Source: Straminergon stramineum
Taxonomy: Eukaryota > Streptophyta > Bryopsida > Hypnales > Calliergonaceae
Direction of reading: 5' to 3'
DNA: 64,000 bases
NCBI GenBank assembly: GCA_963920665.1
Contig: OY987271.1
Location: forward strand, 2,172,501 to 2,236,500
In this document: positions 1-64,000 of the stretch, piece after piece
How the letters are laid out: the number at the start of each line of letters is the position of its first letter
Position numbering within the stretch: position 1 is the stretch's first letter
Notes under the pieces: model-generated
Seen by the model: only the letters and a program-made list of their open reading frames with translations
The model's database searches: none
What the model was told of the DNA's origin: nothing
Made by a program: the position numbers and the translations under genes

Positions 1-911
1 CTCTTCCCCACAATGGGCTGATAGGTGTGGAAGGCATCTCTATGGCTGGTCATGTGTTGAGTGGCCCCCGAATCCACAATCCAAGTGAACATGTTGGCCT
101 TCTCCCCTCCTCCATAGGTGGCAAAGGCAAAGTCCTCTTCATCCTCCACTTGGCAAGCTTGGTGTGCACTCCCCTTGTCTTTGGCTTGGCTGCCCTTGCA
201 ATGCTTGGCAATGTGGCCTGATTTGCCACAATTGAAGCACGTCCTTGTCTCCTTGAACGCCTTGGTGTTGCCTCCCTTGCCATGTCTTGAGACAAGGGCT
301 GATCCCTCCCCTTGGGCCTCATTTTCCTTGCGCTTGGTCATCTCATGCATCAAGCGTGCCGTCACAAACTCCATGGTCAGCTCCTTGGTGGGTCTTGTCT
401 CCAAGGCGGTGATGAGGTACTCATAGGATGGTGGCAAACTCTCCAACAAGGTCATCACCACATCTCCATCCGTGACGGGGGCCTCCAAGCAAGCAAGCTG
501 ATCCGCAAGGGCCTTGATCTTGTTGACATGATCCAAGATGTCATCCTCCTCTTGCATCTTCATGGTGAAGAACTTCCGCCTAAGGAAGAGGATGTTGGAG
601 AGGCTCTTGGTCTCATGGATGTTGCAAAGGGTGATCCATGCTTAGGCTGGTCCCTTGCAATGGCGGATGTGAGCAATTTGCCGGTCCACAAGGTTGATGG
701 CAATGAGAGCAAACGCCTTCTTCTCCTTCCTCTCAAACGCCTTTTTGGTCTTCAAATCAGCATCTTCACTTGGAGGCTCCTCACTCCCATCCACCACCTC
801 CCACAAATCCTTCTCCGCAAGAATCATATCCATCTTGAACTTCCACATCCCAAAATTCTCCCCATTGAACTTGTCAATGATCCGGACGCCCTCTCCTCCA
901 CTTGAGGCCAT
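1..911 (-). pseudogene. Ty1/copia gag-protease, 5' part, interrupted by a stop codon
   Basis: Read on the minus strand from the ATG at 911, this is the start of a copia polyprotein. The N-terminal part (MASSGGEGVRIIDKFNGENF..) looks like the DUF4219/UBN2 gag region. A CCHC zinc knuckle (CFNCGKSGHIAKHC) lies near 200-245, and the aspartic-protease motif WIVDSGATQHMT lies near 40-85. The frame runs off the left edge, so integrase and reverse transcriptase are outside the window. One in-frame TAA at about 642, in GPA-stop-AWITLCN where copia gags usually have GPAEAW, breaks the frame. The frame is otherwise open on both sides, which suggests a fairly recent element killed by one substitution. 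The 197-codon plus-strand ORF at 312-905 is only its antisense shadow. Confidence 0.9.
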
Positions 912-2217
912 GTTGAATCAGCTCCCACTTCTTCGCAGCACCCACAAGGTCTCCAATCTTAATTCAGCCCCCCCCAAAACTCCCTTGGGGCGAATTGGGC
1001 TCAAATGGGACCAATCAGCCCTCACAAGCACCTTGCAACCCTAAGAACGCCACACCACACCTCACAAGCACAAGACTTCCTCTCCACACCAAATCAGACC
1101 CTAATAAAGCTCACAACCACCACATGCTCGTCATGGGCTGGTTCTACTTCAAAAAACACAAGGAAATTCACAATTCTCCTCACAAATTGGATCCTCCACA
1201 CTCCAAAGATCCCAAAGCTTCCAATCAGCCCTAGATTGAAGCTCCCACTCACAATGAGCACCTCATGGACTACAATGGCTTCAACCAGCCCTACTTGGCT
1301 CACCAAGTCACTCAAGAACCCCAATTGGGTGTCACTCTCTCTCAATGACACAAATCAGCCCTCTTGAGTTCACAATGTCCACTATTAGGTCTCACACACT
1401 CACAAGGGCACAAACCAGCCCTTTGGCTTCACAAAGTCCTCTACTTGGTCTCACACACTCACAAGGGCACAAATCAGCCCTCTTAGGATCACAATTTCGT
1501 CTCACTCACTCATAAGGGCACCACTCAGCCCTCAATGCATGGAAACGCCTAATGCAACCCACAAATGCTCCCAAGCCTCACCAAGGACTCTCACAAGATT
1601 GCAATTGCCAAAATGACAATCACCAATGTACCCAAGTGCACAATCAGCCCCAATGGGCTGCCAATGTACACTTGCAAGCACAAACTCAAACAAGGAGCAT
1701 GAAACCAGCCCTAATTAGGTCTGATTTCAATCATGAGCAATCTCACACTCAAAAATGAACTCTAAACCTCACAAACCAACCCACAAAAGCTCAAAACAAA
1801 AGATGCAATTGAAAGACCTTTTTTCTTTGTTTTGAAAAAATTTACTCACACCATATGGTTTGTAGGTGACAAAGGGCCCAAATTCAGTATGCTCCTCCAA
1901 GCTCCAAGAACTTCTCCAAATGACTTGAATTTCTCCCTCATGTGCAACGCCAAGTGCGTGGGCCCATAACCTATTGAGTTTTGAATGGAGAAAGGCTTTA
2001 CTTAGATGGTAGAAGATACCAAAGCCCATGTGTGGGCTGAACATAAGCTAAAAAGCCTTTCACTAGTTATCCACAAACCATGTAGGATAACTAGCAACCT
2101 TGGGCTGCCTTTGACTACAAGCAACACCCAATAGACTCTAAGTCTAACTAAGAGTCTAATCCTACTCCTAGGGCTGAATGTACACTATCTACACTAATAT
2201 GTACATGATCTTCAACA
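912..2217 (-). mobile_element. Copia 5' LTR/leader region with a ~60-bp periodic repeat
   Basis: Non-coding DNA between the gag start and a probable LTR edge at 2217, where the minus strand begins TGTTGAAGATCATG, a typical copia LTR start. The second LTR is off-window and I could not place the inner LTR boundary or the primer-binding site. Within 960-1760 the plus-strand word CAGCCC recurs at 965, 1016, 1226, 1286, 1356, 1416, 1475, 1526, 1645 and 1706, mostly about 60 bp apart and often followed by CT and surrounded by CACTCACAAGGGCAC. This is a degenerate tandem repeat in the leader. Confidence 0.6.
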
Positions 2218-2304
2218 TTGACAAGCCGTTTATGTGGACTTAGGACCCAATCAAGTTTGTAGGTAGTTGTGCGTGGTTGCAAGACCGTGATTCCAATGAA
2301 ACTC

Positions 2305-3409
2305 TAGGACTGTGACCTTGATAGAACCGATGGTGCAATGCAATTTTATCATTCTATACGTCCTACATAAAATGGACACTTCAATTATTCTAGGATTTAT
2401 AGTGGTGGTTTTAGGGTTTATGGTGGTGGATTAGGATTTGGATGTCTTTTTTAACTATGAGTGGTTGAATTACTACCAATTTTAACTTCCATATCTCATA
2501 TGGGTTTTTTTACCTCCTATCACCCCATATGTATATAAGGAACTTGTCTTCTCAATTCTAAATGCAAATCATGAATGGCTTTTGAAGCAAAGTGAGTTCG
2601 AAGTTGATTTCAAGAAGTAGTATGAACAAAATTATGTTAGTAGCATGAATTTCCTTTTGGGGAACTTGTGAGCAACTCTTCTTTCAAATTGTCAATGCAT
2701 TTTCTTGCTTTTCAAAGAAAATTTAGGTAGATAAACTCCGCAAACCCTATACTTCCCAACAATGTGCCTTGCAGTAGGATTTTATTCTTCCACAGGTTCT
2801 GCATAGAATAAACACTTCTTTTGTTTTAGAATTATCAAAAATTTCACTTAGGAGGGCTTTGCTACTTATACATCCTACAAAAGGGAACTTCGAAAGATGT
2901 TGTTTGAATTGCCCTACAAAATGTTGTTTTAGTAGAACTTGAAAAAATTGTTCACATTTTGAAAACAATATTGTGTGCATTGTCTATCCAAATTTTCTTA
3001 GAAAAGCAAAAAAATGCATTGACATTTTGAAAGAAGAGCTACTCACAAGTGCCCCAAAATGAAATTCATGCCACGAACATAATTTTGTTCATACCACTTC
3101 TTGAAATCAACTTCCAACTCACTTTGCTTCAAAAGCCATTCATTGTTTGCATCTAAAATTGAGAAGACAAGTTCCTTATACACATATGGGGTGATAGGAG
3201 GTAAAACAACCCATATGAGATATGGAAGTTAAAGTTAGTAGTAACTCAACCACTCATAGTTAAAAAAGACATCCAAATCCTAATCCACCACCATAAACCC
3301 TAGAACCACCATCGTGAACCCTAGAATAATTGAAGTGTTCTTTCTGTATAGGACATATAGAACGATAAAATTGTATTGCACCATCAGTTCTGTCAAAGTC
3401 ACAGTCCTG
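2305..3409. repeat. Large inverted repeat, two ~430-bp arms
   Basis: The left arm (about 2305-2735) is the reverse complement of the right arm (about 2983-3409) with roughly nine in ten bases matching by eye, around a 250-bp spacer. Both arms begin (left) or end (right) at AGGACTGTGA and its complement. Both include the segment around CACCCCATATG and the ATGAATGGCTTTTGAAGCAAA segment. A transcript of either strand could fold into a hairpin of about 430 bp. In the right-arm copy, read on the minus strand, one frame stays open for about 46 codons (VYKELVFSILDANNEWLLKQ onward), so a gene fragment may have been captured. I saw no clear target-site duplication. It may be a foldback transposon or a small-RNA source; the sequence does not decide. 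Confidence 0.85.
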
Positions 3410-4689
3410 CCAAACCAACTACAAGCCCAAGTGGGCTCCATTGTCCACATCACCGGCTTGTGAGGTCACATCACCGTGGGCCCCACTTTGATTGCAGGAT
3501 TTATCGTCATGCACCTTCCTCTGCTTCTGAAAGTGTGACAAGCGTGCAAGATATTCCGTGTGACAGAATGTTGCGTCAGGGTGCCGATTTCGTTGCGCTT
3601 CCGTCGGGATTTGCACTTTCCGTTCGTCCGGACCTTTCCCTTTCGTGCAGAATCCGAAAGCCCCTGTACTCGGGCACTCGGCTGCTCTTTCTTCAACTTT
3701 AGAATTACACTCAGCCGCCAAGCTGACAAGCTGATATTCCGCAGCCCACGTCGTGATCCCAAGTGGAACCCAAATCACCAAACTTCTGACACTACCTTTA
3801 AATTCTGACGTCTCCATCACCATTCATGTGGGAGCCAAATTATGGGCAGTCGTCGGTAGGGCAGCTGTTCCTTGGCAGACGATTAAGTTAAGAATAACTT
3901 AGATCGATCGAGCTTCTTCGTGTTCTCTTCTGTGGATCTGTTTCTATTGGGAGCACGAAGGTTAAGTTACTTGAGCTTCGCAGTTTTGGCTATGGTGATC
4001 CGCTTGTCTTTGCCAATTGAATTTGTCTTCAACTCTTGCGTCCGGCCATTAATTGCGAGCAGCAGCGGCAGTTTTGTGAGTGCGTTCTTTCATCTGCTCA
4101 TTGGCTTACGTCTTTGAGATCACGTACGGGACAGACAATGTGCACGCTCTGGAATGCTCAAGATTAGGTTAAATTTCAAATGGGAGCCGTTCTCTGGCGA
4201 AATAGTAGGTGGTAATGTAGTAGACAAGCTTTCCGTCACTTTAAGCAATAAGTAGCCAGGGGAGTGTGCTTTCATTGGGAGGATCACACAGTGGAGCTGA
4301 GCTCACGTAATGGAGTGGTCACATTGGGTACTAAGTACTATCAAGAGCCAAACTCTCTTGAGATCAAATTATATTTTCACTTAATGTATGAGGATTTCTT
4401 ACGCAATTATTCAAAGAGGTTGTAGATCACTATTGAAGGGATAATAGACAACCCTACTTCCATTCGAAGATCAATGGTCTTTGACATAAATTTCGCCTTG
4501 TCATGTTTTAACCCAACCTGCGAATTGGAGTCAACCGAGTGTAGTGGAAGATCGAGATGAGTTGTTGTATCAGGGGTCAGTATATAGAAACGAGATTACG
4601 CCCTAACGCGTTTTAGTCTCTTCTACCTTAACTTAACGTGTTCTCTACCTTGACAACATGTGACAGATCCATCAGCTCGGTAGCCAGCT
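3410..4689. other. Spacer upstream of the dioxygenase gene
   Basis: A 1.3-kb stretch of mixed base composition with only short overlapping ORFs and no recognisable protein. It probably holds the promoter and 5' leader of the downstream dioxygenase. I see no convincing TATA box. Confidence 0.5.
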
Positions 4690-7328
4690 ATGGTCCTTGA
4701 GAGATTCAACAAGATGCTCCAGAAACCGATCACAGAAACGAAGGGATGCCATTGGAGGCTTCTCCATTGTGGGCGAAATTTTAGGGTTGAGAACCTCAGC
4801 GCCTCGCAGCATGCCTTGTTGGTGCATGAAGGCCCCCCACCCAGTGATTTTGTTGGCCATGACGAGTTTTCCAAGGACGTGTCGATTCCTGTGGTGGACA
4901 TGTCGCTCTTTGAAGACACAGATACTGTGAAGAAGAATAAGAATGTGGAGCACATGGTGGAGGCGTGCCAGGACTGGGGCTACTTCTTTCTCGTCAACCA
5001 TGGAGTGGACTTGGCGCTCATGCAGAAGGTGGAAGAGCAGGCGTACGAGTTTTTCTCGATGTCGGAGGTGGAAAAGGCGAAGCATTCTTCCCACTACTCG
5101 TTGTTGGAGAAGGTGAAACGGTGGTCGGAGGGGGTGACGATTAAACCTACTGAAACCAACTTGGATGAGTATGACAACCAGCTCTCACCTCCGGAGGATA
5201 ACCATCACTTCTCGTGCGTATTGGTCTTTCTTCCTCACCATCCCTTGGTTGCCTTTCTGCAGCTTAAGCATTTGTGTTGGATTTTTCTATGTTGTGCCGA
5301 TCTCACAAACTGACATGTATTGCATATATGCATGTTCTGAGAAGAGACATGTGGGATTCGACAAACTTTCCACTGATCGTACTTCTCTGCGCACTAACTG
5401 CGCAGTCTAATTGCGCACAGAACGATTGCATGAAATTTTCTTTCACGTTGTAGACAAGTTGGTTCCCTCCTTGTACATCCTTTTCACATAATCGTCTACT
5501 TAAGAAATGCAAGAAGTATTCTTGTATTTCCAACGTTTTCTCTCTAGGCAAAGTGAGGATAACTATATATTTCCAGTGAACGTGTGGTGAAGGGGAAGTA
5601 TTGTTTTTTAATGAGGTTTCGGATGTTCACCACTGAATGCATCATTGATCACTATGATGCCTGAACCATCTTTCGAGTGGAATTTCTAAGACTCAATCGT
5701 CACGAGTTGCAGGAAGTTTCATATCATTTAGCAAATTTTGAATTTGCTAAGCCATTTGAAACTTGGTGCGTGCTGTCAATGCCATGTCTACTATAGTGAA
5801 ATAGTTGGAACTCTTGCCGGAAACGATAGCTTAGAGTTTAGGGTTTATGACTTAGGTAAAGTTTTCTATGCTAGACCGCTAGACTGGTATTGATCTGATG
5901 GATAAGGAAGGGGGAGGGGGAAGGGGGAAGGGGTCAGATTGATATTAGTTGGATCGATATTAGTCTGGCGTTATATGGACAATTAACCTCATCCATTGTT
6001 ACATCGCTTCACTTATGGTTTCGTAGATTTGAGGAACAACTTTGCATGTCTTATCTCAAGAACTGCGATATGTTGCTGTAAGTTCTGCTAGAGGGTATGT
6101 GGAGTATGTCAAAGAGTAGCAAGTCTTACTAGAAATGATAGTTTAGGGTTTAGGGTTTAGGGTTCATGACTTACCCGTTGTGACAATGCTTTACTTCTGG
6201 TTCGAGAACGACTTTGCATGTGGTGTAGAATTAGAGAGTTGTAGAAATTACACCTACAATTGAATAGTTTAACGTCTGGACTCTGATGCAATGATCTTAC
6301 CTGGCTCTTGACAGGACGACAGTGAAGGAGTATGATGCTGTCATGAAGACGCTGGCAATGCGCATCGTGAAGCTTCTCGCAGAAGGATTGGGAGTGAAGG
6401 CGTGGCGTTTTGCAGAGTTTCTGGAAGGGATGGAAGCCACGCTGCGATGGAATTTCCAGCCACCTTGTCCTCGACCTGAGAATGCGATGGGCCTCTGTCC
6501 CCATTCAGACCCCTATCTCCTCACTTTACAACATGACAGTGGGATTGGAGGCTTGCAGATTCACCGCAAAGGAAAATGGCTTGGCATTCCTCCCCGACCC
6601 GATGCTCTGATTGTCAATGTGGGAGACGTGTTTGAGGTGAGTAATGCAACTACTGAGAAAAAATTTGCAGCCCATTTCGGATTAGTCTTGTAGATCGAAC
6701 ACCAACTGGTTTGTGCACCAAATTGTAATCATTGCATGTTAATTTCAATCTGGATACTTAATATTGCGAGCACCAGTCACTTGGGAAACCTGACTCATGT
6801 TCTAAGACTCTGCAACTTTAGAACCAAGGTGACTCATGAGCTCTGATTATATTTTCAATGTTAAACTCAAAATATTCGTGGAAGTGCGTTAATTTTAGAG
6901 GATCACTGAATCTTGGATACTGTGATTCTTCCTTCAATAGCAGATGAGCCTAGGGTGCGAGGAGCCGAAGTCAATAATGTTATGAAGGAATTGTACTGCA
7001 ATTTTCAGACTGATTGATATTACTAGAAAATAAATGCCACCGTCTATTTACTGCAGCTGAAGCCACTCTTTCATGGTTGCAGATTCTGACAAACGGCAGG
7101 TTCAAGAGCACTTCACACAGAACAGTGGTGAACAAGGTGGAAGGGCGCTTATCAGTAGCGCACTGTTTGGCTCCCTCGAAATTTGCTACCCTCATTCCCC
7201 CTCCAGAAATTTTGAAATTTGGGGCCAATTTGTACAAGGCACGAACTTATGCGGAGTATTTAGCTGCCAGGAAGAGACTAGACTCTTGCAATTCCCTGGA
7301 GTTTATGAAGTTGCCAACAAGTATTTGA
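4690..7328 (+). CDS. 2-oxoglutarate/Fe(II)-dependent dioxygenase (DOXC-type), three exons
   Basis: Exons 4690-5213, 6315-6636 and 7083-7328 join in frame to give 363 residues, with GT donors and AG acceptors at each junction. The N-terminal DIOX_N domain (about 60-150) contains ACQDWGYFFLVNHGV. The C-terminal 2OG-FeII_Oxy domain carries the HxD pair H238/D240 (GLCPHSDPYLLTLQHD), the distal iron ligand H294 (STSHRTVVNK) and the 2-oxoglutarate-binding R304-x-S306 (RLSVAH). All catalytic residues are therefore present. The length fits the plant family that includes gibberellin and flavonoid oxidases. The GPHSDP-like and DALIVNVGD segments resemble gibberellin-oxidase-type enzymes, but the substrate cannot be assigned. 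It is a soluble enzyme with no visible targeting peptide. The start is the first in-frame ATG. Intron 1 is long (1101 bp) and holds repeats. Confidence 0.88.
5815..6175 (+). repeat. Intron repeats: diverged duplication, G-rich run, telomere-type repeats
   Basis: Within dioxygenase intron 1, a segment near 5815-5856 (GGAAACGATAGCTTAGAGTT.. then GGGTTTATGACTTA) recurs near 6121-6174. In the second copy the middle has expanded to three perfect TTTAGGG units at 6142-6162, the plant telomere heptamer. Between them, 5910-5933 is four G-runs of 4-5 bases separated by A or AA, a strong G-quadruplex candidate on the sense strand. Confidence 0.8.
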
Positions 7329-9972
7329 TCTGTTAAGAGCAAGCCCTGCAATAACTGGAGCTGCTCAACTGGACCGACCCTGTGCAGTGGGCTTTGCTGG
7401 AGTAATTCCATGTCTTCCTGAGTGATGAGATCATGGTGCCATTCTTCTGCAGGGCTACTTTTTTTCTTGGGTCACAGTTCCCATGTGATTTTTACAGTGA
7501 TTGCAGGACTTTCAAAATACATTCAAAACTTTTAAAATTCATGGATTTTCCATGTGGTGTAAAAAATTGCATGCTAAAAGTATCAAGAATCCCTTCTTAC
7601 TTCTAGTACAAAAAAACCATAATTTAGAAAGTTTAGCACTTATAAAAACCATGCTCAAATGCTTAATCCCCAAAGCCACCAAGTGGCTTCTACAACTACA
7701 TTTGTGGAAAATTTGAAATGTGAACCTCATTGACAATCTATGAACAACAAAGAGACCCTAGATGATATTTCTATTGAATCTGTTGGTGCAATCCAATCAA
7801 GAAATGATTGAGTGTGTGATTTTCAATAAATTTTTTGAGAATAAAGAAGGTGTTTTGGGCCATCACTTCATATCTTCATATCTTTTCTTCCACACCTCAA
7901 AATAATTTGAAAAAAATTACATATAAAAATTATGATGATATGTACATGTGAAAAAAATTAGAGTTTTTGGATCACTATTGAACATTTTGATTTCAACATT
8001 TTGATTTTAGCTTACATACAAAATACAACCTAATTGAACATCTTCAATAAAATCTAACTTGTCAACTGTGGCATTTTCTCAAAAATTGTGCAATTTCATC
8101 AATTTTTTGCAAAGGAAAGCTACACTAATATTCTTTCATTTCAATAGTGGTGATCATCAAAATTATTCCACGCATGAGGAATTATGCTTGTTACCAAAGC
8201 TAGTCAAGAAAACAAGAGCTAAGCTCCCCCCCCCCTTCTTTAGGGATCTTATAGTTGGTTTGTTAATTAACAAATATTGAAGTAGTATGAAGCATCTAAG
8301 CCTACCTCATTGCATTGCATTTGGATGACAAATTTTTGTGACGAATGGAATTGTATGAGACTATTATGTGAAATGGACATATGACACTATTAAAACAAAA
8401 AATAATGTCTTTGCCCTTGAAACAATAAGTACTTAAACTTCAATCATTTTTAAACTTATTTTTGTCAATGTTATCTCAATTACATAATTGCAACCTCGTA
8501 TGATAGAAGGAAGTGAATAATATGAATGTACAAGAAATTCTAAAATATTAATATTGAATTTGAAATTTTGTGTGTTGTTATGGAACTATACTAATAGAAA
8601 GTTTCAATTACGGGTACTTGGGTGAAATGTGATGTTTATTTAGACACTCGAGATGCATATTCCTCAGCAATTGCAAATTTTTTTAGCATTTTCTAGTTTA
8701 GCAATATAATCTCTATCCAATTTAACATTGCAATAAAAATAAGAAAATCTATGTTGTAGTTTTAATTAGAGTCATAATTTTTATTGGCTAAGACTTTAGA
8801 ATTGTCATAATCTATTTAGTATAACTACTATGTCACAAGGTAAAAAATTCATCCTCTATCAATAGAAAACTATAACCTACTGTCATTTGCTTTAAATCTA
8901 GAGATTAAATGTTGGATAAAATGATGAGCCTTCTCTAAAAATAATTCTCAATTTTGTGGTTGTATATGCCTCTAACATGCTTAGTTGAAATTTTCAATGA
9001 TAATTTGAGGATCAATGTCCTCTACTTGAATTTAGAATTTCTATGATTTGCTTAGAAGATATTCATAATCGGATTCTTTTTAGAAAGGCTTATTGTTTGT
9101 GGAAATTTTCATTTTTAGAAAATCCGAAGGCAATGCTCAAAAGACAATTCCAATGCAATTTAGCATATGATATTTGGACATTGTATGAATAAGTGATGAA
9201 AATTTTAAAGTATAGTCTATAGGTGTATCAAAAATCACACTACACTCTCATATTCTCATTGTTAACATCTTGTATGGCATCTAAGTATGTAGATTTTCGC
9301 TCTTTGCATTGGTTCAAGAGTAAGTTTCTCATTTTAGACACTGATTATTAAGGGTGCCTATACATTAGTATCAAATCTTCATTCTTGAATCCCACCACTA
9401 ACTTAACAACAAGCAACTACACTATAGTTGGCTCTCTCTCTCTCTATAGCATTGGCACACTTTTGGAATAAGGTATATACTGAAGTTTTTTTACACAAAG
9501 CTTTCGGCAATACAAAACCTCTTTCCTTGTAGTCTAAAGCCAACAATGTACTCCTCATACCCTATCTAAAATTGCCACCATTACTGTGTACATCTCTAAA
9601 ATCAATATGCATTTATGTAGAAGAAACAACAGTTTTAGAATATCTATCAAAAAAAACTTTGATCCTTTAGAAGTTGTACATATGGTTTCCAAATGTCACA
9701 AACTTTGGTGTACTGAAACCTCCTTTCACTTGTCAACAAGAAAACATGAATTTTGACCAGTGTAATAATAGTAACTATGCACAGTAGCAAAAAGAGGCGG
9801 TTTGGGGGGTGCCCACCTTAAATAGAATGAAGAGTGTGGTAGTCGGCAATGCCAGGGCGGGTATCACCTTGGCCATATCCGGTCCGGATGTCCCAGATTC
9901 GGAACCGAACCTGAGCTCCGGGAGACTCTGCTCGGACCGGGGCAACCTGATCCCGGATGAAGCCTCCTCGCC
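7329..9972. other. AT-rich spacer, no recognised gene
   Basis: About 2.4 kb of AT-rich DNA with only short ORFs, a short CT run near 9431-9445 and no recognised repeat family. Base composition changes sharply to GC-richer near 9790. The stretch 9790-9972 is probably the promoter and 5' leader of the HST gene. Confidence 0.5.
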
Positions 9973-10086
9973 GTGGAGACACGAGTGAAGCTGAAGGCTG
10001 CTCCCGCACAATGGATTTCGATTCCGTTGTCGCAGCGAATTCTGATTCCGACCTCACCCATTCCCAATTTCAATTTCAAAAGCAAA

Positions 10087-11316
10087 ATGGCTTCTCTCAC
10101 GGCAACAATTTTCAGAGTACACCCTCCAGCCGCACCAGCATTCTCAATCGCAGCTCACGCATCCCCGAAGTCCAGCCACACATCACCCCTCCCACAGTGT
10201 GCATTGCGAGGCCAGTTTGCAGGGATTCGCACACGCCAATTTAGGTTTCGGAGCGCTGGATATGGAGTCGCAAGTGCAGGAAGGCGATGGCGCATTTGCA
10301 GCTCAAACGCCGGAGCTGAAGGGATGCAACCACCAGAGTCCGAGCAGGATTTCCTCGGCAGTCGCGACCCTGTATCGTCATCCGTGGGATCTTCAACGCC
10401 ATTACACCAACGAATTGCGCTCTTCTATGACGCGTTCTGGCGCTTCCTGCGCCCGCACACCATCCGCGGGACGTTTCTGGGCACCACGGCGCTCGTGACG
10501 CGCGCTTTGTTGGAGAATCCTTCCCTAATTAACTGGGTGTTGCTGCCCAAGGCGCTTCGTGGTTTGCTCGCGCTCTTGTGCGGGAACGGCTTCATCGTCG
10601 GGATCAATCAGATTTACGACTTCGGGATTGACAAGGTGAACAAGCCGTTCTTGCCCATTGCGGCTGGGGATTTGTCTGTTCCTGCTGCGTGGGCGCTTGT
10701 GGCCTGCCTTGCTGCTTTGGGAGTCGGCATTGTGGCGACCAATTTCGGAACTCTGATTACGGCATTGTACAGCTTAGGGTTGTTTCTTGGGACGATCTAT
10801 TCCGTCCCGCCGTTGCGGTTGAAGCAGCAACCCGTCCCTGCGTTTCTGATCATTGCGACGGTGCGCGGGTTCTTGCTCAACTTTGGGGTGTATTACGCGA
10901 CAAGAGCTGCATTAGGGTTGCCCTATGAATGGAGCCCATCCGTGATCTTCATCACCATATTTGTTACGGTGTTTGCGACGGTGATTGCGATTACGAAAGA
11001 CTTGCCGGATATTGAAGGGGACAAGAAATTCAATATTTCGACATTCGCGACCAAGATGGGCGTGCGGAAGATTTCCTTTCTGGGAGCGAGTTTGTTGCTT
11101 GCGAATTACGTGGGAGCCATTGTCGCAGCGTTCTATCTGCCGCATGCGTTCAAGAGGAACATCATGGTCGCTGGGCATGGCGTTTTAGGGTTGTGCCTGG
11201 TTTTTCAGACGTGGTTGTTGGATACGGAGAAATACTCCAAGGACGCCATAGCTGGTTTCTATAGATTTATTTGGAACTTGTTTTACTCTGAGTATGTATT
11301 GTTCCCGTTTATATGA
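10087..11316 (+). CDS. HST: Homogentisate solanesyltransferase, intronless
   Basis: Condenses homogentisate with solanesyl diphosphate and releases CO2, the committed step of plastoquinone-9 synthesis at the chloroplast inner envelope. The protein has 409 residues from the ATG at 10087. Its first ~75 residues are rich in Ser, Ala and Arg with few acids, as in transit peptides. An upstream in-frame ATG at 9973 would add 38 residues. I prefer 10087 because MASLTATIF.. looks like a transit-peptide start. The UbiA-family motifs are N174-Q-I-Y-D178-F-G-I-D182 with KVNKP following, and KDLPDIEGD (D305, D308, D312). The stretches [25 protein letters not shown] and [15 protein letters not shown] match HST rather than the tocopherol enzyme HPT (VTE2-1). 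About eight or nine hydrophobic segments follow residue 120. There are no introns, which is odd because flowering-plant HST genes are, from memory, split many times. Confidence 0.93.
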
Positions 11317-13103
11317 TCATAGGCGCCGTCTCGTTCTCTCTCACCTCAATGGACTTCCACTTTCAAGCTCACAGTTGATTCTTGTACACAATTTTGGCAT
11401 CCTTTGTTTCCTGTTCTTCCCGATATTTTGCGGTAGCGAAGTGGTACATGAGATTGATGGATATTTCATGTTGAGAATCTAACTGTTACATTCTACAGAA
11501 ATGTTCTTAGAGCAGTCTTCATTTTTAACCTCAATCTGTGAGTGAATCTTACGACACTAGGTCAATAATACTTTTTTTGGGAGTATACCAAAGCATTGTA
11601 GATACTGTGAATAGTCAAAAAGCGAGCCAGTACTGAAATTCCCAGAGCCTTTTTCGGTAGAGTAGCTTCTTGTTTCTTTTTTAAGTCGGTCTATGTTTTT
11701 GGAGTGGAGCCTTCTTCAAAGTCGATGATCTACAAATTGAAGCTTCAATTGCAGGATTCAAAGTTCAGGTTCTGTATTGGTAAATCCGTAATATACTTCT
11801 ACAATTGACAATTATTGATACCTTTTGACAGAAGTAACGCCTGTATGAATTGGCAATTGATATATATTGTAATTTGAAAATTGAAACGTGAAAATTGTGC
11901 TTGGCGAGGCTACTTGCAGCCCAAGCATTGTCAACTGGCAGAAGTAAAGCCTTGCGTGAAATGGCAATGTTATAATGTGCACCATATCATTTTCACGGTA
12001 ATGCACACAACTTGATTATCAAAAACTGCTCACTTGGGAGTCCTGTGAACATTGGATTCATACAAAGCACTTGCTGCATGTGTTGGTTTTCAGGAAAGTG
12101 CACTGTTCAAGTTGAAAGTCTGAAGTTTTTAAAATGTCATAGATCTTTCAAAATGTCATAGTTTCTTTGACCACTCAGAAAGAGGAGTACAATTCATAAT
12201 CCTTCTCATAAACCCTTACTGTAGATCAAACAAGAGTACGGGTCTGGATGTTCAAAATTGTGGCATTATGTCTGAGAATGCAATCGAGCCTCAGCTCGAG
12301 CTCGAGCATTATGTAGTCCTTTGCAACACTAAACAAAAGCATTTCCACAACACTCAACACCTGGAACAAAAGCTCAACTGAAGATGATGATTTCACATTG
12401 TTGGCGTCAACACATTGGAACAGTTTGCTGACGACTGTAGAAGCCTAGGAGCTGGAATCGGGGCTGGAATACTCTTCAAAGAGATAAATTGCAGTACAGT
12501 AAAAAGTGTAAGAAAATAATACAAAACAGCCATAGCATCTTGCAGTAATTGGAATAATCAGTGTAGCAACGAGTGGAAGACAGTTGCTTTTCAATCTGGA
12601 GACAACTGATAGTCCTCGCATGCGTAAGAAATTAACAGCTAAGTTTGTGAGAAGTGCATCAGCTAGTTACCAACCCTAGTCCCGCAAAATTCAAACATCA
12701 TCAAACTGTCTATCAAAAGCAAGGTGCACGCAAACAGAATGAATTGGATCCCACCTTCCGAGCTGAGCACGAAACAAACACTTCACAATTTTATTTTTTT
12801 GAAAAAGTAAGAATTTGTTATGAACTTTTGAAGTGTGTTGTCCATAGTGACCAATATTTTTTTTTAGTGGTTTAGCTTTATCAATAATTTTAGATGAACT
12901 TTCAATGAGGTGGCTATTTCTATCCATATTTGGGAGGTAGAAAATTCAGTAAGTAGATGAACATTAGTGAATTATGGCTATACAAAGATATTGATGAGTA
13001 AAGCAGGGAGACAACATATCCATCTTCATAGTAGATGTCTAAGTTTTAGTTCATAGTTTTGCATTGAAAACCCAAAGACTTTCAAGTGCTTCCAAGGGTT
13101 TAA
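11317..13103. other. Spacer downstream of HST
   Basis: Probable HST 3' UTR followed by AT-rich DNA with only short ORFs and no recognisable gene. A short TCGAGCTCGAGC run at about 12295-12306 is a local palindrome. Confidence 0.45.
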
Positions 13104-13326
13104 CCCTAGAAGGGCCTGAAAGCCCTTTGCGGCCATATAGTATATTATGTATTTGGTGATATTTGATTAGGAAAGCATTGACCAAATATATTTCAATCCA
13201 AAGTAAATTAATGATCATGATAGTACATAAATAAAAATGTATCATAACTTGTCTATACAACCACAATTGAAGAGCTATAAAGCTAAATACAAGTTGTATA
13301 GGGAAACCCCAAGGGCCTTTCAAGGG
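13104..13326. mobile_element. TTAA-flanked MITE, 223 bp (family 1)
   Basis: The element is flanked by TTAA at 13100-13103 and 13327-13330. The left end reads CCCTAGAAGGGCCTGAAAGC. The right end, on the other strand, reads CCCTTGAAAGGCCCTTGGGG. The left end resembles that of the element at 21101-21601 (CCTGAA(A/G)GCCCT(T/C)TG(C/T)GGCC then GTATTTG), so the two are one family. It has no coding capacity. The TTAA duplication and CCC ends are of piggyBac type. Confidence 0.75.
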
Positions 13327-13330
13327 TTAA

Positions 13331-14060
13331 GGTGGACAACAGAAGACTGTATTCTGTTAATATAAAATGCAAAGAATGGCGTCCCCTCCAGCAAGGTGTA
13401 TCCTTTCATTCCTTTCTTCCAGACTAAATACCTGCCTATCAAGCAATCCTGTAGGAGATAAAACTGAGACCATGATACTGTAGTAGAAATTAAGTAAATA
13501 CTCAAAACAAGTACTTCAATAGTACGCAATTCTCACGCGACATCTGGGTCCTAGCCAAGAGTGAATGACCGAGCTCATGCATCTACATTCTCCAAGATGA
13601 AAAACCAGTCGAGCTTAAAGAAGCAGTAGGGAGATTGCAACAAGTCAGAGTAAGCCAATTCAGCACATTCTTATCTACCTTTTCCAAGATGAACACCGGT
13701 CGAGCTTACAGACAGAATAGGAAGGTATAGTAAGTCAAAGTTTGCCAATTCAGCACATACTCATATGGCAATATGTATGTCGAACAAAACATTGAAGATT
13801 CACCAGACAGAAGACCTTACAACACTTGAGGAAAGAAACATGGGCATATAACAAAAACCCGAAGATGAGCAAATCAAATTTGCAGCAGACTATGCCTATT
13901 TGGAAGCTACAGAGATGAGAACAACGGCATACAGAAATATCCAACATTTGAACACGCTCTTTTTCTAGGGACTTGATTACTCATTGAAAAACATTTTCAG
14001 TCCAGTACAAAAGAGAGTGCAGTGACCCATATTGACCAGAGTAATACAACTCAACTCCAC
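13331..14060. other. Spacer downstream of S21
   Basis: About 730 bp with no gene. Two imperfect copies of a segment containing CCAAGATGAA and GTCGAGCTTA occur near 13591-13660 and 13685-13755, a diverged tandem duplication of about 95 bp. The right part is probably the S21 3' UTR. Confidence 0.5.
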
Positions 14061-15109
14061 CTATTGTCCAAGCTCTGCCTTTTTCTTTGCCCACAACCTG
14101 TCCAAGGCACTGTCGGCATCCCCCTGCATGACAAACATAACACGCTCAGATTACAGCATCTACAGACCCTGCCCATGCAAGACTATAGATCATTCCACAG
14201 AAGGCAGAAACCCAGGCACAAATAAACATGGTGTCGTATACATGATAAGAGATCGTAAGCAATAGAAAATATTCACTTCCGTTTGTATGTTTGCACTTGG
14301 TGTGAAGACTGGTGTTAGCTAGTTCTTAAGTATGAATCTGCATACACCTTAGGACTCGATTAACTTTGCTAGATTATGCCTTACAGCGAACATGGCTTAA
14401 GCATTACGCAAAACACTCGAATACAAATGAAACAATAAGCTGACACAAATAGTACCTTCTACATTACCTCTCACCATAACCTTATATATTAGGTCAACAA
14501 AGATGATTTTCTTGAAAATGAATTTCAACTTTAGAAAGCGGGAAGAGGAACGAGAAGAGCACGCAGCAACGAACCTGAGCACGGACGAATCCGCATAAGG
14601 CGAAGGTAGTGAACTGGCCAGTGTAGACGCCGTTCTCATCGACGTGACCGACGTTCAATTGGACGGAGGCAACATCCTTGGAAGTGATCAACCTATTGGT
14701 TGATGAACTGCAATTACAAAAGAACAGAACACGCACAATTCAAAGCTTCAGTCAATAACCGTCGAATGCATTCCACGGACCACAAATTTCACACTCGCAA
14801 CCCCTGAACTCGAACCGTAACCGAAAAAGTAGATGAGCTAGGGTTTAAGGTTTCTAAAAGCAGAGAGCACACAACAGATTGAAAATTTAGGGCTTCAGTC
14901 ACAAACGTCGAATCCGTGTCACAGACCACAAGTTTCACCACAGAACAAAATCGCACCCGCGTGACTAACAAAGAGACGAGATTAGGATTTAGGGCTCCGT
15001 AATTTGAAGCCCCGAGAGAAGAGATTTTGGAAGACGGGGAGTTAAAGAAGTGTGCGTACCACTTCCTGGGGATGTAGAGATCCACATTGTCGCCCTCCTC
15101 GTTCTGCAT
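14061..15109 (-). CDS. RPS21: 40S ribosomal protein S21 (eS21), three exons
   Basis: On the minus strand, exons 15060-15109, 14575-14707 and 14061-14123 join in frame to give 81 residues. The sequence reads [17 protein letters not shown], then [42 protein letters not shown], then [20 protein letters not shown]. This matches plant eS21 along its whole length and at the usual size (about 82 residues). It sits in the cytosolic small ribosomal subunit. Both introns have GT-AG ends; the first splits the Cys codon (TG/T) and the second is phase 0. Exon 3 is only 63 bases. Nothing suggests a pseudogene. Confidence 0.96.
14839..14846 (-). promoter_or_regulatory. Telo-box in S21 intron 1
   Basis: AAACCCTA on the minus strand inside intron 1 of RPS21. 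Telo-boxes in the promoter, leader or first intron are a known feature of plant ribosomal-protein genes. Function here is inferred. Confidence 0.5.
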
Positions 15110-15207
15110 GATGCGAGAATGGCGAAACGCAGACCGGCGATGGCGATGGCGGACGCGAACGCGAGGGTTGGGAGGAAACACGAGCTGTGAAAGAGGGCTC
15201 GATGAAC

Positions 15208-15215
15208 TAGGGTTT
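15208..15215 (-). promoter_or_regulatory. Telo-box upstream of S21
   Basis: AAACCCTA (minus strand, in the context CCAAACCCTAGTTC), about 100 bp upstream of the RPS21 start codon. This is the typical position for the telo-box of plant translation-machinery genes. It may lie in the promoter or the 5' UTR. Confidence 0.6.
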
Positions 15216-15299
15216 GGGGTAGTATACTTTGGCTCACTTGGGAACGATTTGGGGAACATAGGGAACTCGAGTACTTTTACATTAACCCCTAATGACCCA

Positions 15300-17990
15300 A
15301 GCGACCATTTTCTGGTCGCTGCCCGTTCTCGAATTTTGAGTTTTCTTTAAAATATAAATCATTTCTTGAAAATTGACTGCTTTATGAATCTTATGGCGTT
15401 AGTTTCATCAAATTCTAAATTAAACTCCACCTTGTGAAGTTTCATGTATAAAGTTGGGTGGTGTAGTTTAGTTTACAACTTCATTTTGGGGGGTTGTTTT
15501 AGGAATAGATTGAAAGTTATCCAACTAATGAGATTCTTGCCCACTTCAAAAAGGTCAAATCCACCTCAAAAAGGGTATATCCAAGGAACTCATAGAGAAG
15601 GCAAGTGTCCCATCTTTGTATTTCTTACGAACACTACCCTCATTTCAAAAACCATCTTGCATTGCAGACTCTACTATGAATTGAAAAAAGCTTGGAATGT
15701 TGCGAAATTTCTAGAATGCCCCCCCCCCTCCCCTCCCCCTCGTTGTGACATTTTCAACTTTCTTGTCTTTCATACAAAAGATCATCATATCAAAATATTC
15801 TCATTGAGATATGGTCCTTCAAAGTGAGTTGCTTTTTTATCCATTAACCCAAATAAAACTCCAAACTTAAATATCTACTAGATTGTGTGGCCATATTATT
15901 TTATTTTATTTGAGGAGCTCACTCTCAATGTGAATTTCAAGATACCAAGTTTACATATTATCTAATCACCAAAAAAAAATGAGCAAACAAATTGCTCAAA
16001 ATCTTGGTAGTTTTGGCCCATTTTGAAAGTAGAGCCCCATTTGATCATTAGAGGTTAAACTCCACATTTCATTTCAAATAGTCTTGTCTGCATTATTTTT
16101 AAAATAACACACTAAAGTCAAAGAATGAGTGTTCTATGTAATAAAACCATAATTCATGCTAGTATTGGAAATAGGTGAATTTAAGAGGTACACTAATGTG
16201 GAAGTTCATAATAATTTATATAAAATCAATATAATGTGGTCTACAAGATCTTTACATTTTTTCAAATAATGTAATTATTATTCACATTCAATTCATCAAC
16301 TATCGCTAGTCATCCAAATGTTCAAACTAATTAAACTATGTACATCCAAATTTCATTCAAGTAGTATGATAGCTATCTTGCTATTCAAACTCTCGTACCA
16401 ATTGAAAACAATAGTACATTTGTTAGGGAAAAAAATAGTGTACAAATCACGTATCACATTTTTATTCTACCTTAAACATCCAAAACCTAATTGCTTCAAA
16501 ATAAGTTTCTTTAAATATGATAGATGCTCTTGATTCACTCTTATGACCAATATATGATAATACCCAATTAAGATTGGAGTGTGTGGTAGTTGCTCTAGAT
16601 TTTCATATTTATCAAAATGTCAGAAATGTAGTTCCATGTTGAAGTGTACACTATTTATCTTTTGAACTAGTCTATGAAAAATTAACATTATTTCAATTAA
16701 AAATTGCGTCATATGACTTGTTTTTTATTAAAGAAAAATGATTTTTGTAAAATCAAAAAATAGTTGTTAGAATTTTGTATTTTCAACCCTGAAGTAAGTG
16801 TCTTAAAATTGTGTAAATACAAAATTATACAAACATATGGTGGGAAAGGATAATGTAATTTTATTTGTTGCTTCTAAAAGCTAGTGGAAATCAACCCAAG
16901 TAATTTTGTATTTTTAGAGTAAAGATAGAAATGTCTATTTCAATTTCTTTTAATTGATTTACATATATTAATCAAAATTACTACCAGAGTTGCATTTGCA
17001 GTTATTAGAAATCATAATGTATCAAAATATTTATTGTATTATTCGGAGCATTTGATAACTTTCCTTGAGTTTTCAAGATTAAAATAGAGAGATGCTCGTA
17101 AGATGGTATGTAGGACAATTTCAATTCCCTCATTCAACTACATCCTTGAATAGTCTTCTAAAATATCTAATATGGTTTAGTAGACACTCTACTATCTTAC
17201 AACCATACAAAAATATAACAAAAATATTGTTGGACTAAAGAGCATTGTGAATGAAGTGTTTGGTGGAGATAGTTCAACCACCTATGCCAGGTAGGCACAT
17301 ACAAAATGTGCAATACCCTAGGCAATACCACATGGTTTTAAGCCATACTAGTGACAACAATTTGAAGGACTCTAAATATAAAAACACAAAAGGCAATTAA
17401 ATTTTGTATTACTACTAGCTTCATATTGAAATTAGTTGTGAATTTCAAACTAAAACTTGACTTTTCCAAAAGCCATACGAAGTTCTCTTATCAATACTTC
17501 TAATAAAAAGATGTGGTTTGTTTGTTTAATTTTGATTCATGTTGAAATGTCCTAAACTATAAAGTCTAGATACCCAAATTTATGAGGTGCAATAAGGAAA
17601 CTCTATAATTGGAATCATTTGCAACTTTGTTATAAACAATTTGGACTTATAAACTAAAGTTCTTGAAGTTAAAAGTACTTGTTAGTCAAAAAATTATAGA
17701 AATTATATTCCCCATCTTCATAAGATGAAATTAAATTTGGAGTAATTGTCTTAAGCAAGACTATCCCTTGAAAAGAGCCCCCCCCCCCTCTCTACCCCCC
17801 TCCTACCATGCCCCCCATGAACTAGATAAAATAAAATAAAACACCTAATCTATCCACCCATTCTTCAAAAACAAAATCAAGAATATATATATATATATAA
17901 TACGAAGTACAAAAATATATATAGAATACATATGGGTATGATATATGGATGTCAAATATGGGAGGTATTGAAAATAAAAATATCTATACC
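15300..17990. other. AT-rich spacer with C-runs
   Basis: About 2.7 kb of AT-rich DNA without a supported gene. It includes pyrimidine runs dominated by C at 15719-15740 and 17778-17816 (G-rich on the minus strand) and a short AT run near 17884-17900. The 127-codon ORF at 15444-15827 crosses one of the C-runs and looks random. Confidence 0.5.
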
Positions 17991-18720
17991 TTAAAGTTGT
18001 TTGTTTGATACGCATAGATCTAAGAAACCATTAGTCCTCCGAAGGTGCTTTGGTACCATTGGAAAGCTCTCCATGTGAAAGGGTGCATAGACTTTGTTTT
18101 ATGGTGATCAGACCTACATTGTGAAAGTTATTGAATTTCAAAGGTTTTTACAAAAAAAAAATTGAATTATATTACCTTTTATTTTGGAAACCCCCTAACT
18201 TTCACATCCCATATCCAAATGCCACAACACAAAAGCCCTTGCACTCCTTCTATTCGAGTCAAGATTGAAAGCAACATGTCACACTGCAACAAAGCCCTTG
18301 CACTCCTTTGTGCATCAAAGATATCAAATTTTAAATTTTACAAATCATTTTCAATTTCAATTTTATTTTAGTTGTGGCAATGGCATAGGGCACACTAATG
18401 GGGGTAATGAAAATACAACCATGGAAGTTAATGTAAATACAAATATGGGAAGGGGGAATAGAAATATAGATATGGAAGGTAAAGGAAATACACACAAAAA
18501 TATTTATGGGGGGTAATGAAAAATCACCCACTTATCCATACTTAAAGTTAGGCTATTTGTTTTGTTTATTACAGTGAGATCTCCTAGACCATGCATCCCC
18601 TAGTCGCATTCTTGGTGTCATCAGAAAGCCCTCGACAAGGAGGGATGCAAGTACTTTGTTTTGTGGATTTGGACATATAGTGTGAAAGTTATTGAATTTC
18701 CAATATTTTTTGACTGAAAA
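17990..18720 (+). repeat. Diverged direct duplication
   Basis: The stretch near 18030-18150 recurs, diverged, near 18595-18714. Shared words include GAAAG(C/G)..CTC, ACTTTGTTTT(A/G)TGG and GTGAAAGTTATTGAATTTC, offset about 565 bp. Inside, AAAGCCCTTGCACTCCTT occurs twice (near 18231 and 18290). No coding content is recognised. Confidence 0.65.
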
Positions 18721-18880
18721 AATTAGAAAATTACTCTTACTTTTATTTCAACTATAGCAATGGCACACAACACACTAGTCTAGGCCTACTGATAGAATGG
18801 TTGACCGATTCTATCACTACTATCCTCTCAAAAGAGTGTAGTTCATCATCGTACACCATAATTATTTTAGGCTAGACTAA

Positions 18881-19277
18881 GAGCATCCCCACCAATTTGT
18901 CCTCATCCCTATCCCATCTAGATGAAGAGTGAGTAAAGATGAGGATAGGGATTGACAAGCCCCACCAATTCTCCCCAATATGTGTCTAAATTCAATAAAT
19001 AACCAAGCAAGTAGTAAGCAATAACCAAGCAAGTAATAAGTATGTAAAAATCAATAGTGAAGTGACAAATTAGAGAAGCACACATGCTAATTGTGAATGA
19101 AAACCCATATGGGATTTACTCAATTTGAGTTCTCTATAGACCCCCCACCATTTGGAGAACTGGACACTGCCATCCCTAAATATTTAGGGATACATGCGTC
19201 TAGTGGGGTGCAAGTCTTCCCTACCCAGATGAAATTCATCCGGATAGGGATAGGGGAGACCTTTGGTGGGGATGCTC
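18881..19277. mobile_element. MITE, 397 bp, TAA target duplication (PIF/Harbinger-like)
   Basis: Terminal inverted repeats of 15 bp, GAGCATCCCCACCAA, are perfect at both ends. They are flanked by direct TAA triplets at 18878-18880 and 19278-19280. A 3-bp TWA target duplication with short inverted repeats is characteristic of PIF/Harbinger-derived (Tourist-like) MITEs. The interior has no transposase. The termini match those of the larger element at 22567-23940. Confidence 0.85.
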
Positions 19278-19280
19278 TAA

Positions 19281-20059
19281 CCATCCCGGCACTAGTCCAT
19301 TGCGAAGCTGTTTTCTTGTGAATTTCTAACTTTTTGTAAAATTTTCTGATAGTCTCCTTCCGGCGACTTTTGAACGACCATCAAGTTTGACCTTCGTCTT
19401 TGAATCCGTCTCGTGAAGAAACCACAGCATTGACAGCAAAGAAAGAATACTGTTGTAACTTGAGAGTCCATTGACAGAGCAGTTGAAGTTTACCTCCAAT
19501 GTGGTCAAACCTTGGAGTACCGTGGACTTGTAGAAAGTGGCCATTTCGGGAGGCTGCTGTGTTGGCCTCTGCAATTTGCATGTGAACAACACTGATTCAA
19601 TCAAATTTTCAACTCTTGTAAAGTCAACATGAACACCCCAACAAAATATTCAAATTGTTGGTTCAAAAGTTAGTTGCCACAACACAGGCAATAGCGTAGT
19701 ACTCAAAATAAATGACCGGTATGAAGACCTTCACTCTAGCGGTTATTTTCTGGGTTTTTTTTACAGTTTTTATGAAGTGCCAAAGTGGCAATATAAAATG
19801 GATTAGATAATGCTTGAGAGCGGGGAGGCTCAAGAGCATTGTGGGACATAATTCAGAGTCTAATAGTGTATAATAAATGACCATATTTGTACTTTTTGCA
19901 AATCTAAGGGTGTAGAAAGAGGGTTTGACTATCCAATGGGATGGAGACAAATGTGCCTTGAAAATCGGACTTGATATTATGTTAAAGCAGTGTTTCAAAT
20001 TTCAACATTCATCCACATATGGGATAGAAAAGACCACATTAGGACATACATTGGGAAAA
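19281..20059. other. Spacer, no gene seen
   Basis: About 780 bp with only short ORFs and no recognised repeat. Confidence 0.4.
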
Positions 20060-20292
20060 AGTCCCCCAATTGCATCAATATTGTTGCAATGGTTGACCAG
20101 TCCAATATTGAAATTGGACTATGGCAATACAACAAATAGTATTGCAACAATATATTTTCAGTATACCTACTGAAAATGTATTGAAATGTATTGTTGCAAT
20201 ATTGAAATGTACTATTTGCAGTATAGCGACTATCCAATTTTAGTACTAGACTATTCAACTATTGCAACAGTACGGATGCAACGGGGGTTAGT
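20060..20292. mobile_element. Hairpin MITE, ~230 bp
   Basis: Nearly the whole unit is an imperfect palindrome. The left arm starts CCCCCAATTGCATC and continues TGTTGCAATGGTTGACCAGT. The right arm, on the opposite strand, starts CCCCCGTTGCATC and continues TGTTGCAATAGTTGAATAGT. The arms meet near 20165 at TTTTCAGTA..TACTGAAAA. No clear target duplication was found. Confidence 0.7.
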
Positions 20293-20964
20293 TTCCTGAT
20301 GTATCACATGTTCATAGTTCTATTTTCATCCATAATTTGGCAGTTTCATCCAAATTCTTTTCTATAAATCGAAGTGTTATGGCAAAATATTTCATGTAAA
20401 CTGGAAAAAATAAAAGTCCTGCTTCACTCTATTTTGTTTCATCCGGAGTGAATGACTACTGTAGTCATTCCTGTCCGAAAAGTTACAGGCTGCCTGTTTG
20501 CTTCTGTTCCTCTGTGGCTCTGTCTCTGTCTGCGTTGTCATGTTTGACGTGGAAAAAGTGCCGAAACTAACTTAACTTAATTGGTGTGCTGGCTGGGCTG
20601 TGATGCAGTCCGTCTGTGGCACCGTAATAACTACGTGTTGGTTTGCTTTTTTGAAACGACTGGAACACTTTATTCCACTTAGCAAGACTTGATCGAAGTG
20701 GGCTCCGTTTCAATTCTTTTGACTCCGTTTTGTCAACAACTGTCTGGTAACTGAATTTCTTTTAAAAAAACCGGCGTTGCTGGAGTGTCTGAACCCACGG
20801 CAATTGTTTCGACATTATAGAGCAATATTCCTTCGTAGTACACGTTACGGCATGCACATGGAAGTCTGTCTGTCAATAATGTCTTCCAAGCACGTGCAAT
20901 CGGGCGTGCAATGGATTAAGTTAGACACTAATGGCAAAGGACTGAAAAGGAGGCGAAGTAATTG
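20293..20964. other. Spacer, no gene seen
   Basis: About 670 bp of non-repetitive, GC-richer DNA with short ORFs only. It ends at the target site of the retroposon insertion that follows. Confidence 0.4.
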
Positions 20965-20979
20965 CAGTTAAGTAAATAA

Positions 20980-21093
20980 ATTTTTTTTTTTGAAACAAAT
21001 GGAACGGAATTTCATTGCAAGGGGCAAAATACAAGCCCAGCAGCCACCAGTGGCCTGCCGGAAAACCAAAGGACCACAGACTGACCACACAAA
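20980..21093 (-). mobile_element. Short retroposon (SINE or truncated LINE) with 15-bp target duplication
   Basis: A ~114-bp insert with an 11-base T run at its left end (a poly-A tail on the minus strand). A 15-bp target duplication, CAGTTAAGTAAATAA, flanks it. The left copy (20965-20979) is intact. The right copy starts at 21094 (CAGTTAA) and is split after its TTAA by the MITE at 21101-21601, resuming at 21602. On the minus strand the body ends ATGAAATTCCGTTCC.. before the poly-A, which is LINE/SINE-like. Confidence 0.75.
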
Positions 21094-21100
21094 CAGTTAA

Positions 21101-21601
21101 CCCCTGAACAGCCTGAAGGCCCTCTGTGGCCGTATTGTAGGTTTTTTCACGTATTTGCCCATGTGGTGGCCCGATTTAGGGTTTCATTTGCAGAATAAAG
21201 TTCGAGGCACTGCAACGGTGCGTCGACTGTTGGGTACCATTTCTCGTAATACATGATAGAACGCTGTTGGGTGAAGAAAATAAGCGTCAAGACCTATGGA
21301 TGTGTGGGGAGTATATATGCCGGAGTGATTGTCCAACGCTTGAGAAGCGAATATTGCATAAATAAAAAAGTCTGCGCAGAAGACAACGCAGTATACCCCC
21401 TGATTTGTTTTTCTAAAATTCCACGCATCGCATCGGTCAAAATCCTAGAGAAAATTCCTACGTGACCTGAGGCTTATATAGATTCCATCGGAACAGTTGA
21501 AATCCTGTCTTGCTATTGAGAAACAACTTCTTGAAATCTCTGTGTGATCGTATTCAAGGGTTACGGTGCTGTAGAAGAAGAGCCCGAGGGCCGTTCAAGG
21601 G
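21101..21601. mobile_element. TTAA-flanked MITE, 501 bp (family 1)
   Basis: TTAA lies at 21097-21100 and 21602-21605. The left end reads CCCCTGAACAGCCTGAAGGC; the right end, on the opposite strand, reads CCCTTGAACGGCCCTCGGGC. The left end is related to that of the 13104-13326 element. It sits inside the right target copy of the neighbouring retroposon. The intact left target copy therefore shows the site before insertion, with one TTAA, and proves a 4-bp TTAA duplication. The 70-codon ORF inside looks random. Confidence 0.88.
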
Positions 21602-21640
21602 TTAAGTAAATAAGTTGGTTTGCTCTTAAAACGACCTTAA

Positions 21641-22025
21641 ACCCTTTAAGGATTAGTCAACCATATTGTGGTTGATCTGAACACTTTTTGCTTGGTGGAG
21701 AGAGTTTGGAGAAAAATCTGGTGAAGGACCAAAGGGAACAGATGTGGGAATTTGTGAACCACATCCACTAGGCCAAGAATCACCCCAATCCATGCTTGCA
21801 TGTGGAAATGGGATTCAAAATATTGGCTGTACATGTAACAATTACTAGCGCAAGATGGACATAAATGACAAAGATACACATATTTGTAAAATGCACTATG
21901 CGTCCAATGCATACTTACAGTCAGATCTTCATTTTAAACCACTAATGTGTTGTAATTTTAATTTTTTAGTTATACAACAAAAGTGGATTGCCTTGCCCCC
22001 CAAATCGACCACAATCCTTGAAGGG
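21641..22025. mobile_element. TTAA-flanked MITE, 385 bp (family 2)
   Basis: TTAA at 21637-21640 and 22026-22029. The left end reads ACCCTTTAAGGATTAGTC; the right end, on the opposite strand, reads CCCTTCAAGGATTGTGG. Only 31 bp separate it from the preceding TTAA element. No transposase is encoded. Confidence 0.7.
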
Positions 22026-22029
22026 TTAA

Positions 22030-22566
22030 TGAATTGATTGCATGTTGGGGGAAGTAAAACTTGTAGGAAGAAAAGATGGAATTGGCATCTAACCCAAGTT
22101 GTTTCATTTGTTTTGGACTTTCTTGGAATTCGTTACAAATTTTTGAAGTTGAAATGCAATGGTCCTTGAAAGCAACCACCTCTTGAAATGTACACTTTGG
22201 GTACATTGAAGAAAGCAAAATGTACCTTTGTGATAATGAGGGGTCACTTTTAGAACAAGGGCGCTATTAGAGCTACCTACTTTACCTATTGAGCTGCATT
22301 AGAGGTGAGAGAGGTATTGACTTGTGGTTGTTCTTTCGTAAACTTGTTTGCTTTGACATTACCAACAAAAATCTCAATGCAAGTTAGTCAAGTTTGAGCC
22401 ATTTTCATTTTGGAAGGTCATAATAGACAAATTCCTCTTCTTCTTCTTCTTTAAAAAAATCCAATAGACAAATTTTACCTCGGTATCACCTAATATTGAT
22501 ATACCAGTAGATATGAACAAGTATCTTATCACTCGAGTATAGTGTGAGTGAGTGGTGAAGACATAA
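22030..22566. other. Spacer, no gene seen
   Basis: About 540 bp with short ORFs only and a CTT-repeat run near 22436-22452. Confidence 0.4.
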
Positions 22567-23940
22567 GAGCATCCCCACGGCAACTCAGCAAGTGCCATAG
22601 ACTCAGCAACCGGCCATGGCCGGCCAAAATTAGTGCCCCACGGCAAGGGCGCGACATCAAAGAAAGTGACCGGCCACTGCAGAAAATGGAGTGTGGATGG
22701 CCAAATGAAGTGTGTGGAGAGTGGCACGCTATGTCAAATGGCACGGTCTTCGAGTTATGGAACCCAGAGTTTGAGGTGTTTTTTAACCCCTAAATGTATT
22801 TGATTGTGTTTTCACCAAAAACACTCCAAAACTGTCATCTCTAGTACAAGTACCAAATTTTAGAAAAAATAAAATTTTGGACAAATGTAACCGTAGGATC
22901 TTGTAGTAAGTTGGTTTGGGAAGATGTGGAAAAAATTTCAGAAATTTCCACCGTTTGGATTGTAAGATATTAGCATTTGAAGTGTCAAAAAGCCATTTTT
23001 TGGCCTTGCGAAAATCCGGGCAGATGCACTCCACAAGCTCAGATCATTATGAAAAAATGTCCAAAATGGTTGTAACTCTTTGGATTCATTCTTCAAGTCA
23101 TGTTGGCTACATGCTTGAAAAATTTTAGATCATTTGGAATTGTACAACATATAGGAAAAAAATAGTAAGTTGAAAGAAGTAGAGAATGATTCAAAATACT
23201 AAATTGTTAATCATTTATTTATGGAATTGAAAAATGACAATCCCAATGGTTAAATTGTTGTAATAAACAATCTACACGTTTTTATTTTTTTCCAAAAATA
23301 TTAAAAATTGAGTGAAATAAAGGTCTTCGAAGTTTATTTTAGAGTAGAGATTCCATTACTACCCACAAACTACCCACAACTAAAACTCTTCATAACTTTC
23401 ATCTCATAAATCAAAATGGAATGATTCAAAGCTTTCCATGTATGTAAAAATCAGGAAAATAAATTTCAAATTTTTATTTTTAAAAAAAGTGATTTTTCAA
23501 GAAGTTTTTTTTGCTGCCCGAGCTGCCTACCAAGCAATGAAAACAACATATCATACAATAACTTTTTAACCATGTATTCAAAAGTTCTGAAAATTGTTGG
23601 GTCTTAAAGCCACACCTTGGGCACATGTTGTGTGAAAATTTTGAAGAAAAAAAATAAAAATTCCATCCATAGTGAGCTGCCTGAAATCGCTATGTTGCCA
23701 AAAAACACTGTTTGGTCCTTTAGGGGTTAAAGTACAAAGCATCACAATTGAAGGAGAATTAAGGAGCACTGACAAAGGCTTGACGTGACATTCTTAGACG
23801 TTGTGCTTGTCTCCCTTCGCGTCCATCTTCCACCATTTTGTGGTGGGGCAATTTCCCTCAACACTCGCCGGCTGCATCTCCCAGGCACCTCAAGCGACCC
23901 AATTCTGAGCCTCGCTTCTGCACCAGCCGTGGGGATGCTC
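22567..23940. mobile_element. PIF/Harbinger-like MITE with nested TTAA element
   Basis: Inverted termini GAGCATCCCCACGG, flanked by TAA at 22564-22566 and 23941-23943. Total length is 1374 bp. Removing the nested 940-bp TTAA element (22787-23726) and one TTAA leaves about 430 bp, close to the 397-bp relative at 18881-19277. The nested insertion is therefore the younger. The right edge lies about 670 bp upstream of the DTC start codon, so it could contribute to that gene's upstream region. Confidence 0.85.
22787..23726 (+). mobile_element. TTAA-flanked element, 940 bp (family 3, copy A)
   Basis: TTAA at 22783-22786 and 23727-23730. Ends are CCCCTAAATG.. and, on the opposite strand, CCCCTAAAGGACCAAA. 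It is homologous along its length to 32002-32923 (same orientation) and 48195-49119 (opposite). Shared words include CACCAAAAACACTCCAAAA, GGATCTTGTAGT and GATTGTAAGATATTAGCA. No long ORF exists, so it is a non-autonomous family. Confidence 0.88.
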
Positions 23941-23943
23941 TAA

Positions 23944-24608
23944 GTGGTTACTTCTTCGAAATGATAAACAAATCACTGCTTCTGGCAAACCTTGAAAGGT
24001 GAAAACCTGAAGGAATGGCAAAGCAATAAGTAAGCACCAATGAGAATAATGCTTCCACCAACCTCGCACCAATGGCAACAGAGCGGCCAGGCCCCCTGAT
24101 TTGGACTTCCTCTGACGACGGTTGACAGACGACCGTCCGTTCGCTTCTTCGTTTGTCCCTTCCACCCAGGCAACTGAAGTCCATCATTCCACGCTTTTCA
24201 GAAACCCGGTGACCGTGGCGATAGATCTACCAAGCTATATAAGTCAGTCCCCCAAGGTTACTGGCCTTCCCCTCCACAATAATATCAATAACCACTTTTG
24301 CGTCCTCGTCGACGGAATCTCCAGACGACGTCCGTTAGAGGCTGGGTCAGTTACTTAGATTTCGTCGCATCCGCAAATAGGCCACCCTGTCCGAGGTCTC
24401 CGTCGACGGAATCTGGAGCCGCCGTGACCGCCCGTCTGCGGCTTGGGCTCTTCGTCTTCGTCGCCTTCCCAGGCACATCACAGCCTCGGTGCCGTGCCTT
24501 TTGTGATTTGCTAGTGTTTGTTGTTGCGGTGCAGAGCTCCGTCGCGGTGCGCACGCAGGCTTGTTAGCAAGCCGAGTCGTGAGATTTTCCGCTTGCTCGC
24601 TGGTTGCG
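23944..24608. promoter_or_regulatory. DTC upstream region and 5' leader
   Basis: GC-rich stretch before the DTC start. The words CGTCGACGGAATCT and CCAGACG/GGAGCCG near 24308 and 24401 form a short diverged direct repeat. CTATATAAGTC near 24235-24245 is a TATA-like sequence about 370 bp upstream of the ATG. Assignment as promoter is inferred. Confidence 0.4.
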
Positions 24609-25544
24609 ATGGCCGCCGTGGACACGAAGAAGTCGCCGCCCGTGCCGACCATGGACGCGCAGAAGGCGACGTCGACGGTGTGGACGACGATTAAGCCGTT
24701 CTTGAACGGGGGTTTGTCAGGCATGGGGGCGACGTGCGTGATTCAGCCCGTGGACATGATCAAGGTGCGCATCCAGCTCGGGCAAGGGGGCGCCATGGTG
24801 GTGGCGAAGAATGTGATCGCCAACGAGGGCTTCGGGGGCTTGTACAAGGGTTTGTCCGCGGGGTTGCTTCGCCAGGCGACTTACACCACGGCGAGGCTCG
24901 GGACGTTCCGGATCCTCACTAACAAGGCCCTTGCGGCGAACGACGGCAAGCCGCTGCCGTTGTACCAGAAGGCGCTCTGCGGGCTCACGGCGGGCGCGGT
25001 GGGCGCGTCCGTGGGCAGCCCTGCGGATCTTGCCCTAATCCGGATGCAAGCCGATGCGACCTTGCCCGAGGCACACAGGCGGCATTACAAGAATGCGTTT
25101 CACGCTCTCTCGCGGATCTCGAAGGACGAAGGCGTGCTAGCGTTGTGGAAGGGAGCAGGGCCGACGGTCGTGCGGGCGATGGCGTTGAACATGGGCATGC
25201 TCGCGTCTTACGATCAATCTGTGGAGTTTTTCAGGGATTCCATGAGCTTCGGGGAAATGCCGACGCTTGTTGGTGCTAGTGCCGTGTCGGGATTCTTCGC
25301 GTCCGCGTGCAGCTTGCCGTTCGATTATGTGAAGACGCAAATTCAGAAAATGCAGCCCGGACCTGACGGCAAGTACCCTTACACGGGCTCCGTGGATTGT
25401 GCTTTGAAGACATTGGCACAGGGAGGTCCTCTGAAATTTTACTCTGGTTTTGGCACGTACTGTGTGCGAATTGCGCCGCATGTGATGATGACCTGGATCT
25501 TCCTGAACGAAATCCAAAAATTGGAGAAGTCATTCGGTCTTTAG
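24609..25544 (+). CDS. DTC: Mitochondrial dicarboxylate/tricarboxylate carrier, intronless
   Basis: Member of the mitochondrial carrier family (SLC25), inner membrane. It exchanges 2-oxoglutarate, malate and other di- and tricarboxylates. The protein has 311 residues from the ATG at 24609; Arabidopsis DTC is about 298. Three carrier repeats each start with the family signature: QPVDMIKVRIQ (from P47), SPADLALIRMQAD (from P138) and LPFDYVKTQIQKMQ. The middle signature with L where others have K is typical of the DTC/oxoglutarate carrier group. The paired glycine segments after each signature (EGFGGLYKGL, EGVLALWKGA, GPLKFYSGF) are present. An in-frame ATG at 24561 would add 16 residues; MAAVDTKKSP is preferred because family members begin this way. 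There are no introns. Confidence 0.94.
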   Translation: MAAVDTKKSPPVPTMDAQKATSTVWTTIKPFLNGGLSGMGATCVIQPVDMIKVRIQLGQGGAMVVAKNVIANEGFGGLYKGLSAGLLRQATYTTARLGTFRILTNKALAANDGKPLPLYQKALCGLTAGAVGASVGSPADLALIRMQADATLPEAHRRHYKNAFHALSRISKDEGVLALWKGAGPTVVRAMALNMGMLASYDQSVEFFRDSMSFGEMPTLVGASAVSGFFASACSLPFDYVKTQIQKMQPGPDGKYPYTGSVDCALKTLAQGGPLKFYSGFGTYCVRIAPHVMMTWIFLNEIQKLEKSFGL

Positions 25545-28500
25545 GGGTGGATGACTTGATTACACTGAGGGTTTCACATATTTTAACCTATTCCTACGGT
25601 GCCTACAGTTACTATTGATTTATTTCATTTCCTTTTGGTCCCCAAGGATTCACAAGTCTTCTCTCTTAGGCTGTGCATTTAGATTTTCCTTTAATGTGTT
25701 GGGGCAGCTTGCGTTGCTGGTTTAGAAGGTGCGTACAAGGGCCGTAGTTGTGGATCTTGGGGATGTTTTGGCCCTGATCTAAATGAGGGGCTTTACCTTA
25801 TAAGTAGAATTCCGGACCTGTTGCTGAGATGATAGAATAAAGAGTTTTTGTTAAATTGAGTGCAGGTTTTGACATTCTGAGATCTGTTTTTGTGCCTCTG
25901 GGACATGCTATCTGCTACAGATATTAGGGTTGGTAGTGGGTGGGCAATGCCTGCCTTGATGAGGCTCTCTTACAGAGGTTGACGTGGCTGTCCACCAATT
26001 TTTTCTGGTCACAGGACCATGATCTTACTCCTTTACTTGGGAGCCTGGTGGTTTAGAAGGAGGAAAAAGTAGACCAGTTGACATATTTGCACCTTGCTCA
26101 GAGGTTCTGGCTGTATCCGTCAGCTCATCTTCTCAAAGATATCAGTTCAATGCACTCTCAATGACCTGTTCCTATCTCGTGCGTGCTGCTCTTGTGGTCA
26201 TCTGTCTCGATTTGACTGTATTTTTGTTGTGGACTTGTAAGCTTGCAGGCAAATGCTAACCAGTTGAATTGGCTGCTTGCAATTGCACTTGGTGATCGGT
26301 TATTTCTAACTACGAGGATGATTATGATTTGAATTATTATTAAAATTGTTTTCCATTGATGAAAGTCCTCATGAGATGTTCACCTTAGTCGTGGTCTACT
26401 TCTGATTTTTAATGTTAGTACGATTCGGATTTTACTTCTCTGCGGAATTGCAATTTGTATAGTTTCAATCAAACGATGGAAGTGAGATGGCTGGAGGAAA
26501 CCTGAGAGGTACTCGCCCGCTGGTGGGACACACTCGCGCTGGTTCTTGTCTCATTAACTCTGAACTGTTTGAACGGCAAATGCTTCGGAGTTGTTTATGT
26601 GAAAAATCTAGTTAAGAATGTCATATCTGTCGTCTGATGGTTTCCCAGGGGGAGAGTCTTCTACACAAGGTTGGCGTCCGAGGAGGTTTCATTATCTGAT
26701 CCATTTTAAGGGATTTTTAGCCATTAAGAATCAATCATTGTGAATTGATTCGTTAGCTCATGCGCTTCATGTCTTTTGATCTGTCTCTTCTCTCATGGCC
26801 CTTGTAATTTCCGCTTGGGTATCGTCTATTACCCATCTCCCCACTGCTTTTCCTCTGTCAAGGTTCAGAGCAGTCGGAGCTTGATAGTCACAGTCGTAAT
26901 CAGTCGCCGTACTCTTTGACTGATTGGCAATTGAGTTAACTCACTATGCAGATGGAGGCCGACATTTCTAGGAGTTTCACCTGTAGCTGAGGCCAGCTCA
27001 AGCGCAGAACGGAGGTTGAACCCTCTTTTAAGTGCAAGTGCCTTGCAGGCCATGTTTTTTGATCTAATACAGGGTAGAAGAGAAGCCGATCTGGGGATGG
27101 GAGAAGCGATTCAAGGTGATAGGGACCTGATCGTTTCTCCCTGTTCAAGTGCATTTGTGCACAATTGGGGTGATAGGGGTGTCACAGTGCAAGACCTTTG
27201 TTTGGAAGGAGGCGATTTCAAGTTTTTTAAAGAGCCCTAATACTTTCAAACGATATTTTGGGACTCACAGTTGGTTATAGCCGTGGAGGACAGAATTTCG
27301 AACAAATAACAGAGTCCTTAGGCAAAACCCTAATTCACCCCAGACATGCGCAATGACAACCCTAATTCACACCGGTTACACTTGCGCTTATTCTGCCAAG
27401 GTCTACCTAGGTCTCTTCCAACAATTCCATAGTAGTGCATATCAGTGGTGATGTTTCTCTAGTTACCTCCACTGTTTTTTTTATCATGCCCCTCCAAGAA
27501 TTACTTATATTATCAATGCGTTTTCACAAAGAATAATACTGGTATTTTCTGAATTGTCGGTAATCTTATTAATGGAAACCTTATTATGAGGTGTGTCGGT
27601 ATTTCTGTGGCGTGACAGTTTAGCGTGCGGTTATGTTTTTTATAAAGCAGTGCATCAGGCACTTATTCAACCTAGTGCTGCTCACATCGTTTGTGTACAT
27701 CGATCTGCAAAGGGTTGATAGCAAGTAATCACAGAAAGGAAATCTGTAGTTCGGGTAAGGCAGACAGAGTTGTAATCGATTTTTTTGCTTGAATTCTCGG
27801 ACCATCTCTAAATCTTGTGCAAGTTTCTGGATTACCCTGTTCTTTTCACTTCTGACATGTCACTAGATCACATGTGCAAGAGGGGTTGTTGCCAAAGGTT
27901 TCTTTGAATCCCATAGCGAAATAATGTTTTCTTATAGTTGAAGTCTCGAATGTTATGAGTATTGATGCACTTCGGTTTTGTTTGGTATCCTGCAGTGAAG
28001 ATTAAGTTTTAAGTGGACACATCGGAGATGATGCGCTTTCAGTTCGCTTGCTGTATGTGGGTTAACCTTGCTGGAGCTGATTCTTGGCAAAACCCGTCTG
28101 CATTTGAGCATTCTCCCATTTTCTCTACGCAATTCAACAGTTGGATTAGGCAAATTTTGAGTACCCTTGAAGTGATGATGCTGGAGAGCTTTAAGAATTG
28201 TTTTCAATGTAAGAATTTGCAGCAGATTGTCTGAAACTAATTAAAATCAGTATCACTCTATCTGCGCAGTAACACAGGAATTTCCCAAATTAGCAGTGAA
28301 TCGCATTCTGAAGAGTGAGGTCAGGACACTAGGGTTTGCAGGCCTCTATAGAAGATGTGGAAACAAGCAGTAGCAGCTTGGACAACATTGCTTGCCCGTG
28401 CGGTTCAATTATATCTGCAATATGCGGAGTTTCTCTCGCGTTTCAATGATGCAGGTACCACTCCTAAACGTCAGTTTATTCGAACCATCACCGCTCTTTG

Positions 28501-29095
28501 ATTGGACTTAGCATGATGTCTTTGTTTACAGTTCATTTCATTGTTTATTGTTTTTGAGGAATAACCAGGGGAGGAGAATGCAGATATGTTTGCACGAAGA
28601 CACCTAGAGCTCTTTGGTATTAAGCATTGAGTGGCACTTTGTATGGCCATCTTGACTGGCGTCTTGATATTCAGGTATTCATCATCTTTAACCTTAAAAA
28701 AATATGCAGATTGAGCATTGGACGGTATATAATCTCAAGCCATTTCTAGTTTGTTTGGCTGATAATGCGGATCTTCAAAGCATCAGGCTCTGATTATGAA
28801 ATGTCCTCAAAGTAAGAGCACCCTGAAGGTGGAATTAGGGGTCTCTATCTGCAGGAGGTCTTCAAACCATTGGGCTTATGGGGTAGAAACCCTGTTCTAT
28901 GTTGAAATCCTTCCTCTGGATCCTATAGAGTACAACCTAGCAGTAGTGGTGAAGTAGACCTGCTTTCACGAAGCTACCACAGCTTGCTCAAGAAGTTCAT
29001 CTGTTCTTGGAAAATTAGGTTGCTAGTGGCAGTGTGCGACAACAAGCCAGTCCTCGCTATATACTGGCATGACAAACCTGTGAGGTATGTAGCAC
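25545..29095. other. Long spacer after DTC, no gene supported
   Basis: About 3.5 kb, less AT-rich than the other spacers, with scattered short ORFs on both strands and no recognisable protein domain. The first few hundred bases are presumably DTC 3' UTR. A transcribed non-coding locus or a gene with very small exons cannot be excluded from sequence alone. Confidence 0.4.
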
Positions 29096-29860
29096 ATTGA
29101 AGCTGATTACAGCGTTCTCAAAGATGTTTGCATTCAATTGGAAATCTGCTCTAGCCGAGTCTCGCAGTACTCGCAGTCGAAGGTTTCTTCGGGTCTTCAG
29201 ATGATTGGGAGTGAAGTGACGAAGGTTGGGCCACCACTTTTGGTGTTGAGCACATTTCTTTTTCTGTTGATGGAATATTTGTATCAGCGTTCCTTCGGCG
29301 ATTGAATGAGGGTTCCAGCACACCAAAGAATGCGGTCTTTCGATACCTTATGCAAAATTAATGAAGGGTACAGACTCTAAGTTTTACTGTTACATGTTCT
29401 AAACTTGGTTCGTTAACAATTGGTATACATCGATGAAGGGCACGTACGTATACCAGGTGAACATCTGATCGACTGGTGCTCGCTTGGGGATTCTGGGTGT
29501 CTCTCCCTTACCTTAATCCGTGGTTTGAGAGATGCAGCACTTTGCCTCAAATTAAAACAAGACGGCGTAACAACAGCTGTTGACCCCGAATTTGCCAGAT
29601 TGCGAAGTACGGCCGAAATGGACAAGTGGAGATGGCAACAACCTGAGACTGACTGCGAAGGTTTCTGTACCCTTCTTTTCTCCTGAATTTTGAACCCTGT
29701 AACCTTTGAGGCTACTTAATTCGGTAATTGACATGGCGTCTGCAATCGGCAAGTAAGAAACCCTGGTGATAACATACCGGTACTCACTACTCAGAGTTTA
29801 AGATTCGGAACTGTAGTACAGTACAACTGAGGCAGAAACATTCCCTGCTTGATTGAATTT
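29096..29860. repeat. Segmental duplication block I, copy 1
   Basis: Homologous to 57952-58645 plus 59431-59515. The match begins at TTGAAGCTGATTA and runs through CGAGTCTCGCAGT, ATACATCGATG(A/G)(A/G)GGCACG and TTGCCTCAAATTAAAACAAG to CCCTGCTTGATTGAATTTTC. Copy 2 carries a 785-bp insertion at the equivalent of 29769. This is the left end of a collinear duplicated segment that continues in blocks at 31.7 and 38 kb. Confidence 0.85.
29420..29686 (+). other. 88-codon ORF conserved in the duplicate segment
   Basis: The ORF starts MVYIDEGHVRIPGEHLID and has a counterpart of 76 codons at 58291-58521, starting MVYIDGGHVRIPGEHLID. About 60 residues align. Two indels near codons 19-24 cancel to keep the frame. 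A later 4-base insertion shifts copy 2. No known domain is recognised. It may be an exon or exon relic of an ancestral gene in the segment, or chance. Confidence 0.3.
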
Positions 29861-30089
29861 TCATGCACATTGGGGCCTTTAAAAGTGATGCCTTGAGTGT
29901 CATGTACAGTAGGTAGTCTATTGATAGGTGAGGAGGCTTGGCATTGCTGGAGCTCTCTATATGAGGAAGTTTGATTAGGACCTTACTCAAATAGTGAGCC
30001 AATGCAACAAAGACAAAGCCTCTCATAGCACAATTACCTCCTTTCAAGATCATCAAACAAAGCAGTGTGGTAGTTCCCACTATGAGGTG

Positions 30090-30144
<55 letters not shown>
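30090..30144. repeat. (AT)n microsatellite
   Basis: About 55 bp of almost pure AT dinucleotide with one C interruption near 30106. Confidence 0.95.
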
Positions 30145-30146
<2 letters not shown>

Positions 30147-31709
30147 TAATAGTGTCCAAATATATTATATCCTATTGTTCCTTTTTGCATTGCACATCCT
30201 AAATTTGGTTGGATCAATTTGGCAATGAAAGATCGTTTAGTATGTGTTAATACATAATTTTTTAACATTCTATGAATAAACTATGAAGTGTTGATTGTAG
30301 GAATATCTTGAAATCAATCCTAAGCTCTCATATGTAGACTTTATGTATTTTACACAAGAAATAAGAATAGCAATTATCTTTAGGGATTATTTTTAAATAA
30401 GGTTATAATTATTTGTAATTAATTTACTTTTGGTTGACCAATTTAGTGGTTAAACTAAGCTTTTTATTGAACTATATATACATGTTGGAAACAAGACTCA
30501 CTTGGTTTAACATCTTTAAATATTGTTTTAAGGATATTTATATGATCTCATTTTTTTTAGAGTCAAATGTGAATTTTCTTCTTCTAAATATAATTTGAAG
30601 TTGTTTTTCTTCTTTGTTCATGGAGAAGTGAAGTTTGACAACATGTTTATAGAAGTTGAAATCCTCTTTTAATCTCATGTACTTGCTATTTGTGAGATTG
30701 CTTGAATGTGGATGATCTAAGTCTATATATGTTTGTTTTTTATACAACTATTTGTATATAGTATACTTCTCACTAGACAATGATGTGCAATACCAAAATT
30801 CTATGTATTTCTTGTTCTATTTATTTCTCTTTGTGATTTAATGCAATTTAAAAATAGTATTCCATAGAGTAGATTAGTTTTTTTTTATTGAATTTGTGCA
30901 CCTTCAAACCACTATCATGAAATTTTTGAGTAAATAGTCACCCATGTAACAAATGAACAAGTAGCCATTATGAGTTTTAAAGCTTTTAGAATGTTGTTCA
31001 CCAACAAAAACTACAACTCACGATGTTTATAGTGTATCAATGACTTACAATATATATACTAAATATTATTAGAATAAATGATGTAGTTCAGGATATATGT
31101 ACAAAATTTATTCGTTTGCCCTTATAAATATGGAAATAAGTATTGAGAATTGTTATATGAATGCTACTTGTACGTACAGTGAACTCAAATATACTAATTT
31201 TTTTCATATCATTTTATCAATTCTCCATTGAAGACTTCAAAATAGACATGTCAAATGGAATGTGCTTGAATTCACAAATCCCAATAAATCTATTCTTTAT
31301 GTTTGAAATTACAACCATAGGACCTAAAAAGAATCACTCATGTTGTACTTCACAAGTTTAATTTAGATTCAACACCACAATATTAATATTAGAATGATCA
31401 ATGTTGACCAAAATTATCAAAATGAGTTTTCCAAAATAGATAGCTATAAGGTAGGGATACTTGAATGCACCAAGTACCTAAACTAAAGCACCACTTGATG
31501 AGGTGCTTGAAAAATGTACATCTCCTAAATCAATATGTATCTATTCTTGAAAAAACAATTTTAGAACATCTACCAATTATTTTTTCTATTCTTCATAATT
31601 ATTGCATATGGTTAACAAATGATGTGTTATTTAGTGCATTGAAATCTCATATCATTTGCCCTAGAGAAAATATAGAAATTTCACCAATACAACAATAGAA
31701 AAGGTTCAT
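30145..31709. other. AT-rich spacer, no gene seen
   Basis: About 1.6 kb of very AT-rich DNA. It has no counterpart at the equivalent place in duplicate copy 2, so it is probably an insertion or replaced DNA. No recognisable ORF. Confidence 0.45.
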
Positions 31710-32001
31710 AGTAGAAAAGTTACAATTTTAGATGTCCCTACCTTAATCATGGTGGGATCTGTGGCTAAGGAAATGTCGAAGTTGTTTGATATTCCTTTAT
31801 AGATTCAATCCTTGATTACATTGTTCTTTCTATTTTGTTAATTACGTATTATATTTATATAGTCTTATGAAAGACTAGAAAATTTTTATACTTATTGATG
31901 AACATCCTTTACTAAGCTTTGATCTCACATTGCCAAATTGTTGCTTGAGTGATGATTCACTAAAAAGCTTCTTGACAATAGTCCCAAGGTTCACAATTTA
32001 A
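31710..32001. repeat. Segmental duplication block II, copy 1
   Basis: Homologous to 60140-60596. Shared words include ATGGTGGGATCT, TTGATTACATT and CACTAAAAAGCTTCT. Copy 1 is then interrupted at a TTAA by the element at 32002-32923 and resumes at 32928 with CAAAAAGAATTC, against GCAAAAATAATTC in copy 2. Confidence 0.88.
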
Positions 32002-32923
32002 CCCATGAAGTTCCTTGACTATGCTTTCACCAAAAACACTCCAAAACTCCCATTTCTAGTACAAATACCAAATTTTGGAAAAAAATAAATTTGGACATAT
32101 GTAACCATAGGATCTTGTAGTGAGGTTGTTTCAGAAGATGTGGAAAAATTTCAGAAATTTCCATTGTTTAGATTGTAAGATATTAGCAATCAAATTGTCA
32201 AAAATCCTTTTTTGGCCCTATGAAAAAACGAGCAGCTACAGCTCACAAGCTCACACTTGTATGAAAAAATTTCCAAAATGGTGGTGCTTCTTTGGATTCA
32301 TTCTTCAAGGCAATTTGGCTACATGCTTGAATAAATTCAAATCATTTGGAATTGTATAACATATAAGAAAAAAATAGTAAGTACAAAGAAGTCGAGAATG
32401 TTTTCAAATATGAAATTGTTGAGAATTTAGTGATAGAACTGAAAAATGCCAATCCCAATGGTTGTAAAATTGAAATAAACAATGTACATACTATGATTTT
32501 TTTTTTCCCAAGAAATATTGAAAATGGAGTTAAATAAACAACTTTAAAGTGTATTTTAGACTAAGGAATCCATAACTACCCTCGAAACTAAAACTCCTCA
32601 TAACTTTCATCTCATTGATCAAAATGGAATGATTCATAGCTTTTCACATTTATATAAATCTAGGAAAACAATATCAAATACTTGTTTATGAACAAAATGA
32701 TTTTTTCTAATCTACCTAAATTGCCTTCTTGAGGAAAAAAATTACATATCATACAATAACTTTTTAACTATGTTGTCAAAAATTATGAAAATTATTGGGC
32801 CTTAAAGAAAAACCTTGTCCCCATGTTGTGTGAAAATTTCAAAGAAAAAAATAAAAAATCCATTCATAGTGAATTACCCAAAATTGCTATGTTGCCAAAA
32901 AACGCAGCTTGGTCCTTTAGAGG
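32002..32923 (+). mobile_element. TTAA-flanked element, 922 bp (family 3, copy B)
   Basis: TTAA at 31998-32001 and 32924-32927. Full-length relative of 22787-23726 in the same orientation; its termini have drifted (left CCCATGAAGTTCC; right, opposite strand, CCTCTAAAGGACCAAG). The duplicate at 60589-60600 lacks the element and reads ACAATTTAGCAAA where the joined flanks here read ACAATTTAACAAA. One TTAA was therefore duplicated. Confidence 0.9.
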
Positions 32924-32927
32924 TTAA

Positions 32928-33867
32928 CAAAAAGAATTCCTTTATTGTGCAATAAGATAGGAAGTCCATAAATTGTCTTTTAAAGCATACCTACCTCATC
33001 AATGACAATAATAGATATTTGAAGGAATATGACACTCATTCCTAGATAGAGGACACATTTAGAACCTGGTTGGTTTATAGACCTCCTACCATATATAGGG
33101 TAAATGGCACAACTAGATGGTAGTCCACTTAATTTTCATTTTTGTAGGAATCAAGGCAACATATGGCATAAATTCACTTTGGAACCCTAGGTTGTTCACG
33201 ATTGTGTAAAGCATCTTTTTTGATACTGTGTGAATTATTTGCTTAAAAAAAATCCAAGAGCACTCATTGGAGGTCAAACTACAGTACTAGGGGAGGCAAC
33301 CCATTCTTGATCACCGTCCTATTTTGGCATCATAAAGTGGAGTAATTTTGATCATGAGGTGATTAACAATGATTAATGTTGGCACAATTCCCGGTGCAAT
33401 TGTGTTGCATTATGATTGGCTACAAGACTCTCAATATTGCAACCAACCCTTGGCCGGAATAGGAAGGTATATATGACCAATATGGGTGGAATAGAATCTT
33501 TAACTAAGAAAATCATAGTAATTATGTTTTGAGAAATGAAAATCTGAAAAATGATGGAAATCTTATGAACTCTATTTCTGCACATGGAAAAATTTCTCAC
33601 TATTGAAACCTCCCTTGCAGATACATGTATTTGCTTAAGTGGTTAGAAATGGGTTGCTTCCCCTATACAAGGCTTCCCCTTTTTCACTCAAAATTCCAAG
33701 GATGAACATTTGCACTTTTGTCTTACATAAAATGGATTTGTTGTCATGTATGTAACACGTAGTGTTTGTAGGGTCAACATGAAGTTGAATTGCATGTCAC
33801 AATCCCTATCCTCCCCAGACCCATTGACATTAATATGTGAGACTCAATTTTATTTTGTGAAAATTTT
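32928..33867. other. AT-rich spacer, no gene seen
   Basis: About 940 bp after the TTAA element with no supported gene. Homology to duplicate copy 2 is lost after about 32945. Confidence 0.4.
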
Positions 33868-34712
33868 GGGTTTGGATTTGACTTTTTCAATTTTTACAAT
33901 TCAAGCTTGTGGACTAACCATGTCACCTAAGGTAGACCAACCTATTACCACCCTGATTCGCAATCTGAGTATATTAGGACCAACTCTAGGAGGGGCACAT
34001 ATTTTTCAGAGGTGTGCACATGTTTCAGGAATCAAACCCAAGTGGAATTATAATTTTCCGATAAAAATTGTAATTTCTATGAATTTTTAAAGTGGTCTAC
34101 CCTAAATTTCAAAACTGCCACTAGAGTCACTAGACTAGAGTAAAAAATGTCTATCCTAAACCTATAACCACCATTACCTGTACCTATTAGCACTGGAATA
34201 TCCACCAATCAAAGGCTGACATGTTATCCAAGTTGAAATTAATGTACTGAAATTGTCAAAATAGGGGATGAATTTGGGTGAATTTTATGGTGGAGATGGG
34301 GCCAAAAATAGGATGGTGGTTCTATGAAGCTAACGGAAATGGGTGGGTCTACCATAATCAAAATTGTAGAGCCTCACAAACTCTCTATAGTCATTTGTAG
34401 ATGATATATAAGCTTACTAACATTGTACTGCAAATTCAAACCTCAAATTCATTAAAAATGGTGGATTTTCAATGAAATTGTCTAGCAGCATTTCATTCAT
34501 GCAACTAAAACCTGATATTCTATATTTGTCCAAGTTTTTCAAGCTTCATCCAACCATTGGAAACTCCTAGTTTTTCAAAGTTCTTGGCTCTTGATTAATT
34601 ACAGAGTTTGGAATGCTTTAAAGTCCTAATTTTTAATGCGCAATAGTTCTAGTTTTCAAAGCTCTGGGCAAGTGAAAAGTCTTAATTTTTGGAGTTCAGA
34701 AACATGCCATCA
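33868..34712 (+). repeat. Direct repeat, left copy (partner 37928-38350)
   Basis: It begins with GGGTTTGGATTTGACTTTTT and ends CAGAAACATGCCAT. The partner begins at 37928 and lacks the stretch matching roughly 33945-34365. The right half is also related to 60641-60890 in duplicate copy 2. The two copies bracket a 3.2-kb stretch containing the orphan ORF. Because the repeat belongs to the duplicated host segment, this does not look like an LTR pair. Confidence 0.85.
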
Positions 34713-35908
34713 CTATAAAAAAATGACAACCAAATGGACAGGTCTGAATTGAATAGAAAATGTATGAATTGACATTGTTTTCTTGTAGTGCATTTTAACA
34801 AATAAGATGTATTTTGCCCTAGAGTTTGCCTATGAATAGAAGGTATAAGGAAGAGGTGTATGCATGACTTCATTGAATATCTATAGCCTTTGATCTTTGA
34901 ATGATATTGAGTTGGTTTCTTTACTAGCACTTCTAGTTTCATAGTATAGAATCTCCCATTTTGTATGGGTCCTTCAGAAAAATATTCAATCAATCATACA
35001 CAATAGTTAATATTAAGAGAAGCTCATTGGTTCTTGTAGCCATAGCTTTGTACTTCTTGCTAAACCACACTCCAACATACATGGGATGCTTGAAGTGATG
35101 CTCAAAGTGTCCACTACTTTAATGTGGGAAATAATTGTAGTAGAACTTTAGGCTAAAATTTGAGCAAATGATGATATTGATTATTGTGATCAACCCTTAA
35201 CGTCACCATGTGGTGACATATAATTATTTGTGCTAAGTTGGTTTGTGTAAAATGGTTTATTAGTTTACATTCATGGAAAAATTATTAGAAATGAGCAAAG
35301 ACAAGCTTAGCCTTTTGGAACACCATAAAAAATGAATACTTTTAAAATTCAAAACCAAATAAAGTCATTCTTGTAGTGAAAACTGGAAATTTTATTATCT
35401 TAAAAAGAGAAAGTCTTAAGCTTGTTCCTTATATTGGGTTGTGTTCAATGTGATCCAACATAGAGCCCCTACTAGTCTTGAGGGCATCTCAATCAAGGAC
35501 AAAATGTCCAACATCAACTTTGGAGTTTAAATATACATCAAGTACACATAGTTATGTTATAGAGAGTTTTCATGTAGTTCATAGGAATATGATCCTAAAT
35601 TTTTTGTATTAATATATTGTCTATAATTAAAAACAATTCAACCTATTTTCAAATGGCTCCAAAAGTCTCATTTTGAAACTAATATTTCATTCCATATTGA
35701 GAAATTATTCTACTTTCTTAGTGCTACAAACATTTGGGCATTGCAACTCATTTTATAAAATTTTATAAAATTTAAATAATAAAATTGAACAAGCCCTTCC
35801 ATTTATGTTGAGATGAGGTTACAAAATCCCTTGGTACTACTTACGAGATAACTCTATGGTCTCCTTCTACACATTTAAAGTGATATGCCACAAGAAACTC
35901 ATCTACTT

Positions 35909-37327
35909 CTAATGGCCTAACTTTCTTCTTGTAAACCATGTTTGAAGTTTGTCCTTGCTTGAATTGCCATCCTTGTCAAGGTCCTTTACATCATCAAAGA
36001 GACTTGTGTTGAGACTCTTAGAAGAAGAGACACATCTTATTTCCCTATGGTATGCTTGCAAATCATCATCATGGACAACAATTGGCAACTCTCCTTGACC
36101 CCACAACACTATTCTACTTGCATCACCAATTTGAATGTTGCAAGCTTTTAAAATTGCAGAGAAAAATAGAACAATTTCCAAATGCTCAAAATGGTCTTGC
36201 ATAAGCCTTTCCAATTTGAAGACCACTTGATACCTTAAATTCCTTGAAATTTCTCCAAATGCCCTATAATCCCATGCACTTTTGTTTGCGGAAAGTATAG
36301 GAGTAGACACTTTTTTACCTTTAGTCAAAGGCATAACATTACCTAAAGCTTCAATCACCAAGCCAAATAGACCAAGCTTGTGAGCTTTGTAAACAAAACT
36401 CAAAACCCTCTTTGCCATCTTGAATTCTCGAAGAAGAAAGCTCTTGTCAAACACATGATTTGAAAGCTTTTGAAGTGCATTTCGAAACTCGTACTTGAAA
36501 ATTGAACCTAAAGATTGGCTAGGGGCTAGAGTCCAATTCTTACATGTTGTGCTTGCAATTGATGTCAAGATATTCACAACAACAACATCCCAATCTTCCT
36601 TCACATCTCTTTTGTGTTCAAATTCCCTCCATAAAGTGCATGCAATTGTTACCATTATATCAAATAGAAGCTTGTGTTGAAACATAGGATTTGCAAGGAT
36701 ACATCCTATGAAAGCTTTGGAAACAAACTTGAGAGACATGCGAAAGAAGGTTCTTCTAGTCATGGTGGGTTGTGCATTTGTTGATAGAAACCTCACCATT
36801 GGAGCTAAGCTTAGTACCTTCATTTCCACATCTTGGCGAACTTCACCAAGTAAGGACCAAATCATTGTACCCCACTCTTGAAGAATCGCTTGCATAACAT
36901 TTGTATTGAAATTATCAAGAACTCGGTCATGCCTTTCGAATTGTATTTCTTGAATGCCATTGTCATCACCATTGTTGAAGTGAAAATAGTCATTATTGTC
37001 ACCACCATTGCCATTTCCTTTACCACTTTCATTATGAATGTTGCTATTGTTACCTCTACCGCCCTCCTCTCCAAGTTGAACTTCCTCTGAAATTCTAATT
37101 GTGGCATGTTCATGGCAAGCTTGAAAATTGAGCTTTGTCTTCTTGAAGGTTGTTGGTGCATTCTTTGTCAATATCAAGTTGCAGTGAAACTTTGATTCAC
37201 GCAGCATGGGCAATGTGTTGATTGAGGAAAATGCTTTCTCTACAACCTTAACTTCTATGTTCATGTGCAACTTAGTCATCATTGCCATTGGCATCATAGA
37301 CCCCAAGGATGCCATGGTTGCCAACAA
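35909..37327 (-). CDS. Orphan 472-residue protein, single exon, unrecognised
   Basis: The longest uninterrupted frame in the window. It starts MLATMASLGSMMPMAMMTK; several Met codons near the start leave the true start open (1, 5, 11, 12, 14). Residues about 90-125 are low complexity, rich in Gly, Asn and Asp (GNGNGGDNNDYFHFNNGDDN). The remainder (about 140-472) is mixed alpha-helical in character with many Phe, Leu and Lys, and no transmembrane run or signal peptide is evident. The C-terminus is charged (DDVKDLDKDGNSSKDKLQTW). I recognise no domain or catalytic motif. It lies between two direct repeats in AT-rich DNA absent from the duplicate segment, so it may be transposon cargo or a lineage-specific gene. 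An open frame of 472 codons in AT-rich DNA is unlikely by chance. Confidence 0.6.
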   Translation of the reverse strand: MLATMASLGSMMPMAMMTKLHMNIEVKVVEKAFSSINTLPMLRESKFHCNLILTKNAPTTFKKTKLNFQACHEHATIRISEEVQLGEEGGRGNNSNIHNESGKGNGNGGDNNDYFHFNNGDDNGIQEIQFERHDRVLDNFNTNVMQAILQEWGTMIWSLLGEVRQDVEMKVLSLAPMVRFLSTNAQPTMTRRTFFRMSLKFVSKAFIGCILANPMFQHKLLFDIMVTIACTLWREFEHKRDVKEDWDVVVVNILTSIASTTCKNWTLAPSQSLGSIFKYEFRNALQKLSNHVFDKSFLLREFKMAKRVLSFVYKAHKLGLFGLVIEALGNVMPLTKGKKVSTPILSANKSAWDYRAFGEISRNLRYQVVFKLERLMQDHFEHLEIVLFFSAILKACNIQIGDASRIVLWGQGELPIVVHDDDLQAYHREIRCVSSSKSLNTSLFDDVKDLDKDGNSSKDKLQTWFTRRKLGH

Positions 37328-38069
37328 ATAAGCCTATTAGAATCTTACAAAATGCAAGCAAAACTTAAAGTGAATTGCTAGCAAAGGTCAAAGGTGATTG
37401 CAATGTTTGCACTAGATTGAACAATAGTGAAGAACACTTGAGTGCACTACACTGGAAAATTTTGAGAAGAGTGAGTTTATTGGCTTTGAATTGAAGGAGA
37501 GAAGGCTTTGCATCAACAGAAGTGACCCAAAGGAAGTTTGAGTAGCTCTTTCTTACTCAAAAAGCCAACCAGTGCTACATAGACTAACTTAAGTTTTTGA
37601 ATACAACTCCAATATAACTTCAACATAACTACAATATAACATGTACTTGAATTTATCCTCTTTAATGTATTAAATCTACAAAAGTAAAAGTACGCATAGA
37701 ATGTGTTAGTTATATGAAAATTTATCTAAAGTAAAAGCAAAATAGTGTGAAAATAAACTAAAAGTAAAAATAAAATTGATTTACATGAGAAGATAATGAA
37801 ACGAGTTGCCCAGTGAGCAAGCCAGTCTAGTTCCTGAAACGCTCTCTTTTCACGGTCTCTTTTGTCTCTCTGCAGGGCTCTAGAGATTGAAGCAGAAGAA
37901 ATTCAGACAGGGCACAAACTGGGGCATGGGTTTGGATTTGACTTTTTCAATTTTTACAAATTCAAGCTTGTGGACTGACCATGACACCTATTCAAACTCT
38001 GGAGCCTCAGAAACTCTCTACATCTTTAGTTACTAAAATTGCACTGCAAATTCAAACCTAAAATTCGTT

Positions 38070-39735
38070 AAAATGGTGGATTTTCAATGATATTGGCTGG
38101 CGGCAGCATTTCATTCATGCAACTAAAACCTCAGATTTTACATCTGTCCAAGTTTTTCAAGCTCCATCTAACCACTGGAAAATCCTATTTTTTCTAAGTT
38201 CTTGGCACTTGATTATTTTCAGAGTTTTGGACACTTTAAAGTCCTAATTTTTAACACGTAATAGTTCCAGTTTTCAAAACTCTGGGCACTCGAAAGTGGC
38301 AAGCTCTGGGCAGGTGAAAAGTCCAAAATTTTGGAGCTCAGAAACATGCCATTTTCACGAATAAGAAGTTTTTCAAAGGCCTCGAAGTTAAGTTTGCTTT
38401 ATACATCAGCGTCAGCTGGTCCTGTCTGTCTGTAAGCCAAGAGCCATGATTCCTTCTGTTAAAAGACGAAATTGCAACTCGGGACAAGACTAAGGCCATG
38501 AATGGGTTCCAGGAAAGTTTTGTATTTGTCAAAAACTACACACAAAAGCTCTAAATTACGTCAAAATTATTTGATGTTGGTGCAAGAGTGCGTGCATGAT
38601 GGTCCACAAGATGGTTGCACCTGAACCACCGCCTGTCACTGTCCTTCAACTTGACGCAAAGACCACCAGCAATTATATACCAATTCTAGATTTTTAGAGT
38701 AAGTTCTGTGCAATTGAAAGTCACAATTGCTGCCTCCTCGAATCACACCAATTTTACAAAATTGACTTTGCACAAAGAGCACGTACTAAGCAGTCAACAT
38801 TGACTCTGCAATTGGAGCCTTTGACGAAACGGTGCAAACATTCTGGACAGGAATAGAACACCAGAGAATTCATGCTCATTCATTGGCAGCATGAATCAAT
38901 TGAAGTGGTGTCAGCGAGCACAGCATGAGAGAGAGAGAGTGAGAGTGATGGGCGAGGATTTTTAAGTTGTAAGATGACACCGGCAAAAGGTAAAGACATC
39001 TGAAGACTTGGAAATTGCGCAAGATTGGTGATCCAATTTAAAAGTAGTACGCGAGAGTTGAATCATTCTGTTCATGCTCACACAACTTTTGGTGCGAATC
39101 ACTCAGTCAATTGCATGTTAAGTCCATGAAACAAAAAGCATTGTCAATTTTTTCTCATGTGATGGAGACCCCCCATTTGATAGAATAGTCCATGACACTC
39201 TCTGTGTAGAATCTTCTTAGGAGGTCAGGGTGCACAAATTTCATGGCTGGTGAACAAAAGCATCAACCCTAACTCATCTGCGTGGCTTGCATTCGGTTTG
39301 AAACGGAAATTTGACTCGTTTTTGAAAACAGTTCATCAGCACGCCCTATTTCCCATGACCGGGCTCGTTAATCAACTGTTCCCTAGTCGATCTATACCTG
39401 GGCTCTTCAATTCAGTTAACTAGTCCATAACCGTAAGAACAATAATCGTGGTTGTGATGATTATAACCAATGTGGCATGTTTTATACCCTAAACACCCTC
39501 ACCTACATTGACTAAATGATTATTACTGAAACAACGACGACCCAATTGATGCTGCCTGGACCCAGCTTGCATTCAGTGTGAACCTTTCTCGCTTCCCCAA
39601 TCATGGAGGGCCAAGGCTACTATCTTTGAAAAGAAAATGAAAGAGATAGTGACAAACTCTTTTCTTGCCGTCAGCTAGGGGTGACAAAGAAAAGCCTTTT
39701 CTGAAAGTCCGTCCGACACATGTAATCGTAATAGC
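38070..39735. repeat. Segmental duplication block III, copy 1 (upstream of quinone oxidoreductase)
   Basis: Collinear with 60641-64000, which is longer because of inserts. Matching landmarks include GTCCACAAGATGG(T/C)TGCACC, ACTAAGCAGTCAACATTGAC, GAGAGAGAGTGAGAGTGATG, CCGGGCTCGTTAATCAACTG and GCCTTTTCTGAAAG. The block runs up to about 160 bp before the start codon, so the promoter of the quinone oxidoreductase gene is duplicated. Confidence 0.9.
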
Positions 39736-39895
39736 GACATATATAGGAGCCGAGTCTCCAGTGCACAGCTTTAAAAGAACCACGCACGTTACCTTAATGC
39801 TTGTGTTCTCACATTCTGCAATCAATCCACAGCTGAGTCCATCTCTGGACGTACTTCAAACTGCGATTTCAAGATCGAAGACGTACAGATCATTC

Positions 39896-42134
39896 ATGGC
39901 GAAGTTGATGAGGGCCGCGCAGTACTCCAAGTACCACGGCGGTCCATCCGCTCTGGAGGTAAGAATTGAATCCCCCAAGTCCCGGTGACGTACATCGATC
40001 CCTGATTGTACGTACTCAGGGATCAAGTCATTTCGTTCCAGCTGCCGTTCCAGATGCGCGCATATATGCTTGATGCTCGTGGTTCTTTCTCAGTCTGTGG
40101 TAAAAACAGACATGTACATAGATGTGATCGAAATCTGGATCCTGGTCGATTGCATTTCGAGCAAGGCAGCAAATTGGCACAGGGAATCCGCCACTTTCAA
40201 ACTTGTGTCTCCAATTCTTTTCCAATGCAGAAATATCCCGTGCAGAGGGCTTCCACCATCATCACGAACGGTGAAGCCCAGTTCGTGATCGACTTAGCTA
40301 CAGTAGTTGGTTTGAGGGGAGGGTGGAAGGGGCAGAGTCGATAAAATCACGTACACTCTCTAGTAATCGCTTTAATCGCCTTTGATTGGGAGAGAAAGGC
40401 GTCTTCATTTGCAGTTTCTTTACTTCTGCATCCCGGCCACCTACAATTCGCTGGATCCAGAAAAACTCGAATCCCTTGGTAGTCAGTACTAGTCGATTTT
40501 GGTGCTCATGCTGTGGTCGCTGATCAACGTGCAGTATGTCGATGTGCCCGTGCCAATTCCCAAGGAGGGAGAAATGCTGGTGAAAGTGGAAGCCAGCAGT
40601 GTGAACATTGTCGACTGCAGGATCCAGGATGGATTGCTCAAGCACATCCTCCCTCGCAAATTCCCTCACATTCCAGGTTAGACGAATTTCCTTCAAGCTA
40701 GCTTCTAGCTGCATACATTTATAGTACTGGATCAAGAATTGCTAGTCGACTCACAGAAGACGTGAGTTACCTGCAATTCGATCAACTGAGTCTCAATGGA
40801 AGAATAGAACTGCGAGGATATTCTGGTTAATTTGCTACTGAGTCTGCGAACGGATGTTAACGGTTTATGGGGAGGTGCAGGCACTGACATTAGCGGCGAA
40901 GTGGTCAGTGTCGGACCTGGGGTGGTGGGTTTTGCACCTGGTGACAAGGTCCTGAGTTGGATAGATTTACTGGTAAGAATCTGATTAATGCAGCCTCCAA
41001 TTCAAGGAGATAAGAATGCTGTAGACTTCATTTGAATTCTGCTGTAGCCCAACTTCACCTCCTCTGTTTTCATCTGCATTCATTCGTGCAGCCCTGAAGT
41101 GCAAGCTGCATGAACGAGCACACACAGGCTGCATCGGGATTTGGATGAAATTGTAACAAGCACACAATCACTGGTTGGCCCATGTAGAAAGGAGGTGGAT
41201 TTGCAGAGTATGCTCTGGCTCCCGTGACGTCCACGGTGAAGAGACCAGCCAATGTTACAGCTGTGGAGGCTGCATCTCTGCCAGTCGCTGCCATGTCGGC
41301 ACTCCAAAGTGCTCTCCAACTGGTGGGGCTCAAGCTCGACGGGTCAGGCCCAAAACTTAACATTCTCATCACCGCTGCTTCCGGAGGCGTCGGCCTCTTC
41401 TGGACCCAGGTAAACCAAGTTCACACTACAGCTCATATATTCTGGAATTCCAATCCGAAGCGCGAGTCAGTTCTCTGAAACTTTGAATCTAGTACTTTCG
41501 TGACCTTTTGATTATTCATGGATCCCACAAATTCTGGATGAATGCCCCCATGAATGAGAGGAGTCACTGTCTGAATAATACTTCAAACTTGACTCAGTGT
41601 GCTGCTTTTGATGACTGAGTTGATGAAGTGTGACCTATTTTCCACCCCTCTTCACGTGAGCAGATAGCAAAGCTAGCCGGTTGTTTCGTGACAGCCACCT
41701 GTGGAGCCCGCAACATAGAGCTTGTCAGAAGCTTGGGAGCAGACGAAGTGTTGGACTACAAGAGCCACGACGGAGCCCACTACAAGAGTCCGTCGGGGAA
41801 GAAATACGACGTGGTGGTGCATTTGGCCCCCTACCAACCCCTGGAAGCCTTCAAACTCCAGCTGACGAAGCAAGGCAAGGTCATCGACATGACCCCAACT
41901 TTGAAGACAGTGCTTCGGAACTGGTACAATAAAATCACGCTCTCGAAGCAGAGCTTTGTGCCGTTCGTCCTGGATGCCATGAGTACGACCCTCTTGCAGA
42001 TGGTCACCGACTTGGTGGCCGAAGGCAAGTTGAAAGTGGTGGTGGACTCGACGTTCTCCCTGTCGAAAGCCAGAGACGCATGGGCCCGAAGCATCGAAGG
42101 ACACGCTACCGGGAAAATTGTCGTAGTCATGTGA
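39896..42134 (+). CDS. Chloroplast envelope-type quinone oxidoreductase (MDR/zeta-crystallin family), five exons
   Basis: Exons 39896-39958, 40535-40676, 40881-40972, 41188-41409 and 41664-42134 join in frame to 329 residues, the same length as Arabidopsis ceQORH as I recall it. It is an NADPH-dependent quinone/enone reductase of the medium-chain dehydrogenase superfamily, without zinc ligands. The N-terminal GroES-like domain has MAKLMRAAQYSKYHGGPSAL and the PGTDISGEVVSVGPGV segment. The Rossmann part has ITAASGGVG (near 163-171) and TATCGARNIELVRSLGADEV, typical of ceQORH. The C-terminus ends SIEGHATGKIVVVM. The family reaches the inner envelope without a cleavable transit peptide, and none is seen here. 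All introns are GT-AG. In intron 1, acceptor 40534 is chosen because it gives ALE-YVDVPVPIPK. A duplicate gene is predicted just beyond 64000. Confidence 0.93.
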
Positions 42135-42596
42135 AGATAACATGACATGCAAGATGCATCGACTCCAAGCTCTAGTGTACGGTACAATCACTAAAATAAA
42201 ATTGAGCTGATTTGACTTGTATTTGTAGATTAAATTCGAGATTAAATTCTCCGAAGACAATACAGACGGAGAATAAGTTCCCTCTCCATATATGAATTTG
42301 ATTCCCGATTTGATTGTAATGTATATCATAAACTCCAAACTCCATTTTCTTCAAGAGTTGATCGATCTCCTTGCTTCCTTCGATTCTCAGAAGTGCAGTT
42401 TCTGGTGCTCCGCAATCAAGAAGCTCTAAAGCAAGTTCGAATTTTAATATGGAAGCTCGGTTTCCAGAAATGTTCTGTGCGGAAAATTAACAATTGGAGC
42501 ATCAATGAACAGAAATTTTTAGGTCAGCAGCCAACATATGCAATCCAACAGCTTTTTTCATTTGCAATTCAAATTTTCTTGACCGTGAGCAAATAG

Positions 42597-42832
42597 CAGT
42601 GGCGTCGAAAATGGAAAGCTTCTGTTCTGTTCATTTTTAAAAACCTTCGACTGTGCTCTTTCAATTACTGGACCCGGATAGTAGCTTCGGCACTTTGGTG
42701 CCGAATATTTAATGAAATTTAAAAAAATTCTGCATTAAGCTAAAAGAAATAAAAAAGCAGTGTTGTCGAAAATGGAAACCTTCTGTTCTATTCATTTTTT
42801 AATAACCTTCGACTGTGCTCTTTTCAATTATG
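42597..42832 (+). repeat. Pair of 76-bp direct repeats
   Basis: 42597-42672 and 42756-42832 share GTCGAAAATGGAAA, CTTCTGTTCT and CCTTCGACTGTGCTCTTT. They lie about 160 bp apart, downstream of the quinone oxidoreductase. Probably a local duplication. Confidence 0.8.
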
Positions 42833-45800
42833 TCTCAAAATACCGGTACACTGTTCCAAGGCTGTAAGTACAAATACGAAGACTGAAAAGATTTGCAAAC
42901 CGTTCAACTTACTACTGAACTAGATATCGGAAAAACGTACGGAGTGAAACGGATTTATTCTGTTTTCAGGTGGACTCGAATTTCGAGGGCTGAAACTTAC
43001 AAAATTGGCGCAAAATGATTGCAATTTCACCTGTAGAAGGCCGTGACTCAACATTCATAGATTCATTGAACAGCTGGCGATCGACATGGTCTGAAAATGC
43101 CCGTTACTTCTCCGGCAGATGTACTAAAAAATTCCAGAAATTGCTGCTCGCAACTCCAGGGGCATAGCTTTGACAAGAGTAGCAATGGAAGTGAGCTTAG
43201 AATCATGGAGGGAATCACCTCACAAAGAGAGCGCACAGCGAGTCCGTATTCAGAGCCAGAAAATTTCAAACAAGGAGGATTGAACTGAACTGAGAAGACA
43301 CGAATTTTGAATACCGGTATGCACGAAGTAACGTACAGGGGGGGGCGCCGTTAACTATGACCAGTGATTCTCCAAGTTCGCTGAAACGACTCGCCCTGGA
43401 AATCCAAGAACAAATCTTCAACGAATTCGCGGAATGTAGTTCAGGAGATCCCCGTACAAACTTTCCTCGAGTTTGTAGAACTTCCCGAGTTCCGCGTCAA
43501 GGGTTAGAGCGGGGGAAGAAACGGCATTCCCGCGCACTGTGTAGATGAATGTTTGCCATCCGTATATGGATGAATGAAGTTGAGGGCGCCCTTCAGTTGT
43601 AAAATAATGCTAGCATGTATTGGGAAAGTTCATCTCGGCAAAATGCACAATCACTTGGGCAATAGACCTGTAATGAAATATTAATCTCTAAAATTTTTGG
43701 TGGTCCCAAATTGTCTTATTCTAAAATTATTGGGTCTCCAAAGTCTCCACTTTCAAAAAATATATATTGTACTTATTGTCTTGAACATTACTATAAAAGG
43801 AATTACAACACATCATAGTGTGCAAAAGGAAACATTTACTTTAATATGTTGATGATTGTGTTGTTAAAATGTAATTAAATAGCCAAATTCAATAAATATA
43901 AAAGTCATTCTAAATGCATCAACCTTCATATTAACTAACCACTTTGTCCACATTCCTCAAGCTTTATGGTCTCTATTGAAATTTTGATAGAGACTAGAAG
44001 TCTAGTTTCTTTGAGTTTTTAGAGCCTCAAGAATCTAATAACATTACATTACAAGAATGACTCAATGTAATTTTATTTGAAAAAAACTCTTTCAAGGGAA
44101 TTTTGTTAGCTAAATTGTAATTAGATGTGGCTACAATTTGGTCACGTGAAGACATGACCCATTATCATCTACATCAAAGGAGCAACTTGTTTAGACTTGC
44201 TCTATTTTCAAACCAGGCATGAAATTTGAATGTTATCCACATATTTTTGAATTGCCATGTCTCCAAAACATTTGGATTTGTAGTATAGAAACACTAGTTT
44301 AAAATCCCCACTCTTATAGAATGGATTTTTTTGGCCTTATTTCTATTTGATAGGACAATTTTAACAAAAGATTGTCAATGAATTTCTATTGAATTTTTTA
44401 GTAGATTTGTAGATTTGTATTAGAACTTGTTAAAATTTGCTAAATTTAATGGGTTTTAACATGTGCTAACACAAATGTACTGAAGCACACAGAATAAAAA
44501 AGCCCCAAATATGCAAACAATTAGATGTTTGCCAAATCTAATGTAAATAGGAGTGGTAGTCTTATCTATGTGATAATTATTACATCAACAAGAAAAACTA
44601 TAGAGGCTTAAGCCCTCAATTGCCTTGAAAACCTTATAGTCAATGAAGGCTCAATAACTCAACTACTTTGAAAATCTTTAAGTACAAATACTATTGCAAG
44701 AGTCAAGTACTAGTCATATAGATTTTTGAAACTATCTTGCATCCATGAAGGCTATCGTAAGTGACAAACTTTTTTGCCTAAGGAAAAAAGTGGATGATGC
44801 AAGCGAAGAGAATTTACCATTTTTGTAAAATTCCATTTATTGTAGGGCTTTTAAATTCCACACTTGTAGTATCCCTTTGAAGAAAATGCAACATAGTCAA
44901 AATAGGTATAAAAGGCACTCATTTTTTTTAGTAGAGAAAGTAAAATGACACTATTTTAGAGTTTCAGAGGTCACCTTCATTTTGTGTGCATGTATCATAG
45001 ATCACTTGAATGACATTTCAAATCAAGTGTAGTAATTTTGGGTTTCAAATTTATTCCTTATTTATAATGTTTCCTTCTTTGTTTCTAATGTATGAGGTGA
45101 TCCAACCCAAGTGTATGCTAAGCTAATTCACTTTTACAAATTATCGGTTCAAAATCAAACCTTTAAGCAAATTGTTGATTAATATTTCATAAGAAATATG
45201 TTCAAACAAGAACTAAAGTATAAACAACAATAGACAAGTATCCATGGAGAACCAAATCTACTTAGAAAACTTTGGATAATCAAATTAGGTTGGTTTTGTC
45301 TAAATTTTTTTTGTAGGCATTATTTGTGTTACAAAAAAAATCTAGAAGGAAGGAATCATTCTAAAGAGTCAAGTGCTAGCATGCAATATGCTTCGATTTG
45401 AGTCAACTTTTATATTTAGGACAAATTTATATATTTCATAGTTTATATCCTTTGAGTACATTGTGTAACAAACTCATTCACTTTTGAAATGAAATCACAT
45501 GTGAAATAATTGATAATCCATCCCTTTTCTTACTTAAATTTTTTGACAAGTTTTTTTGATTACAATTGATATGGAATATCGATATATTACACATATCTAT
45601 ATATTGTCAATTTTCAGTACATATATTCCAATGTAGTACACAAATTCCATATTACATATCAATATGATGTACATACATCTTTTATATATATATAATTTTG
45701 TATTTAGTATCACATATATGAATATTGGATAATCGTATCAATATTAGTATCTATATCAATGTATTTTTGTTTCTGAAGATCAATAGAAGGGCAAGGGGTT

Positions 45801-45959
45801 TAAATTTTTCCCTAATCTCCAACAATTCATATTCAAAATTCCCATAATTCACCACATTGCTCTCAAATCACACACATGAAAAGATGAGAGAGGGGCTTCA
45901 AACCCTAATTTTGCATATAACCAAACTCCCTAACAAAATAATTGGTTAAACTACATTCT
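42833..45959. other. Spacer, no gene seen
   Basis: 42833-43560 is GC-richer and includes a G run near 43338-43346 but no recognised protein. 43600-45960 is AT-rich with short ORFs only. A gene with small exons in the first part cannot be excluded. Confidence 0.4.
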
Positions 45960-46560
45960 TCCTGCCCTAATTTATTATAAATATGCTAATTTGGTGCAAA
46001 ATGCACCAAATTAATGCAAATTGCATTACATTGTTGTAAATGTGTCAATTTAGTGTAAAATGTGCTACATTAGTGTGAACCCCTCTAAGTTACTATAAAA
46101 AAATCCTAAATTAGTGTAAAACCTCTATTTTAGTGTTTCTCCCACTCTTTTAGAGTTCCCCTCACTACTCTAGTATTCTAGTAGTAGTTTTAGTTTGGCT
46201 AATTTTTTGTGTGTTTTTTCTTTTTTTTTTTGGGTTTTCACTTTACTTCTTGTTTGATTTCCTAATTCTGGTATTTTTTTTCTTTCACTTTTTTTTATAT
46301 TTCTTATTTTTTGGTTTGCAATTTACTTCTAGTTTCATTTTCTACTTTTAGTATTTGGTTTTCATTTGGTTTTTCATTTTTGAGTTTGTTATCTTTTTGG
46401 TTTCCTATTTAATTCTACATTCATTTTCCTACAGAGTAGTATTCTAGTTTTCATTTTATCATCATTTTTCTATTAGCCTAATTTGGTTACTCTACCTTAT
46501 CTTGCTTAACATCTTTTTAGTTTAATTCCCCCATTTTCCCCTTAAACTTTCCCTTTGTTT
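45960..46560. repeat. Degenerate low-complexity tract
   Basis: 45990-46150 repeats forms of TTAGTGTAAA(A/C) and TGCA about every 20-25 bp. 46190-46560 is T-rich, with many TTTT and CTTTTT runs. No coding content. Confidence 0.6.
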
Positions 46561-46737
46561 TCTCCTAATTGCATTTTGAAAAATTCTCCCTTTAACACCA
46601 CAAAGTTTCCATAGCTATCTAAAGGAAATCTCCTTAATTGGTGGTTGTAGCTTAATCCAAAGTACTAACACTTCTAGACTTGTAAATTTACACCTAATGT
46701 TTATATTTTCATTTTTTTAAGAGGTGAACCAAAATGA

Positions 46738-47578
46738 TAATTCACAAGGAGGAAGAAAGTCATCATCACAAATCTTAAAGTTACATTGTTTGTTGCTTCT
46801 TCTAAAATTTGTGGAGTTGGAGTTATCCCTTGTAGTAGCCCTAATTTTCCACATCGTAATTTTCAACAAGGAACTCCAATTGCCAACTATGATGTAAATG
46901 GTCTATTTCTAGCTCAAGGAGATTCACTAGTTTACAATTTGTCGGAGACAACAAAGGAGGATTTCCAAAGAATATGGGAATCGTGAAAGTTGAATACTCA
47001 CTCCAATACTTCACTCTAATAGAAATGAATGTTTGTATGTGTCATTATTTGGTCTTAGCTTGTATGGGGAGACTAACATTAATATTGTGCCCCAATGTGA
47101 ATTGTCTTTTTTTCTCATTGAAGAGTCTTCTATTGCATCTTCTCTCCAATTCTTTTTAGGAATTATTGTTGTTGAATTTTACAATCCGCATGAAGCTATA
47201 GAGATCATAAGTGTATTTTTGTATAGGACCTATTGTTGCTTTGATGTTCTCAAAGCAATTGTTACATTTGTAAATGACCATGACAACCATTACAAAGCTT
47301 CTTACTTGAAGTTATGGGGCAAGGAATTGAGAACTCCTACAATATCAGTGGCCAACGCTACTACCAATGGATTAGAATACATTTGAGGGGTGTCGAATTC
47401 CTCATACCATTCTTTTCACTCTTTCCATTTAGAAGAATTTACATTGACCCCAAATTTGAAGAAGTGGTTTCTTTTTCAGATTTACCTAGTAAGGATTGGG
47501 ATTGTAATGTCTACTTTCATTTCAAGAATTCAATATGCCACTACCTTTGGAGATTGAGATTTGTTGTAGAGATGTAGA
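46738..47578 (+). pseudogene. Decayed coding-like stretch, unrecognised
   Basis: Three overlapping frames of 66-117 codons follow one another on the plus strand (46786-46986, 47033-47386, 47314-47577). The composition is more protein-like than the neighbourhood (for example IYIDPKFEEVVSFSDLPSKD). This suggests an old frameshifted gene or transposon ORF. No family is recognised. Confidence 0.3.
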
Positions 47579-48002
47579 ACCCACCATCACAAGCATTGCC
47601 ACTAGTGGAGAGGACATGAAGACCTCAAGGACTAAAGAATCATTTGTGTGACTGTTAGAGTCTTATGGTCAATTTCATTAAAATGGCGGTATGAAATTAA
47701 AATGGTGAGGAAGCTAGTCAAAGGAAGGAATAGGGAATTTCATTAAAATGGCACTATTCCATTAAATTGGCTTAGAAGAGGTTCGAAGGAAGGAAATCCA
47801 TGGAAAGATGGCACCGGGGGTGAGGAAAAACACAAACAAATGGTGATTTGGGCTTGTGAGGGACAAACTTGGCACATGTATGACCTTGATATGGCATAAG
47901 CAGTACCATTTATAGCTTTGATACAACATCTATTGTAAATTTGGTCTTCTTAGGATGTCATTGTATGAGGTGAAAGCTTGAATTTTGGTAATCAAATATT
48001 AA

Positions 48003-49173
48003 CCCCTTAAGGCCCAAGCAGTTTCTATACCTTTTCATAAGTTTGAACTTTGATTGACAATATGCATTGTGCATCAAGCTTATTACATGATATCAATTGT
48101 ACTTTTGAACCCACCCATTCAATATGAACATCATAATATGAAATTCACTCAGATATACTTCTTAGAATGTAGGGAAATGAAGTTATAACTTTAACCCCTA
48201 AAGGACCAAGGTGCCTTTTTTGGCAACATAGAAATTTTGGGCAGGTACGTGTGACTACAGATTTCCATGTTTTTGGCCCAAATTTTAATAGAAGGTGTGG
48301 ACGAGGAATATCTTTCATATGCACTAAATTTCAGGACATTTGGAAATATGAGTCAAAAGTTATGGCCTAATATGTTGTTTGTTTCTCAACTCGGGCAGTC
48401 TGGGCAGATCTGAAAAAATCACTTTTTTCAAAAATAAAAATTTGAAATTGGTTTTTTAGATTGATATATACATAGAAAGATTTGAATCATTCCATTTTGA
48501 TCAATGAGTCAAAAGTTATGAGATGTTTTAGTTTACGGGCACTTATGGATTTTCTACTCTAAAATAAACTTTGAAGTCCTTTATTTAACTCAATTTTTAA
48601 TATTTTTGGAAAAAAATAAAATCATAGGGTATATATTGTTTATTACAACATTTCCACCATTGGGATTGGCATTTTCTAATTCCAATAATAAACTATTAAC
48701 AATTTAATATTTTGAATCATTCTCTACATCTTTGTACTTACTATTTTTTTCCTATATGTTGCACAATTCCAAATGATCTGAAAATTTTCAAGAATATAGA
48801 CAACTTGACTTCAAGAATGAATCTAAAGAAGCACCACCATTTTGGACATTTTTTCATACAAATAGGATTTTGTGAAGTGAAGCTGCCCGGTTTTTCGCAG
48901 GGTCCAAAAAAGGATTTTTGTCACTTCAAATGTTAATATCTTGCAATCTACATGGTGGAAATTTCTGAAATTTTTTGCACATCTTCTCAATGTAGATTAC
49001 TACAAGATCCTACAGTTACATGTGTCCAAAAATGATATTTTTCAAAAATTTGGTACTTGTATTAGAAATGGCAGTTTTTGAGGGTTTTGGGTGATAAGGT
49101 AGTCAAGGAACTTTAGGGGTTAACTTGTTGAATGGGTGAGAGGCCCAAAACAATCTTATTAGGCCTTGAGGGG
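48003..49173. mobile_element. TTAA-flanked MITE (outer), ~240 bp plus nested insert
   Basis: TTAA at 47999-48002 and 49174-49177. The left end reads CCCCTTAAGGCCCAAGCAG; the right end, on the opposite strand, reads CCCCTCAAGGCCTAATAAG. It is split at a TTAA by the element 48195-49119. Without that insert and one TTAA it is about 242 bp. TTAA elements have thus landed inside each other. Confidence 0.8.
48195..49119 (-). mobile_element. TTAA-flanked element, 925 bp (family 3, copy C, nested)
   Basis: TTAA at 48191-48194 and 49120-49123. The left end reads CCCCTAAAGGACCAAGG; the right end, on the opposite strand, reads CCCCTAAAGTTCCTTGAC. The body is the reverse complement of copies A (22787-23726) and B (32002-32923). 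No transposase frame. Confidence 0.88.
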
Positions 49174-49177
49174 TTAA

Positions 49178-50672
49178 AAATGTTTCTTCTAAGACAATTG
49201 GTATATTCTCTTCCATGTTTAGGAGGCTCAGAGACTATGGTAGAGGTACCTATGATGAATAATTAAAGTACTTCAACTTGTAGGATATGGGAAATTTGTT
49301 GAGAAATTGAACTATGTGTGCAAAAATAAAGATGAGGAAGAATGCAAAACAAAAAGAATTTTTTTCAAGACTAAACTAATATTTTATTCAATACAAATAT
49401 AGATTTTTCATTGGAATCCATCTAATCATGTTTACGTCATAGCTTGACTTAAAAGGATTAGCTTTGGAACTTCTCCCTAGTAATGGAGGGAAGAGAGAAG
49501 TAGATGGGAAGGTGCAAAGAGAGAATCTTTTCCAATGAACAATTTTTTAGAAAATGGCAATTCTGCTAATAAGATTTCAAAAGAAATTGAGAAATTACTT
49601 TTTAGAAAATCACATTCCAATAGTGAAAACAAATACTCCCTCCCTAAATTCCATATAGAAAGTAACCATCCAAGAAACAAAAATCTCATTAATTTAAATT
49701 GGAATTTAAGTATGTGGTTTAGAAATTGCTTTGAAATTAACAATTTTAGTATAATGAGTGAGAATTAAAAAACAAAATTTTAAAAATTTTCAACTATTTC
49801 AAATTATTTGGAAAAAATTTCAACCACCATTTGCCTATAGAGTTCTAAGATTACATGTCATTCGAAGTGTGCTCCACGTGTATGAAGTTAGCTTCAAACC
49901 GGTCACCATTTTCTTGCACTACATTAAAATCCGCATTCAAAGTTACATTGAGCCATAATGGTCTCTCTTACACCATACTCTTTTTGCTTTCACCTTCTTT
50001 GTCTCACTCCGTCTGTATGCTTCTTGTCGTTGGAGTGCTAGGTCATTGTGATGCTTGGCTGTTAGAGACTTTTGTCACAGGAGACTTTTGTTGAATTGTT
50101 GTGCTTTGTTTTAAGGTATGATTCTTAAGATTTTGATTGCAATGAGCTTAGGTTTGAGTCATCATTTTCAATGTGTAGTCTTTGGCTTCCTTTGAAGAAC
50201 TAGGGTTTATTGTTTTCATCGGAAATTGAGAGTTTGGTGATTGGAAATGCAAGATTGTCAAATTTTGTAGTATATGTGGGTGAATTCTTGAATTTTGAAT
50301 AGCTGAAATGGTAAATTGTTGCATTGTGAACTAAAGAGTTTGTGAATTGCCAATTGCTAAACTGGTAAATGCTCAATTGCTAAAAGGGTGAGTTCTTGAA
50401 TTCCAAAAAGGATGAATTTCTCAATTGCAAATTATTGAACTTTGAATCACTAAAATGGAGAATTGTTGCATAGTGAATTGCTTAACTTGGAATTGTTGAA
50501 TTTGTTGTGTATGCACACTATTTTCTTATTGTACCTCCACTCCTAGGTTAATTTCAGTCTTCATTCTCCATTCTCATTCTAGGTACTCGTAGTGTTGAAG
50601 AGTATTGCAATTCAATTTGCCGAATATTTTGAGACCTAGATCAATGGTATTACGACAAATCAAATTTATGAT
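49178..50672. other. AT-rich spacer, no gene seen
   Basis: About 1.5 kb with short ORFs only. 50270-50510 repeats variants of TTGAATTTTGAAT, AAATGGTAAATTG and CTCAATTGC, a degenerate tandem repeat. Confidence 0.45.
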
Positions 50673-50766
50673 AATTAGTGTTACCTTATATGTAAATTAG
50701 TGTTACATTTATATAAATTAGTGTCACCTTTAAGTAAATTAGTGTTACCTATATGTATATAATTAG
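50673..50766 (+). repeat. Short tandem repeat, ~25-bp unit x4
   Basis: Four successive units resembling AATTAGTGTTACCTTTATGT, lying just ahead of the larger minisatellite. Confidence 0.85.
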
Positions 50767-50799
50767 AGGTCAAGTCTTTGTATTCCAATGTTTTAGACT

Positions 50800-51640
50800 A
50801 CGCGATCTGAAGTGGTTTTGGTAGGTTAGAGTTCTCGAAGTGGTCATGCTAAAATCAATTTAGACTGCATGGTCTAAAGTGGTTTTGGGAGGTTAGAGCT
50901 ATGTTGAAATCTGTTTAGACCACATAGTCTAAAGTGGTTTTGCTAGATTAGAGTTATCAAAATGGTCATGCTCCAAACAGTTTAGTTGCACGGTTTGAAG
51001 TGGTTTTGGCAAGTTAGATTTGTCGATTGAAGTAGTCATGCTCCCAATAGTTTAGACCTCATGGTCTAAACTGGTTTTGGCAAGTTAGATTTGTCGATTG
51101 AAGTAGTCACACTCCAAATGGTTTAGACCTTGCGGTTTGAAGTAGTTTTGGCAAGTTAGAGTTGTTGAAGTGGTCCCGCACCAAATAGTTTAGACCTTGC
51201 GGTGTGAAGTGGTTTTGGCAAGTTAGAGTTGTTGAAGTGATTATGTTCCAAACAATTTAGACCTTGTAGTCTAAAGTGATTTTGGCAGGTTAGAGTTGTT
51301 GAAGTGATTACGTTTCAAACAATTTAGACCTTGTAGTCTAAAGTAATTTTGGTAGGTTAGAATTGTCGATTAAAGTGGTCATGCTTGAAACAGTTAAGAC
51401 CGTGTGGTGTGAAGTGGTTTTGGCAGGTTAGAGTTATCAAAGTGGTCATGCTCAAATAGTTAAGACCTTGTGGTCTGAAGTGGTTTTGGCAAACTAGAGT
51501 TGTTGAATTAGTCATGCACCAAACAATTTAGACCTTGAGGTTTGAAGTGGTTTTGGCAAATTAGAGTTGTTGAAGTGGTCATGCACCAAACAGTTTAGAC
51601 CCCGAGGTCTAAAGTGGTTTTGGTAGGCGATCTCGAGTGG
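50800..51640 (+). repeat. Minisatellite, ~66-bp unit, 13 units
   Basis: The core (A/G)AAGTGGTTTTGG recurs at about 50813, 50877, 50930, 50997, 51068, 51142, 51206, 51274, 51341, 51411, 51477, 51544 and 51611, with spacings of roughly 53-74 bp. Between cores are AGTTAGAGTTGTTGAAGTGG and a short palindrome of the form TTTAGACC-n3/4-GGTCTAAA. Each unit can therefore form a small hairpin. The units differ from one another, so the array is not freshly amplified. Confidence 0.95.
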
Positions 51641-52289
51641 TTTTAGTATGTCATGCCTAAATCAGATTCAGTGCTCTAATTCCACTGTGAGTTGTCTAAA
51701 TTTATTCCTCTCATGAATCCTTTGGTCAAGGTCAAACGTCCCTGTTAGGTCCTTTTTGGGGTCATCATAATTTCTTCATGTTGTTGATTGTATGGCTAAC
51801 TTAAGACTGTGTGGTCTAATCTTGGCTATGGGATTGACAATATGTAGGAAGAAATTACAATGATTCAAAATAGGATCTTACAAGGTTGTTGGATTCCTTC
51901 ACGGTGTCCTTCATTTGCTTACCACATTGTTTTACATTATTTTGTATAGATTTTTGCTTTGGGAGGTTGTCTAATTTAAATTGCACGGTCTAAACTATTG
52001 TGAATTGGTTCGACTTTCCAGTACTTTGAAATACAATTGAAGTGCCACTATTATCCATTTTGCAAACTTGGATTTATATTCCAAGGGAATCCACTCGAGT
52101 TCTTTGTACATCATCTTGATGTTGATTTGTTTGGCTTCTTCAAGAAAATCCATCAATGATAATTAAGGTTCTCCATTCACCATTCTACACTCCATAACTT
52201 CTTACTTAGACTTCAAAATTCATCATTCAATATCATTGGCATTGTTGAAGTGTCATTCTTGGAATTTTGGGTGCATAGGAGTTCCAAGA
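51641..52289. other. Spacer, no gene seen
   Basis: About 650 bp following the minisatellite with scattered copies of its core words (TGTGGTCTAA, CACGGTCTAAA) and no gene. Confidence 0.4.
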
Positions 52290-54360
52290 TTGTAAAGAGG
52301 AGGATGTCGACTTAGAGGAATCTGTCGCATCAGATGTTGACACTAGTTCCATCCCTAACTATGAGGGCATTGACTACGATGAATACTCTAGTAAGTCATT
52401 GCTCGTAATGAACACTGATGGTTCCAATTTTGGAAAAGTTATTATAATCACTGCAAATCCAAATGCATGTATTGATGGACACAAGCAGTTGGGGAAGGAT
52501 GATGTTAGCATTGTCATGTTGGCCAAAAGTCTACAATAGGGACTCAAGCCTTGGAAGCACATGTTTGTGTTTGCTAATGCGATAATTGTTTTATCATGGT
52601 GAGAATGGTGGGTATGTCAATGTGTACAATCATTCTCACAAATGAGATACTATTGATAAAGAATTAGAGGGAAATAAAAAAAAGGTGGGCAAACAATAGT
52701 ATGGCTACGATAAGAGAACTTATACTACTAGATTGTTAGATAAAAGGACCAAGATGTGTAGATGTTATCACATGAATCCAATGCAAATGTCTTCATGCAA
52801 TGTTGCTACAACCAATAGTGCATTCTAAAATTTCCTCCTAGCTACTAATAACAAATGGAAAAAATTCTTAGCAATCGTGAACAAGATAAGAATTGTAGCA
52901 CCACGCACTATAGGATTGATATTATGAGGACATAGCTGGGGCATCGCATCGCTTGTATGAGAGAATTGAAGTCCATAATTATCTAGAATGAAACTTGAAG
53001 AGTTCAAAGATTGAGGAGTGGCAATGTGTTTTCCACTATTTTTAGGCAAACACAGAATTGGGATTGTTTTTACTATTACAATCCAGCTTTAGTAAAATTC
53101 AGTTGAAATACTTTTGTAAATATATCATCAATGGAAGAAGATATAAGGATATTCCTTTGCAAGATGTAGCATTTGCGACAACGTGAAGCAATTATGGGCC
53201 TCATTACACCAAGATCAAAGGACTATCAATGAATTCAAAAGTGTTTTGAGAAGTATTTGTTTTTTCAAGAAGTATGTCAGCATATGTACTACCATAGTAG
53301 ATGATTATCCAAATTGAATCCATCTCAGTTGTTATCCATCATGCATGACAAAGTGAACCTTTTGAAAACATATCCATCATTGGCAAGAAAAATGAAGGTA
53401 CTGGATGAATTCATGAAGTTGCTTGTTAAAGTGTCGGGCATGTTTGCACATAGGCATAGAGATGGCAAATAAAAACATTATTTTTTGGATGTATTCCTGA
53501 GTGACAACTTCATAGTGGGATTGATTGCCAAATTGTTGCAAGATGTGGAAGACCCCCCCCACCCCACAAAGTCTTCATGATCACTATTTAGAGGGGTCTA
53601 CAACACAAAGTTGTATCGGATGTTGTTCAAGGGTGGGACACAAAGACCAATTTTAGATGGAAGATTGACCAAATGACCTCCTAAGCCAACTATCTTTCAA
53701 CAAACAATATTATGGCATCATGGAAATTAAAGAAGAATGATGGAGATAGTTTCATTGCACCACAACAAGTGAGATTTGCTGTGGATAATTTACGTTGGAT
53801 TGTATAGGAAGAGAAACAAGGCTTAAATATGATTTTCCCTATGAGGGCTTCTAGAGCAAATTAGTGATGCAAGCATTAATACAATGCATTGTGCTAGATG
53901 AATCTCTATGTATAGCTAGATTGTGATTGTTTATTTAGTCCATGAATATTGCTTTAGATTGATGAGCTCTTTTGTAGATTGCAAAAAGCATGGGCTACCT
54001 AGCAATTATTGTACAAACCATTTTGCTAAACAAAAAATATGAGGTTTTCCCATTTCAATTGTAGTCCATTCCAAAGGGCCAAATTTGGGATTATTTTTGT
54101 TATTTGCCAGCCACCTACTTGAGAACCATGCAAATGAAGACACCTATACTTGTACCCATCATGACAAAAAACAAATGTCCAATTGGAAGGGGGGGCAAGG
54201 GCACCCACCTCAATGCCCCTAAATTCCATGAACATTCTACACTCTACTAGCTATGTATACAATACTTTCACTAACTACATCTATGGCCTTTTCTTAGGTA
54301 AAACTCATTTGCAAAAATTCATCCTCTTATGTTTCTCGCAACAATTAGGCACACCCCACA
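52290..54360 (+). pseudogene. Decayed transposon-like coding relic
   Basis: Plus-strand frames keep protein-like character between many stops and shifts. 52305-52535 reads ..LEESVASDVDTSSIPNYEGI.. and 53310-53575 reads NPSQLLSIMHDKVNLLKTYP.. then VSGMFAHRHRDGK, stop, HYFLDVFLSDNFIVGLIAKL. The MHDK..K...KLLVKVSGM(F)AH.H.D and ...LLQD(V)EDPP pattern resembles long proteins I associate with repetitive elements in non-flowering plants, but I cannot name the family. The relic is clearly dead. Confidence 0.45.
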
Positions 54361-54904
54361 ATCACCCTAAAGTGGCTATGTAGCACAACCCTAAACCACC
54401 ACAATCATGGTCTTTTAGCTATTCATGTCAAAATGGCACATGGCATACTGCCATTTTAATGAAATTGCCCATTCTTCTTTACTTCTTCATATTGTTCTAG
54501 CTATTTGACATGTTGCATATTATAGTCCAAGTGAATAATTTCTATGCGACCTTTACACAAGAGGATGGAAGCACATGCATGGGTACAAAAATGATACAAA
54601 CTTATCGTTGCAAAGCTATTGAAGTTATTTGGTGTTTTGATGCTTATGGCATTGAAGGTTCCTTGCATGTGCTTTCATTGGTCTAAAAAATATCATGAGT
54701 TATTTCAAACCCTTTATATCCATTGATGTTTTGAAGATATAATCAAATGTTTGTACTTATTGACAACAACAATGTGTGTACTTACTTGACAACAACAATG
54801 TGTGGATAAGTTTCAAGTTGGTGAAGACATTGTGGTTCATCAATGCTCACAATACATTATGTAGTGAATTTTGGAACCCTAAGCAAAATTTATTTGTAGT
54901 AATT

Positions 54905-56165
54905 ATACACCAATAAGTATGCACGAATCTAATGGTATGTTAAAGGTAAACCAACTCAATAAGGATTGAAATTTTGGTGCTTAGAGAATAGTACATCAAA
55001 TTATGTGCAAAAATCAATATTTATTGTGGTGCTAGTGGCAACAACCAAGAAAGAAATGTTAGAGATTGACAATTTTGTCAATTATGTAAGATCTCAAAGG
55101 TAAGGGTCATATTTTGATCTGTGATAATTTTTTCAGTATCCCTATTTTATTTTGGAAATTGTTAAAGATGACATATATGCAATAATGGATAATTGTAGGA
55201 TCAATCAAAAAAGCTACCCTAATACTTTGACTATGTCACCATCAACAAAAGAATGTGGCTTAGCACATATCATGTCCATGTAAGTGGGCACATGGTTGCT
55301 GTTACATGGTCTGACAATAAACATGTATCACTTCACTTTCATCTGGTTGTAGTCCCATTGATCCATCAAAGTCATTGTTTATCAAAAGATAGTATCATGG
55401 TGTCTATATAGAAACTGACCTCACCATACTATTAGAAGTACATGTACAGAGTTGATGTGCATGATCAACTCCATGGTTGCTATTCAATTAAGAGAAGGGA
55501 CCACAAGTAGTGGCATAAAATTTTCTTCCACATATTTGATCAATTCTTTTTGAATGTCTACATCTTATACAAGAGTATACTAGTAGATAGAGGCTTGAAA
55601 CCAATGTCACATTTGGCCTTCAATGTTAGTGTAAGGTAGGAACATCCATAACCGTCAATTTAAGCAATTCAACATAGTTGGGGTCAAATTTTTCTAGAAA
55701 AAATATTTTTTCAATATTAGCAATTGAAGATCATGAATTTAAAAAAAAAAAAGGATTTTTGCATAAGGCATCTAATTTCTATGAATTTTCGAAGTAGAAC
55801 TCCCTAGGGCACCCGTAATCACACTCTACAAAATCTGCCTTGAATATAGCACCAAAATCTGAAAAAATTAGGGTCCACCAACTACAATTAAGTATGGAGA
55901 TGGTTTCAAGGTACTTTGGGGAACACTTTGAGGGAACTCTATTCTCAAACTATGGGTACACTAATTGTTATGGGTGTTCCTATCTTAGCGTGTGATTTGA
56001 CAAAGGTACAAGGGTCAAAATGGACTTGCATGCCAAATGCAAAGGTGAAGAATCCAAGTAGGATTCACTATACATTAGTATGGTCAGGACATGGAAGGAG
56101 AAAGCTTTGACAATGTGTTATTTGCAAAAAGGTTAGAAAATGGTATCATCCTACATGTCAAGAAA
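54905..56165 (+). pseudogene. Degenerate piggyBac-type transposase (DDE_Tnp_1_7)
   Basis: Translating across frameshifts and stops gives, in order, the marks of the piggyBac family. KGKPTQ-stop-GLKFWCL (54942 onward) matches the family KGKP..WGLKFWVL segment. GHMVAVTWSDNKHVSL (near 55287-55335) matches the LVAV-W-DNK-V-LLS strand. YMYRVDVHDQLHGCYSIKRR then WHKIFFHIFDQFFLNVYILY (near 55438-55575) matches the family N-K-Y-M-G-G-V-D-x-x-D-Q-L..Y..KWW..FF..LD...VN..I block containing a catalytic Asp region. CVICKK..HPTC (near 56115-56155) looks like the C-terminal Cys-rich domain. The N-terminal part is not recovered. It is not functional. It could be the relic of a source for the TTAA-flanked elements in this window. 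Confidence 0.75.
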
Positions 56166-56529
56166 CCATTTGCATGATGCTTATACTTTATAATTCACCA
56201 CTGTCAAAGTGTACACAAGAATCTTTGATTTTGTTGTGGAATGTGAGTAATGCAAGATTGTAATGTAATGATTCCTTATTGTGATATTGACTAGTATTTC
56301 CTATATATATATTTTTTATTGAATGTTACTTGTAATTTTTCATGAGTGTAAATATAAGGGGGAGAACTAGACCACAATTGGGTGTTGTTTCTATACTATC
56401 TTCAAACCTTAGATTGGCTAACTTGAACAAACAAAAGCAAATCATTCACATAACATCTTTCAATTAAAAGCACAATCATTGTTTATATATGGAGACCTTG
56501 AAGTTGTAGGAAAGAAGCTCAGAAAGAAG

Positions 56530-56661
56530 CACTACTAAAAAAATGGCTATCAATGATTGTCTTAAATAACCGGAAATTGTCCACAATGACTGTAAATTAG
56601 TCATTGTGGACACTTTTCAATCATTGTGGATAGTCATTTATGACATGTTTTTCTACTAGTG
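56530..56661. mobile_element. CACTA-type MITE, 132 bp
   Basis: Starts CACTACTAAAAAAATG and ends as the reverse complement of CACTAGTAGAAAAACATG. It is flanked by the 3-bp direct repeat AAG (56527-56529 and 56662-56664). CACTA ends with a 3-bp target duplication define the CACTA/EnSpm superfamily. The interior holds further inverted copies of CATTGTGGA. Confidence 0.9.
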
Positions 56662-56664
56662 AAG

Positions 56665-57098
56665 CAATGTTGAAATTCTCTTCTCCGAAGCTTTGTTTCT
56701 AGCTTGATTTTCTAACTTGCCACAAAATCCAATTCTCCCACTTGCGAATCCTAAAAACATTGAGTTCAATTTCTTGGGCAACCCCTAAGGAATGAAAATG
56801 TCCTTCAATTAAGAGTTAAACCTTGACATTGATCCTTGACCAAGGATTTCAAAAGTCACACTATCATATCTCATCTTATTAATAGGACCAGATTATGCAT
56901 TACAAAATTGATTGATTTAAATTGTGTCACATACTCTAAAATTTCATATTCCATGGTAGTGTAGCAAGTTTGACATAAGTTTTTTAGTATATTCTCAATA
57001 AAATACCACTTGACATCATCTATAGAGTCAAGACCCACCAAAAAAAGAGGTGAAAATTCAACTCAGAAAGCACTGTCCTTTACCGCAAATTCGAGTGA
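56665..57098. other. AT-rich spacer, no gene seen
   Basis: About 430 bp with no ORF worth noting and no recognised repeat. Confidence 0.4.
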
Positions 57099-57182
57099 CA
57101 ACTAACCAGGCAACTAACCCCACAACTAATTAAGCAACTAACCACGCAACTAACCAAGCAACTAACCAAGCAACTAACCACG
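57099..57182 (+). repeat. 12-bp tandem repeat x7
   Basis: Seven units of CAACTAACCAAG with scattered substitutions. Read on the minus strand, the 12-bp period keeps a frame open and produces a repetitive artefact ORF (57080-57280). Confidence 0.95.
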
Positions 57183-57951
57183 CACCATACCGAGGAAGTT
57201 CGACCTCGGCAGCTGACGGACCCACGGACTGCCGACTGGACGGCGCGTGGCACCCTTTCAATGGTCCCACTTGTCAACAATTCAGACGTCTCGAATCCTC
57301 GAGACCTGGCTCTGTGGGTGGCTCAAGTCAGTCTCAGATGATATCTTCTTGCTTCTTAATTTACAGCGTTACATACTTTTAAGATAAATAAAAAAGTCCC
57401 GTCTGTGAATACTTACTTTAAGCTTATTAGTTTCATGTGGGGAAGGCTGTTATTAAGCAGGGCGTCGCAGCAGCCCAGGCATTAACTTACTTAATTTGTG
57501 GCCGTTTTCGTCACATTTGAAGGCAGCCTGGGGAAGATTGAAATTTTGAAAACGGTATTTTCTTTCACAAGAGGAAGTGAATTTTTTTCTTAAAAATGGA
57601 ATGAATTTTATTCATATTTGAACTGAAGATGTACCATATCACTGCTGAAGGAGACGACAGTACTAGCTGTACTTCCACGCTAAATTGAATTGAAACTGTG
57701 GCTCGATCCTAATATTGGGCTTTTAAGTAAGTTTGACATGGCACCCTTAGAATGTGGCTGTTTCAAATCGTTTTCAAGAAACTCTCGTTTATGATAAATT
57801 TCCTAGGATCAGGTGGGTGATGGAAATGAGTGTTCTAGTGTAACCTCTAAGATAGGATCGGAGGCGCTAATTCTGTGCAAAGCTCCAAGAATTGTCCCTA
57901 TAATTAGACCATGAAGTGTTACTGTAGGAATGAAAAAAATGTCCAGAGATA
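57183..57951. other. Spacer, no gene seen
   Basis: About 770 bp, less AT-rich than the preceding region, leading into duplicate copy 2. No gene recognised. Confidence 0.4.
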
Positions 57952-58645
57952 ACGTTGAAGCTGATTAAGTACAGACAGCGTTCTCAAGGATGTTTGTATT
58001 CCATTGGAAATTAATCTGCTCTAGACTAGCCGAGTCTCGCAGTCCTCGCAGTGAGTTAATTACTCGCAGTCGAAGGTTCATTCGGGTCTTCAGATGATTG
58101 GGTGACGAAGGCTGGGATCGACACCACTTCTGCTATTGAGCACATTTCTTTTTGTTAGACTGATCAAATGTTTGTGTTGTTCTTTTGGCGAATGAATGCG
58201 GTATTTCGATACCGTATGCACGCAAAAGTTCTGAAGGGTAGTCTAGGTTTTCTTGTTACACGTTCTAACTTGAACTTGGTTCGTTAACAATTGGTATACA
58301 TCGATGGAGGGCACGTACGTATACCAGGTGAACATCTGATCGATCAACTGGCGCTTGGGAATTCTGGGTGTCTCTTCCTTAACTTAATCTGTGGTTTGAG
58401 AGATGTAGCACTTTGCCTCAAATTAAAACAAGACGGCTTAACAACAGCTGTTGACCCCGAATTTGCCACATTGCGAAGTACGGCAAAAATGGACGTACAA
58501 GTGGAGATGGCAACAACCTGAGACTGACTGCGAAGGTTTCTGCAGTATCCTTCTTTTCTCCTGAATTTTGAACCCTGTAACCTTTGAGGCTACTTCGGGA
58601 ATTGACATGATGGAGTCTGCAATCGGCAAGTAAGAAACCCTGGTG
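57952..58645. repeat. Segmental duplication block I, copy 2
   Basis: Counterpart of 29096-29768, about 28.9 kb downstream and in the same orientation. It includes the counterpart of the conserved ORF (58291-58521). The match resumes at 59431-59515 after a 785-bp insert. Confidence 0.85.
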
Positions 58646-59430
58646 CAGTAGAGAAATTTTGGACTCTTTGAAGGGCTGCAAAAGTTTGACAAGTCACTCT
58701 ATTTCAAGACCCCGGCAACGCTACTAAAAAAACATAATCTCTGACAGAAATGAGATTCACCTTGTGTGAATATTGGGAATGAAAGAGAGTATATTTTAAT
58801 TTCCTATTCTCATTTGAATATAAAATCATAGTTGCCAAAACCCTCCGGCTCTATTAAACTACTCATGTACGAATGCTCGAGTACCAATGCTTTGACCATT
58901 GGTAGGACAATGATTAGTAGAAATAGTGGAAAAATTCTTGCGTTGACAAAAAGAAAGTAATGTTGGGGTCCCTTCTAGTGCTTTTAAACAACCCTGTGGA
59001 TAGTCAAAATTTTCTCTAATGGATAAGATACTGCATTAGAGAAAGTTTGGACTCTCCAGAGGGCTGCTAAGGAGAGTCGAAGAGGACCCTAGATTGCATT
59101 TATTTTGTCTGCTCAGAAATTTTTCCCCTATTAGCGCTCATTGGTGGAACATCCGCATTTGTCAGAGCATTTACTGAAAATATCAATACTTAAATATAGA
59201 CTGGCTTCAAACTATCTGACAGTTAAACTAAGGCATCACACAAGTACCCTCATCTGACGCACCCGAATAGAAAATGACGTTATACTCTTTGTCAGTCCCG
59301 ATATTCACACAAGGTGAATCTTTTTTCTGTCAGAGATTCCACACTTTCAGTAGCTCACTAGGGCTCTTTCATATAGACTGGTTTGTCAATCTCTGGCAGC
59401 CCTCCGGAGAGTCCAAACTTTCTCTAATGG
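58646..59430. mobile_element. Foldback-type element, 785 bp, ~135-bp inverted ends
   Basis: Absent from duplicate copy 1, so the insertion is demonstrated. The ends are long imperfect inverted repeats (58646-58780 against 59297-59430) sharing TTTGGACTCT, GGGCTGC and CTGACAGAAA..GATTCACCTTGTGTGAATAT. A third copy of ATTAGAGAAAGTTTGGACTC lies inside at about 59033. No ORF of note. At the insertion point copy 1 has 11 extra bases that copy 2 lacks. Confidence 0.8.
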
Positions 59431-60139
59431 GTACTCACAGTTTAAGATTCGGATTTGTAGGACAGTACAATTGAGGTAATAACATTCCCTGCTTGATTGA
59501 ATTTTCATGCACACTAACATGCCCTGTGCCATTGCCACAATGTAATAAAATAAAAGTAAATAGAATTTTCTAAATTTTTATTCATAATAACTATGAAATT
59601 CACAAAAAAAAGTCCACATTCCATAGAAGAAAAAGTGATGGTTTTGGGTGTCCCTACAATAACTACACCTAAAAGCCCACAAATATTTAAGCCTTGATTT
59701 AAGCTTTGTGACATGAATAGTTTGCTCTAGAAAATGAACAATAATTTTTGCACATTGCCACATTGGTGAAGGATTGTGAATCAAAATGCAAGTGTTTCCA
59801 TAATTTTTGGACACATTGTGAATTAGTAGCAAATTTTCAAAGATGCAAGGTGTACATTATAAAGTGCTGAAACTTTCATGTGGGTGATGCCTAAATCCAT
59901 TTGAGAAATCACACTAGTAGTATCAAAATATGTCATAGACAAGAAGTTTAAACAACATAAAGTGTATTGAAAATCGACCACTTGTAAGGTTGCTAACTCC
60001 ACAGTACTATAAATAGAATTAGACACTTTTCAAAATGGCCCTTAACTCCACCTTACAATTGTCCTTGTAATGTGCACCATTTGGGGGTATCCTTCTTGTT
60101 GAGTTTCCTTTCAAAAATAGCAATCAATTATGAGGAGTG

Positions 60140-60625
60140 GTCCATTTTAGGTGTAGTTACCTTACCTTAGTGATGGTGGGATCTTTCGCTAAGGAAATCT
60201 CAAAATTGTTGTTTGATATTTCTAAATAGATTCAATCCTTAGACCTTGATTACATTATTCTTTCTATTTAGTCAATGACATATAACATATATTTTGTTAA
60301 AATGGTGGTATTCCCCAAACTTGGCACTTTTAGGTTTAGAGCATGTTGTTTCAAATGTATACCACTCCTAGAAAATGAATGGAAAATTGGCATACGAATA
60401 TCACCATTTTAACAAAATATTTGTTACCCAGAGTATATTAGAGTTACGTAGTCTTATGAAAAACTCCGAAATTAATATACCTACTATTGATGAACATCGT
60501 CTACTAAACTTCAATCTCACATTGGCAACTTGTTGCTTGAATGATTATTATTCACTAAAAAGCTTCTCCACAGTAATCCCAAAGTTTACAATTTAGCAAA
60601 AATAATTCGTTTACTCTGAAGGAAG
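60140..60625. repeat. Segmental duplication block II, copy 2
   Basis: Counterpart of 31710-32001 and 32928-32945. It carries its own MITE (60289-60420) but lacks the TTAA element of copy 1. The empty-site sequence is TTAG at 60593-60596. Confidence 0.88.
60289..60420. mobile_element. MITE, ~132 bp, in duplicate copy 2 only
   Basis: Inverted ends ATATTTTGTTAAAATGGTG at left and, on the opposite strand, the same word at right. Absent from copy 1. The ends resemble the CAATTTCATTAAAATGGC ends at 47670 and 54467. Confidence 0.75.
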
Positions 60626-60640
60626 CTTTACATGGTTTGT

Positions 60641-63600
60641 TAAATGGAGGCTTTTCATTGAAAATTGGCAGCGTGTCATTCATTCACAACTAAAACCTCA
60701 GATTTTATATCTGTCCAAGTTTTTCAAACTCCATCCAATCACTGGAAAGTGGAAACTCCTAGTTTTCACAAAGCTCTTGGCACTTGATTTCAGAGTTTCA
60801 GGAATGCGCACTCCGTGGCTTCGTTTATCAAAGCTCCAGGCAGGTGAAAGTCACAATTTTGGAGTTCAGAAACATGCCATTTGAACGAATAATAAAACTG
60901 ACCATATTTTTAATTCCCCCAAGTGGCCAAGTTAATTTTGCCCTACACATCGATCGGATGAACTGGCCGTAAGTTATCTGTAACTGAAGCCAAGGGCCGT
61001 GACTCCTTCTGTTAAAAGATCGATGATTTCATTGCAACTTGGGAAATTACAACTTGGGACATAACTAATAGAAGGCTACCGGAATGAGTTCCAGGGAAAG
61101 TTTTGGTATTTGTCAAACACTGCACCCGAAAGTTCGGAAGTCAAGACTCCGTGATGTCGGTGCAACAGTGCATCAACGGTGGTCCACAAGATGGCTGCAC
61201 CTGAACCCCCCCCCCCTCTCACTTTCCTGCACTTCGACTTTGTACTTCGACCTGTCCTTTCTGAGAAGAAATTTGAGCCCTCCATCAGGCTACTTAACTT
61301 CCCTTAACTTTGTTGCGGTGTAGAGATGACGCGCGTGGAGCACCGATATCATTTTTATTTACGTAAAAGTATACTTTAAGAGTATAATAAAATATTTTGT
61401 TGCCATATACAGACGACGCGGATCACGGATAACATTTTTATATAGGTAAAAGTATACTTTAAGAATATAAAAAACATTTTCACAACATTATAAAGTATTG
61501 TCGAACTAACATTATTCGACTCTCGAAGAACCATGCGGTGCACATGACGAAAGAAACTAACGTGGTCCACTGTAAATTAGGACACTGTGTAACTCCTGCT
61601 TGGCCCATTGAGGGTTCAGCTTTCCTTTAAAAATGTCTTTGCGAAACTTAGCACAAAGAGCGCTTACTAAGCAGTCAACATTGACTCTACAATTGACGAA
61701 ATGGGTCTTGCAAACATTCTGGACAGGAGTAAAATAAGGGGACATACATTGCTCAGTAACTGACACCTCGAATCAATTCAGTGGGTGTCAGCGAACACAG
61801 CATGCGAGAGAGAGAGAGAGTGAGAGTGATGGGCGGGGATTTCTAAGTTGTTAGATGACACCAGCAAAAGGTGAAGTCCTCTGAAGACTTCGAAATATCA
61901 GAGAATTGCTAATTTAATTTAAAAGTAATGCGTGAGGGTTGAAACATTCTGTTCCTGCTCCAGTAACTTTTGGTGTGAATCACTCAGTCAATTGCATGTC
62001 GAGCCTATGAAACGAAAAGCATTCATTGTCAAATTTTCTCAGGTGATGGAGCCCCCCCCAGTTGATCTCTAATAGAATAAGTTAGTCCATGAGACGCTCT
62101 CTACAGGTGTAGAGTCTTCTTAAAGGGGTGCACGAATTTCATGTCTACTGAACAAAAGCATCACCCTTAACTCATCACCCTAACTCATCTACTTGGCTTG
62201 ACTTTTCACAAATTAAAGAACCGCGTCAGGTCACCCCTGCTTCATAGAATTGGGTCATGTTACATGCATGAAACCGGCAACCTCTACCCGATTCTAGTTG
62301 AAGCTTCAAAACTAGAATTGTTATTTCAATTTGAAAAATATTTAAAAAAGTAGATGTGGTGCATTTCATTTCGATTGTATTTAATTAGGGTTTCAATTTA
62401 GGGTACCAAAGCACAATGAAACGATTTTCTGGCATGTGGGGGCAATATATCTAAAGCATTAGAGCAAAACTGAGCTCAACACTGGGGCTGCCGAAACGAG
62501 CTCCAGTTGAAGAGGACCCTGTATTTGATTTAAATTGTCCTTAACGATTTTTATGCTGGCGTTAATCCCCTATCTCCGCCTAGTATGCTGACGTTAATGT
62601 CCTGTGGATACAAAATCTGATTGACTACCTCAGATGAGTCACCTCAGCGAGTCAGAGGCTGGGGTACAGTGGAATTTTGAGTCATTAAGTTATTAGGGTA
62701 CACTGATCACTATTGAAAGAGGTCCTCAGCGCAGAGTTGGGATACAGTGGAACTCCGTTAGTGGAATCTCAGAAAATTTGGGGTACAAATCATACAATTC
62801 GCTGAGAACCTCTTTCGATTCAAACTAAGATTTCGTATTACCAAATAAACTACTGCTCAATCATGTCCTTCAATCACTGTCAATTGAAACATGCATGAAA
62901 GAATAAAACTAGGACTTCGTATTGCCAAATATACTGTTCATGTCCTTCAATCACTGTTGAAACATGAAAGAATAAACTAAAATATATTTCGTATAACCAA
63001 ATAAACCACTACTGAAAGAGGTCCTCAGCGAATCAGAGTTTGGGCTATAATCACCATTGAAACTCCTCCGACCAGGTCACTTGGATCTGTGTACTGTTTC
63101 CCCTTTGCAATGGAAATTGTCCATGTGTTTCAAGAAAAAAAAAGAAACTCCTCCGACCAAATTGATGAAAGCTAAACATGAAAGAATAATCTAAGATTTC
63201 GTATTACCAAATAAACTTCTACAGTACTTCACGAAAGTCACAAAAGATGCAGACGGGTATTCCTGTACTAGTTAAAACTAACCTTTCTAATAATAGCACC
63301 TTTCAAACAGCTAGAGGTTTAACTGCTTCACGAAAGTCGCAAAAGATGCAGTGACACCTTCGAAATAGCAAAAGGTATCCCTGCTTCCTGGCCCTCCAGA
63401 GAGTAAAAATCTTTTCTCTGATGGCATATCATTATCAGAATTGAGGCACGTTGCATGTTCTGGAAATCTAAAGCATGTCATTACCATTTTAACAGACAAG
63501 AGATGACATTTGGCACCAATGGGTCACAGACACAATGATTTGAAGTCTATTCCGGCAATTTAATTTTCTTGGCTGATATCCCTGAAATCGACACCTTCGA

Positions 63601-64000
63601 GCCTCTCACGCATTTCGAAACAGTTCATCAGCATGGCTTATTTTCCATAACCGGGCTCGTTAATCAACTGTTCCCTAGCTAGTCGGTCGATAACTGGGCG
63701 GGCTCTTCAATCCAGTTAACTAGTCCATAACCAAGAACAATAACCGTGGTTGTGATGATTATACCAAATGCCATGTTTTAAACGCTAAACCCCCTCACCT
63801 ACGTTGACTAATCGAGGTATTACTGAAACAAAGACCCATTCAATTCATGCTCGACCCCAGGTTGCATCTGTGTGAACCTTTAATTCTCGGTTCCCCAATC
63901 ATGCAGGGCCAATGCTAATATCTTCGACAAGAAAAGAAGTAGTGACAAACTCTTTCCGCGCACGCAGCTCGGGGTGACAAAGAAGCGCCTTTTCTGAAAG
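60641..64000. repeat. Segmental duplication block III, copy 2 (runs off window)
   Basis: Counterpart of 38070-39712. The final bases GCCTTTTCTGAAAG match 39699-39712, which in copy 1 lie about 185 bp before the quinone oxidoreductase start codon. Copy 2 is longer mainly because of an insert at about 62205-63610. Confidence 0.9.
62205..63610. mobile_element. Insert in duplicate copy 2, repeat-rich
   Basis: Absent from copy 1 (equivalent position about 39282-39318). The stretch 62456-62545 resembles 59032-59110 of the foldback element (GCATTAGAG.., GGGCTGC, GAAGAGGACCCT). 63385-63425, on the opposite strand, reads CATCAGAGAAAAG..ACTCTCTGGAGGGC, a possible matching end. Inside, a unit built on AGATTTCGTATTACCAAATA recurs about four times between 62823 and 63215, and CACGAAAGTC(A/G)CAAAAGATGCAG occurs twice. 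Confidence 0.65.

What the first reader, a model, noticed from the sequence alone, without database searches (positions are those of the whole stretch)
13100..49177. Seven TTAA-flanked MITEs in one window, forming a piggyBac-like system
Elements at 13104-13326, 21101-21601, 21641-22025, 22787-23726, 32002-32923, 48003-49173 and 48195-49119 all have TTAA outside and (A)CCC ends inside. They sort into at least three or four families by their ends: CCTGAA..GGCC, AAGGATT, CTAAAGGACCAA and AAGGCCC. None encodes a transposase. TTAA target choice with C-rich ends is the hallmark of piggyBac. To my knowledge piggyBac-derived MITEs are not a standard component of plant genomes, so a multi-family population would be new.
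Basis: partly seen in the sequence, partly recalled or inferred. Interest (0 to 1): 0.88.

Follow-up and report, generated by a model that had tools for sequence, protein, structure and literature searches.

The report
piggyBac-like mini-transposons in a moss
A moss genome is strewn with short DNA parasites that insert at the letters TTAA and end in CCC, like the jumping gene piggyBac known from animals, and the same stretch holds the wreck of a piggyBac-type enzyme gene.

Summary
All seven elements are at the stated places with a direct repeat of exactly 4 bp, TTAA; an eighth, 15286-16054, was missed. The host is most likely a moss (best named protein matches); its 326-Mb assembly is held. 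Three elements are one ~925-bp family, 78-80% alike. The end groups share about CCCYTNAAGG, so they look like branches of one system. Two paralogous sites lack an element and keep a single TTAA-like tetranucleotide. Of 35 further ends placed by homology alone, 23 are exactly TTAA, the outer T kept in 31, the inner bases in 27-29: this favours a TTAA over a TA duplication, though one copy (L012) fits TA better. The element library covers 9.2% of 200 kb taken elsewhere, partly circularly. Its ends are lost, so it is not tied to these elements, and the genome-wide transposase search did not complete. New member of a known kind, in an unexpected host.

The parts
13104..13326 (+). MITE a, 223 bp, ends CCCTAGAAGGGCC / CCCTTGAAAGGCC, TTAA at 13100-13103 and 13327-13330
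   Evidence: shares both ends with MITE b
15286..16054 (+). MITE e, 769 bp, not in the finding; ends CCCCTAATGACCCA / CCTCTAATGATCAA, TTAA both sides
21101..21601 (+). MITE b, 501 bp
21641..22025 (+). MITE c, 385 bp, left end ACCCTTTAAGGATT, right end CCCTTCAAGGATT
22787..23726 (+). MITE A of the ~925-bp family, inserted in a PIF/Harbinger-like MITE
22567..23940 (.). outer element split by A: TIR GAGCATCCCCACGGC, 3-bp TAA on both sides (PIF/Harbinger-like; not part of the TTAA system)
32002..32923 (+). MITE B of the ~925-bp family
60588..60614 (+). paralogous site without the element, matching both flanks of B, one TTAG in place of two TTAA
48003..49173 (+). MITE D, 242 bp without the nested C; 26-nt TIRs 81% complementary
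   Evidence: a 242-bp relative, L012:55-296, aligns end to end without a gap and lacks C, with a single TTGA at C's place
48195..49119 (-). MITE C of the ~925-bp family, inserted in D at a TTAA
54936..55636 (+). core of a decayed piggyBac-type transposase gene (PF13843), broken by stops and frame changes; weak further match from 54595
55943..56212 (+). possible cysteine-rich C-terminal tail of the relic (C..C...W..P.C....C); no database match of its own
   Evidence: translation; inference

Best explanation
The elements are non-autonomous DNA transposons of piggyBac type: a piggyBac transposase bound their C-rich ends, cut them out and put them into TTAA sites, duplicating TTAA. Several end variants and interiors arose under one transposase lineage and spread through this moss genome, long enough ago that copies of the ~925-bp family are about 20% apart. 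The decayed transposase gene with its core at 54936-55636 is a remnant of a piggyBac lineage in the same genome. Shown: boundaries, 4-bp TTAA repeats, shared end motif, nesting, two matching sites without an element, occurrence in other stretches of the genome, the relic. Inferred: that this or a sister transposase moved them, cut-and-paste with seamless excision, and that better preserved copies exist.
For: Exactly 4-bp TTAA repeats in 8 of 8 window elements. Copies of the ~925-bp family found by homology end at TTAA in all but one of the ends that could be read, the exception being ATAA at L022. 23 of 35 homology-placed ends outside the library have exactly TTAA; base by base T31 T29 A27 A28 of 35. 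Two sites without an element: at 60588, a left-flank match of 81% over 160 bp is continued by 15/18 bases of the right flank, a level found at only 2 of 127,964 positions, one being the flank itself; and L012:55-296, which is D without C, gapless over 242 bp. TTAA with a CC[C/T]T end motif is given as the piggyBac hallmark in PMC2872659, whose coral MITE end CCCTTTAAGCCCTA is close to these (passages). Transposase relic: tblastn on unedited DNA best 5.9e-13 and no hit in the reversed control at E<=1e-3; all 144 HSPs at E<=1e-2 lie in window 54936-55636; the read-through matches PF13843 at 51.9 bits, cut-off 22.4.
Against: The relic's own termini could not be recognised, so no element joins these ends to a piggyBac gene. 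L012:55-296 has ATAA...TTAT outside, which fits a TA duplication better. 12 of 35 homology-placed ends are not exactly TTAA (two of them show it one or two bases off), some alignments are only about 60% alike, and of the 16 library ends from the other stretches 10 are TTAA. In the 200 kb, 9 of the 17 motif hits scoring 18 or more had TTAA. Genome-wide the bare TTAACCC is only about 8% above its reversed control. The read-through gave no hit at E<=0.01 in the protein database. The profile segments of the relic are individually weak: two below E 0.001, one at 0.09, three at 3-24. The genome-wide transposase search did not complete.
Confidence: 0.82

Rival explanations
1. Tc1/mariner (Stowaway-like) MITEs with ends ACCC...GGGT, a TA duplication and a strong liking for TTAA targets.
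For: A TTAA site with or without the element looks the same under both models. L012:55-296 reads ATA-ACCC...GGGT-TAT; among 35 further ends one is CTAA and one ATAA, the latter with an uncertain boundary.
Against: The outer T is kept as well as the inner bases in 35 homology-placed ends (T31 T29 A27 A28), and the 8 window sites show no obvious preference beyond TTAA. A piggyBac-type relic is in the window. No mariner gene was looked for.
Confidence: 0.09
2. Another TTAA-type superfamily, Sola3 or Kolobok, moved them.
For: Sola1 is listed for Physcomitrella (PMC9033089, table passage); that Sola3 duplicates TTAA is recalled, not from a call. Kolobok duplicates TTAA (PMC9587614, passage).
Against: Kolobok termini are 5'-RR...YY-3' by that paper, here CC...GG. 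No Sola gene or relic was searched for.
Confidence: 0.05
3. The elements are piggyBac MITEs but the relic in the window belongs to another piggyBac lineage with other ends.
For: No motif end is recognisable around the relic; best right candidate GTAACACTTCATGG ending at 57918 (score 9.9), best left candidate score 5.1.
Against: None direct; one TTAA-type transposase family in the genome is the simplest source.
Confidence: 0.3

Closest known systems
piggyBac superfamily and its MITEs (e.g. coral CMITEs, PMC2872659)
   Same: TTAA duplication, CC[C/T]T ends of about 14 bp, non-coding, several end families, nesting of one element in another
   Different: Found in a moss; longer (223-940 bp against about 100 bp); inner part of the ends is about CCCYTNAAGG
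PIF/Harbinger Tourist MITEs
   Same: Short, TIR-ended, A+T-rich targets; one such element is in this window and is split by MITE A
   Different: 3-bp TAA/TTA duplication and GAGCATC-type ends, not 4-bp TTAA with CCC
Tc1/mariner Stowaway MITEs
   Same: Could look alike at TTAA targets if ends were ACCC...GGGT; one copy, L012:55-296, fits
   Different: TA duplication; here the outer T is as well kept as the inner bases
Kolobok
   Same: TTAA duplication
   Different: Purine-purine 5' ends

Membership tests
piggyBac | 4-bp TTAA target duplication | tested here: met
   8 of 8 in the window; 23 of 35 homology-placed ends exactly TTAA; exception L012:55-296
piggyBac | CCC / CC[C/T]T terminal motif | tested here: met
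   criterion from PMC2872659 and PMC10813416 passages
piggyBac | DDE_Tnp_1_7 transposase in the same genome | tested here: met
   only as a relic, in the window: tblastn 5.9e-13, PF13843 E 9.1e-14 on read-through
piggyBac | transposase gene enclosed by the same ends | tested here: inconclusive
   no ends recognisable around the relic; genome-wide family search not answered
piggyBac | seamless excision | not testable with these tools
   needs orthologous genomes or an assay
PIF/Harbinger | 3-bp TWA duplication | tested here: not met
   exactly 4 bp in 8 of 8
Tc1/mariner | TA duplication without a fixed outer T...A | tested here: inconclusive
   outer T kept in 31 of 35 ends; L012:55-296 is an exception that fits TA
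Kolobok | 5'-RR ends | tested here: not met
   ends are CC; criterion from PMC9587614 passage
Sola3 | Sola transposase and its ends | not tested
   no reference ends or protein on hand

The most novel reading that the evidence does not exclude
Probability: 0.55. Interest if true: 0.75.

Novelty: new member of a known kind. Interest (0 to 1): 0.58.

Why it matters
A 2025 survey of 207 plant genomes, four bryophytes among them, sorts MITEs into five superfamilies plus Micron (PMC12550479, passages); a TTAA class would have no place there. A piggyBac lineage native to a land plant would widen the documented host range of the superfamily, raise the question of horizontal transfer against old inheritance, and might give a plant-adapted seamless transposon tool. 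The question is directly testable in sequenced moss genomes.

Tried and rejected
Exact 19-mer of one end in viral contigs: none (one scan). Pfam on 10 of the 15 ORFs of 60 aa or more inside elements: nothing above a curated cut-off; the local piggyBac profile over ORFs of 25 aa or more listed nothing inside a window element up to E 10. Majority consensus of the three ~925-bp copies: longest frame 93 aa, not searched further. The TTAA-pair scan missed three of the eight elements (A, B, c), whose ends match each other at fewer than 11 of 14. A possible decayed element at 61278-61614 was left out: the alignment to its paralogue is too poor. Protein search with a generic piggyBac sequence: 3,093 proteins at E<=0.001, best 120 listed, those with an organism name animal or microsporidian, none plant; plant ones lower down are not excluded. 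Protein search with the relic: nothing at E<=0.01 among 290 candidates. Copy number: the ~925-bp family has 6 copies at 75% identity or more in 200 kb (one partial, one interrupted), so about 9,800 per genome, 95% range 3,600-21,000, a rough figure. The 9.2% coverage rests on a library of 16, eight of them taken from the same stretches, so it is partly circular. The 36 end pairs include several pairings of the same ends. L023 and L004 copies share flanks and look like one duplicated site. L001-L008 were fetched by the pattern TTAACCC and were left out of the flank counts.

Papers: ten searches, seen as listings, some capped (20 of 25, 20 of 36, 30 of 934, 11 of 12). PMC6890710, PMC10794571, PMC9587614, PMC10813416, PMC10619864, PMC8319324, PMC5199201, PMC12550479, PMC12595863, PMC2528002, PMC2872659 and PMC9033089 were seen as found passages; PMC10004981 as passages, outline and first part of the reference list. 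In these I saw no description of piggyBac elements in a moss; the one moss genome paper opened for the word uses 'piggybacking' in another sense. Most subscription papers are not in this library, and two moss genome papers looked up by DOI were not held.
Full report
What was checked. The seven elements of the finding were read directly: each has TTAA outside and C-rich ends inside at the stated coordinates, and the direct repeat across each boundary is 4 bp, no more and no less, in 7 of 7. TTAACCC...GGGTTAA pairs in the window are 8, five elements and three cross pairs, against a shuffle mean of 0.39 (200 shuffles, maximum 5); no other tetranucleotide outside CCC...GGG exceeds 2. The single motif counts are not remarkable (9 and 7 against 4.3 and 4.7), and genome-wide TTAACCC is only about 8% above the same pattern read backwards. 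A scan for TTAA-flanked inverted ends with no C motif asked for (11 of 14 matching, some G+C) gave 10 pairs against 0.47 in 100 shuffles (maximum 3); five are elements described here, one is a cross pair of nested ends, four are unrelated, and three known elements were missed. The eighth element, 15286-16054, came from the end matrix and this scan.

Families. A self-comparison shows 22783-23730, 31998-32927 and 48191-49123 (reverse) to be copies of one family whose similarity stops at about the TTAA, 78-80% alike. 13104-13326 and 21101-21601 share their ends and little else. The end groups share about CCCYTNAAGG: 6 of 6 exact matches in the window are element ends, five right after TTAA and one after TTAAA. 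A matrix of the ends without the TTAA columns ranks 12 TTAA-preceded ends first, and with each family left out of the training 11-13 of the best 16 are at TTAA. So the end groups are variants of one recognition sequence, not three or four independent systems.

Insertion evidence. The flanks of element B match a second place in the window, 60588, where a single TTAG stands for the two TTAA. Element C sits in D at a TTAA; L012:55-296, from another contig, is D without C, 242 bp against 242 bp with no gap, and has a single TTGA at C's place. Element A sits in an outer MITE with a 3-bp TAA duplication and GAGCATC ends, a PIF/Harbinger-like element, which shows that the two duplication types differ in the same window.

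Genome scale. I took 20 stretches of 10 kb at round coordinates. Convergent end pairs there number 36, some sharing an end, against 3 in reversed sequence. Blast of the element library, flanks not included, placed 35 further ends, 34 in these stretches and one in the window: 23 are exactly TTAA, and the four positions are kept in 31, 29, 27 and 28 of 35. If the duplication were TA, the outer T should be less kept than the inner bases; it is not. Of the 16 library ends from the stretches, 10 are TTAA. The exception to tell is L012:55-296, with ATAA...TTAT, which fits TA. The library covers 18,339 of 200,000 bp (9.2%) and 8.5% of the window, with the caution that eight of its 16 members come from these stretches.

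The transposase. The elements show no recognisable coding (10 of 15 ORFs were put to Pfam). A profile built from 120 piggyBac proteins (listed) and run over ORFs of 25 aa or more in the window and loci found two segments at 55090 and 55511 (E 2.7e-4 and 1.3e-4). Closer study gave six segments in the right order on the + strand from 54595 on, the other four weak (E 0.09, 3.4, 13, 24), among them the DNF(F/Y) and YM..VD..DQ motifs, whose names are recalled. Tblastn on the unedited DNA: best E 5.9e-13, none in the reversed control at E<=1e-3; all 144 HSPs at E<=1e-2 lie within 54936-55636. The pieces read through, X at stops, match PF13843 at E 9.1e-14 (51.9 bits, cut-off 22.4); the pieces were chosen with the profile's help, so the tblastn figure is the fairer one. 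The relic is old and has no recognisable ends, so its link to the MITEs is by kind, not by shared termini.

What it is and how it works. The best reading is a population of piggyBac-type MITEs moved in trans by a piggyBac transposase. TTAA duplication with CC[C/T]T ends is the stated hallmark (PMC2872659, passages), and one coral MITE end of that paper, CCCTTTAAGCCCTA, is close to these. Kolobok does not fit by its purine ends (PMC9587614, passage), PIF/Harbinger by duplication length. Tc1/mariner with TTAA preference remains as a weaker rival, and Sola3 was not tested.

Novelty. A 2022 review lists six TIR superfamilies for land plants without piggyBac (PMC9033089, passages); a 2025 survey of 207 plant genomes with four bryophytes sorts MITEs into five superfamilies plus Micron (PMC12550479, passages). 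On the other side, reviews name PiggyBac among angiosperm MITE superfamilies (PMC10004981, passage) or plant superfamilies (PMC10794571, passage), an abstract says piggyBac was isolated from plants too (PMC10813416), and a fern genome table lists 1,230 PiggyBac pieces, 122 kb (PMC6890710, passage). In ten literature searches, several with capped listings, I saw no moss case. So this is a new member of a known kind, in an unexpected host and apparently at high abundance.

Noticed in passing
22567-23940: PIF/Harbinger-like MITE with TAA duplication and perfect 15-bp TIR GAGCATCCCCACGGC, split by MITE A.
   Followed up: partly
2306-3408: 429-bp inverted repeat, 91% alike, 245 bp between the arms.
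   Followed up: no
50913-51623: Tandem array of a 67-bp unit, 10.5 copies, 79% matches.
   Followed up: partly
10087-11313: Homogentisate prenyltransferase-like gene in a single uninterrupted frame; best named matches in mosses.
   Followed up: partly
35909-37333: Uninterrupted RETICULATA-related frame of 474 aa on the - strand.
   Followed up: no
7657-8246: Relative of the 594-bp element at L014:361-954 (77%), with decayed ends: a possible ninth element of the window.
   Followed up: partly
61278-61614: Possible decayed TTAA element with ends CCCTCCATCAGGC / CCCTCAATGGGCC and flanks TGAG and TTCA.
   Followed up: partly
L012:55-296: 242-bp relative of D with ATAA...TTAT outside, the clearest copy that fits a TA duplication.
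   Followed up: partly
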